Part shown: positions 1-41,258 of the stretch, in pieces
How positions within the stretch are numbered: position 1 is the stretch's first letter
Layout: each line of letters opens with the position of its first letter
Source: Burkholderiaceae bacterium
GTDB lineage: Bacteria > Pseudomonadota > Gammaproteobacteria > Burkholderiales > Burkholderiaceae_E
Assembly: GCA_021463505.1 (NCBI GenBank)
Contig: JAJTYR010000029.1
Location: 1 to 41,258, forward strand
Direction: 5' to 3'
Length of the DNA stretch: 41,258 nucleotides
Made by a program: the position numbers and the translations under genes
Notes under the pieces: model-generated
The model's database searches: none
Told to the model about the DNA's origin: nothing
The model's input: only the letters and a program-made list of their open reading frames with translations

Positions 1-61
1 TTTACATGCCTACAACTCCCAGGTCGCTATTGTGCCTATCCTGTTGATTCACAAGGGGTCA

Positions 62-78
62 ACCGCCATTACGGCGGT
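62..78 (-). terminator. Short hairpin downstream of the small Cys protein gene
   Basis: A 6-bp perfect inverted repeat (ACCGCC / GGCGGT) with a 5-base loop lies about 50 bp past the stop codon of the minus-strand gene that ends at 130. It is not followed by a clear T tract on that strand, so it is only a weak terminator candidate. I see nothing else in bases 1-129. Confidence 0.25.
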
Positions 79-129
79 CACATCGGCGCGAACTTCCGTT
101 TAACCGTCGGGCGTCGCCGGGGTCGATGG

Positions 130-366
130 TCATGGATCGCGTGTTTTCTTGATTACCGAGCATTTCCCGCCGCCCCCACAATTCCACATCCTCCCGGTTG
201 TATCGGTGCAAAGGTTGCCCGAACACTTTGCCCCGCTTGCCACGAGGTCGGCCCTCGTGACATTGGGTTGATAGGTCTGCTTCTTCGCTTCTCCGAAAGC
301 CGGCAAGGTCGATGGCAGCAACAGGGCAAGTGCCAGAACCACGCCGATGCGTTTCATTCGGTCCAT
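130..366 (-). CDS. Small exported four-cysteine protein, unknown function
   Basis: This 78-residue protein begins with a basic n-region and a hydrophobic stretch rich in Leu, Val and Ala, a classical signal peptide, followed by a short polar body. Four cysteines fall in the last 35 residues, in the patterns KCSGNLC and NCGGGGKC, suggesting two disulfides in the periplasm or outside the cell. The start at 366 is chosen because GGAGG sits 8 bases upstream; a longer frame opening at 393 would place this ribosome site inside the gene. It lies 67 bp downstream of the secretin gene on the same strand, so it could be co-transcribed. I do not recognise the family and assign no function. Confidence 0.6.
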   Translation of the reverse strand: MDRMKRIGVVLALALLLPSTLPAFGEAKKQTYQPNVTRADLVASGAKCSGNLCTDTTGRMWNCGGGGKCSVIKKTRDP

Positions 367-433
367 TCGAATCACCTCCATTGCCTGAACCACCGGCTCG
401 ATCCACGAACCTGGCCTCTTCCCATCGTCCGTC

Positions 434-2245
434 CTAGCGCAACCGCCCCAGCGTCTCGCCGATGGCCTGGCGGGCCACCTTCGGGTCGGAGGCCGCAGGC
501 AGGCTCAGGTCCCCGGGCTGCGGCCCGAAGCTGTCGAAGATCTTGGTGCGCAGCCGGTCGGTGACCGCGTCCAGGTTCGCCAGCGGATCGACCAGTTCCT
601 TCCACACCGACAGCAGGCGGTTCAGGGTCGCGGCGCGGAATTCGCCGACGCCGGTGTCCAGGGTGCCGGCCAGGCGCGGGGTGACGAGCACGATCGCGGC
701 GTCGCGGCTCTGCGACTTCGAGCGTTCGTTGAACAGCAGGTTGACGACCGGGAGGTCGCCGATGCCCGGCACTTTCGATGTCCAGCCGACGTTCACCGCT
801 TCGTAGAGCCCCGAGAGGATCAGCGTCTTGCCGAATTCGACTTCCGCGGTCGCACCGACGGTCTGCTTGAAGGCCGTCACCGACTCGGTGAACGTGCCGC
901 TCGGTGTCGGCACGAAGAACGAGCGCACGGTGTCGATGCGGAACCTCGTGCGGTCGGGGCCGATTTCGAGCGGCGTCAGCTTCACGGCCGTGCCGACGTC
1001 GATCGTCTGCAGGACGCCGGTGTTGATGCCGCTGACCGCGACGCTCAGCGTGCGGCCGATGAAGAACTCCGATTGCTCGCCGAGCGAAGCCACCAGCGAC
1101 GGGCGTGCCACGACGTCGTAGAAGTCGTCGTGCGTATTGAACAGATTCAGGCTGTAGGTGATCTGCGGCACCGTGAGCGCGGTGGTGATCACCCGGCTGA
1201 AGGTGTCGGCCGATCCCGTGCTGCGGTTCCGCTCGGTCCGGTTCTCGCCGCCGAACTGCAGCTTCAGGCCATCGAGCAGGTTGATCCCGAGGGTGTGCTT
1301 GGTGACGTCCTGGCTGAGCAACAGCGTGACCTCGACCATGACCTGCCGCAGTGCACGGCCAGCGGGTTCGGGGCCGCCGGGGGCCCGAGGAGCGGGCGCC
1401 GCCTGGGGGCGCTCTGCAGCGCCTCCGGACGAGCGGGAGGGCTGCGCCGTGCCTTCGGCGGCCAGCGTCGCGGCGTCTGGCGGCCGTCGCTCTTCCAGCG
1501 CGGCCAGTGCGGCGATTCGCAGCAGGTGCGAGAGTCTCGGCACGTGCGCCGGGAGTTCGTTCGACGGCAACGCATTGGCGCGCTCGATCACCGTGGCCAG
1601 TTGCTGCCGGTCGCCACGGGCGGCCGCCACGTATGCCGAGGTTCGGAGTGCCTGTGGGTCCTGCGGTGCCAGCGCGAGCACCCGGTTGGCGGCCACTTCC
1701 GCCACGCCGAGGTCGCCGGCGTAGTACGCCGAGGCGGCCAGTCCCGCAAGCGCCTCGGGTGCGTCGGGCCGGTCGAGGATCGCCAGGGCGAACTGCTCGG
1801 CGGCCGCCCGATAGTCGTTCCGGTCGAACTGCGCGAGCCCGGCGTAGTAGTGCGACCAGAAGTAGCCCGGCGCGAACTTCACCGCGGCGTCGTAGCCCAC
1901 CTGTGCCAGCGCCGCGGACTGCTGCGAGGCGTCGGCGAGCTGATAGCTCAACCCGTTGAGCAGGTGCAGGTAGCCGTTCTGCGGTTCGGCGCGCAGTGCC
2001 GCCGTCAGCAGCGGACGTGCCGTCTCGGGCTTGTCGTGCTGCAACGCGGCTGCGATGTCGTTGCGGGCGACCGGCCCGCGGGCCTGCGAGGTGTCGTCCC
2101 ACGGCGTTGGCGTCGCGCAGCCGCCGAGCGCAAACGGCAGGTGCAGGCAGACGATCGCAGCCATCGACAGCGCGGCCAGCCGGCCGTCGACCGTCTGCGG
2201 CAGCCGGGGTGCGGGGCGTCGTGCGTCGTGTTCAGGGTGCGCCAT
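434..2245 (-). CDS. TPR-secretin fusion lipoprotein (orphan secretin)
   Basis: This 603-residue protein probably forms or contributes to an outer-membrane secretin pore. The N-terminus has a signal peptide ending in a lipobox-like LGGC with Cys43, so it is likely a lipoprotein. Residues about 55-270 are Ala-rich TPR-like helical repeats, followed by a Pro/Ala linker. From about residue 300 there is a secretin beta-domain: VMVEVTLLLSQ, the VARPSLVASLGEQ segment, and the diagnostic VPGIGDLPVVNLLF loop close to LVTPRL. Usual secretins carry N0/N1-type domains where this protein has TPRs. No other type II, type IV pilus or Tad genes are present, so its partners are unknown. It is divergent from a regulator gene that may control it. 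A later in-frame Met28 would still keep the lipobox. Confidence 0.8.
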   Translation of the reverse strand: MAHPEHDARRPAPRLPQTVDGRLAALSMAAIVCLHLPFALGGCATPTPWDDTSQARGPVARNDIAAALQHDKPETARPLLTAALRAEPQNGYLHLLNGLSYQLADASQQSAALAQVGYDAAVKFAPGYFWSHYYAGLAQFDRNDYRAAAEQFALAILDRPDAPEALAGLAASAYYAGDLGVAEVAANRVLALAPQDPQALRTSAYVAAARGDRQQLATVIERANALPSNELPAHVPRLSHLLRIAALAALEERRPPDAATLAAEGTAQPSRSSGGAAERPQAAPAPRAPGGPEPAGRALRQVMVEVTLLLSQDVTKHTLGINLLDGLKLQFGGENRTERNRSTGSADTFSRVITTALTVPQITYSLNLFNTHDDFYDVVARPSLVASLGEQSEFFIGRTLSVAVSGINTGVLQTIDVGTAVKLTPLEIGPDRTRFRIDTVRSFFVPTPSGTFTESVTAFKQTVGATAEVEFGKTLILSGLYEAVNVGWTSKVPGIGDLPVVNLLFNERSKSQSRDAAIVLVTPRLAGTLDTGVGEFRAATLNRLLSVWKELVDPLANLDAVTDRLRTKIFDSFGPQPGDLSLPAASDPKVARQAIGETLGRLR

Positions 2246-2314
2246 GTGCGCGACTCACGGATCGATATCGAGCGAGCGGGTTCGTGCATCGTCGTGCCGC
2301 AGCGATGCCTTCGT

Positions 2315-2358
2315 CCCGAGGGTCTGCCGAGGTTCTGCCGCGAATTCGCCGAGGTTTT
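2315..2358. promoter_or_regulatory. Four 11-bp direct repeat units in a divergent promoter region
   Basis: The gap between the divergent secretin and regulator genes holds four head-to-tail units in exact 11-base register: CCCGAGGGTCT, GCCGAGGTTCT, GCCGCGAATTC and GCCGAGGTTTT. Units two and four share GCCGAGGTT exactly; units one and three match that 9-mer at 7 and 6 positions. An 11-bp repeat is the spacing expected of tandem half-sites for OmpR/PhoB-type winged-helix proteins, and the gene starting at 2431 encodes such a domain. Autoregulation and control of the secretin gene are inferred. The array lies about 70-115 bp from both start codons. Confidence 0.5.
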
Positions 2359-2430
2359 TCGCGTCCGATCCCTTGGCGCCGCCTCGGGCGGGTGGTAGCG
2401 TCTCGGCGATGGCGAATCGGGCGCGTCTGC

Positions 2431-4206
2431 ATGACCCTCGAGAACGGCTTCAGGCTCGGTGACCGGGAAGTGCTTCCGCTGGAAGGGCGCATCGTCGGGC
2501 CCGCCGGCGTGCTGCACGTCGAGCCCAAAGCCATGTCGGTGCTGCTCGAACTGGCCCGCCACGCGCCAGCGGTGCGCACACGCGAGCAGATCCTGCGGGT
2601 GGTCTGGCCACGCGGGTTCGTCGGCGACGACGCGCTCACGCGCTGCATCGGCCAGCTGCGGCGCGCGCTCGGCGACGCTCCGAAGGCGCCCGCCTGGCTC
2701 GAGACCGTGCCGAAACGTGGTTACCGGCTGAAGGTGCCGGTGGACAGGCGCGAGCGCAGCGATCCGGCCGGCGACGGGTTGCCGGCGCGCAACGGGTCGC
2801 TCATCGTGCTGCCGTTCCAGAGTCTGTCGGCCGGCGCAGACGATCTCGTCGCCGACGGTCTGACCGAACTGCTGATCCTGCGTCTGGCCGCGCTCAGGAA
2901 CGTGCGGGTCATCTCGCGGACCACGTCGATGCAGTTCAAGGGCGCCCGCGCGAGCGTGGGCGAGATCGTGGCGCGAACCGCGGTCCGATGGGTGATCGAG
3001 GGCTCGGTCCTGCAGTCGGGCAACCTGCTGCAGGTGGTCGTGCAACTGATCGACGCGCGCACCGACACCCACTGCTGGGCCGCGGACTACCTGCGCGATC
3101 TGCGTGACCTGCTGTCGCTGCAGAACGAGATCGCGGCGAGCCTGGCCGCCGCGATCGGCATGCGGCTCGAAGCGGCCACCGAGACGCCGGCTCCGGGGTT
3201 GGCACTGACCACGTCGGTCATCGGCGACTACCTGCGCGGCCGGGCCCTGATCAGCCGGCGAACCGTGGCCGACCTGCGCCACGCGCGACAGCGGTTCGAC
3301 GCCGTGACCGAAGCGGCGCCCGGGTACGCGGCGGGCTGGGCCTCGCTCGCCGAGTGCGACATGCTGCTGGCTCACTACGGCGCGCCGGATCCGGAACGCC
3401 TGATCGCTTCGTGTGAACGCAACGTCGAGCGGGCCCTGACGCTCGATCCCGAACTGGGCATCGCGCTGTCCACGCGCGGGGCGGCGCGGTTCTTCTTCCG
3501 CTGCGATCTCGACGCTGCCGCGCGCGATCTGCGGCGCGCGCTCGGCGTGCTCCCGAGCTATTCGCTCGCCATGACCTCGATGGCGAGCGTCTGCGCTGTG
3601 CGGCGCGAGTTCGACGAAGCACGCGTGTGGATCGACCAGGCGGTGATGGTCGACCCGCTGGACGTCGGCATCAACATGAATTTCGGCGACCACATGATCC
3701 TGCAGCGACGCTACGGGGATGCGCTGCATGGCCTGCGTCGTGCGCTCGCGATGGCGCCCGAGCACCGCCCGAGCCGCCTGCGCATCTGCTGGGCGCTGGC
3801 ACTCGACGGGCAGCACCGGGCGGGCACGGAACTGCTGAACGGCATCGGACCCGTCGACGAGGCCGACGCGCCGTGGTTCGAGTACGCGGCACTCGTGGCC
3901 GGTGCGTGCGGCGATACGGATTCGGCCCTGCGGCACTACGAGGCACTGGTGCGCCGATCGGCCAGCCAGCGGCTGCCCGCGTGGTCGATGGCACGTGCGG
4001 CCACGGCAGCGCGCCAGTACGACGCGGCACTGAACTGGCTGGAAGGGGCGGCGCGCGAGCGCTCGAGTTCCCTGCCGTTCCTGGCGCTGACACCGGCGTT
4101 CGACGCGCTGCACGCCGAGGCGCGTTTCAGGGCGCTTCTCGACCAGTTGAGGCTACCGCCGCCAGCCCCTGGCAGCGACGTGCGCACGCGCGTCGAGAGC
4201 GCCTGA
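2431..4206 (+). CDS. CadC-like winged-helix regulator with TolB-like and TPR domains
   Basis: This 591-residue protein is a predicted transcription regulator. Residues 1-105 form an OmpR/CadC-type winged helix, ending in the typical LETVPKRGYRLKV wing. Residues about 118-260 match the TolB-N-like domain often fused to such helices (SLIVLPFQSL, then DLVADGLTELLI). The remainder is TPR-like helical repeats. I see no transmembrane segment, so unlike CadC itself it is probably cytoplasmic. The frame is open far upstream, but ATG 2431 is chosen because homologous proteins start just before the winged helix and because the upstream part runs antisense through the secretin gene. It is divergent from the secretin gene and converges on the protease gene, with 9 bp between the two stops. 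Its ligand is unknown. Confidence 0.85.
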   Translation: MTLENGFRLGDREVLPLEGRIVGPAGVLHVEPKAMSVLLELARHAPAVRTREQILRVVWPRGFVGDDALTRCIGQLRRALGDAPKAPAWLETVPKRGYRLKVPVDRRERSDPAGDGLPARNGSLIVLPFQSLSAGADDLVADGLTELLILRLAALRNVRVISRTTSMQFKGARASVGEIVARTAVRWVIEGSVLQSGNLLQVVVQLIDARTDTHCWAADYLRDLRDLLSLQNEIAASLAAAIGMRLEAATETPAPGLALTTSVIGDYLRGRALISRRTVADLRHARQRFDAVTEAAPGYAAGWASLAECDMLLAHYGAPDPERLIASCERNVERALTLDPELGIALSTRGAARFFFRCDLDAAARDLRRALGVLPSYSLAMTSMASVCAVRREFDEARVWIDQAVMVDPLDVGINMNFGDHMILQRRYGDALHGLRRALAMAPEHRPSRLRICWALALDGQHRAGTELLNGIGPVDEADAPWFEYAALVAGACGDTDSALRHYEALVRRSASQRLPAWSMARAATAARQYDAALNWLEGAARERSSSLPFLALTPAFDALHAEARFRALLDQLRLPPPAPGSDVRTRVESA

Positions 4207-4215
4207 CGGCCTGAT

Positions 4216-5469
4216 TCAGCCGCAGCGCCCGCCCGCGTCGCGCATCGTGCCGCCGGCCTCCCCGAGGAAGCGCATCAGCGATGCACTGCCCAGCGCAACG
4301 AACACCTGGTGTACAGCCTTGTCGCCGCGGCCACTGCGGCCGAAGGTGTTGACGCCGACGACCCGGCCGCAGCGATCGACCAGCGGACCACCGGAATTGC
4401 CCGGCATGATCGTTGCGGTGTGGACCACCTGGGTGACACTGCGCGCGTCGAACATCGACTGCACGACGCCCTGCGTCAGGTTCAGGTCCGGCGACGCCGT
4501 GCCGTCGCCGCGCAGCAGGCGCTGGTAGGCAGGATCGTCGCTGATCGAAACGGCGGGATAGCCGGCCGCCACCACCATCGACAGCTTCTCGACGTGCGCG
4601 GCGAGCGGCAGATGGCCAGGCGCACTGCCGTCGTCGAGTCGCACGAGGGCGAAATCCATGTCGGTGGTCTCGCCCGCACCGCTCGTCTTCAGCACCGTTC
4701 CACGGCGCTGCACCCCCAACGAGCGGCTGGCAATCGACACGATGCCGTCGGCTTTCGATTCGACCACGTGCCGGTTGGTCACCAACAGCCGCTCGTCGAT
4801 GAAGAAGCCTGTGCCGGTGCCCACGGCCTTGCCGTCCGTCACGATGATCATCACCGTGGCCTTCTCGAGCCGGTCGGCCAGCGCGGCGTTGTCCAGCGTG
4901 CCGGCCGACGGCGGGTTGCCCGGGTCGGTGCGCGAAGCCGGTTCGCCGGACCTGGCGGCATCGGCCGGCGAAGCAGAATTGCTCTTCGCCCCGGCGGCAT
5001 CGGCCGGCGCATGGGGAATGCCCCCCGCCCTGGCGGCCGGGCCGGCATCGCCGGGGCCGGGCAGCGCCTGCGTGGCGATGCCGCCGCGCGACCCGTCGAG
5101 GCGCGCGCCTTGCGGGCCATCGACCGGCAGCAGCGCACTGCCCGAGGGCAGCATCGGGCGCCCCTGTGGTGACACGCGCGAGGTGCCTGGAGGGCAGGCA
5201 TCGATGGAGGTGGGCGGGGCGCGCCGCAACGTGGCGATGTCGTGCTGAAGCCGCTGGTTCGCGGCCTCGATCAGCTGCAGCTGCCGTTGCTGGGCGGCAG
5301 CGGTGTCGAGCCGCGGGCGCGAAAGAATGCCCTCGGGGCGCGGCCGGTACGACCACCCGTAGAGGGCGGAGAGCAGGGCGATTGCCAGCACTGCACCCAG
5401 GCCCACGAGCAGCGCTGTCGGCAAGCCCCTGGATCGACGCGGCGAGGCCTGTGGCATCTCGGCATTCAT
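4216..5469 (-). CDS. Membrane-anchored trypsin-like serine protease
   Basis: This 417-residue protease is predicted to sit in the inner membrane with its catalytic domain in the periplasm. After a basic start, residues 18-38 form one membrane helix, followed by a short coiled coil (about 54-82) and a low-complexity Pro/Ala/Gly linker to about 190. The S1-type domain carries the complete triad: His234 in VTNRHVV, Asp272 in DMDFALVRL and Ser359 in MPGNSGGPLVD. No PDZ domain follows, unlike DegP/DegS. The open frame continues upstream antisense to the srf genes; ATG 5469 is chosen because it directly precedes the membrane anchor and leaves room for the divergent promoter. Its position beside the srf run suggests a quality-control or processing role there, which is inference. 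Confidence 0.85.
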   Translation of the reverse strand: MNAEMPQASPRRSRGLPTALLVGLGAVLAIALLSALYGWSYRPRPEGILSRPRLDTAAAQQRQLQLIEAANQRLQHDIATLRRAPPTSIDACPPGTSRVSPQGRPMLPSGSALLPVDGPQGARLDGSRGGIATQALPGPGDAGPAARAGGIPHAPADAAGAKSNSASPADAARSGEPASRTDPGNPPSAGTLDNAALADRLEKATVMIIVTDGKAVGTGTGFFIDERLLVTNRHVVESKADGIVSIASRSLGVQRRGTVLKTSGAGETTDMDFALVRLDDGSAPGHLPLAAHVEKLSMVVAAGYPAVSISDDPAYQRLLRGDGTASPDLNLTQGVVQSMFDARSVTQVVHTATIMPGNSGGPLVDRCGRVVGVNTFGRSGRGDKAVHQVFVALGSASLMRFLGEAGGTMRDAGGRCG

Positions 5470-5506
5470 CGTGTCGGCTCCGGAATCGAAGACGCGTCGC
5501 AAGCAA

Positions 5507-5535
5507 TTGTAAGGAGATTTTGCGGCCGATATACT
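5507..5535 (+). promoter_or_regulatory. Sigma70-like promoter of the srf gene run
   Basis: TTGTAA at 5507-5512 and TATACT at 5530-5535 are separated by exactly 17 bp and sit about 70 bp before the first srf start codon. The -10 matches the consensus at 5 of 6 positions, the -35 at 4 of 6. The region is locally AT-rich in a very GC-rich neighbourhood. A short inverted repeat, TTGGC/GCCAA (5539-5543 and 5553-5557), overlaps the expected transcription start and could be an operator or a 5' hairpin. Confidence 0.6.
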
Positions 5536-5604
5536 TGGTTGGCCCAGCGGCTGCCAAACGAAGGGAGCAGGCGACGGTGATTCCCATCGCAAGCAGGACT
5601 TCCG

Positions 5605-7125
5605 ATGGCTGAGAATCTTCTCGCGGCGACGGGGGCGCAAGGGTATCGCCGCCTCGGCATGCGCGGCCAGACGCTGATCGCCGCGCATGCGCAACTCGCG
5701 CAGATCCTGCGCAACCGGCTCGGTCGAGAACACGCCGAGCTGTTCGCGCGCCCCAACCTCGATCCGACCACCGGCTCGGTCGAGTGGTTCACGTCCCGTG
5801 CCGGGACCCCGGCACTGGTCTCGACGCTCGATCCACCGCAGCGCGCAGCGCTGGAAGCGCTGACCGAGCAGTTGTTGCGCGAGGTCGGGCAACTTGCCGA
5901 CAAGCTCGGGCGCGAGGGCGACACCGCCGAGCTGGCGTCGCAGATGCTGCACGGCGCCCTGCAGCGCCCCCCGGGTGACTGGCTCTACGAGGTCGACGGC
6001 AAGCCGGTGCTGATCATGTGGGGCCACCTGGCCGAGAGCAGCGCGAACGTGCCGGTGGGCGCTGCCGATGCGGGGGCGGCATCGCCGACGGCAGCGTTCA
6101 CGGCTGCGTCGGTCGGCGCGCCGGCGGCAGCGTCGGCGACATCGGGTGCCGGTGCTGTGGCTGCCACGCTGCCAGGCGCGCAGGCCGGATCGCAACCGTC
6201 GCGCCGCCGCTGGTGGCTGTGGCTGCTGCTGGCGCTGCTGGCGCTGCTGGCGCTGCTGTTGCTGGTGTTGCTGCTGTATCTGCGCCAGTGCATGGTGCCG
6301 GTCGATCCGTCGATGATCGGTACCGCGCCGATCGCCGCACCGCCGACGACACCGGCGATCGACGATGCACTGGCACGTCAGCGGGCATTGCTCGAGGAGT
6401 TCTCGCGACTTCGCCAGGCGCGCCTCGACGGTCAGCGGGCACTCGAGTGCGTGCGCGTGCAACCCGACGCGCCGGCGCTGGTGCCGGGATCCACGGGCGG
6501 CGTCGCGGTGGCCGTTCCCGAAACGGGTGGCGCCGGCATCGGCGGCTCTGGCCCGGTGCCGCCTCGCGCCGACCCGGCGGCGCCTCGCCCCGACCCAGCG
6601 GCGCCTCGCACCGGCCCGGATACGACTGGAGCGCCGGCGGGCACCGCCGAATCCGGCCGTGTGCTGCCGCCGGTTGCGCTGGGTCCCGATGGCCCGGTCG
6701 ATCCGGGTCGGCTGCCCGCGCTGCCGCCGCCCGACACCGGCAAGCCGCTGACGATTCCGCCCGATGCGCCGCCTGATGGCAAGCCGTCGTTCCTGCAGGG
6801 CAACTGGTCGGCCGGCCCGGGTCTGACCAGCACGAAGAATAAGCCGATCGACCTGTCGCTGGTGATGGGCGACGACGGCAAGGGCCAGGTGGTGATCCGC
6901 CGCAAGGAAGATGGCTCGACCTGTGTCGGGCCGGTCGACGCGCAGATGCGGCAGGGCCGGCTGGCGGTCACCGGCAGCGGCGCGGTGAAGTGCGATCGCG
7001 GCGAGCCGTTCGAGATGCCGCGCTTCGAATGCGCGCCCGATGCGCGGGGACGCACCCAGTGCAACGGCATCAACCGCGATGGGTCGACCTACGAAATGGA
7101 CATCTACCAGGGGCGTCGCTCGTGA
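5605..7125 (+). CDS. srfA: SrfA-family membrane protein, copy 1
   Basis: This 506-residue protein is the first gene of the srf run and is assigned to SrfA by its organisation and its position before srfB and srfC. Residues 1-140 are a soluble, probably cytoplasmic domain, then comes an Ala-rich linker and one very hydrophobic helix at about 201-229. The rest is predicted periplasmic: a long Pro/Ala/Gly linker with a 21-bp in-frame repeat, then a C-terminal domain from about 392 (FLQGNWSAGP) with four cysteines ending in TQCNGINRDGS. The following gene is a clear paralogue. An AGGA precedes ATG 5605 by 9 bases. Its biochemical role is not known; SrfA/B/C were named in Salmonella as SsrB-regulated factors. 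Confidence 0.75.
   Translation: MAENLLAATGAQGYRRLGMRGQTLIAAHAQLAQILRNRLGREHAELFARPNLDPTTGSVEWFTSRAGTPALVSTLDPPQRAALEALTEQLLREVGQLADKLGREGDTAELASQMLHGALQRPPGDWLYEVDGKPVLIMWGHLAESSANVPVGAADAGAASPTAAFTAASVGAPAAASATSGAGAVAATLPGAQAGSQPSRRRWWLWLLLALLALLALLLLVLLLYLRQCMVPVDPSMIGTAPIAAPPTTPAIDDALARQRALLEEFSRLRQARLDGQRALECVRVQPDAPALVPGSTGGVAVAVPETGGAGIGGSGPVPPRADPAAPRPDPAAPRTGPDTTGAPAGTAESGRVLPPVALGPDGPVDPGRLPALPPPDTGKPLTIPPDAPPDGKPSFLQGNWSAGPGLTSTKNKPIDLSLVMGDDGKGQVVIRRKEDGSTCVGPVDAQMRQGRLAVTGSGAVKCDRGEPFEMPRFECAPDARGRTQCNGINRDGSTYEMDIYQGRRS
6562..6624 (+). repeat. 21-bp tandem repeat in the srfA copy 1 linker
   Basis: Two near-identical 21-bp units (6562-6582 and 6583-6603) and a decayed third encode repeats of PR-x-DPAA in the periplasmic Pro-rich linker. 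The unit length keeps the reading frame, so changes in copy number would alter only linker length. Confidence 0.7.
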
Positions 7126-8411
7126 GCACGCCGGGCCTGGTCGGGCCGCTGCTGGCCGAGGGGTCGGTCGATCGCTACCGGCCGCTGGGCGCCTTCGGCA
7201 AGCCTGCCTACCAGAGCCATGTGCAACTGCGCGCGGCGCTGCTCGCGCGACTGGGCAAACCGTTCGCCGACTATTTCGCGCGGCCGACCTTCGATGTCGA
7301 AAAGCGCAGTCTGCGCTGGAACGCCGAGGTGCCCGGCGACAGCCAGCGCTGGGAGGTGCTGAGCAACGAGCGTCGCACGGGGCTGGAACCGGAGTTGCGC
7401 AGGATTCGCGAGGGTCTGCGCGGTTACGTCGCCGAACTGCGCGCCAGCGCCGGCGGTCAGCACGGCGGCGGCCAGGCGCTGGCCAGCCTGCTCGAACAGG
7501 CGATGACGATTCCCGACGACAGTCATCTGCACGTGATCGGCAATCAGCCAGTGCTGAGCTTCTGGGGATTCGAGCGCCAGCCGGTGCCGGCAGCAGCCTC
7601 GCATCCGCCGGCTGCGGCGCTCGCCGCAGCCGGCCCGGTCGTTGCGACGGCACGCGCACCCGCGACCATTGCCAGTGCTCCGGCCAGCGACGACGCCGCA
7701 AGCCGCCGGCGGTTCGCCTGGGGATGGTGGCCGTGGCTGCTGCCTCTCCTGCTGCTGCTACTGTGGCTCGTCTGGTGGTTGCGCTGCAGCGCGCCGCTGG
7801 CCGGCTGGTTCGCCGCGGACGGCTTTCCGGCCCGCTGGCTGCCGGCGCTGAAGGACTGCCCGGCGGTCGTGGCCGTCGAACCGCCGAAGGTCGAGCCGGT
7901 CGAGAAGACGGCGCCGGTGAAGGTGGACGCGCCGACGGAGCCGGAGCCGCCGAAGACCGAGCCGCCGAAGACCGAAGCACCGCAGCGGCCGATCGATGCC
8001 GGGACCGGTCGGATGGCGATCCCGGAACGCGCGGCACAGAGCCGCGACCTGTCGTTCCTCGAGGGGCGCTGGACGTTCGGCCCGCGGCTCGCCATTGGCC
8101 AGCCCGATGGCCGGAAAACGGGCGAGATGGACAATGCGCTGCAGTTCGATGCGCACGGACGCGGCCGGATGGAATCGCGCCGCGTGGGCGGCGGCAGCTG
8201 TACGGCGCCGGCGCGTGCACGCTTCGACGGCCAGGTGCTGCGCGTCGACACCGAACGCTGCACCGGCAATCGCCACGAACTGGTGCCGCAGAGCATGGAA
8301 TGCCGCCGCGGTTCGGACGGTCGCACGCATTGCGTGGCGATCAACCGGGATCCGTCGTTTCGCGGCCGGCCCGGTGAACGCTACGAGACCTGGCTTGCCG
8401 AACCCCGCTGA
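7122..8411 (+). CDS. srfA: SrfA-family membrane protein, copy 2 (paralogue)
   Basis: This 429-residue paralogue follows the first srfA with a GTGA start/stop overlap, which fixes GTG 7122 as the start. It has the same plan: a soluble N-terminal domain (ARLGKPFADYFARPTFD aligns with RLGREHAELFARPNLD in copy 1), one membrane helix at about 198-222 rich in Trp and Leu, a Pro/Glu/Lys linker of TonB-like composition, and a C-terminal domain beginning FLEGRWTFGP. Four cysteines align with those of copy 1 and the end motif is HCVAINRDPS. The duplication is old, as similarity is patchy outside these motifs. Two different SrfA subunits suggest a hetero-oligomer or different periplasmic partners, which is inference. 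Confidence 0.75.
   Translation: MSTPGLVGPLLAEGSVDRYRPLGAFGKPAYQSHVQLRAALLARLGKPFADYFARPTFDVEKRSLRWNAEVPGDSQRWEVLSNERRTGLEPELRRIREGLRGYVAELRASAGGQHGGGQALASLLEQAMTIPDDSHLHVIGNQPVLSFWGFERQPVPAAASHPPAAALAAAGPVVATARAPATIASAPASDDAASRRRFAWGWWPWLLPLLLLLLWLVWWLRCSAPLAGWFAADGFPARWLPALKDCPAVVAVEPPKVEPVEKTAPVKVDAPTEPEPPKTEPPKTEAPQRPIDAGTGRMAIPERAAQSRDLSFLEGRWTFGPRLAIGQPDGRKTGEMDNALQFDAHGRGRMESRRVGGGSCTAPARARFDGQVLRVDTERCTGNRHELVPQSMECRRGSDGRTHCVAINRDPSFRGRPGERYETWLAEPR
7944..7973 (+). repeat. 15-bp tandem repeat in the srfA copy 2 linker
   Basis: Two exact copies of a 15-bp unit encode EPPKT twice in the periplasmic Pro/Glu/Lys linker. The repeat keeps the reading frame. Confidence 0.7.
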
Positions 8412-8444
8412 ACCCCACGACCGCGCGACCCCACGACAGCCGCC

Positions 8445-11400
8445 ATGCCCCTGAATCAGTTGATGCGCTACCCCGACATCGTGCCGATGATTCCCGGCAC
8501 CGGTGTGCAGTTCCTCGACTTCGGTTTCGACATCGGCAAGGACACGCCAGTGCCGCGCGAGTGGGGCGTGCACGACCCGAAGGCGCAGTTCGACAACGAC
8601 GCGATTCCGCAGTTCCTGCGGCGCGGCGACGAGGCGTCGCGCCGCCCCGAATCGTACGTGCTGGAGATCCGCGACCTGGTGGAGATGTTCGACCAGGTGT
8701 GGATGCCGATCCCTCTGTTCCGCCGCGAACTCTCGGGCGGCTTCTTCCGTGGTCCGGTGAACTGGGCGCGCATCTGGTGGCACCGGCTGGCGCAGCCGGA
8801 CATCGACGGCAACGCCTACCGGCTGGTGTTGGCGCTCGACACCACGCTGATCGAGTTCGTCGAAACCGATGCCTACCTGGCGCCTTCACCGGCCGACGCG
8901 CGCAATGGGCGGCCGTTCGCGCTGCCCGGCCACGACGAGCCGATCGACTGGTTCTATCGCGACGGCTGGGTCAAGGACTGGTGTCTGGAGGTGTTCAAGG
9001 AGATGCACGAACGCAGCGAACGCAGTCGGCGCGGCCACTACGCGTTCCGGCCGTTCAGCCCCGACGAGCTGCACGACCGGATGCAGGGTTCGAACGAACA
9101 CGTGGCCCGCTACAAGGCGCTGGTCGACCTGCTGCACAGCCTGAACGTGCTGCCGTCGTTCGTGTTCGTCGACCGGGTCACCGAGCCGCTGCCGGAGCCG
9201 GTCGACGTCGACCTGGTGCTGGACCTCGGCAACTCGCGCAGCTGCGGGCTGCTGATCGAATCGGAGCCGGATCAGCCGAGCGTCGACGTGACGCGTGCAT
9301 TCAAGCTGCAACTGCGCGACCTGACGCGGCCCGAGCAGGTCTACGACGATCCGTTTCCGAGCCGCTTCGAGTTCGCCCGTGCGTCGTTCGGCCGCGATCA
9401 CCTGTCCCTGCGCAGCGGTCGCGCCGACGCTTTCGGCTGGCCCACCGTGGTGCGCGTCGGCAACGAGGCTGCGCACCTGGCTGCGCGGCGCACCGGCAGC
9501 GAAGGCGCCTCGGGCCTGTCGAGCCCCAAGCGCTACCTGTGGGACGGCGACCAGCGGCGCGACTCGTGGCGCTTCAACAGTCCGAACGTCGTCGGCGAAC
9601 GCTCCGACATCGCCACCGGCGTGGCGTTCACGACGCTGGTCAACGATCTCGGCGAACCGATCCACCGGCTTTCACCGGCCGACGCGACTCCCGACCAGCT
9701 GTTTCCGTCGATCCGCGCGCTGTACGCCCGCCGGCACCTGACCGCGTTCGCGCTGTCGGAGGTGTTCGTGCAGGCGATCTCGATGATCAACTCGCCGATG
9801 CACCGGCTGCGCCGTGCCGCCAATGCGAATCTGCCGCGCCGCATGCGGCGCATCATCCTGACGATGCCCACGGCGATGCCGGTGGCCGAACGCAACATCC
9901 TGCGCACGCAGGCCGAAGCGGCCTGCGACCTGGCCTGCCTGGCGCTGGGCCTGGCGCGGGTCGACTACGACGACGCAGGCGCGCAGACGCTGGCGTTCTC
10001 GTCCGAGGCGCGGGTGTTGCGCGACGGGCTGTACCGAGGACCCGAGGTGATCCTGCGCTGGGACGAGGCCACCGCGACGCAGGCCGTGTACCTCTACACG
10101 CAGATCGCGCAGAACTACTCGGGCGACGCGCGTACGTTCTTCGACAACCTGCGCCATCCGGCCAACCGGCAGGATCCGGCGACGCGCGACACGTTGCGGC
10201 TGGGAACGATCGATCTCGGCGGCGGCACGACCGACCTGGTGATCACCTCGCTGTCGGTCGAAGGCCGTGGCGCCAATGTGACCTTGCTGCCCGAGCAGGT
10301 GTTCCGCGAAGGCTTCAGCCTGGCCGGGGACGATGCGCTGCTGCGCGTGGTGCGCGAGCACGTGATCGAGGTGATCCGCCAGTCGCTGCGCCAGTCGGGT
10401 CTGGGCGACGGGGCCGACTTCGTGCTGACGCAACTGCTGGGCGGCGATCGCGGCAACATGACAGCGATCCAGCAGGTGCGCCGGCAGCAGTTCGCCGCCC
10501 AGATCGCCGCGCCGATCGGCCTGGCGATGCTGCAGGAGTACGAGGTCTTCGATCCGCTGCGGCCGGCGCCGACCACCACGCGTCACTTCGACGAGTTCTT
10601 CGACGCCGACACCCGGCCGACCGACGTGCTGGTGCAGTACTTCAACGGCGAGATCGAAAAACTCGCGCGCCAGCCGTTCGACCTGCGCCAGTTGACGCTG
10701 ACGATCGATCCGGTGGACACCGACCGCACGGTGCGCAGCGTGTTCCTGGAGATGCTGCAGGCGCTGGCCGAGATGGTGAACCGCCACCGCTGCGACCTGC
10801 TGATCCTGTCGGGGCGCACCTCGCGGCTGCCGGCGGTGCGTGCCATCCTGCTCGAATCGTGTCCGCTGCCGCCGCACCGCATCGTGTCGCTGCACCAGTT
10901 CCGGGTCGGCCAGTGGTATCCGTTTCGCGACTTCCGCGGCACCGTCGGCGACCCGAAGACCACCGCGGCGGTCGGTGCGCTGATCTGCCTGCTGGGTGAT
11001 GGCCGGCTGCACAATTTCAACTTCCGTTCCGACCGGCTCGAACCGAAATCGACGGCCCGCTACTTCGGCAAGCTCGACATGAACAGCCGGCTGCTGAAGG
11101 CCGACGAGTTCTTCGACGATCTCGACCTCGACGACCCGGACTATCCGCTGAAGGACCGGCCGTTCGAGTTCCGCGGGCCGATGGCACTGGGCTTTCGCCA
11201 GCTGCCGGTCGACTGGTGGCCGGCGTCGCGGCTCTACAGCATCGACTACGCGACGCCGGACGCCGCACGCGAACTGAACTCGCGCACGCCGCTGTCGGTG
11301 GCGCTGCGGTTGCAGCGCTCGCCGGTGCGCAACGCGCCGCCCGAAGGCTTCGCGATCGATCGCATCGAAGATCGCGACGGCCGCCGCGTGCCGAACGACC

Positions 11401-11477
11401 GGCTGCGCCTGCGCCTGCAGACCGTCGGCCAGCAGCAGGGCTACTGGCTCGACACCGGCGTGCTGTTCGAACGATGA
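8445..11477 (+). CDS. srfB: SrfB-family protein with an ASKHA (actin/Hsp70) ATPase core
   Basis: This 1010-residue protein matches SrfB in size and order. It has the three marks of an actin/Hsp70/sugar-kinase fold: a phosphate-1 loop DLGNSRS (about 259-265) after hydrophobic VDLVL, a phosphate-2 loop DLGGGTTD (590-597) after GTI, and an adenosine-type motif LSGRTSRLPAVR (about 786). About 250 residues precede the ATPase core and a 150-residue tail follows. There is no signal peptide or membrane helix, so it is cytoplasmic, possibly docking on the SrfA N-domains. It starts 33 bp after srfA copy 2 and ends 16 bp before srfC. ATP use is inferred from the motifs; no enzymatic activity can be asserted. 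Confidence 0.85.
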   Translation: MPLNQLMRYPDIVPMIPGTGVQFLDFGFDIGKDTPVPREWGVHDPKAQFDNDAIPQFLRRGDEASRRPESYVLEIRDLVEMFDQVWMPIPLFRRELSGGFFRGPVNWARIWWHRLAQPDIDGNAYRLVLALDTTLIEFVETDAYLAPSPADARNGRPFALPGHDEPIDWFYRDGWVKDWCLEVFKEMHERSERSRRGHYAFRPFSPDELHDRMQGSNEHVARYKALVDLLHSLNVLPSFVFVDRVTEPLPEPVDVDLVLDLGNSRSCGLLIESEPDQPSVDVTRAFKLQLRDLTRPEQVYDDPFPSRFEFARASFGRDHLSLRSGRADAFGWPTVVRVGNEAAHLAARRTGSEGASGLSSPKRYLWDGDQRRDSWRFNSPNVVGERSDIATGVAFTTLVNDLGEPIHRLSPADATPDQLFPSIRALYARRHLTAFALSEVFVQAISMINSPMHRLRRAANANLPRRMRRIILTMPTAMPVAERNILRTQAEAACDLACLALGLARVDYDDAGAQTLAFSSEARVLRDGLYRGPEVILRWDEATATQAVYLYTQIAQNYSGDARTFFDNLRHPANRQDPATRDTLRLGTIDLGGGTTDLVITSLSVEGRGANVTLLPEQVFREGFSLAGDDALLRVVREHVIEVIRQSLRQSGLGDGADFVLTQLLGGDRGNMTAIQQVRRQQFAAQIAAPIGLAMLQEYEVFDPLRPAPTTTRHFDEFFDADTRPTDVLVQYFNGEIEKLARQPFDLRQLTLTIDPVDTDRTVRSVFLEMLQALAEMVNRHRCDLLILSGRTSRLPAVRAILLESCPLPPHRIVSLHQFRVGQWYPFRDFRGTVGDPKTTAAVGALICLLGDGRLHNFNFRSDRLEPKSTARYFGKLDMNSRLLKADEFFDDLDLDDPDYPLKDRPFEFRGPMALGFRQLPVDWWPASRLYSIDYATPDAARELNSRTPLSVALRLQRSPVRNAPPEGFAIDRIEDRDGRRVPNDRLRLRLQTVGQQQGYWLDTGVLFER

Positions 11478-11493
11478 CCACAGGTGGACGGCA

Positions 11494-14334
11494 ATGACCG
11501 ATTCAGCGACGACTGATCCGCGGCAACTGCAACTGCGCGCCTGCGCGTCGGGGCTGGCCGCCGGCAGCGCCGGCGCACGCGGCTGGGTGGTCGAGGTGGC
11601 GCAGAACGCGAGAACGATCGCCGCCGAGGAGCAGTCGCTGATCGAATCGACGCGACGCGCCGAGAATCTGGCGCGCAAGCTGGCGGCCTCGGCATCGCGA
11701 CGCAATTGCGTCGGCGTGTTCGGTCCGAGCCAGGCCGGCAAGTCGTACCTGGTCTCGGTGCTCGCGCGCACGCCGGGCCGGACGCTGATGGCCGATTTCG
11801 CCGGTGAACTGAAGAACTTCATCTCCGAGATCAATCCGGCGGGCGATCGCGAGTCGACCGGTCTGGTGACCCGCTTCACCGTCGAGCCCGGCACGCGCGA
11901 CACCGCTCATCCGGTGGAGTTGCGGTTGCTGGGCGAAACCGACCTCGTGAAGATTCTCGGCAACAGCTTCTATTCCGACTTCGACCCGAACCTGCGCCGG
12001 GTGATGCCGCCAGAGGAGGACGTGATCCGCGCGGCGATCGCCGCGCTCGAGCCGCAGGCGCTGCCGGCGTCGGCGCCGCACCTGGACGAGATCGTGATGT
12101 TCGATGTCGGCGAGTACTTCCGCGCCTACTTCCCGACCGGTGTCGAGCGCTTCCAGCGTGCCGGCTACTGGGACGCGCTGGCGCGTTTCGGGCACCGACT
12201 GCCGCTGGCGGCGCGCGCGAAGCTGTACGGCCTGCTGTGGGGCGATCTCGAGGACTTCACGCGGATGTTCCTGCTGCTGGCCGGCGCCGCGGAGTCGCTC
12301 GGATTCGCGCCGCAGGCGCGCGCGGCGATCGGCGCGCTGGTACCGCGCGAGGCCAGCATCATCGACGTGGAGACGCTGAGCCGGCTCGGCAAGCCCGGGG
12401 ACGACACTGACCGCATCGCCGTCGTGCCGGTGCCCGACGGAGTGGCGCCGGCCGCGGCCGCAGGCGCCTCGGGTGCTGCGGCGCGCGAGGTGCAGGTGCC
12501 GCGGGCGGTGCTCACCGCGCTGATCGCCGAGGTGAAGGTGGTGATGACCGACCGGCCGTGGCGCTTCTTCGAGCACACCGATCTGCTCGACTTCCCCGGC
12601 GCCCGCTCGCGCGAGAAGCAGGTCGACCTGCCGACCGACCGCGACGAACGCGAGGACCGCGTACGCACGATGCTGCTGCGGGGCAAGATCGCCTACCTGT
12701 TCCAGCGCTACACAGAAGAGCGCGAACTGACCAGCATGCTGCTGTGCATGCCGCCGTCGAACCAGGAGGTCAAGGACCTGGCGGCGATGGTGCGTGGCTG
12801 GGTCGACCAGACCCACGGTGCCACGCCGGGGCAGCGCGCGCGAATCCAGTGCGCGCTGTTCCTGGTGCTGACCAAGTTCGACATGGATTTCATCGAGAAG
12901 GAGGGCGACACCAGCGAATCGCGCAAGACGAAATTCGACCGCCGGCTCGATGCGTCGTTCCTGAAACTGTACGGGCGCGACGAGTGGACGCAGAACTGGG
13001 ATGGCAAGCCGTTTCGCAACAGCGTGTTCCTGCGCAATCCCGGGATGAAGCAGACGCACATCATGAAGTACGCCGAGATCCGCACGCTGCCGGACGGCAG
13101 CGAGCAGCGGATCGAGGAGGGGCCGGACCCGTCGGTGGCCGACAAGCTCGCGCAGTATCGGCAGGCGTTCGAGGAATCCGTGGTCTGCCGCAGGCACTTC
13201 GACGATCCATCCGGTGTCTGGCAGGCGGCATTCACGCCGAACGACGGCGGCGTTGCGTTCCTGGTCGCGCGGCTCGAGGCGGTGCTGGCGCCGGAGCTGA
13301 AGGCGCGCCAGATCGAAGGCCGCCTGAACGACCAGGCGCGCGCGCTCGGCGAGCGGCTGCGGCGCTTCTACCGGGCCGACGACGACCAGTCGCGCAAGGA
13401 GAAGGAGGACGCGCTGCTGGGCATTCGCCGGCGTCTGTTCAATGCGGTGCGTCCGCGCGGCTTCGTCAACTTCGTGCAGCTCGTCTCGCTGCTCACGGTT
13501 CCCGAGATCGACGTGCGCGAGGCGTTCCTGAACGTCGCGGCGTTGAAGCTGGAAGCACTGCCGGCAGCGGCGACTGCCGATGAAGGCGACGCCCAGGGTG
13601 AAGACCCGTGGGGCGACCCCTGGGCCGATGCCGGTGATGCCTCCGGGGCCAGCGCCGGGGGGAGCGGGATGAGCGGGATGAGCGGGATGAACGGCGTCGG
13701 CGACGCCCGCGGCGTCGATGACCCCAGCGGTGTCGGCCGCTCGCCGATGCCGGCGCAGCGCGACCGGTCCGACCTGTTCGCGACGCAGGTCACCAACCTG
13801 TGGACCGAGCGTGTCCGCGGGCTGGCGTTCGAGCACGACACGCTGGCCGCGCTGGGTCTCGACGCACGGCTGGTGAGTGACCTGGTCGACGAACTGGTGG
13901 TGGGCGCGCATCGCGCACAGTTGACCGACCGCGTCGCGGCGGCGACGCGCCGCCAGGTGCAGTCGGCCAACGTGCGCTGGGACGAGGTCGCTGATCGCGC
14001 GGCGACGATCGCGGCCAACCTGATCAACGACCACGTGGCGTTCCTCGGTTTCGCCGAGTTGGCACCCGACCAGCGCCCGGGCTGTCCGGAGCCGCCGAAG
14101 GCACGCCAGCGTGCGGTCTTCCAGTGGCTCGATGCGGTCGGCGGTCCGGCCGGCCTGGGCGAGCGCAGGCGGCCGATGGAGAACGACTACTTCATCGACT
14201 GGGGCGTGGCACTCAGACAGGCGGGGATCGACAACGCCAGCTTCTCGGGCGGGCGCGAGATCACCGACGACCAGAACCGCCGGCTCGGTCGGATCCTGAC
14301 CGATATCGACGCGGCCGCGAACTTCGGGGTCTGA
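11494..14334 (+). CDS. srfC: SrfC-family P-loop GTPase-like protein
   Basis: This 946-residue protein carries GTPase-like motifs: G1/Walker A GPSQAGKS (77-84), G3-like DFPG (366-369) in the segment HTDLLDFPGARS, and G4 TKFD (460-463) after a hydrophobic strand. The wide G1-G3 spacing (about 280 residues) shows a large insertion, mostly helical. The C-terminal half is predicted helical, interrupted by a Gly/Ser/Met low-complexity stretch with a 9-bp repeat. There is no signal peptide. An AGGTGG precedes ATG 11494. The layout is reminiscent of dynamin-like or virulence-associated large GTPases, but I can only support P-loop GTPase-like. It sits between srfB and the Sel1 membrane protein and probably works with SrfB at the membrane. 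Confidence 0.82.
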   Translation: MTDSATTDPRQLQLRACASGLAAGSAGARGWVVEVAQNARTIAAEEQSLIESTRRAENLARKLAASASRRNCVGVFGPSQAGKSYLVSVLARTPGRTLMADFAGELKNFISEINPAGDRESTGLVTRFTVEPGTRDTAHPVELRLLGETDLVKILGNSFYSDFDPNLRRVMPPEEDVIRAAIAALEPQALPASAPHLDEIVMFDVGEYFRAYFPTGVERFQRAGYWDALARFGHRLPLAARAKLYGLLWGDLEDFTRMFLLLAGAAESLGFAPQARAAIGALVPREASIIDVETLSRLGKPGDDTDRIAVVPVPDGVAPAAAAGASGAAAREVQVPRAVLTALIAEVKVVMTDRPWRFFEHTDLLDFPGARSREKQVDLPTDRDEREDRVRTMLLRGKIAYLFQRYTEERELTSMLLCMPPSNQEVKDLAAMVRGWVDQTHGATPGQRARIQCALFLVLTKFDMDFIEKEGDTSESRKTKFDRRLDASFLKLYGRDEWTQNWDGKPFRNSVFLRNPGMKQTHIMKYAEIRTLPDGSEQRIEEGPDPSVADKLAQYRQAFEESVVCRRHFDDPSGVWQAAFTPNDGGVAFLVARLEAVLAPELKARQIEGRLNDQARALGERLRRFYRADDDQSRKEKEDALLGIRRRLFNAVRPRGFVNFVQLVSLLTVPEIDVREAFLNVAALKLEALPAAATADEGDAQGEDPWGDPWADAGDASGASAGGSGMSGMSGMNGVGDARGVDDPSGVGRSPMPAQRDRSDLFATQVTNLWTERVRGLAFEHDTLAALGLDARLVSDLVDELVVGAHRAQLTDRVAAATRRQVQSANVRWDEVADRAATIAANLINDHVAFLGFAELAPDQRPGCPEPPKARQRAVFQWLDAVGGPAGLGERRRPMENDYFIDWGVALRQAGIDNASFSGGREITDDQNRRLGRILTDIDAAANFGV
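13663..13689 (+). repeat. 9-bp tandem repeat inside srfC
   Basis: Three exact copies of AGCGGGATG in a row encode SGM repeats in a Gly/Ser/Met linker between two helical parts of SrfC. The units keep the reading frame. Confidence 0.8.
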
Positions 14335-14338
14335 CGCG

Positions 14339-15541
14339 ATGCCCACTCAACTCATCCAGCCGCCCGGTACGCCCGCCGGCACCGCGACGCTGCGCGTGCG
14401 CGGTGTGGCGCTCGGCGATCCGGCGGCGCTCGAGATCGCGATCATCCAGTTCATGGGCGCCGAGAAGTACCTGGATCCGCGTCACCCGGACGCCCCGTGG
14501 ACCCCGTCGGCCTACTGGTTCCGGCCGCTGTTGCCGCGCAACGAGGGCCACGACACGCTGCTCGACGTCGACTACGGCATTACGTTCCACCTGCGCGCCA
14601 ACCAGCCATACAAACTGATGGCGCGACGCGGCGACGGCAGCATCGCCGAAGACCGTTTCACCTGTCCGGCAAACCTGCGCAAACCGACGTTCAAGCCCGA
14701 GGGCTGGACGCCGCCGGCTCCTCCACGCGGGCCACTGCAGGTGCCGGTGCACGAGGAGGCACCGGCGCCCAAGCCGACCCAGTCCACTGAGCCCACTGAG
14801 CCCACTGAGCTCACCGTATCGGCCGCACCTGCTGATCCGGGCCCGATCGCCACTGACGTGGACGGCGCGACCGCGATCTCCGCAGAGCCGTCGACGGCGA
14901 CGTCGGCTGCCGACCTCGAAGCGCTCGACGCATTCGTGAAGACCCAGGTCGGGCCGGCCGCCACGCCGCCGGCGCCCGCCCGCACCGGCAGGTCGATCGC
15001 CATCGGCCTGGTTGTGCTCCTGCTGGCAGGCGGCCTCGCCTGGTCGCTGTGGCCGGGACCTGGCGACGAGCGGCTGGTCGAGCGGACCGATGCGCCGAAG
15101 AAGGAAGCGGCCAGCGATCCCATGCCGACACTGGACAGCGTGCGCACGTTCATCGGCACGCGCCCGCCAGTCAGCGACGCGCTGGCCATGGCCCGCAGGC
15201 TGGCCGAGGCGGGCATGCTGCCCGACGCCCGGTTCCTGCTGCTGCGCTACGGCGCCGAACAGGGCAACGCCGACGCTGCCCGGCAGGTCGGCACGATGTA
15301 CGATCCGGCGACGTTCGACAAGGCAACGAGTCCCTTCCCCGGCCCGAACCCGACCGAGGCGGCCCGCTGGTACAAGCAGGCTGCCGAAGCGTCCGACGCC
15401 GAGGCGGCCTATCGCTACGGCATGCTGCTGAAGAGCGGCGGCACCGACGAGGACAACGCACCGGAGAAGGCGGTGTTCTGGCTGCGACTGGCCGCGCAGG
15501 GTGGCAACGAAGCGGCCCGCAAGGAACTGGAACCGAAATGA
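14339..15541 (+). CDS. Single-pass membrane protein with C-terminal Sel1 repeats
   Basis: This 400-residue protein starts 4 bp after srfC. Residues 1-125 form a soluble, probably cytoplasmic beta-rich domain with no recognised family. A Pro/Thr/Glu linker with a 9-bp DNA repeat follows, then one membrane helix at about 219-240. The periplasmic end carries Sel1-type (TPR-like) repeats, seen as AARWYKQAAEASDAEAAYRYG and AVFWLRLAAQGGNEAARKEL. The topology matches that of the SrfA proteins, with a cytoplasmic domain, one helix and a periplasmic domain, so it may be a third membrane subunit linking SrfB/SrfC to the envelope. Sel1 repeats usually mediate protein-protein contacts. Confidence 0.75.
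   Translation: MPTQLIQPPGTPAGTATLRVRGVALGDPAALEIAIIQFMGAEKYLDPRHPDAPWTPSAYWFRPLLPRNEGHDTLLDVDYGITFHLRANQPYKLMARRGDGSIAEDRFTCPANLRKPTFKPEGWTPPAPPRGPLQVPVHEEAPAPKPTQSTEPTEPTELTVSAAPADPGPIATDVDGATAISAEPSTATSAADLEALDAFVKTQVGPAATPPAPARTGRSIAIGLVVLLLAGGLAWSLWPGPGDERLVERTDAPKKEAASDPMPTLDSVRTFIGTRPPVSDALAMARRLAEAGMLPDARFLLLRYGAEQGNADAARQVGTMYDPATFDKATSPFPGPNPTEAARWYKQAAEASDAEAAYRYGMLLKSGGTDEDNAPEKAVFWLRLAAQGGNEAARKELEPK
14783..14809 (+). repeat. 9-bp tandem repeat in the Sel1 protein linker
   Basis: Three head-to-tail copies of a 9-bp unit (TCCACTGAG, then CCCACTGAG twice) encode TEP repeats in the linker before the membrane helix. The units keep the reading frame. Confidence 0.75.
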
Positions 15542-17523
15542 ACGCACGAACCCGACGTTCGTCGCTGTGCGCGCCGGCGACGCTGCTGGCGGCGGCCCTC
15601 TGGTGCGCTGCACCCGATGTGAGCCTGGCGCAGACCCGGCCGCTGCTGATCGAAGGCAAGAAGACGCTGTACGAACGCGTGCTGACGCGGCCCGGCGCCC
15701 GACTGTCGGCCAGTCCGGGCGCGGCAGGCGGCAAGGCGGTGCCGGTTTTCTCGATGTTCTACGTCTACGAGCGATCGCCGGCGTCCGCAGGCGGGAGCTG
15801 GCTCAAGGTCGGCGCATCGGCCGATGGCAGCGGTCTCGCGTTCGTGAAGGCGGACGACACGGTGCCGTGGCGGCATTCGATCGTGGCCGCATTCGCCAAT
15901 CCCACCGACCGCGACCGACTGCTGTTCTTCCGCACCCGTGAAGGGCTGGCCTCGGCGATCAACGCCGAGCCGGCCGTGCTCGACAAGCTGCGCCAGAGCG
16001 TCGCCGACAAGGCGAGCCTGCCGACCGACAGTGCGCTGATCGCCGCCGAACCGGCCACCTGGGTCGACCCGCAGAAGCAGTTCTACCTGCTGCCGGTACT
16101 GGAGGCGCCGACGACGGTAAACCGGCAGGGCTTCAAGATCCGCACGGTACGGGTCGCTTCGGTGGTGCGCCACGACGGTGCGGCGCGCTCGCCGGTGACG
16201 CCCGGCACCGAGGAGGGCATCACCAACTTCAAGTCGGCGGTGGTCTTCGTCATCGACGCGACCTCGTCGATGCAGCCCTACATCGAACGCACCCGCAAGG
16301 CGATGGAGGAAGTCCTGCGGCAGGCCGAACAGGCGAAGATCGCCGAGCGCATCCGCTTCGGACTGATCGCATTCCAGGACGACCCGGCCAAGACCCGCGG
16401 CGTGGAATACCTGACGAAGGTGTTCGCGGATCCTAATGACCGGCTCGGCCGCGACGAGTTCCTGAAGGCGATCGCCGGGGTCCAGGCGACGCCGAACTCC
16501 ACCCGTGCCTTTGCCGAGGACGCCTACGCGGCGCTCGACCAGGCGGCCCGATCGCTCGACTGGAAACGCTTCGGCGGCCGCTATCTGGTCTTCGTCACCG
16601 ACGCCAGCGCGCGCGAGGGCAACTCGCCGCTGGCCAGCACGCGGCTCGCGACCGACCAGGTGCGGGTGGAGTTGCAGGAACAGGGCATTGCGACCTACGT
16701 GATGCACCTGAAGACCAGTGAAGGCCGCAAGGATCACGCGGTGGCCGAGCAGCAGTACCGGCGGCTGTCGAACTGGCCCGGGCGCGGGTCGCTGTACTTC
16801 CCGGTCGAGGCCGGCGATCCGGCGAAGTTCGAGGCCGACGTCAAGCGGCTCGCCCACGCACTGGTCGAACAGGTCAAGGCGCCGCAGGCGCTGCTGAAGG
16901 CGCCGCCCGCCGGCACGCCGCCGCCGACCAGGGCGGCAACGGCCGACGGCGAGGCGCTCGAAGCCAGCACGCGCGCGGTCGGGCGTGCGATGGTGCTGGC
17001 GTATCTGGGGCGCGAGCAGGCCACGCAGGCCAACGCGATGTATGAGGCGTGGGCCGCCGATCGCGACCTGCGCCGCCCCGACACCGCATCGCTGTCGATC
17101 CGCGTGCTGCTGACCAAGAACCAGCTGTCGGATCTGCAGACCACGTTGCGCAGGTTGGTGGAAACCGGCGAACGCCAGCAGATCGAAGGCGGCAACTTCT
17201 TCAACCAGTTGCGCAGCGTCGCGGTCGCGATGGGCCGCGACCCGTCGCGGATCGCGCAGGGCCCGGCCAGGAACCTCGAGGAGGCCGGGCTGATGGGCGA
17301 GTATCTCGACGGCCTGCCTTACCGCAGCGACCTGATGGCGCTCGACCAGAATCGCTGGGCGGAACTCGGCGTCGGAGGCACGCAGGCGGTCATCGACCGG
17401 CTGAAGTCGAAGATCGTGCTCTACCAGCGGTTCCACGACGACGTCGATCGCTGGGTGAAGCTGAACGACGCCGCTGGCGACGGCGACCGTGTCTATCCGG
17501 TGCCGATCGATGCGCTGCCATGA
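15538..17523 (+). CDS. Periplasmic vWA protein resembling the PpkA C-terminal half
   Basis: This 661-residue protein is exported, with a signal peptide ending near SLAQT. Residues about 35-225 contain the segment KKTLYERVLTRPGARL and an SH3-like stretch. A von Willebrand factor A domain follows, with the MIDAS motif DATSS at 240-244 in FVIDATSSMQPY. A helical C-terminal region runs from about 440. From memory, this order matches the periplasmic half of PpkA, the kinase that controls the Pseudomonas type VI system, but no kinase domain is present here. The gene overlaps both neighbours by 4 bases (ATGA), which sets the start. With the ABC transporter, FGE-fold protein and lipoprotein that follow, it suggests a Tag-like envelope sensing branch. 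The PpkA link needs a profile search. Confidence 0.8.
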   Translation: MNARTRRSSLCAPATLLAAALWCAAPDVSLAQTRPLLIEGKKTLYERVLTRPGARLSASPGAAGGKAVPVFSMFYVYERSPASAGGSWLKVGASADGSGLAFVKADDTVPWRHSIVAAFANPTDRDRLLFFRTREGLASAINAEPAVLDKLRQSVADKASLPTDSALIAAEPATWVDPQKQFYLLPVLEAPTTVNRQGFKIRTVRVASVVRHDGAARSPVTPGTEEGITNFKSAVVFVIDATSSMQPYIERTRKAMEEVLRQAEQAKIAERIRFGLIAFQDDPAKTRGVEYLTKVFADPNDRLGRDEFLKAIAGVQATPNSTRAFAEDAYAALDQAARSLDWKRFGGRYLVFVTDASAREGNSPLASTRLATDQVRVELQEQGIATYVMHLKTSEGRKDHAVAEQQYRRLSNWPGRGSLYFPVEAGDPAKFEADVKRLAHALVEQVKAPQALLKAPPAGTPPPTRAATADGEALEASTRAVGRAMVLAYLGREQATQANAMYEAWAADRDLRRPDTASLSIRVLLTKNQLSDLQTTLRRLVETGERQQIEGGNFFNQLRSVAVAMGRDPSRIAQGPARNLEEAGLMGEYLDGLPYRSDLMALDQNRWAELGVGGTQAVIDRLKSKIVLYQRFHDDVDRWVKLNDAAGDGDRVYPVPIDALP

Positions 17524-18248
17524 ACACCGGGCAGGCGGTGCCGCTGGTCGACGTGCAGGCGCTGACGTTCCGGCGCCGCGCCGGTGGTCGGCGCGACGCT
17601 GCGCACGGCGACGCATTCACGTTGCAGGTGCCGCGCTTTCGCCTCGCCTCGCGTGAGGCGCTGGTCATCGGTGGGCCCTCCGGTTCGGGCAAGAGCACGT
17701 TCCTCGACCTGCTGGCGCTGCTGCGCGCGCCGACGACGCTGGCGGGGTTCCGGCTGGCCGGTCACGACGCAGGTGCGCTGTGGCGGACGTCGGCGCGCGC
17801 CGCGCGCACCCGGCTGCGGGCCGGCACGATCGGCTACGTCCTGCAGACCGGCGGGTTGCTGCCCTATCTGGACGTGGAGGAGAACCTGCGACTGCCGCAG
17901 CGGCTGCTCGGGTCGGACGACCGTGCGTGGATCGCGCACCTGCTCGAGGTGCTCGGGCTGTGGGCGCTACGCCGTCGGCTGCCGGCGGCGCTGTCGATCG
18001 GCGAGCGCCAGCGCGTCGCGGTCGCGCGCGCCGTCGCACACCGGCCGCCGCTGGTGCTGGCCGACGAACCCACCGCGTCGCTCGATCCGCAGCACGGCGC
18101 ACGGGTGCTGGTGCTGCTGGTGTCGCTGTGCCGTGAGGCCGGTGCCGGTCTGATCGTCGTGTCGCACGACGCGACGATCGCCGAACGCCATCGGCTCGAG
18201 CCGGTGTGGTGCCGGCGCGTGGGCGATCGATCGGTGATCGAACGATGA
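17520..18248 (+). CDS. ABC transporter ATP-binding protein (LolD/TagT-like)
   Basis: This 242-residue protein is an ABC ATPase of the short LolD/MacB type. Walker A is GPSGSGKST (52-60), the Q-loop is at Gln110, Walker B is LVLADEPTASLD (178-189) and the H-loop is His216 in VSHD. The signature motif reads LSIGERQR in place of the common LSGGQ, a notable but tolerated change. It overlaps the vWA gene upstream and the permease gene downstream by 4 bases each. With that FtsX-type permease it forms a likely mechanotransmission ABC pair rather than a classic importer. In P. aeruginosa, TagT/TagS is such a pair acting upstream of PpkA; correspondence here is inferred from order and partners. Confidence 0.88.
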   Translation: MNTGQAVPLVDVQALTFRRRAGGRRDAAHGDAFTLQVPRFRLASREALVIGGPSGSGKSTFLDLLALLRAPTTLAGFRLAGHDAGALWRTSARAARTRLRAGTIGYVLQTGGLLPYLDVEENLRLPQRLLGSDDRAWIAHLLEVLGLWALRRRLPAALSIGERQRVAVARAVAHRPPLVLADEPTASLDPQHGARVLVLLVSLCREAGAGLIVVSHDATIAERHRLEPVWCRRVGDRSVIER

Positions 18249-19543
18249 ACGCTGGCACGGGCGAACCGAAAGCGTCGGCGGGGCCGCGCGGCGCCGGTCC
18301 GGTCGAGACACTGCGTCAGCTGCTGCGCTTCGCGTTCGCCGATCTGCGCCGCGACGGCCTGCTGTCGGGCTGCTCGATGCTGATGCTGGCCGCGTCGCTG
18401 GCGCCGCTGCTGACGCTGTTCGGACTCGAGCACGGGGTGATCGGGACGATGATCGAACGCCAGGACAAGGATCCCGCGATGCGGCTGATCGTGCCGGAGG
18501 TGACCGGCGCAAACCGCTTCGATGCCAGCTGGTTCGCACGCGTCGCACAGTGGCCGGAGGTGGCGTTCGTGCTGCCGGCCACTCGTGCGATCGCCGGGTT
18601 GGTCGACCTCGTCCCAGCGGGTGGCGAGGCGGTGCGCGTACCGGTGCGCGCCAGCGTGCTGCCGACCGCTGCGGGAGATCCGGTCACCAGCGGCTTCGGT
18701 GTCGAACGGCTGCACAGTGCGCCCGGCGAGCCCGTGGCCGTCATCCTGTCGGCCGGCGCCGCGAGGAAGCTCGCGGCCACACCTGGCATGCGCCTGGACC
18801 TCGTGATCAGCCGCTCGCGCGGCGGCGTCAGCGAACCGGCAATCGCGACGGCCGAGGTGCGTGGCGTACTGCCGGTCGAACGCTATGCCGGCGACGCAGG
18901 CTTCGTCGCGTCGTCGGTGATCGAGGCGATCCAGGGCTACCGCGACGGCCACGCAGTGGCAGCGCTCGGCTGGGCTGGCGACGGGCCGGCGCCGACGATC
19001 GACAGCTACCCGTTGTTCCGGTTGTACACCCGCTCGATCCGTGACGTGGCCGTGGTGACCGCGCGGCTGCAGGCGATGGACGTCACCCCGTTCACCCGCG
19101 AAGGCGAGATCGCGGCCACCCTGGGCCTGCAGCGCAACCTGATCGCGGTGCTGTTGATCGTGTCGACCCTGGCCGCTTTGGGGTTCGCGGTGGCGATGGT
19201 GGCGCTGCAGATCGCCACGGTGCGCCGCAAGCGCCGCGAATACGCGATCCTGCAGTTGGTCGGCTACGGTCGTGGCTGGCTGGTGGCGCTGCCATGCGTC
19301 GAGGCTGCGTTGCTGGCGGCCGGCGGCATCGTTCTGGCGGGGCTGCTCTACGCCGGGGCGGCGGCCGGCATCAACCTGCACTTCGCCGAGCACCTGACGC
19401 AGGGCGAACGCGCCTGCCGGCTGGCGCCGTCGACCGCGACGGCGCTGGCTGTGCTGGCGTTGCTGGTGTCGTTGCTGCCGGCGTTGCTGGCTGGCCTGGC
19501 CGCCGCGGCCATCGATCCGGGTGACGAACTGCGCGAGAGCTAG
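18245..19543 (+). CDS. FtsX/LolC-type ABC permease (TagS-like)
   Basis: This 432-residue inner-membrane protein has the topology of an FtsX/MacB-type permease: one N-terminal helix near residues 38-58, a large periplasmic domain of about 230 residues, then three helices in the C-terminal third. The stretch RRKRREYAILQLVGYGR is the usual cytoplasmic coupling segment for the ATPase. The start overlaps the ATPase stop (ATGA), and a further 28 bp separates it from the FGE-fold gene. With the ATPase it probably passes ATP-driven movement to periplasmic partners such as the vWA, FGE-fold and lipoprotein products. Direct substrate transport is not indicated by the sequence. Confidence 0.85.
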   Translation: MNAGTGEPKASAGPRGAGPVETLRQLLRFAFADLRRDGLLSGCSMLMLAASLAPLLTLFGLEHGVIGTMIERQDKDPAMRLIVPEVTGANRFDASWFARVAQWPEVAFVLPATRAIAGLVDLVPAGGEAVRVPVRASVLPTAAGDPVTSGFGVERLHSAPGEPVAVILSAGAARKLAATPGMRLDLVISRSRGGVSEPAIATAEVRGVLPVERYAGDAGFVASSVIEAIQGYRDGHAVAALGWAGDGPAPTIDSYPLFRLYTRSIRDVAVVTARLQAMDVTPFTREGEIAATLGLQRNLIAVLLIVSTLAALGFAVAMVALQIATVRRKRREYAILQLVGYGRGWLVALPCVEAALLAAGGIVLAGLLYAGAAAGINLHFAEHLTQGERACRLAPSTATALAVLALLVSLLPALLAGLAAAAIDPGDELRES

Positions 19544-19571
19544 CCGTCCTGGCGGCCAGAGAGGAGCCGAC

Positions 19572-21185
19572 ATGCCGTGTTCCATCCTTCGGTCCACCCG
19601 GCCAGTACCGTCCGACGAGGCCCGACCGCGGCCCGTCAACAGGCGCGAGCTTGCCGGTCAGCGCGCGCTGGCGACGGTGCTGGTCGTGGCCGGCCTGATC
19701 GGCGTCACCGCGGTCTGTGCGCAACCGGCTGCCTGGCCGGCGCAACACGGCAATCCGCAGCCCGCCCCCGACGACGTGGTGCTGCCCATGCCGTGTGGCG
19801 GCGCGATGGCGTTCCGACGTGTGCTGATCCCGGCCAGCGATCCACTCGACGATCGCCGCGTGCAACTCGGCGGCGCCGATCCCCGTTTCGCCTACGCCGA
19901 GCAGCTGCGCAGCGGCTACGTCGCGGGCGGGTTCCGGGACCGCAAGCAGACCAGCCAGCACTATTTCCTGCTCGGCAAGTACGAGGTGACCCGCCAGCAG
20001 TTCGACGCCCTGGCGCAAACCTGTCCGACTGTGTCGGACGAAGGGCGCATGCCCAGGGTCTCGGTGACCTGGTCCGAGGCGGTGGCCTTCACGGCCCGTT
20101 ACTCGGACTGGCTGGTGAAGAACGCCGCGGCGAAGTTGCCGGCCGACGAGGGCAGCCCCGGCTTCGTGCGGCTGCCCACCGAGGAGGAATGGGAGTTCGC
20201 GGCACGCGGCGGCATTGCGGTCGCCGATTCGGTGTTCGAACAGACGGTGTTCCCGATGACCGAGGGCATGCAGCGCTACGTGTGGTTCGGCAGCAGCGAA
20301 TCGGCGAATCACGAGCTGAACGTGGTTGGCCTGCTGAAGCCGAATCCGCTGGGCCTTCACGACATGCTGGGAAACGCGGCGGAGTTCGTGCTAGGCTCGT
20401 TCCAGTTGAACAAGCTGTCGCGCCCGCACGGCCAGTCGGGCGGCTACGTGGTCAAGGGTGGCGACTACGAAACGCCGGCGGCCGATGTCCGCAGCGCTTA
20501 CCGCATGGAGTTCAACCCGATCGACAGGAACGGCGAACGCCGCTCGGCGCTGGTGGGCTTCCGGGTCGCACTGGTGCCGGCGGTGTTGCCCAGTACGCAG
20601 CGGCTGCAGACGGTGCGCACCTTGTGGGCCGACCTGCCGAAGAGCGCCGCGGCGAGCGTCGGCGCGCCCGCGGCCGATCCGGTCCAGGAGGTCGACGTGC
20701 TGGCCCGCGCGATCACCGATCCGGCGCTGAAGACGCGCGTCCAGAACCTGGGCGCCGTGCTGAAGGCGAACCTCCAGGCGCGCAACGAACAACGCGACCG
20801 TTCGGCCAGGAGCGAGGTGCGGGTGGCCGCCTACCTGGCACAGAAGCTGAGCGGCGACCGCGCCAACGTCACCCGCAAGGAGAGCGTCCTGGCGTCGCTG
20901 AAGAGTTCGCCCGATCTGGCGAAGGACGTCGGTGTCGACCTCGCGCGCGACCGCGACGCGCTGAACGCGAATCTCGTCTACTACATCGACACGGTGAACC
21001 GGCTCGGCATGGACTATCCCGGCAACGTGATCGCCGCGCAGGGCGAGATCCTCGGGCGCGAGTTCGAGGCACGCGGTACCGGCGCGCTGTACGAACGCCA
21101 CGTGAAACGGGCGGTGCGCCACGCGGCACAGGTGCGTGCCGGCAAGGCGCTCGATCCGAAGAACGTCCTGACCGAGATGCAGTGA
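19572..21185 (+). CDS. Exported FGE/SUMF1-fold protein lacking catalytic cysteines (TagR-like)
   Basis: This 537-residue protein has a basic start, one hydrophobic segment (about 33-48) acting as signal or anchor, and then a formylglycine-generating-enzyme-type fold. Visible FGE marks are KYEVTRQQFDAL, VSVTWSEAVAF, RLPTEEEWEFAARGG, NPLGLHDMLGNAAEFV and LVGFRVAL. At the place where active FGEs carry a Cys pair this protein reads DVRSAYRMEF, without cysteine, so it is probably a binding pseudo-enzyme. Residues about 360-537 are an added helical domain. ATG 19572 is preferred over an upstream GTG at 19521 because GAGGAG lies 5 bases before it. TagR of P. aeruginosa, which promotes PpkA activity, has the same fold, and the neighbours here fit that role. 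Confidence 0.85.
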   Translation: MPCSILRSTRPVPSDEARPRPVNRRELAGQRALATVLVVAGLIGVTAVCAQPAAWPAQHGNPQPAPDDVVLPMPCGGAMAFRRVLIPASDPLDDRRVQLGGADPRFAYAEQLRSGYVAGGFRDRKQTSQHYFLLGKYEVTRQQFDALAQTCPTVSDEGRMPRVSVTWSEAVAFTARYSDWLVKNAAAKLPADEGSPGFVRLPTEEEWEFAARGGIAVADSVFEQTVFPMTEGMQRYVWFGSSESANHELNVVGLLKPNPLGLHDMLGNAAEFVLGSFQLNKLSRPHGQSGGYVVKGGDYETPAADVRSAYRMEFNPIDRNGERRSALVGFRVALVPAVLPSTQRLQTVRTLWADLPKSAAASVGAPAADPVQEVDVLARAITDPALKTRVQNLGAVLKANLQARNEQRDRSARSEVRVAAYLAQKLSGDRANVTRKESVLASLKSSPDLAKDVGVDLARDRDALNANLVYYIDTVNRLGMDYPGNVIAAQGEILGREFEARGTGALYERHVKRAVRHAAQVRAGKALDPKNVLTEMQ

Positions 21186-21961
21186 TGAAGGGTCACCCCT
21201 GCACGACAGGACACGACCGGCGCTCCTGCGGACGGCCCCGTCACCGCGTGCTGCCCGCGATCGTGGCGCTGTCGCTGATGCTGAGCGCCTGCCAGGGCGG
21301 CAAGTTCGTGATGCCGTTCGGTTCGCACGAGGGCGAAACGCCTGCCGAGGCGCAGATGCGCGAGGACTCCAACCGGTTCACCGCCACGGTGCTGGGCGGG
21401 ACCGTGGCCGGCTGCGGCCTCGGCGCGGTGGTCGGCGCCCTGGGTTGCAAGATGTCGGGCGGCGATTCGCACCGCGTGCGCAACTGCGCGCTGGCCGGCT
21501 GCGTCGTGCTCGGCGCGGCCGGCGCGGCCGACGGCTACTACACCGCCAAGCAGCAGCAGGCGTCGCGCGACCGGGTGCGCGCGACCCAGGCGATGGCGGC
21601 CGACGTACGCCAGGACAACCAGAAGATCCAGGCCTTCCTCGAATCGTCGGAAAAGGTGCTTGCCGATTCGCGCGCGCGCCTGAAGACGATCAACGCGCAG
21701 GTGGCCGCGCGGCGGATGAGCGCCGATCAGGCCGCTGCCGAGCGCCGCCGCATCGAAGAGAACCGCGACCTGATGCAGTCGACGCTCGACGAGATGAAGC
21801 AGTCGCGCGACGTCTATCGCGAGGCCGCGCGCAAGGCGAAGTCGTCGGGCGGTGGCAGCCGTGACCTGGACGGCGAGTTGACCCAGATGAACCACAAGAT
21901 CGCATCGCTGGAAGGCAACGTGCGCGCGATGAATGCTGCGCTGGGCGTGAGCCGGTCATGA
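21185..21961 (+). CDS. Glycine-zipper coiled-coil lipoprotein (possibly TagQ-like)
   Basis: This 258-residue protein has a signal peptide with a clear lipobox LSAC, lipidated Cys36, and Gln rather than Asp at +2, which favours the outer membrane. Residues about 68-115 form two Gly/Ala-rich segments with four cysteines, similar to glycine-zipper membrane-inserting regions. The remainder is a long charged coiled coil. The start shares one base with the FGE-fold stop (TGATG). In the Pseudomonas Tag branch the outer-membrane lipoprotein TagQ accompanies TagRST; position and lipobox support an analogous role here, but I cannot confirm sequence homology. Confidence 0.75.
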   Translation: MKGHPCTTGHDRRSCGRPRHRVLPAIVALSLMLSACQGGKFVMPFGSHEGETPAEAQMREDSNRFTATVLGGTVAGCGLGAVVGALGCKMSGGDSHRVRNCALAGCVVLGAAGAADGYYTAKQQQASRDRVRATQAMAADVRQDNQKIQAFLESSEKVLADSRARLKTINAQVAARRMSADQAAAERRRIEENRDLMQSTLDEMKQSRDVYREAARKAKSSGGGSRDLDGELTQMNHKIASLEGNVRAMNAALGVSRS

Positions 21962-22470
21962 TTCGTCACCTGTGCCGCGAGCCGCTGGCGGCCGTGCAGC
22001 TGGTGGCCACACTGCTGCTGACGGGCTTCCTCGGTTCGGCCTGCACCTACATCGAGGAACGGCGCGACCTGATGTCCGGCGGGCCGCAGCGCCGCGAGGC
22101 GGCGGCGCAGGCCGAACTGGATGCCGAGCGGCAACGCGCCAGCGGCCTGGCCGCGCAGAAGGCGCAGCGCGAGCGCGAACTCGACGAGATCAATGGCCGG
22201 CTCAAGCGTGCGCAGGCATCACTCGACCAGCAGAACCGCAGGCTGGCGGCGGCGCTCGAGGCCCGGCGGATCAGCAAGGCGAAGCACGACGAGTTGAAGC
22301 GGTCGATCGACGCGCTGAAGTCGGATGCCGCCGACCTGCGCGTTCGCAACGACGCCGACCGCATCCGGCGCAACGGTTTCGACGATGCCGGGAAGCTGAA
22401 GAAGCTGCAGGAACTCGAACAGCGCCGGCGCGACCTGGAAGCGGCACTGCAGGCGGCGGTGGGCAAGTGA
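21958..22470 (+). CDS. Exported coiled-coil protein, possible lipoprotein
   Basis: This 170-residue protein overlaps the preceding lipoprotein gene by 4 bases. A hydrophobic signal segment ends in LGSAC with Cys29; this is an imperfect lipobox, since Leu is at -4, so lipidation is uncertain. Nearly all of residues 40-168 is a charged heptad-like coiled coil rich in Ala, Arg, Glu and Gln. It probably pairs with the coiled coil of the lipoprotein encoded before it or spans part of the periplasm. I do not recognise a named family. Confidence 0.7.
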   Translation: MIRHLCREPLAAVQLVATLLLTGFLGSACTYIEERRDLMSGGPQRREAAAQAELDAERQRASGLAAQKAQRERELDEINGRLKRAQASLDQQNRRLAAALEARRISKAKHDELKRSIDALKSDAADLRVRNDADRIRRNGFDDAGKLKKLQELEQRRRDLEAALQAAVGK

Positions 22471-22483
22471 GACGAGGAGATCC

Positions 22484-22507
22484 GGCGGCGCGCTCCGCCG
22501 CCTTGTT
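22484..22507 (+). terminator. Hairpin between the machinery and exported-protein genes
   Basis: A perfect 7-bp stem GGCGGCG / CGCCGCC with a 5-base loop is followed by TTGTT. It sits in the 50-bp gap after the coiled-coil gene, one of the few real gaps in the 16-gene run. It could be a weak terminator, an attenuator or an mRNA-stabilising end that sets a different expression level for the downstream exported proteins. A fresh GGAGG ribosome site follows it. Confidence 0.4.
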
Positions 22508-22520
22508 CGGAGGACGCATC

Positions 22521-22925
22521 ATGATGACCAGGTCTTTCCGTTCGACGACCCAGGGCGGCCTGTGCGGCGTGCTGCTGCTGGCCAGCTTCGCCGCCACCGC
22601 GCAGCGCGCGCAGTCTGCCGAGGTGCCGCAGGAAGAGTCGTTCGCGGCACGGCAGGCGCCGGGGCAGATGTCCGACGCCGAGCGCAAGCTGCGCATGGCG
22701 CTGCTGCAACGGAGCATGGGCTTCGGTGGCATCTTCGGGCCGATGATCGCGCCGCTGAACCGGCCGGGCGCCGGTGGCGGGCCGCCGAGGCCTGCCCAGA
22801 AAAGCTGCGGCGCCTATTCCGACTACGCCGCCTGCCAGGCCTATCGCAACGGCGATCGCTGGGCTGCCGACCGGCTGCAGAACAAGCGTTCGACCGGCGC
22901 CGAGCGCGACTGGTACAACCGCTGA
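22521..22925 (+). CDS. Small exported protein, unknown function
   Basis: This 134-residue protein has a signal peptide ending near AQRAQSA. A charged segment follows, then a Met/Gly/Pro-rich stretch (LLQRSMGFGGIFGPMIAPL) and a C-terminal portion with two cysteines (SCGAYSDYAACQAYRNGDRW). GGAGG lies 7 bases before ATG 22521, one of the best ribosome sites in this region. It is the first of five exported proteins that close the srf run and ends 5 bp before the lipase frame. I do not recognise the family; it could be a chaperone, inhibitor or structural partner of the next gene product. Confidence 0.65.
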   Translation: MMTRSFRSTTQGGLCGVLLLASFAATAQRAQSAEVPQEESFAARQAPGQMSDAERKLRMALLQRSMGFGGIFGPMIAPLNRPGAGGGPPRPAQKSCGAYSDYAACQAYRNGDRWAADRLQNKRSTGAERDWYNR

Positions 22926-22930
22926 CCGCG

Positions 22931-24553
22931 ATGGCGCGTCCGCGGACCGGCGGCCGTTGCGCGTCGGGCGCGACGGCCGCGATGATCGACAACCGGTACA
23001 GGCACGCGCTCCCGATCGCCGCGGTGGTGCTCGGGTTCGTGTTGCAGGTCTTTGCGCCGCCCGCGCGGGCGCAGAGTCCGCTGCCTCCCGGGCCGCTCGG
23101 CGGCACGTCGCGTGCCGGCGAGGTGAAGACCGCGCAGACCGGTGGCAACGGCGCCGGCGTCTACCTCGAACTCGGCGATCTGCGCTGCACGGCCGCGCGG
23201 CCGGCAATCGTCGGCGTGCGCACGCGACACGGGACGGTGCTCGATTTCATCCAGATCGGCTGCGCGAGCCTCGCCTGCGACGGCAAGTCGTGCCGCTGGG
23301 ACGACGTGTCGTGGGGCGCGTCGGCCGGCAATCCGTCGGGCGGACGCGCGCCCGAGGAGCAACTGTGCGACCGCGACGAGGTAGTCGGCGGCTACGATGC
23401 GACAGTCAGGCACCTGAACGTCGGCGTCGACTTCGATTACGCGGCGGCATTCCGGATCCGCTGCGCATCGGCCTATGCGCTCACCCACGGTTCGCCGCGC
23501 CCGCGCATCGACACCTATGCCTACAAGGCGAATTCGCGCAGCTGCAACGGCGTCGGCGCGAGCGCGGTGTCGTATGCGGTCGGCCGTTGGGGTCTCGGCG
23601 GCTCGCCGGTCGTGCAGGCGGTGCTGATGCTGTGCCCCGACAGGCCGGCGCGCGCAAGCAGCGACGTCGCTGCCTGCAGGCATCCGCCGGAGCTCGTGCG
23701 CGGCACGCGCGTGCAGTTGAACAGCGCACGCGACGTCTACAAACTGATCAGCTCGCTCTATCGGACCGGCCGGCCGATCGAGGTCGCGCGCGTGGCCAGT
23801 CTGCAGAACACCTGGATGGTGGCGCTGGCCGGCACTGAGTCGGGCGTGAAACAGGCCAACTCGGTGACGCTCGACCGCGCGCTCGATGACTTCCACAGCG
23901 ACTACCGGAGCCGCAATCCGGCGGGGTTGGTGAAGATCGGCATCGAGGAGATCCTCCAGCAGCCGAAGCTGCGCGAGTTTTTCATGACCACCGTAGAGCC
24001 CGACTTCCGATCGTCGCAAGGCAAGACGACGATGTTCCAGGTGCGGATCCTGCAGGCGCTGCGCACGCACGGCGTGCCGGCCGGTGCGCGGCTCATCATC
24101 GCGGGGCACAGCCTCGGCGGCATGGATGCGCAGAACCTCGTGCGCAACGCGCAGTTGCGCAACTACGGCTACCGGCCGATTAACGTGATGACGTTCGGTT
24201 CGCCGATCACCGTCGAGGACGATCCGGCGATCGGTTACTCGCGATTCGCGTCGCGCGCCGACCCGGTCCCGTACGCGGCGCTCAGGAGCCTGGTGTCCGA
24301 TCGCAGCCGCTGGACTTACGTGAGGAATCCGGGCGACGACCCGCGGCTGCCACTGATCGGCGACACCCGCGCGTGGCAGAACCTCGGCAATCTGCTCATC
24401 GGGACGGTGCAGGCTGCGCACCTGAACTACGATCAGTCGAACGACCTCGACGACTACGATCCGCGCACCGGCCGGCGCGGCGTCGACGAACCGCTGGTGC
24501 TCGACGGCGGGGACGCCCGGTGCTACGCGGCGGCGGACGACTACTACAAGTAG
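22931..24553 (+). CDS. Exported class 3 lipase with an N-terminal Cys-rich domain
   Basis: This 540-residue protein is a predicted secreted lipase or esterase. After a signal peptide (to about residue 48), residues about 62-238 form a Cys-rich domain with eight cysteines that recurs as a stand-alone protein at 27823-28647. An alpha/beta hydrolase domain follows, with the nucleophile elbow AGHSLGG (Ser394), preceded by an Arg/Ser/Gly-rich region; Asp in SRADPVPY and His in AAHLNYD are plausible triad partners. The class 3 lipase family includes phospholipases, but the substrate is unknown. ATG 22931 is 5 bp after the previous stop; ATG 22982 is an equally good alternative giving a tighter signal peptide (Ser377). 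Confidence 0.8.
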   Translation: MARPRTGGRCASGATAAMIDNRYRHALPIAAVVLGFVLQVFAPPARAQSPLPPGPLGGTSRAGEVKTAQTGGNGAGVYLELGDLRCTAARPAIVGVRTRHGTVLDFIQIGCASLACDGKSCRWDDVSWGASAGNPSGGRAPEEQLCDRDEVVGGYDATVRHLNVGVDFDYAAAFRIRCASAYALTHGSPRPRIDTYAYKANSRSCNGVGASAVSYAVGRWGLGGSPVVQAVLMLCPDRPARASSDVAACRHPPELVRGTRVQLNSARDVYKLISSLYRTGRPIEVARVASLQNTWMVALAGTESGVKQANSVTLDRALDDFHSDYRSRNPAGLVKIGIEEILQQPKLREFFMTTVEPDFRSSQGKTTMFQVRILQALRTHGVPAGARLIIAGHSLGGMDAQNLVRNAQLRNYGYRPINVMTFGSPITVEDDPAIGYSRFASRADPVPYAALRSLVSDRSRWTYVRNPGDDPRLPLIGDTRAWQNLGNLLIGTVQAAHLNYDQSNDLDDYDPRTGRRGVDEPLVLDGGDARCYAAADDYYK

Positions 24554-24561
24554 GGGGCACG

Positions 24562-26040
24562 ATGAAAATGGGCGTGCGAAATGGCCGGCAACGGGTGCTC
24601 GTGCCGGTCGTGTCGGTGGCATTGATTGCCCTGATGGCGGGTGACGGCGCGTTCGCGCAGGGTCGCGACGTCTTCGCGACGCAGGGCGAGCGCGGGGCGC
24701 GGTCCGGCGACGTCTTCAGCAGCAGCGGCAACCCGTACGGCGATGCGCATCCGTCGCGTCGCACCGGCAAGCAGGCGATCCAGGACGACAGCGTCTATTG
24801 CCAGCAGGATCCGCAGGGCAACGTGATCCCGAAGCCGTACGGTCGCACGCGGCGCAACATCCCCTGCGGCCCGGACTTCGGTCCACAGCCGCAGCAGCCG
24901 AAACAGACGCCGCCCACAGCGGCGCGCCGTTGCCCGTCGAAGACCGCCTCGGCCGACGCACCTGACCGGCCGACACCCGCCGTCGATGCGGCGATGGCCC
25001 GGGCGATCGGGCTGGTGGCGCGCCCCGACGACGTGCCGCGCATGCACCCGGTGCGGGGCGGCAGTGGATGGGAGATCGGGCTGTACGTGGCCGGGCGCAA
25101 CGTGCTGCTGCCGACCGAGGCGAATCTGCCGGCGCTGAACGACTTGCAGTACGAGATCTTCCTGGCGATGGCGTGCAACCCGAACCGGCGCTTCGAGTTC
25201 GCGAACCGGGAAGAGTTGCTGCAGAACATCCGCTTGCGCGAGGCGATCGTCGCAGTGATGGACGACGTCAGGCTCAACCGGCTTCGGCTCGGGTTCAGCG
25301 GGACGAAGTTCTGGATGCCCAGGGTTGGGTGGCGCGAGGCATACGACAATCCGGCCGGTGCCGTGAAGACGAAGAAGGGGCCGCTGACCTGGGAGTCGAA
25401 CGCCGGGCGCAGCGCTTCGTCGGCGATGCGCCTGTTCCTGCAACGACGCGGGCCGAACGAGAGACCGAACGACTTCGCGTTCCTGGTCGAGTGCCTGAGC
25501 GGCATGCAGATGGTCGTGCTGGGCGGCGTCTATCGGGCGCTCGGCGACGGCGAGTTCGACCGCTGGCACCCGGTCGAGCAGACGCCGCGTGGCGGCGCGG
25601 CGCTGTACGGCATCGGTGTTCCGATCATCGAGGACGGGCTGCCGGCGCTCGGTGAGTCATCGGTGAAGAAGCACCTCATGCCGATCCGTACCGAGGATCC
25701 GCGTCGCCGAAACGACAGGATCCTCGTTCCCGACATGGTTCCGGGCGACTATGTGTACCTGTCGAACGTGCCCGACTACGCCGAGCTGTTCAAGGACGGC
25801 GCGTGGGCCGGCGAGAACGCGATCTACATGGGCAAGCGCGAGTTCTACGGGCTCGGCATCGGTGCGAGCCGGATGACCGCGGAGGGACTGAAGGGCCAGA
25901 TGCTCGACCACTACAACCAACACCTGCCGGAGTGGCGCAAGTGGTTGCGGCCGGGGCGTCCCGAAGAGTTGCGCTTCACGCTGATCGCAGCGCCGGTGGT
26001 GTCGCGAACGCCAGGTAACGCGGGCAGCTACGTGCGGTGA
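24562..26040 (+). CDS. Exported Tgl-type transglutaminase-like enzyme
   Basis: This 492-residue exported protein has a signal peptide cleaved near FAQG, then a 54-residue module (50-103) almost identical to one in the next gene, then a Pro/Ala linker. Residues about 165-450 resemble, from memory, Bacillus spore transglutaminase Tgl. FAFLVECLSGMQMVVLGG aligns with its catalytic FYAFECATAIVIIYY. GDYVYLSNVPDY followed by WAGENAIYMG and FYGLGIG aligns with its GDCLYFKNPEF, WRGENVILLG and FAHGLGI. The catalytic Cys and its preceding Glu (Cys311, Glu310) and the second catalytic Glu (Glu418) are kept. It would cross-link proteins between Gln and Lys. Tgl is about 245 residues, so this one is longer at the N-terminus. 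It overlaps the next gene by 4 bases. Confidence 0.78.
   Translation: MKMGVRNGRQRVLVPVVSVALIALMAGDGAFAQGRDVFATQGERGARSGDVFSSSGNPYGDAHPSRRTGKQAIQDDSVYCQQDPQGNVIPKPYGRTRRNIPCGPDFGPQPQQPKQTPPTAARRCPSKTASADAPDRPTPAVDAAMARAIGLVARPDDVPRMHPVRGGSGWEIGLYVAGRNVLLPTEANLPALNDLQYEIFLAMACNPNRRFEFANREELLQNIRLREAIVAVMDDVRLNRLRLGFSGTKFWMPRVGWREAYDNPAGAVKTKKGPLTWESNAGRSASSAMRLFLQRRGPNERPNDFAFLVECLSGMQMVVLGGVYRALGDGEFDRWHPVEQTPRGGAALYGIGVPIIEDGLPALGESSVKKHLMPIRTEDPRRRNDRILVPDMVPGDYVYLSNVPDYAELFKDGAWAGENAIYMGKREFYGLGIGASRMTAEGLKGQMLDHYNQHLPEWRKWLRPGRPEELRFTLIAAPVVSRTPGNAGSYVR
24709..24870 (+). repeat. Copy A of a 162-bp shared module (54 codons)
   Basis: This in-frame segment of the transglutaminase-like gene is repeated at 26151-26312. 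By hand alignment without gaps, 147 of 162 bases and 52 of 54 amino acids match. Eleven codons differ only silently, so the protein sequence is under strong constraint. The module contains two cysteines and the motif YCQQDPQGN. Confidence 0.9.
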
Positions 26041-27833
26041 GCAAGGTGCCCGCACGCAGCGCGGTCGCGCTGATCGGCGCGACGCTGGCGCTGGCCGTCC
26101 ACGCGCAACCGGGCCACGTGTTCGCCACGCAGGGTCGCTCGCCGCCCGGCGACGTGTTCAGCAGCCAGGGCAATCCGTACGGCGGTGCGCATCCGTCACG
26201 CCGCACCGGCAAGCAGGCGATCCAGGACGACAGCGTCTACTGTCAGCAGGATCCGCAGGGCAACGTGATCCCGAAGCCGTACGGCCGCACCCGCCGCAAC
26301 ATTCCGTGCGGCCTTCCGGGCAGCCCGGGTGCCCCCCGGGCAGCGGTGCCGGCGCCTGCACCCGCGCCACCCCGTCCGGCCCCGGTCGCCCGGGTCGCAC
26401 AACCGGATTCCGAAGCCTGCGAATGCCCGCCGTCCGGCGAAGCCGCAGCCAGCGTCGCGACCGATCGTGCTGCACCCGAACCCGGGCGCGCCGGGCCGGT
26501 GCGCCGCATGGAGATCACCGACATGGCGTCGCGCGACGGCAAGGCGGGCCGGCGCACGGACTCGGGCCGCTGCGCCTGCAAGGTGGTGCCGGTATTCAAC
26601 TACTACTACTTCAACGGCATCAACACGCCGCTCGCGGGGCCACCTGGGGCCCGCGGCAACTGCCGCTGGGATCGAGCGATGATTGCCGCGAACCTGCTCG
26701 ACCTGCGCGGCGCCACCCGGATGCCGGCGCCGACGCAGAAGGGTGCCGGCTTCCGGACGCCGGTGCGAATCGCCGGCAGCCGCGACGTGTTCGACCTGGA
26801 ATCCTGCAACCCCTCGGGTACGCAGACGGGCGTCAGTCTGGCGAACTTCTGTGCGCCGATCCGCAGGCAGAAGCCATCCTTGACCGATCCGGGCCTGCTG
26901 TTCTGGTCCTTCTGGTGCGACGTGGCGATGCGCACCCCCGACGTGCTGGGCCACGGCATTCCCGGATTGCAGGGCGCAGGCAACTCGCCGGGCGACCTGA
27001 TCGAATCGTTTCGCCAGGCGCAGGATCCGCCTGGCGGGTCGCCGCTGGTCGGCATCGGCTATTCGGCGAACACCGACGAGGTGAGGAAGGTCGCCGCGGC
27101 GATGATCCGCGCGTTTCGCGACGAGCAGGCGCAGAAGGATGCGCGTCGCCGCACCCGGCAGTACTTCGTCGTGATCGCCCATTCGCAGGGCAATTTCTTC
27201 GCCGAGGGACTGGCCTACCGGATGAAGATGACGCTGGATGGCGGTGACGAGGGTCGGCAGATCTACCAGACGCGGCTGGCGGTGCTGTCGCTGGCATCGC
27301 CGAACGACTACCCGAAGCTCGACGAAGAGTTCCGGCGCAACCGGATGCGCCACCTGACGCGCCAGGACGACGTGATCCTCGCGCTGCGCGACCTCGCCGC
27401 CGACTTCGAGCGTGGGCTCGGGGTCGAGGCTCGCAAACCCTGGCCGTCCGACGCGCGTGGCGATCCTCCACCGCTGTGGGCCTGGCCGCCCGGTGACCTG
27501 CCGGCCTACCTGAAGGCGACCCGCGCGGGCACGCTGATGGGTCTCGGACCTCCGCCGAGCCCGCCGTGCAACCTGAAGAATCATGGCAATGTCGACGAGA
27601 AGGCGCGCTGCGACGGCGCGCTGTACGTGCCGCTGATCAACGCGCACCTGCTGGACAACTACCTGACCGATCCGACGCTGACGACGCCCGGTGTGCCGAT
27701 CAACCCGTTGGCCGCCCAACTGCTGTACCGTGACGCCCGGGCCCGGGCGGTGGCACCGACGACCGCACCGGTGCTGGGACTGGTGCGCAAGGCGCTGCGC
27801 GAACTCAAGCAGGGACTGATCGATGGGCAATGA
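26037..27833 (+). CDS. Exported alpha/beta hydrolase with the shared N-terminal module
   Basis: This 598-residue protein starts at GTG 26037 (GTGA overlap) with a short signal peptide ending near VHAQ. Residues 39-92 are the module shared with the transglutaminase-like protein, followed by a Pro/Ala-rich linker and a Cys-rich stretch. From about 185 there is a predicted alpha/beta hydrolase with VIAHSQGNFF, Ser383 as nucleophile in a GxSxG-like elbow where the first Gly is Ala. Asp in LASPNDYP and His in LINAHLLDNY are possible triad members. It is probably a lipase or esterase acting outside the cytoplasm, though the substrate cannot be told. It is distinct from the class 3 lipase two genes upstream. 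It overlaps the next gene by 11 bases. Confidence 0.78.
   Translation: MSKVPARSAVALIGATLALAVHAQPGHVFATQGRSPPGDVFSSQGNPYGGAHPSRRTGKQAIQDDSVYCQQDPQGNVIPKPYGRTRRNIPCGLPGSPGAPRAAVPAPAPAPPRPAPVARVAQPDSEACECPPSGEAAASVATDRAAPEPGRAGPVRRMEITDMASRDGKAGRRTDSGRCACKVVPVFNYYYFNGINTPLAGPPGARGNCRWDRAMIAANLLDLRGATRMPAPTQKGAGFRTPVRIAGSRDVFDLESCNPSGTQTGVSLANFCAPIRRQKPSLTDPGLLFWSFWCDVAMRTPDVLGHGIPGLQGAGNSPGDLIESFRQAQDPPGGSPLVGIGYSANTDEVRKVAAAMIRAFRDEQAQKDARRRTRQYFVVIAHSQGNFFAEGLAYRMKMTLDGGDEGRQIYQTRLAVLSLASPNDYPKLDEEFRRNRMRHLTRQDDVILALRDLAADFERGLGVEARKPWPSDARGDPPPLWAWPPGDLPAYLKATRAGTLMGLGPPPSPPCNLKNHGNVDEKARCDGALYVPLINAHLLDNYLTDPTLTTPGVPINPLAAQLLYRDARARAVAPTTAPVLGLVRKALRELKQGLIDGQ
26151..26312 (+). repeat. Copy B of a 162-bp shared module (54 codons)
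   Basis: Second copy of the module at 24709-24870, here in the alpha/beta hydrolase gene at codons 39-92. The only two amino-acid differences are Ser/Gln and Asp/Gly near the N-terminal edge of the module. Confidence 0.9.
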
Positions 27834-28647
27834 CGAGGCTCGCATTGCGACGATCTCCGCACCCGCGGCTGCGCGGCGCCCGATCGGGACGCCGGCTCGA
27901 TTCGCTGCCGTGTTGCCGCTGCTGGTGGCCGAAGCGATCGCGACGGCACTGCCGGCCGCGTTGCCGGCGCCATCCCTCGCCCAGCAGCGCAGCGGCGGGC
28001 AGTCGGTGAACCTGCCGCAGGCCTGGGAAGTCGAAACCGCGCAGGCCGGTGGCAAGGCGGCCGGAGACTTTCGCTTCGTCGGCGCGCTGCGTTGTCGCAA
28101 CGTCGGTGAAGCGATCGTCGGGGCCCGTCTGCTGCGCAGCGAGGTCGTCGATGCGATCCAGATCGGTTGTGCGCCGCTGGCGTGCGACGAGGCCGGCGAA
28201 TGCCGCTGGGAGCGGCTCGAACGCGGTGTCGGCGCCGGCAACGCCAATGCCGATGCCCGTTCGTCGATCGCCGTGTGCGCGCACGATCAGGTGGTGTCGG
28301 GCTTTCGCGCGCGCATCCGTGTCGTACCCCCAGGCGCGGTCGACTACGTCGAAGATCTCCAGCTCGAATGCGCGCGCGTGATCGGCGCGCCGCTCGGCTA
28401 TGGCGACAAGGGTCCGCAGGCGGCGCTACCGATCTCCGGCGAGCAACGTGCCTGGATGCCGTTTCCCGACGACAGCGGCAACGCGGGCGAACGCCCCTGG
28501 GCGCTCGAGCAGCGCTGCGACGGGCGTGCCGCGACGGCGATCTCGCTGGCCGTGGGCATCTATCGGCCCACCGGGCAGCCGGTGGTGCAGGCCCTGTCGA
28601 TGTTCTGTGCACGAGCGCCGGTGATTGCCGGCGCCGCAGCGCTCTGA
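27823..28647 (+). CDS. Exported Cys-rich protein matching the lipase N-terminal domain
   Basis: This 274-residue protein ends the srf run. It has a long n-region and a hydrophobic signal segment ending near SLAQQ. Residues about 68-272 align with residues 62-238 of the lipase encoded at 22931: AIQIGCAPLACDEAGECRW matches FIQIGCASLACDGKSCRW, and CAHDQVVSGFRARIR matches CDRDEVVGGYDATVR. Eight cysteines are in register. The Gly-rich start and paired strand-loop-strand pattern suggest a beta-prism or jacalin-like lectin fold, which is inference. It may bind glycans or lipids and could be an adaptor or an immunity-like partner of the lipase. It overlaps the hydrolase gene by 11 bases. Confidence 0.75.
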   Translation: MGNDEARIATISAPAAARRPIGTPARFAAVLPLLVAEAIATALPAALPAPSLAQQRSGGQSVNLPQAWEVETAQAGGKAAGDFRFVGALRCRNVGEAIVGARLLRSEVVDAIQIGCAPLACDEAGECRWERLERGVGAGNANADARSSIAVCAHDQVVSGFRARIRVVPPGAVDYVEDLQLECARVIGAPLGYGDKGPQAALPISGEQRAWMPFPDDSGNAGERPWALEQRCDGRAATAISLAVGIYRPTGQPVVQALSMFCARAPVIAGAAAL

Positions 28648-28652
28648 AAACG

Positions 28653-28741
28653 AAGGAATCCCCGGGATCCGTGCGTGCGCTCGCCGGCTGAACGCGCCAA
28701 GATAGAATGCCGGATGCATGTTGCCAGGATTCCGGGATCCA
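28653..28741. other. Convergent intergenic gap with two similar GGATCC-containing 16-mers
   Basis: Between the last srf-run gene and the convergent permease gene (113 bp) the motif AGGAATCCCCGGGATCC (near 28654) recurs 72 bp later as AGGATTCCGGGATCC (near 28726). GGAATCC of the first and GGATTCC of the second could also pair as an inverted repeat. No clear T-tract terminator was found for either gene. Confidence 0.3.
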
Positions 28742-28760
28742 CGCGCCCCCGCTGCCGGCT

Positions 28761-29705
28761 TCAGTCGACCAGGGCCGGGGCCTCGCGCGCACGACCCCTG
28801 CCGGAGAACTGCGCCAGTGCGACGCCGCCCAGCGTGATCGCCGCGCCGATCAGCTTGGCGACGGTGAAGCGTTCATCCGACGCGAGCCAGGCGACCATGC
28901 CGGCGACTGGCGGCATCAGGTACATCAGCGGCGCGGTGCGGGCCACGCCGCGTACCGCGTTGACCCATCCCCAGGCGAGCCAGCCGACGAAGGCCGAGAC
29001 GATCACCGCCCACAGCAGGCCCGCCCACAGTAGCGGCGACAGCTTCGACCACTCGACGCCGATGCCCACCGGCATCGACAACGCGACGACGGGCACGCTG
29101 CCCAGCAGCGTTGCGTAGGTCATCACGACGATCCCGCCATGGCGTTCGATCAGCGGCTTTGCGGCCACGGTGTACCAGGAAAAGAAGCTTGCCGCGACCA
29201 GCAGGAACAGGTCGCCGCCGCCGGCCAGCCAGCGGCCGGCGAACAGCTTGTCCGACAGGAACACCAGCACGCCAGCGCAGGCGACCGCTACGCCTGCGAC
29301 CTGCGCACCGTTCAACCGCTCGACGCCCGACCAGCGCAGGATCAGCAGCGTGAAGACCGGCCCGCACGCGAGGATCAGCGAACTCGAGAACGCGGTCGAC
29401 CAGTCGATGCCATGGGTCACCATGCCCACGTGCAGCACGTGACCGACGAAGCCGAGTTTCGCCAGCGCGAACAGCTCGCGCCGGGTCACGGCCGGAAAGC
29501 GCGTGCCATAGGTGTGCAGCAGCAGCGCCAGCGCGCACACCGGCATGATCAGATAGCGCGCGAACAGGAATCCGGTCGGTGAGATGGCCGCGAACACGGC
29601 CTTCTGCACCGAGAAGTTCGCACCCCAGACGGCGACGACCGCGAGCGCGACCACGAGGGCCTGCAGTTCGCGCTCGTGCCCGTGGGGTAGAGCCGGCCCT
29701 TGCAT
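28761..29705 (-). CDS. DMT-superfamily (EamA) permease
   Basis: This 314-residue inner-membrane protein has about ten predicted helices arranged as two EamA repeats, the normal length for drug/metabolite transporters. Typical segments are VVALAVVAVWGANF at the first helix, WSTAFSSSLILACGPVFTLLIL, and LMYLMPPVAGMVAWL in the second half. The substrate cannot be predicted. ATG 29705 lies just before the first helix; the open frame upstream of it is antisense to the SulP gene. The start codon is only 11 bp from that of the divergent SulP gene. Confidence 0.9.
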   Translation of the reverse strand: MQGPALPHGHERELQALVVALAVVAVWGANFSVQKAVFAAISPTGFLFARYLIMPVCALALLLHTYGTRFPAVTRRELFALAKLGFVGHVLHVGMVTHGIDWSTAFSSSLILACGPVFTLLILRWSGVERLNGAQVAGVAVACAGVLVFLSDKLFAGRWLAGGGDLFLLVAASFFSWYTVAAKPLIERHGGIVVMTYATLLGSVPVVALSMPVGIGVEWSKLSPLLWAGLLWAVIVSAFVGWLAWGWVNAVRGVARTAPLMYLMPPVAGMVAWLASDERFTVAKLIGAAITLGGVALAQFSGRGRAREAPALVD

Positions 29706-29716
29706 GATTGCTATAC

Positions 29717-31003
29717 ATGATAACTGACCGAAGTACGCTCGAACGCTTCCTCCCGTTCCTCGCCTGGTGGCCGCTGCTGAAAGACCGCGCGACGCTGCGT
29801 GCCGATCTGCTTGCCGGGCTGACCGGCGCGGTGGTGGTGCTGCCGCAGGGCGTGGCCTTCGCCACGCTGGCGGGAATGCCGCCGCAATACGGGCTGTACA
29901 GCGCGATGGTGCCGTGCGTGATCGCTGCGCTGTTCGGCTCCAGTCGCCTGATGGTGACGGGCCCGGCGAACGCGATCTCGCTGACGGTGCTGGGCCTGAT
30001 CGCACCGCTGGCTGCGCCGGGCTCGCCCGATTACGTGCAACTGGTGATCACGCTGAGCTTCATGGTCGGCTTCTGGCAACTCGCGATCGGCTTCGCCGGT
30101 CTGGGCCGCGCGGTCGACCGGGTGCCGCACAGCGTGATCGTCGGCTTCACGGCGGGTGCGGCGGTGCTGATCGTGAACTCGCAGGTGCGCAATCTCTTCG
30201 GCTTCGACTGGCCGCGCGGCATGTCGGTGTGGCAGACGCTCGTGCGCCTGGTGCGCGACGTCGGGCTCGTCGACGGGCCGACCGCGGTGGTGGCCTTCGG
30301 CACGGTTGCGGCCTGCCTGCTCGCGCGGCCGTGGAACAACCGCGTGCCGTACATGCTGGTCGGGGTGCTGGCGGGTGGCGCGATCGCGGCGTTGCTGGCG
30401 GCGATCTCACCCGAATACGCGGTCAAGGCGGTCGACGAGTTGCCGGGGGCGCTTCCGCCGCTGTCGGCGCCGACGCTGTCGTTCGAGGCGCTCGAGGCCC
30501 TGCTGGTGCCGTCGATGGTGATGACGGTGCTGGCGCTGGCCGAAGCCGTCTCGATCGCGCGCGCGATCGCGGTCAGAAGCGGCGACCGACTCGAAGGCAA
30601 CCGCGAGGTGATCGGGCAGGGAATGGCGAACCTCGTGGGGTCGTTCTTCTCCTCGTACCCGGCCAGCGGCTCGTTCAACCGCTCGGGCGTGAACGTCGCG
30701 GCCGGGGCGCGCACGCCGCTGTCGGCGGTGGCTGCCGCCGGATTCCTTCTGGTGCTGCTGGCATTCGTGGCGCCGCTGTCGCACTACCTGCCGCTCGCGG
30801 CGGTGGCGGGCATCCTGTTGCTGGTGGCGGCGGGGCTGATCGACCTGCGCGAGATCCGGCACATCGCGCGGCACGACCGCCGCGACGCGGTCGTGATGGC
30901 GGTGACGTTCGTGCTGGTGCTGGCGATTCCGCTGGAATGGGCGATCCTCGGCGGGCTCGCGGTGCACGTCGTGCTCTCGAAACTGATGGGCTCCGGCCAT
31001 TGA
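29717..31003 (+). CDS. SulP-family anion transporter without a STAS domain
   Basis: This 428-residue membrane protein matches the transport domain of SulP permeases: LRADLLAGLTGAVVVLPQGVAFATLAGMPPQYGLYSA is the family signature region, read in parts at residues 27-63. PASGSFNRSGVN, in the second half, is the conserved binding loop. The frame ends right after the last helix, whereas most SulP proteins continue with a cytoplasmic STAS domain of about 120 residues. No STAS-like sequence appears downstream in any frame, so this is a natural short form rather than an evident frameshift. Sulfate, bicarbonate or another anion could be the substrate. A TTG at 29708 could extend the frame by three residues. 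Confidence 0.9.
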   Translation: MITDRSTLERFLPFLAWWPLLKDRATLRADLLAGLTGAVVVLPQGVAFATLAGMPPQYGLYSAMVPCVIAALFGSSRLMVTGPANAISLTVLGLIAPLAAPGSPDYVQLVITLSFMVGFWQLAIGFAGLGRAVDRVPHSVIVGFTAGAAVLIVNSQVRNLFGFDWPRGMSVWQTLVRLVRDVGLVDGPTAVVAFGTVAACLLARPWNNRVPYMLVGVLAGGAIAALLAAISPEYAVKAVDELPGALPPLSAPTLSFEALEALLVPSMVMTVLALAEAVSIARAIAVRSGDRLEGNREVIGQGMANLVGSFFSSYPASGSFNRSGVNVAAGARTPLSAVAAAGFLLVLLAFVAPLSHYLPLAAVAGILLLVAAGLIDLREIRHIARHDRRDAVVMAVTFVLVLAIPLEWAILGGLAVHVVLSKLMGSGH

Positions 31004-31045
31004 CCCGGGCGGTCCGGGGATGTGCGGCGGCGGGCCGCGTCGATT

Positions 31046-31054
31046 TGGTAAAAT
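31046..31054 (+). promoter_or_regulatory. Extended -10 promoter candidate for the OmpA-like gene
   Basis: TGG followed by TAAAAT forms an extended -10 element in a GC-rich gap, about 90 bp before the OmpA-like start codon. No good -35 was found at 17 bp, which is usual for extended -10 promoters. Confidence 0.45.
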
Positions 31055-31144
31055 GGACGCTTCCCCTTACCGATCCGGGTGCGTTGGGCTGGCGCAGGCG
31101 CCGGGGCCCCGTTCGCCGTCGCCGTGCAAGTCAGGAGAGCGTGC

Positions 31145-31642
31145 ATGCAGGAAAAACTCCTTCGTTCGACCGTGGCTGCCGTTTCGCCCAGGCCAGGACT
31201 CGGAATCGTCGGCGGCAACGCCGTGCCGTCCGCATGCGGCGACGCGCAGGAATCCGACACCACCCGGATCTACTTCGACGGCGATTCCACCCGCGTGGCG
31301 CAGCAGTATCACGACCTGATTCGCGAGCAGGCACAGCGCTTCGTCACGGGCCTGGGCGGCACGCTCATCGTGTCGGGGCACGCGAACGCGGCCGACGAGC
31401 CGGAAGCGGCGGTCCAGTTGAGCATGCACCGTACGCAGGCGGTGGCGGCGCTGCTCGAGCAGTTCGGCGTGCAGAGCCACCGCATCGTGCGTGTCAGCCA
31501 CGGTGCGAACGCACCGGTGGTCGACCGCGCCGACGAAGCGTCGCGCTGGCTCAATCGCTGCGTCGAAATCCGCCACGGTGGGCTCGCACCGCGCCAGCCG
31601 GTCTGGTCGCAGCGCGTGCGCAAGTCGGCCAGGCGGTCGTAG
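31145..31642 (+). CDS. OmpA C-terminal-like domain protein
   Basis: This 165-residue protein consists mainly of an OmpA/MotB-type domain: IYFDGDSTRV at the first strand, LIVSGHANA at the second, LSMHRTQAVAALLEQFGV for the LSxxRA helix and NRCVEI at the last strand. The Asp of the usual GHTD peptidoglycan-binding motif is replaced (GHAN), so binding may be weak or altered. AGGAG lies 7 bases before ATG 31145. The first 30 residues are only mildly hydrophobic and contain a Cys, so I cannot assign a secure signal peptide; a degenerate lipoprotein signal is possible. It precedes uvrD by 52 bp. Confidence 0.75.
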   Translation: MQEKLLRSTVAAVSPRPGLGIVGGNAVPSACGDAQESDTTRIYFDGDSTRVAQQYHDLIREQAQRFVTGLGGTLIVSGHANAADEPEAAVQLSMHRTQAVAALLEQFGVQSHRIVRVSHGANAPVVDRADEASRWLNRCVEIRHGGLAPRQPVWSQRVRKSARRS

Positions 31643-31694
31643 CGACGCAGTCACGCGTGCCACGGCGCGCACTGGGCGTCTGGCGCCAGTCAGC

Positions 31695-34004
31695 ATGTCG
31701 AGCTCCGGTCTCCTGGCGCAACTGAACGAGCAGCAACTCGCCGCGGTGACCTTGCCGGCGCAGCACGCGCTGGTGCTCGCAGGCGCCGGCAGCGGCAAGA
31801 CGCGCGTGCTCACCACGCGGATCGCATGGCTGGTCAGCACCGGGCAGGTAAGCCCGCAGGGGCTGCTGGCGGTCACTTTCACCAACAAGGCGGCGCGCGA
31901 GATGCTCGCGCGGTTGTCGGCGATGCTGCCGGTGAACACGCGCGGCATGTGGATCGGCACTTTCCACGGTCTGGCCAACCGGATGCTGCGTGCCCATCAC
32001 CGCGACGCCGGGCTGCCGCAGACCTTCCAGATTCTGGATGCCCAGGACCAGCTCGCGGCGATCAAGCGGCTGCTGCGCGTGCTCGGCGTCGACGACGAGA
32101 AGTTTCCGCCGAAGAGCCTGCAGCACTTCATCAACAGCGCCAAGGAGGAGGGCCGGCGTGCCGGTGACGTCGAGGCCGCAGACGACTACACGCGGCGCAT
32201 GGTGGAGCTGTATGCGGCTTACGACGAGCAGTGCCAGCGCGAAGGCGTCGCCGATTTCGCCGAACTGCTGTTGCGCAGCCACGAGCTGCTCGCGCGCAAC
32301 CAGTTGCTGCGCGAGCACTACCAGGCGCGCTTCAGGCACATCCTGGTCGACGAATTCCAGGACACCAACGCACTGCAGTATCGCTGGCTGCGGCTGCTCG
32401 CGGGCCAGGCGGCGGTGATCTTCGCGGTGGGCGACGACGACCAGAGCATCTATGCGTTCCGCGGCGCCCGGGTGGCCAACATGGCGGCGTTCGAGCGTGA
32501 GCTGCGCGTTGCCAACCTGATCAGGCTCGAGCAGAACTACCGTTCGCACGGCAACATCCTCGAGTGCGCGAATGCGCTGATCGCCCACAACAGCCGCCGG
32601 CTCGGCAAGCACCTCTGGACCGATGCCGGCGAAGGCGAGCCGGTGCGGGTGCAGGAGTCGCTCACCGACTCGCAGGAGGCACAGTGGGTGGTCGAGGAGA
32701 TCCGCGCGCTGGTCGGCGAGGGCTGGGCGCGCAGCGCCGTGGCGGTGCTCTATCGCTCGAACGCGCAATCGCGGGTGATCGAGCACGCGCTGTTTTCGGC
32801 GGGCATCGCCTATCGCGTCTACGGCGGGCTGCGCTTTTTCGAGCGTGCCGAGATCAGGCATGCGCTCGCGTACCTGCGCCTGCTCGAGAACCCGGACGAC
32901 GACGGCGCGTTCCTGCGGGTGGTCAATTTCCCGGCGCGCGGCATCGGCGCGCGCACCCTCGAGGCGTTGCAGGATGCCGCTCGTTCCAGCCAGTGCAGCC
33001 TGTTCGCGGCGCTGCCTTCGGTGGGCGGCGCGGCCGGGAGCAAGCTCGCGGCATTCGCACAGCTGATCGAACGCGTGCGCGACGAAACGCGGGCGATGCC
33101 GCTGACCGACCTGGTCGAGCACCTGGTCGAGCGCAGCGGCCTGATCGCGCATTACCGCACCGAGCGCGAGGGGCAGGAGCGCATCGAGAACCTGCGCGAG
33201 CTGGTCAACGCCGCGGCCGCCTTTCTGGCCGACGAGGGGGTCGAGCGCGACGTGCCCGCCAGTTTCGGCGTGTCGGGCGCGGGCGCCGACGTGGGCAGCG
33301 GCGTCGCCCCGCTGGCGGCGTTTCTTGCGCACGCTTCGCTGGAGGCCGGCGAGAACCAGGCCGGCGAAGGCAGCGATGCGGTGCAACTGATGACGGTGCA
33401 CGCGGCCAAGGGACTCGAATTCGACGCGGTGATCGTCACCGGTCTCGAGGAAGGCCTGTTTCCGCACGAGAACTCGATTGCCGAGCCCGAAGGGCTCGAA
33501 GAGGAACGCCGGCTGATGTACGTCGCAATCACGCGCGCGCGCCAGCGCCTGTACCTGTCGTTCACGCAGACCCGGATGCTGCATGGACAGACCCGCTACA
33601 GCGTGCGCTCGCGTTTTCTCGATGAATTGCCGCCGGCGCTGCTGAAGTGGCTCACGCCGCGCGGGCTGACGGCCGCGACCGCCGGCTATCGCGAAGGCTG
33701 GGGCGCTGCCTGGGAGGGTTTCGGCCGTCAGGGCGCTGCCGCCCACGGGCGTGGCGCCGGCGTGCGTCCGGGGGGCGCCGACCCTGGTCGCCTCTCGGGT
33801 GCCGACGAGCGCGCGGCGCAGACGTTCGAGCGCGGCACGGCGTTTCGTGTCGGTCAGGGCGTGACGCACGCGCGCTTCGGCGAGGGCGTGATCGTCGGGA
33901 TCGAGGGCCACGGCGACGACACGCGCGTGCAGGTGAACTTCGGGCGCGAGGGCCTGAAGTGGCTCGCGCTGTCGGTGGCGCGGCTCGAGCCGACGGCCTC
34001 CTAG
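31695..34004 (+). CDS. uvrD: DNA helicase II (UvrD/PcrA family)
   Basis: This 769-residue superfamily 1 helicase unwinds DNA 3' to 5' in nucleotide excision and mismatch repair. It has motif I AGAGSGKT (29-36), motif II DEFQDTN (about 219-225), motif III GDDDQSIYAFRGA (about 246), motif V MTVHAAKGLEFD (about 566) and VAITRARQRLYLS for motif VI. The C-terminal Tudor-like domain is present (VTHARFGEGVIVGIEG) and the length is normal. ATG 31695 is chosen because the protein begins normally with LNEQQLAAV shortly after. The last 46 bp, including the LKWLALSVARLEPTAS coding end, are duplicated near 37718. Confidence 0.95.
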   Translation: MSSSGLLAQLNEQQLAAVTLPAQHALVLAGAGSGKTRVLTTRIAWLVSTGQVSPQGLLAVTFTNKAAREMLARLSAMLPVNTRGMWIGTFHGLANRMLRAHHRDAGLPQTFQILDAQDQLAAIKRLLRVLGVDDEKFPPKSLQHFINSAKEEGRRAGDVEAADDYTRRMVELYAAYDEQCQREGVADFAELLLRSHELLARNQLLREHYQARFRHILVDEFQDTNALQYRWLRLLAGQAAVIFAVGDDDQSIYAFRGARVANMAAFERELRVANLIRLEQNYRSHGNILECANALIAHNSRRLGKHLWTDAGEGEPVRVQESLTDSQEAQWVVEEIRALVGEGWARSAVAVLYRSNAQSRVIEHALFSAGIAYRVYGGLRFFERAEIRHALAYLRLLENPDDDGAFLRVVNFPARGIGARTLEALQDAARSSQCSLFAALPSVGGAAGSKLAAFAQLIERVRDETRAMPLTDLVEHLVERSGLIAHYRTEREGQERIENLRELVNAAAAFLADEGVERDVPASFGVSGAGADVGSGVAPLAAFLAHASLEAGENQAGEGSDAVQLMTVHAAKGLEFDAVIVTGLEEGLFPHENSIAEPEGLEEERRLMYVAITRARQRLYLSFTQTRMLHGQTRYSVRSRFLDELPPALLKWLTPRGLTAATAGYREGWGAAWEGFGRQGAAAHGRGAGVRPGGADPGRLSGADERAAQTFERGTAFRVGQGVTHARFGEGVIVGIEGHGDDTRVQVNFGREGLKWLALSVARLEPTAS

Positions 34005-34060
34005 CCCCGGGCGCATCGGCGTCGACGGTGGCGCGCCGCGTGAGCCAGAACGGGCAGCAG
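33956..34060. repeat. Left copy of a duplicated uvrD / membrane-protein gene junction
   Basis: The uvrD 3' end (33956-34001) matches 37718-37763 at 41 of 46 bases without gaps, and the downstream stretch 34018-34060 matches 37796-37838 at 34 of 43. Read on the minus strand, the second block still encodes a BPSS1780-type C-terminal tail (CPFWLTRRATVDADAPGA then stop), so it is a remnant of a gene end whose intact copy is at 37775. Confidence 0.75.
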
Positions 34061-34130
34061 GTCGCTTTACACTGACAGACGTCGCGCGTCGGGGCGCGGC
34101 CGGGGAATCATCCCGAAGCGGGTTTGTGCC

Positions 34131-35342
34131 GTGCCAGCGGTCTTGTCGAGTCTGCGCGTCTGCCCTGCCGCTCTTGTCCTGGTCGGCGGCGTGTCGGTCG
34201 TGCTCGCGTCCACGACGGCACCACTGCTCGTCTACTCGCTAGCGCTCGCGACGTTCGGCGGCGTGCACGTCGTCTCGGAACTGCGCTACCTCGATCGGCG
34301 CTTCGGTATGCGGATCGGCGCTGCGCGGCTGGCAGCGATGGCGATGCTGCTGATCGCGGCGGTGAGCGTGCGATCGCTCGGTCTGGCGAGGTGGATGGAG
34401 CTCCGGACGGCCGTGTCGCTCGAACTCGCGGCGGTGGCGCTGCTCGCGCTCACCGCCGTGACCGGCCGGCCCGTGCGCGCGGCGTTCGCGCTGGCCGTAG
34501 CCGCCGCGCTGGCGCTCGCGACGCTGCGAGCGCCGTTCGACACGGCCGTGGTTCTCGCCATCCTCCACAACCTGACGCCGCTCGCGTTCCTGTACGAGTT
34601 CGTCGAGCCACGCGCGCGGCGACGCGTGATGCTGCCGGCGCTTGCGGGACTGATCGGCCTGCCGTTGTTCGTCGCGACCGGCGTGCCGCGGGACGCTCTC
34701 GCGCTCGGCGGCATCGTGCCCGCCGGACTGGGTCCGCGCGGGTCCGCAGGGTCGCTCGATCCGCTCGGAGCCGGCACGCTCGTCGAGCATCTGCACGTCT
34801 ACGTCCCGGAGCCGCTGCTCGCGTCGGCGTGCGCGATCGACCTCTTCACCGCCGTCGTGGTCGCGCAATGCGCACACTACGCCGCGGTGATCGTGGTGCT
34901 GCCGGCGCTGCTCGCCGCGCGTGACCCTGACGCGCGCGGATGGCTGCGCTGGCCCAGGGGCTGGTTTCACGCGGGCGCGCTCTGCGGTCTCGCCCTGGCA
35001 TCACTGGCTGCCTTCGCGAGCGATTTCGTCGGCGCGCGTGCGCTCTATGGCCTCGCCGCTTCGGTGCACGCGTGGATCGAAGTCCCGCTGATCGTCGTCG
35101 CGCTCACCGCGACCTCGGCCATCACCGCCACTTGCGCGACCCCGGCCGGGCGCGCGTGGGGGCATTCGACGTCGCCGCAAGATGGTCAGCCCAGCAGCAC
35201 CCGACCCGCCGCGACCGACGCGGCATTGGCGAGCGTGGACAGCGCGAGCGCGCGCAGCGGAGAAAGCCCCGACCCCCAGGCGACGACGAGCGCTTCCACG
35301 ACGACGACGACCGTTTCCGCCATGAGCGCGCCCGGGACATAG
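34131..35342 (+). CDS. Polytopic membrane protein, unknown function
   Basis: This frame encodes about 403 residues from GTG 34131, with some nine or ten hydrophobic helices up to about residue 345. Histidines occur in or beside helices: GGVHVVSELRYLDRRF, LHNLTPLAFLYEF, QCAHYAAVIVVLPAL and SVHAWIEVPLI. This pattern is loosely like membrane di-metal oxygenases such as Brp/Blh, but I cannot claim that family. The last 55 residues are Ser/Thr/Pro-rich and lie antisense to the gene ending at 35186, so the true C-terminus may be affected by a frameshift or an ordinary overlap. No good ribosome site precedes the GTG. It begins the segment between the duplicated junctions. Confidence 0.6.
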   Translation: MPAVLSSLRVCPAALVLVGGVSVVLASTTAPLLVYSLALATFGGVHVVSELRYLDRRFGMRIGAARLAAMAMLLIAAVSVRSLGLARWMELRTAVSLELAAVALLALTAVTGRPVRAAFALAVAAALALATLRAPFDTAVVLAILHNLTPLAFLYEFVEPRARRRVMLPALAGLIGLPLFVATGVPRDALALGGIVPAGLGPRGSAGSLDPLGAGTLVEHLHVYVPEPLLASACAIDLFTAVVVAQCAHYAAVIVVLPALLAARDPDARGWLRWPRGWFHAGALCGLALASLAAFASDFVGARALYGLAASVHAWIEVPLIVVALTATSAITATCATPAGRAWGHSTSPQDGQPSSTRPAATDAALASVDSASARSGESPDPQATTSASTTTTTVSAMSAPGT

Positions 35343-35536
35343 CCCAGGCGCGCGAGGAGCGCCGGGGCGAACGCCCAGAGTTGCGGGTGGGTGAGGGCAG
35401 TCGCTACCGCGCTGGCGATGGCGGCATGCATCGCGCCGCGCCCCGGCCAGTGCCGCCAGCGCACCAGCACCCACGCCACCGGTGCCTCGATCAGCGCCGA
35501 CAGCACCATCGCCTGGACCTGCGTCAGCTCGCTCAC
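35186..35536 (-). CDS. Small four-helix membrane protein
   Basis: This 116-residue protein has four predicted helices with polar residues spaced as in a conserved family: SALIEAPVAWVLV, ATALTHPQLWAF, AETVVVVVEALVVAW and STLANAASVAAG. The regular Glu and His placing and helix pattern make it a convincing gene despite its shortness. It starts at a GTG and its 3' end overlaps the end of the plus-strand membrane protein by about 157 bp. Function is unknown. Confidence 0.65.
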   Translation of the reverse strand: MSELTQVQAMVLSALIEAPVAWVLVRWRHWPGRGAMHAAIASAVATALTHPQLWAFAPALLARLGYVPGALMAETVVVVVEALVVAWGSGLSPLRALALSTLANAASVAAGRVLLG

Positions 35537-35590
35537 GGCAGCTTCGATGACGGCATACTATGAAGTTCGACGATGCGGCGGGAGGACGTC

Positions 35591-35980
35591 ATGGTACGCA
35601 CGATCGTGGGCACAGCGCTCTTCCTGCTCTCGTCCAGCGGGGCACTGGGCGATATCCTGCCGCCCGGCGGCCGGCAGCCACCGGTGCCACCGCCTCCCCC
35701 TGGCGCGCAGAAGGCCGTGGTGCGCAACGTCACCGTCGCCAGTCACTACGGATACTGGCAGGGTCGCCGCTGGCTGGTGTACGTCGAGAAGTGTCCGACC
35801 GGTCTTGCCAACTGCTCGAAAGGGTGTGCCGTCACCGGCGTGGCCGCCCCCGAAGAGCGCGTGACCTCGGTCGCCGATCTGATCCGTCTGGACAAGGAGC
35901 GCACCGGCAAACCGCTGGTACTCGAGCTTGCCGCCTGCGGCACGGCGCAGCTCTCACTGCCCGCCGGCACGTCGCAATGA
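35591..35980 (+). CDS. Small exported protein, unknown function
   Basis: This 129-residue protein has a signal peptide (MVRTIVGTALFLLSSSGALG) followed by a Pro-rich segment and a small domain with four cysteines (KCPTGLANCSKGC and AACGTAQ). GGAGG lies 5 bases before ATG 35591, so this start is preferred to ATG 35573, which would place the ribosome site inside the gene. It is divergent from the small membrane protein and convergent with the aldehyde dehydrogenase. No family recognised. Confidence 0.65.
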   Translation: MVRTIVGTALFLLSSSGALGDILPPGGRQPPVPPPPPGAQKAVVRNVTVASHYGYWQGRRWLVYVEKCPTGLANCSKGCAVTGVAAPEERVTSVADLIRLDKERTGKPLVLELAACGTAQLSLPAGTSQ

Positions 35981-35988
35981 TTCAGCCC

Positions 35989-36022
35989 GAGGCCGCTTCG
36001 GTCCCGAGGCGGTTTCGGCCTC
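35989..36022. terminator. Possible bidirectional terminator hairpin
   Basis: GAGGCCG and CGGCCTC form a perfect 7-bp stem around a 20-base loop in the 93-bp gap between two convergent genes. There is no T tract, so the call rests on position and pairing only. Confidence 0.3.
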
Positions 36023-36073
36023 GCCCCGGCCCCGGCTGGCTTGCCGCCGATGGCGTTTCGATCGCTGCTGCGC

Positions 36074-37552
36074 TCAATCCATCTGCGTGACGAACTTCGT
36101 CACCAGGTAGCCGTCGAAGGTTTCGCTGCCGCCTTCACTGCCGATGCCGCTGTCCTTGATGCCGCCGAACGGCGTCTCGGGCAGCGCCTGGCCGAAGTGA
36201 TTGACGTTGACCATGCCGGCCTCGATGCCGTTCTGCGCAGCGAGTGCGTTCTTCGTCGAGGTGGTGAACACGTACGAGGACAGGCCGTAGGGCAGCGAGT
36301 TGGCGCGCGCGAGCACTTCGTCGATGGTCTCGAAGCGGGTCATCGGCGCGATCGGACCGAACGGCTCGCTGGTCATCACCATCGCGTCGTCCGGCAGGTT
36401 GGTGAGCACGGTGGGGGCGAAGAAGTTGCCGACCGTGCCGATCCGCTCGCCGCCGGTCTCCACCGTCGCGCCGCGCTTCCTCGCGTCCTCGACGAACTGC
36501 TCCATCGCCGGCAGGCGCCGGTCGTGCGCGAGCGGGCCCATGCTCGACTCCGGATCGATGCCGGGGCCGACCTTGATCGTCTTCGTATAGTCGAGGAACT
36601 TCGCGACGAACGCGTCGTAGACCCTGCTCTGCACGTAGAAGCGGGTCGGCGACACGCAGACCTGGCCGGCGTTGCGGAACTTGAAGTTCGACAGCAGCCT
36701 GGCGGCGCGATCGACGTCGGCGTCATCGAACACGATCACCGGCGAATGGCCGCCGAGTTCCATCGTGATCCGCTTCATGTGCGAGCCGGCGAGCGCGGCG
36801 AGTTGCTTGCCGATCGGCACCGAACCGGTGAACGAGACCTTGCGCACGTCGGGCGCCTTGATCAGGTACTCGCTCACCTCGTGCGGCACGCCCCACACCA
36901 CGTTCAGCACGCCCGGGGGCAGGCCGGCATCGTGAAACATTCGCGCGATCGCCACCACCGCGCTCGGCGCATCCTCGGGACCCTTGATCACGATCGTGCA
37001 ACCGGCGCCGACCGCGGCGGCGATCTTGCGGATTGCCTGGTTGTACGGGAAGTTCCACGGCGTGAACGCCACGCAAACGCCCACCGGCTCGCGCAGCACC
37101 ATCTGGCGCACGTTCGGCATGCGCGGCAGGATCACCCGGCCGTAGATCCGCCGGCACTCCTCGGCGTGCCAGTCGCAGTGGTCGGCGCAGACTACCACCT
37201 CGCCGATGGCCTCGGCGATCGGCTTGCCCATGTCGAGCGTGATGTTGCGGCCGATGTCCTGCTGCCGCTCGCGGCTGAGCTCGGCCACGCGGCGCAGGAT
37301 CCGCGAACGATCGAGCGGCGAACTCTGCCGCCAGGTCTTGAACGCGCGGCTCGCCGCGGCGAGTGCGCGGTCGAGGTCGGTCTTGCTCGCGTGCGGCAGT
37401 TGCGCGATCACCTCGCCGGTGGCCGGGTTGAACACCGGCTGCTCGCGGCGACCGCCGTCTTTCACGAACTCGCCGTCGATGTAGAGGCAGAGGTCTTCGT
37501 AGGCGATGGCTTTCGTGACGGCGTTGCGTTCGATGCTGGCGGGCTGGTTCAC
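36074..37552 (-). CDS. NAD(P)-dependent aldehyde dehydrogenase, semialdehyde type
   Basis: This 492-residue cytoplasmic enzyme oxidises an aldehyde to an acid. All ALDH marks are present: PWNFPY with Asn167, cofactor Lys190, the Rossmann loop FTGS (241-244), general base Glu265 in MELGGHSP and catalytic Cys299 in [11 protein letters not shown]. Overall it resembles succinate-semialdehyde dehydrogenases (GabD type), but substrate assignment by eye is not safe. The GTG start at 37552 is supported by AGGAG 8 bases upstream. It lies within the segment between the duplicated uvrD junctions and has no pathway neighbours here. Confidence 0.92.
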
Positions 37553-37717
37553 GGCAGGGACTCCTGATGGGAAGGTGTTCGGTGGGCATCAGCCGGCGGC
37601 GGGCGGACCGGGAAGAAACCGGTGCGACGACGGCTGTGGCGGGGAACGCCGGAGCGCCGGACAATGGCCAATCGTATGTCAGCCGGTTCCCCGGATCAGA
37701 GTGCCCCCGGCGCTGCC

Positions 37718-37838
37718 GAAGTGGCTCGCGCCTCCGGCGGCGCGGCTCGAACCGACGGCCTCCGGGTCGGCGTCCTAGGCGCCCCCCGGGGTATCGACGT
37801 CGACCGCGTCGCGCCAGGTGGGCCAGAACGAGCAGTAG
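37718..37838. repeat. Right copy of the duplicated uvrD / membrane-protein gene junction
   Basis: The first block (37718-37763) is a copy of the uvrD 3' end that no longer belongs to a helicase gene: it still reads PKWLAPPAARLEPTAS in frame. The second block (37796-37838) is the genuine 3' end of the minus-strand membrane-protein gene. A 10-bp insertion and several substitutions separate it from the left copy 3.8 kb away. Confidence 0.75.
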
Positions 37839-38560
37839 ACCGCGGTGATCAGGATCAGCGACAGCGGAGACAGCACCATCGACAACACGACCGGACTGGG
37901 TCCGATCGTGAGTTGCAGCAGGCGGATCACCAGCGACGCGGCCAGCGCAATCGCGAACCAGCCGATGGCATAGACGACGAACGCGCGGCGATTGCGCCAG
38001 ACGGCGACGAGACTGAAGAACAGCGCCCGTACCACGGGCGTGTGCTGCCAGGCGACGAACAGCGGCGCGTACCACATTGCCGCCTGTGTGGGCGCGTAGA
38101 CGAACATGAACAGGACCGCGGCGGTCATCAGCGCGCCCTCCGACACGGCTGCGTCTTCGCTGCCGAGATGGCCGGTGGCCAGCTGCATCAGCGTGCCGTT
38201 GTCGGCGAGCGCCGCCAGTGCCAGGGCGGCGACGGTGCACAGCGCGTTGACCGCGCCGAGCACGAGCAGCGGCCGCCAGGCGCGCCCGTCGTAGTCCCTG
38301 AACGCAGCCAGAAGCATCAGCGGCGCGGGCATCTGGCCGCGGTCGGTGGCGCGAATCGCGTGCATCACGCCGACCATCAGCGCCGGCGTGAGCACCAGGG
38401 GCGCGATCGAGCCCGCCAGCGGAATCAGCACCGACACCGACAGCAGCAACAGGTTCATGAAGACGATCGCCAGCAGCGCCACCGGCTGGCGACGCAGCAG
38501 CCGGAAGCCGTCGAGCACCCAGCGCCAGCCCGTGACGGCGGGCAGCAGGCGGATGCGCAT
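37775..38560 (-). CDS. BPSS1780-family polytopic membrane protein
   Basis: This 261-residue protein has about six predicted helices and begins with LPAVTGWRWVLDGFRLLRRQP, a start I recall as typical of the BPSS1780 family in Burkholderiales. Function is unknown. The start at 38560 (ATG) directly precedes that conserved opening; the frame upstream is antisense noise over thrB. It follows thrB by 20 bp on the same strand and is probably co-transcribed with it. Its last 43 bases are the intact half of the duplicated junction. Confidence 0.82.
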   Translation of the reverse strand: MRIRLLPAVTGWRWVLDGFRLLRRQPVALLAIVFMNLLLLSVSVLIPLAGSIAPLVLTPALMVGVMHAIRATDRGQMPAPLMLLAAFRDYDGRAWRPLLVLGAVNALCTVAALALAALADNGTLMQLATGHLGSEDAAVSEGALMTAAVLFMFVYAPTQAAMWYAPLFVAWQHTPVVRALFFSLVAVWRNRRAFVVYAIGWFAIALAASLVIRLLQLTIGPSPVVLSMVLSPLSLILITAVYCSFWPTWRDAVDVDTPGGA

Positions 38561-38580
38561 CACGCCGGAAGGAACCGCGC

Positions 38581-39549
38581 TCACGGCAGCGGTGGTCCGC
38601 CCAGCCGGCGCGCGCGCAGGATGCGCTCGAAGTGCGCAGGATCCTTCGGGGTGACCATTTCGGCCGGGCGCGGCAGGTGCAGGTCGTGCAGCCGCGACAG
38701 CCAGAAGCGCAGCGCCCCGGCGCGCAGCATCATCGGCCACGCAGTGCGCTCGACGTCGAGCAGCGCCCGTGCGCCCGTATAGGCGCGCGCCAGCGCATCG
38801 AAGCGCGCCGGATCGAACTCGCCCGTCGCGTCGTCGATGCACCAGTCGTTGGCGGCGACCGCAAGGTCGAACATCCAGGCGTCGACGCCGGCGAAATAGA
38901 AGTCGATCACGCCGCCCAGACGCGGCGAACCGTCGGGCGCGGACTCGAACAGCACGTTGTCGCGGAACAGGTCGGCGTGCACCGCACTGGACGGCAGCGC
39001 CGCGCGCAGCGTCGATGCGGCGAACGCCTGCTGCTGCGCCAGTTCGTCGACCATCAGCGCCGACTGCAGGCCATCGAGGAACGGCAGCACCTCGGGCGCA
39101 GCACCGGTCTTCCAGTTCATGCCGCGCGGGTTCGGCTGGCGGCTCTCGTAGCCGAGCGCGGCGCGATGCATCCGGGCGAGCAGCGCGCCCACCTGTGCGC
39201 AATGCGCCGGCTGCGCCTGCACGACCGCGTGCCCGGCCAGTCGCGTGACGAGGGCCGCCGGCTTGCCTTCGAGCCGGCCGAGGAACACGCCCGCGCGATC
39301 GGCGACCGGGTCGGGGCAGGGAATGCCACGGGCTGCGAGATGGTGCATCAGGCCCAGGTAGAACCGCAATTCGTCGTTTCCGAGTCGCTCGAACAGCGTG
39401 AGCACGAAGCGGCCGGCGCTGGTGGTGACGAAGAAGTTGCTGTTCTCGATGCCCGAGGCGATGCCCTCGAACCCGAGCAGTTCACCCAGGTCGTAGCGCT
39501 CGAGCCAGTGCGCGAGTTGCGCGCGCGTGACGGGCGTGAAGACGGCCAT
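38581..39549 (-). CDS. thrB: Homoserine kinase (ThrB, APH-type)
   Basis: This 322-residue enzyme phosphorylates homoserine in threonine synthesis. It belongs to the aminoglycoside-phosphotransferase fold used by many proteobacteria for this step, with N-terminal MAVFTPVTRAQLAHWLERYD, nucleotide-loop GIENSNFFV, catalytic HADLFRDN (His191, Asp193, Asn198) and metal-binding Asp216 in VIDFYFAG. Length is normal for this type. It lies 17 bp downstream of the LOG-family gene on the same strand. The GHMP-type ThrB of E. coli is unrelated. Confidence 0.93.
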   Translation of the reverse strand: MAVFTPVTRAQLAHWLERYDLGELLGFEGIASGIENSNFFVTTSAGRFVLTLFERLGNDELRFYLGLMHHLAARGIPCPDPVADRAGVFLGRLEGKPAALVTRLAGHAVVQAQPAHCAQVGALLARMHRAALGYESRQPNPRGMNWKTGAAPEVLPFLDGLQSALMVDELAQQQAFAASTLRAALPSSAVHADLFRDNVLFESAPDGSPRLGGVIDFYFAGVDAWMFDLAVAANDWCIDDATGEFDPARFDALARAYTGARALLDVERTAWPMMLRAGALRFWLSRLHDLHLPRPAEMVTPKDPAHFERILRARRLGGPPLP

Positions 39550-39566
39550 GTCGCGGAGCAGTGCTT

Positions 39567-40301
39567 CTACAGGTAGAGCATTCGCTCGTGCTCGTCGGCC
39601 GTCGGTACGAAACCGCGCGTCTGGTAGTGATCGAAGATCGCCTCCACCACCTGCGATGGTTCGTCGATCAGCTGGATCAGGTCGAGGTCTTCCGCGCCGA
39701 TCAGTCCGTTGCCGAGCAACTGCTCGCGCATCCAGCCGACCAGTCCCGACCAGAATCCGCTGTCCATCAGGATGATCGGGATGCGCCGGCCCATGCGCGT
39801 CTGCACCATGGTGAGCATTTCGCACAGTTCGTCGAGCGTGCCGTAGCCGCCGGGCAACGCGACGAACGCGGTGGCGTACTTGGCAAACGCCACCTTGCGT
39901 GCGAAGAAATGGCGGAAGGTGAGCGAGATGTCCTGGTAGCCGTTGCCGGATTGCTCCATCGGCAACTGGATGTTCAGGCCGACCGAGGCCGACTTGCCGG
40001 CGTGGCCGCCACGGTTGGCGGCTTCCATGATGCCGGGGCCGCCTCCCGAGATGATCGCGAAGCCGGCGTCGGACAGGCGCCGCGCGAGTTCGACGGTGGT
40101 CTCGTACCAGCGATGCCCGGGATGCACGCGCGCGCTGCCGAAGATCGACACCGCGGGGCGGATCTCGGCGAGGCGCTCGGTGGCCTCGACGAACTCTGAG
40201 ATAATTCCGAAGATGTGCCAGGACTCGCGCGCTTTCAGCGACGTCGAGCGCTCCTGGCTCGCGATCGCGCGCAACTGCGGCACCTGCTTGCTGCTGGACA
40301 T
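39567..40301 (-). CDS. LOG-family protein (TIGR00730, phosphoribohydrolase-like)
   Basis: This 244-residue protein has the Rossmann-like LOG fold with GGGPGIMEAAN (86-96) and the diagnostic PGGYGTLDE (150-158). Members hydrolyse nucleoside 5'-monophosphates, releasing the base and ribose 5-phosphate; plant and bacterial homologues activate cytokinins, but in bacteria nucleotide salvage is as likely. The N-terminal ARESWHIFGIISEFVEATE segment is typical of the longer bacterial branch, so ATG 40301 is the natural start. That codon overlaps, on the other strand, the polA start codon. Confidence 0.92.
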   Translation of the reverse strand: MSSSKQVPQLRAIASQERSTSLKARESWHIFGIISEFVEATERLAEIRPAVSIFGSARVHPGHRWYETTVELARRLSDAGFAIISGGGPGIMEAANRGGHAGKSASVGLNIQLPMEQSGNGYQDISLTFRHFFARKVAFAKYATAFVALPGGYGTLDELCEMLTMVQTRMGRRIPIILMDSGFWSGLVGWMREQLLGNGLIGAEDLDLIQLIDEPSQVVEAIFDHYQTRGFVPTADEHERMLYL

Positions 40302-40306
40302 GTCCG
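40295..40306. promoter_or_regulatory. Palindrome shared by two divergent start codons
   Basis: The 10-bp palindrome GGACATGTCC (40296-40305) holds ATG for polA (40300-40302) and, read on the other strand, ATG for the LOG gene (40301-40299). There is no non-coding base between the two genes, so each promoter and ribosome site must lie in the other gene, or one or both mRNAs are leaderless. Confidence 0.7.
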
Positions 40307-41258
40307 AAAAGACGCTTCTGCTGGTCGACGGGTCGAGTTTCCTGTATCGCGCGTTCCACGCGATGCCGGACCTGCGCACCGGCAGCGGCGAGCCGACGGG
40401 CGCGGTGCGCGGCATGGTCGCGATGCTACGGCGTCTGCGCAGCGACGGCAAATTGAACGGCAGTGCCACGCACGGCGCAGTGGTGTTCGATGCGCCGGGC
40501 AAGACCTTCCGCGACGACTGGTATGCCGAATACAAGGCCAACCGCAAGGCGATGCCCGAGGACCTGGCGCGCCAGATTCCGGTCATCCACGAGATGGTGC
40601 GCGCGCTTGGGTGGCCGCTGCTGATGATCGAAGGCATCGAGGCCGACGACGTGATCGCGACGCTGGCCACCGAGGCGTCGCGCCAGGGCATGAGGACGGT
40701 GATCTCCACCGGCGACAAGGATCTCGCCCAGCTGGTCGACGATCGCGTGGTGCTGGTCAACACGATGGCGAGTCGCGAAGGCGGACCCATCGAGCGCCTC
40801 GACCGCGACGGCGTGATCGCGCGCTTCGGCGTGCCGCCCGAGCGCATTGTCGACTGGCTGGCACTGGTGGGCGATTCGGTCGACAACGTGCCTGGCGTCG
40901 ACAAGGTGGGTCCGAAGACCGCGGTCAAGTGGCTCGGGCAGTACGGATCGCTCGACGCGATCGTCGAGCAGGCCGGTGCGATCGGCGGCGCGGTGGGCGA
41001 GAACCTGCGCAAGGCGCTCGACTGGTTGCCGGTGGCGCGCAGGCTGGTCACCGTCAAGACCGACTGCGACCTCGCGCCGCAGGTCGAGTCGATCGAGGCG
41101 TCACTCGATCTCGCCGACGAGGATCCGGCGGCGCTGCGCGCGCTGTTCGAGCGCTGCGAGTTCCGCAGCTGGCTGCGCGAGTTCGATGCCGCGGGCGGGG
41201 CCGCGGGTGCAGTGCGGCCCGGCGCCATCGGCGCCAGGCACACCGGGAGCGATGCGGC
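40300..41258 (+). CDS. polA: DNA polymerase I, N-terminal part (cut by window end)
   Basis: The visible 319 codons encode the 5'-3' exonuclease domain of DNA polymerase I, which removes RNA primers and repairs gaps. Seen are LLLVDGSSFLYRAFHAMPDL at the start, VVFDAPGKTFRDDWYAEYKANR, metal-binding Asp residues in IEADDVIATLA and STGDKDLAQLV, and the helix-hairpin-helix GDSVDNVPGVDKVGPKTA. A Gly/Ala-rich linker to the next domain begins just before the window ends. The 3'-5' exonuclease and polymerase domains lie outside the window. The start ATG overlaps that of the divergent LOG gene. Confidence 0.95.
   Translation, partial: MSEKTLLLVDGSSFLYRAFHAMPDLRTGSGEPTGAVRGMVAMLRRLRSDGKLNGSATHGAVVFDAPGKTFRDDWYAEYKANRKAMPEDLARQIPVIHEMVRALGWPLLMIEGIEADDVIATLATEASRQGMRTVISTGDKDLAQLVDDRVVLVNTMASREGGPIERLDRDGVIARFGVPPERIVDWLALVGDSVDNVPGVDKVGPKTAVKWLGQYGSLDAIVEQAGAIGGAVGENLRKALDWLPVARRLVTVKTDCDLAPQVESIEASLDLADEDPAALRALFERCEFRSWLREFDAAGGAAGAVRPGAIGARHTGSDA

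Follow-up and report, generated by a model that had tools for sequence, protein, structure and literature searches.

Are sixteen same-strand genes that join srfABC to Tag-like genes and to exported enzymes one system, and what would such a system do? The window, the whole stretch of DNA analysed, is 41,258 nucleotides of a Burkholderiaceae contig (JAJTYR010000029.1). A first-pass annotation had read sixteen same-strand genes in it. This is borne out, as there are 16 consecutive plus-strand open reading frames (5605..28647) with coding-type codon usage and operon-like packing. Its statement that most overlap by 1-11 bases was slightly generous, since this is true of 7 of the 15 junctions. There are 8 overlaps, six of 4 bases, one of 11 and one of 23 (TagS/TagR, counted only if TagR begins at the first GTG), and 7 gaps of 4-62 bases. 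The family assignments of SrfA, SrfB, SrfC, Sel1, vWA, ABC ATPase, FtsX and FGE products hold in profile searches (Table 1). The row is two things: a conserved core of genes 1-11 (5605-22470) and a local addition of genes 12-16. The order of the core is SrfA, SrfA, SrfB, SrfC, Sel1-type, vWA, TagT, TagS, TagR, glycine-zipper lipoprotein, second lipoprotein. Genes 1-11 recur in distant genomes, so this block is no chance assembly.

Table 1. Coordinates of the island, the divergent protease and the sixteen genes, with the matches behind each assignment.
Feature	Coordinates	Strand	Evidence or remark
Island part of contig	1..28674	.	Right edge 28674-28694; left edge beyond contig
Divergent trypsin-like protease	4216..5406	-	Trypsin_2 E 1.4e-20; one N-terminal hydrophobic segment
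SrfA1	5605..7125	+	NF040486 174.9 bits, cut-off 150; N-domain, TM-like 201-234, Pro-rich C-terminal part
SrfA2, SrfA1 paralogue	7122..8411	+	NF040486 138.5 bits (below cut-off 150); family profile E 5e-53
SrfB, predicted Hsp70-fold ATPase with ~250-residue N-terminal extension	8445..11477	+	PF07520 1036 bits
SrfC, predicted dynamin-superfamily GTPase	11494..14334	+	PF10139 827 bits
Sel1-type bitopic protein	14339..15541	+	Sel1 match; core family profile E 5.5e-30
Exported (periplasmic) vWA protein without kinase domain	15538..17523	+	PF00092 E 1.1e-7; family profile E 1.6e-231
TagT-like ABC ATPase	17520..18248	+	Nearest models YbbA, DevA, LolD, FtsE, all below cut-off
TagS-like FtsX-type permease	18245..19543	+	PF02687; family profile E 9.7e-101
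TagR-like FGE-fold protein, exported	19521..21185	+	PF03781 E 1.3e-31; family profile E 2.1e-166
TagQ-position glycine-zipper lipoprotein	21248..21961	+	Family profile E 8.7e-47
Second small coiled-coil lipoprotein, last core gene	21958..22470	+	Window match E 1.6e-5, weak
Small exported protein, accessory	22521..22925	+	No family match
Exported class-3-lipase-like protein	22931..24553	+	Lipase_3 E 3.2e-4, just below Pfam cut-off; GHSLGG
Exported transglutaminase-family protein	24562..26040	+	PF20085 E 3.4e-13
Exported probable alpha/beta hydrolase	26037..27833	+	AHSQGN serine motif; no family or PDB matches
Exported protein, mainly lipase-shared domain	27823..28647	+	Domain comparison with 22931..24553

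Srf and Tag genes are regularly linked only in a survey that begins with the vWA protein. Among the best 80 of 310 vWA relatives, a best-scoring set that is hence biased towards similarity, SrfB is beside 77 and TagT/TagS beside 79. Twenty SrfB loci were also drawn evenly, regardless of Tag genes. Six carry vWA-TagT-TagS-TagR in the same order (3 of the 6 from one genus). Thirteen, of which 12 belong to one family, lack Tag genes in the stretch read, and the last one is on a contig that is too short. The SrfABC and Tag-like genes, which the first-pass annotation had joined, can therefore be one unit. In the window SrfA, SrfB and SrfC are adjacent in operon order, with vWA, TagT, TagS, TagR and a lipoprotein close behind them. 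The distances of Srf and Tag proteins correlate, which shared descent could also produce. The family of the second lipoprotein is found by profile in 72 of 80 loci, and the window's copy is 31.5% identical to its counterpart on plasmid CP131057.1. A Klebsiella plasmid also carries the core, between insertion elements, and here it sits on an island that is absent from congeners: SrfB is in 0 of 17, and four of them align from 28674-28694 onward at 84-88%. The island site is not simply collinear, since this genome has the flanking congener DNA on two contigs, C66 and C28.

PDB sequence profiles gave nothing useful for SrfC, vWA or SrfB, so predicted folds were used. They place SrfC in the dynamin superfamily, with Foldseek matches to BDLP, mitofusin and Fzo1, although the TM-scores are low (best 0.21 by query length) and one match only has E <0.001. 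The window's SrfC has G1 GPSQAGKS, G3 DLLDFPG and G4 TKFD. G1 (GxxxxGK[ST]) and G3 (DxPG) are kept in all 69 Tag-linked SrfC proteins read. The lysine of G4 ([TN]KxD) is kept in 2 of 69 relatives, and T..D is common in the family. Bacterial dynamins (BDLP, IniA, SynDLP, LeoABC) have the fold, GxxxxGKS and DxPG in common with SrfC, but SrfC adjoins a predicted Hsp70-fold ATPase and a putative envelope-spanning sensor set. That ATPase is SrfB, whose model has an Hsp70 nucleotide-binding fold with the phosphate motifs. By a crude hydropathy measure one TM-like segment is present in 5 of 78 SrfC and 6 of 75 SrfB relatives.

Locus L053 has no SrfB but an ordinary Hsp70 in its place, and a kinase fused to an SrfA-type domain. 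The Salmonella-type srfABC operon, which belongs to the flagellar regulon, has SrfA, SrfB and SrfC orthologues in the same order. In family f58, which we took as Enterobacterales, 9 of 12 Tag-less loci differ from the window in having damaged SrfC GTPase motifs. Tag genes and an intact GTPase are not coupled everywhere, because locus L043 keeps its SrfC motifs even though the stretch read there holds no Tag genes. The SrfC of L042 is cut and masked and was excluded.

The Sel1-type protein aligns as an N-domain, a TM-like segment (216-240) and a C-terminal Sel1/TPR domain. The vWA protein begins with a signal-peptide-like stretch, as read from its sequence, and has 661 residues, with 642-694 in the other 78 family members. 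Profile search finds no kinase family in it, and a kinase motif pattern matched one ORF in 102 loci, which was not a vWA protein. The best NCBIfam match of TagR is PorK/GldK of the T9SS, and the NCBIfam and PDB matches put an FGE-fold protein in both systems; this fold domain is all they share. Residues 321-356 of TagR hold no cysteine, and we take the active-site cysteines of formylglycine-generating enzymes to sit in the C-terminal part of the fold. The TagQ model matches the first lipoprotein at E 7.4e-9 and 35 bits (VI_TagQ cut-off 300), mostly over the glycine zipper. It matches in 167 of 369 genomes and is above cut-off in 1, so TagQ was dropped as a specific marker. A reverse profile from the core lipoprotein reaches the TagQ genes of locus L216 at E 3e-16. 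The TagQRST-PpkA set of Pseudomonas aeruginosa H1 likewise has an ABC ATPase, an FtsX-type permease, an FGE-fold TagR, a lipoprotein and a periplasmic vWA domain. The window differs in that its vWA protein has no kinase, its genome has no sheath gene, and SrfA/B/C and a Sel1-type protein are found instead.

We tentatively argue that the products of genes 1-11 form a trans-envelope machine, which would monitor the outer envelope and remodel the inner membrane in response. The sensing side would be the lipoprotein in the TagQ position, the second lipoprotein, TagR and the periplasmic vWA protein, as with TagQ/TagR/PpkA in P. aeruginosa. TagT-TagS may work as a pump by mechanotransmission, like LolCDE/MacB/FtsEX, and not as an exporter. 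With the PpkA kinase missing, the signal would be carried inwards by two kinds of bitopic protein, SrfA and the Sel1-type protein, with cytosolic domains that may meet SrfB and SrfC. SrfB could load, unload or disassemble SrfC as its partner, and at a damage site SrfC could tether the membrane, seal it or reshape it. It must be noted that the pathway from which the sensing role is borrowed by analogy ends in type VI firing. The low SrfC TM-scores, the rarity of the G4 lysine, L043, the L053 kinase and the weak TagQ match all count against an envelope-damage reading. For SrfABC, long labelled a virulence factor but lacking a mechanism, the predicted folds together with the sensor linkage give a testable membrane machine.

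The first-pass annotation had suggested an NTP-driven envelope complex that handles secreted enzymes. The SrfB and SrfC folds favor an NTP-driven envelope complex but not the handling of secreted enzymes, which are a local addition behind the core. Its proposed survey of SrfB neighbourhoods upheld the link for the Tag genes and went against it for the exported ones, as counterparts of genes 12-16 are found at 0 of the 80 best vWA loci. None are on the closest plasmid relative, CP131057.1, either, and the exported enzymes were rejected as a conserved part of the system. Among 72,556 plasmids nothing matches the hydrolase or the lipase at E 1e-3, and the hydrolase has no match in 73 other genomes of the family. 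Genes 12-16 are probably co-expressed with the core in this strain. One can imagine a scenario where SrfC, SrfB and the Tag ABC pump drive blebbing or the release of periplasmic proteins, a role already proposed for LeoABC, with the five exported proteins as cargo. A dynamin fold for SrfC fits this, as does the link of the bacterial dynamin LeoA to vesicle release (PMC4159319), and the exported genes lie within the same close-packed row. A near-identical N-terminal stretch that the transglutaminase has in common with the hydrolase (blastp E 1e-38) would be the loading tag, and the N-terminal domain of the lipase-like protein recurs in the last exported protein (36% over 202 aa, E 8e-28). However, the cargo is missing from all 80 related loci and the closest plasmid, and in 51 of 87 loci there is no same-strand gene within 350 bases behind the core. 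The window's SrfC has no TM-like segment and by eye no signal peptide, which argues for action in the cytosol. We consider cargo release unlikely. Compared with PDB 7c9j the transglutaminase-family protein keeps WAGEN, with its Glu, but the His of FYGHGIG is Leu; the active site of the Bacillus type is presumably Cys, Glu and His.

A role in lipoprotein or lipid trafficking is a little less probable still. Here TagTS would be an extractor of the Lol/MacB type, the lipoproteins carriers, SrfB a chaperone and SrfC a membrane tether. The models nearest to TagT and the two lipoproteins of the core are in line with this, but no MacA- or LolA-type product is named among the core genes and the similarity of TagS to LolC is weak (E 0.005). 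It is improbable that SrfABC is a secreted tripartite toxin with its own export and control genes. Recombinant Xenorhabdus SrfABC does form a complex and, according to PMC6950479, is harmful to insect and mammalian cells. Against this, SrfB and SrfC have no export signal by eye, their predicted Hsp70 and dynamin folds carry nucleotide motifs, and both proteins are found in many environmental bacteria.

The first-pass annotation saw no type VI sheath, tube, baseplate or ClpV gene in the block, and a type VI family scan of 22 window products (left of 31643) agrees, with no match bar the weak TagQ. No match to the TssC/VipB sheath (PF05943) is found in this genome, which is 97.7% complete, and a type VI accessory module was rejected for it on this ground. 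TssC is absent in 23 of 50 distinct locus-bearing genomes, this one included. Of the marks of type VI threonine phosphorylation, the cytosolic Ser/Thr kinase PpkA and the sheath gene are lacking and a TagR homologue is there. We found no true PpkA for comparison: in seven genomes, all with a sheath gene, the vWA profile gave Srf-linked vWA proteins and one weaker match only. The core TagR profile does find the TagR of L216 (E 7.9e-86), which lies beside an over-cut-off TagQ gene, and 0 of 9 L216 products match a type VI family. A kinase-less threonine-phosphorylation module that regulates a type VI system elsewhere in the genome is therefore highly improbable, since the adjoining TagT/S/R-like and vWA genes and the L216 match speak for it but the TssC-less genomes and the kinase-less vWA proteins do not, and the excerpt of PMC3608642 used here gives machinery in only one Deltaproteobacterium with the genes.

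The core is not new in composition. The claim that no described system has it fails, as the same excerpt of PMC3608642 had by 2013 reported srfABC, tagQRST and 'ppkA' neighbourhoods in host-associated Deltaproteobacteria, most of which lack type VI machinery. These resemble the window in srfA/B/C, TagQ, TagR, TagS, TagT and a PpkA-named gene, with a Hap-like gene nearby; the neighbourhoods it describes show no lipase/transglutaminase block. It reads them as type VI control with SrfC as a possible effector, and assigns no dynamin or Hsp70 fold in the sections cited. The neighbourhood is also mentioned in Xenorhabdus, whose SrfABC is said in the same paper to be a cytotoxin (PMC6950479). In Salmonella an srfC mutant swarms poorly (PMC4219756); the cited parts of both papers name no membrane repair. 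Among open-licence papers, the matches for SrfC and dynamin are unrelated by title. There is no relevant title among the matches listed for SrfB/SrfC with GTPase, Hsp70 or envelope, and of those that pair SrfB/SrfC with type VI, TagR or von Willebrand only PMC3608642 and PMC6950479 concern Srf. What is new here is the assignment of a dynamin fold to SrfC and of an Hsp70 fold to SrfB, both from predicted structures, together with the Hsp70 swap in L053, the sheath absence in 23 of 50 genomes and the motif loss in f58.

Taken further, the trans-envelope machine could be a stand-alone, horizontally spreading envelope-damage response of Gram-negatives, in which a kinase-less sensor of the type VI type is wired to dynamin-like and Hsp70-like repair or reshaping. 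The type VI version and enterobacterial srfABC would then be partial derivatives, L053 a third wiring and the exported enzymes an extra output here. We hold this wider scenario to be possible but doubtful. The fold assignments and the sensor linkage, for their part, set TagRST-type sensing apart from that of type VI secretion. They may also be the reason that the enterobacterial operon, whose GTPase is often damaged, has resisted interpretation.

Other candidates were considered as well. A known phage-defence system was rejected, as PADLOC on 10 products gave only generic ATPase matches to TagT and, for the lipoprotein in the TagQ slot, a weak one to LeoBC (E 1.5e-4). The secretin, the HilA-like regulator and the right-hand genes were dropped as parts of the system after a survey of 100 related loci, where they are unmatched bar generic aldehyde dehydrogenases in 5. 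The open frame of the trypsin-like protease runs on to 5586. This protease is a probable partner of the core in this lineage. Of 102 related loci 4 hold a homologue, and CP131057.1 has a counterpart of 51% identity at the same divergent place.

The window is one complete contig (C43, 41,258 bases); the assembly it belongs to totals 3.58 Mb and has 120 contigs. Sixteen genes lie on its plus strand between 5605 and 28647, with eight overlapping junctions and seven gaps, the largest of which is 62 bases. Pfam and NCBIfam name two SrfA proteins, SrfB, SrfC, a Sel1 protein, a vWA protein (661 residues counted from its ATG), an ABC ATPase, an FtsX-type permease, an FGE-fold protein and then a glycine-zipper lipoprotein. 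Reading the sequence identified a second lipoprotein, as well as signal-peptide-like segments at the start of the last five products. One of those five is lipase-like and another falls in transglutaminase family PF20085; a third carries an AHSQGN motif of hydrolase type, picked out by eye.

Genes 1 to 11 form a conserved unit. A search of one-per-species genomes with an alignment of the vWA protein turned up 310 relatives, of which the best 80 were fetched as loci. Searched by tblastn with the window proteins, these 80 loci have TagT in 79, TagS in 79, SrfC in 78, SrfB in 77, SrfA in 76, TagR in 75, TagQ in 57, Sel1 in 13 and the second lipoprotein in 2. With family profiles the counts are 78 for SrfA, 77 for SrfB, 78 for SrfC, 79 each for the Sel1 slot, TagT and TagS, 75 for TagR, 69 for the TagQ slot and 72 for the second lipoprotein. 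Short contigs explain several of the missing genes (loci L050, L052, L065 and L096). TagR and the genes downstream of it are missing from L058, L062 and L066 in the DNA stretch covered. In these three loci TagS is followed by apparent sugar-nucleotide dehydrogenase genes, named by eye. The profiles matched to the window genes were made without window sequences, and they gave values of 5.5e-30 for the Sel1 slot, 1.6e-231 for vWA, 3.3e-71 for TagT, 9.7e-101 for TagS, 2.1e-166 for TagR, 8.7e-47 for the TagQ slot and only 1.6e-5 for the second lipoprotein. The number of SrfA copies per locus runs from 1 to 5 and is most commonly 2; many other loci have an extra SrfA gene at the opposite end of the row, away from the first. 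In 20 thinned loci the pairwise distances of SrfB or SrfC correlate with those of the rest of the core (r 0.56-0.82; 0 of 999 permutations).

Genes 12-16, the last five, are local to the window. With tblastn at E 1e-3 the best 80 of the 310 vWA loci give no match to any of them. The core is not followed by a same-strand gene within 350 bases in 51 of 87 loci, and the followers in the remaining loci are mixed. The transglutaminase-like and hydrolase-like proteins have a near-identical N-terminal stretch in common (E 1e-38) that is also close in DNA, and it occurs twice in the genome by both pattern and protein search. The lipase and the last protein share another domain, with 36% identity over 202 residues. 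When the transglutaminase-family protein, a putative enzyme, is aligned to 7c9j the Glu is retained, but Leu stands where FYGHGIG has His. The trypsin-like protease has relatives in L051, L054, L070 and on the plasmid of Hyphomicrobiales bacterium UR115. The protease gene in L051 is followed by one (17946-18932) whose product, by eye, begins with an SrfA-type N-domain and has a weak DUF2135 match below the cut-off.

The locus is not type VI. TssC was surveyed through 51 loci chosen from the 87, which represent 50 distinct genomes since one was present twice. It is missing from the window's genome and 22 more (23 of 50). Members of the vWA family are 642-694 residues long, and a kinase motif pattern run over 102 loci found none in them; its sole match was a fusion protein in L053. 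The TagQ model matches 167 of 369 genomes, largely through its glycine-zipper part. On these matches TagQ is a weak label. TagR is the stronger label of the two.

Of the long loci among the 80, just L053, from a Phaeospirillum MAG, is without both SrfB and SrfC. Its genes for an Hsp70 and a 626-residue protein are divergent and stand ahead of the Sel1-slot and Tag genes. A true Hsp70 stands where SrfB is missing, so L053 independently supports SrfB as an Hsp70-type part, in a single, MAG-derived case. The predicted kinase of the fusion shows that a kinase output can return.

Features of L053, the locus with other motors
Feature	Position	Strand	Description
Ordinary Hsp70	within 5318-8712	-	PF00012 E 1.1e-74; DnaK in PDB 1.4e-61
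626-residue protein	6832-8712	-	unassigned; coiled-coil-like region enclosing two hydrophobic stretches
Ser/Thr kinase + SrfA-type N-domain fusion	within 16875-19931	+	3' of core

It is worth considering what the parts of the window's locus could do together. According to PMC3224232, TagR targets the C-terminal domain of PpkA, with its extracellular vWA sensor domain. Compared with that Pseudomonas aeruginosa pathway the window has the same sensing parts without the kinase, and it adds SrfA and Sel1-type proteins, both bitopic, along with two nucleotide enzymes that have dynamin and Hsp70 folds. We argue the simplest joint reading would be an envelope sensor acting on a dynamin-like GTPase at the membrane, which it would recruit or reshape. 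The main rival is vesicle release of the LeoABC kind (PMC4159319). The neighbourhood itself is not new. A 2013 paper already reports srfABC with tagQRST and 'ppkA' (PMC3608642), and another notes srfABC with Tag genes in Xenorhabdus (PMC6950479). A Salmonella srfC mutant swarms poorly and swims normally, according to PMC4219756. The literature searched, mostly as titles and abstract openings, showed no account of the folds of SrfB or SrfC, the Sel1-slot gene as a member of the set, or the exported-protein block of the window.

A sample based on SrfB gives a more sober picture of the linkage between Srf and Tag genes than the one based on vWA. Of the 398 genomes in the phylum sample, 21 score over the PF07520 cut-off, counting the window's own. 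SrfABC is followed by vWA-TagT-TagS-TagR in 6 of the other 20 loci, spread over four families, with one genus supplying three of the 6. Tag genes are absent from the stretch read in 13 of the 20, and in one the contig is too short. Twelve of the 13 belong to family f58, which we take to be Enterobacterales. SrfB is over the cut-off in 1 of 250 genomes sampled from the window's order and 1 of 74 from its family. SrfC has complete G1 and G3 motifs in the window, in the 6 loci of this sample with Tag genes and in 69/69 Tag-linked proteins read from the vWA survey. The G4 lysine is present in the window and retained in just 2 of the 69 relatives. In the 12 f58 loci the P-loop Ser/Thr is gone from SrfC in 8, and either it or DxPG is gone in 9. 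The conserved Arg after DxGN[ST] of SrfB is replaced by His in all 12. Given these losses, the f58 operon has the look of a reduced form. We infer that the complete form is ancestral to it. The SrfC motifs are retained in L043, a Tag-less locus of another family.

The core gene set moves between genomes. Plasmid records with vWA protein matches number 125, of which 114 are Klebsiella, and 142 have SrfB matches. In the one Klebsiella record examined of the 114 (L220, IncFIB/IncHI1B) the set is flanked by IS26 on one side and an IS66-type element on the other. Its row is TagQ slot, second lipoprotein, two SrfA, SrfB, SrfC, Sel1 slot, vWA, the ABC pair and TagR, plus two further small genes. One of the SrfA-family genes is annotated there as a tellurite resistance domain protein. 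The closest plasmid relative is that of UR115, with gene order exactly as in the window. Identities are 51% for the divergent trypsin-like gene, 57% for SrfB, 51% for SrfC and 54% for vWA. Two SrfA genes, the Sel1 type, TagT, TagS, TagR, the TagQ slot and the second lipoprotein are there too; the window's last five genes have no match on that plasmid.

The block in the window is located on an island. Four congeners align to the window from 28674-28694 on, at 84-88%, and a fifth from 28754. SrfB is found in 0 of 17 congeners. The opposite flank of the site lies in contig C66 of the same genome, from base 6085-6115, and a comparison with five congener stretches gave no match to C66:1-6084. C66 and C43 appear to adjoin, which would make the insert about 34.7 kb or more. 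Further outward the congener DNA carries on in a different contig, C28. Inside the island, 434-2245 (minus strand) encodes a TPR protein that resembles a lipoprotein and ends in a secretin domain; it has no match in the related loci. A HilA/CadC-type winged-helix protein with TPRs is encoded at 2431-4206 (plus strand), and the congener G723 has a 69% identical stretch elsewhere. There is a second insertion at 33953-37755, separate from the island. About 3.7 kb, including an aldehyde dehydrogenase gene, is missing from the congener stretches here, and it is flanked by an imperfect direct repeat of about 41 bases of the 3' end of a UvrD-type helicase gene.
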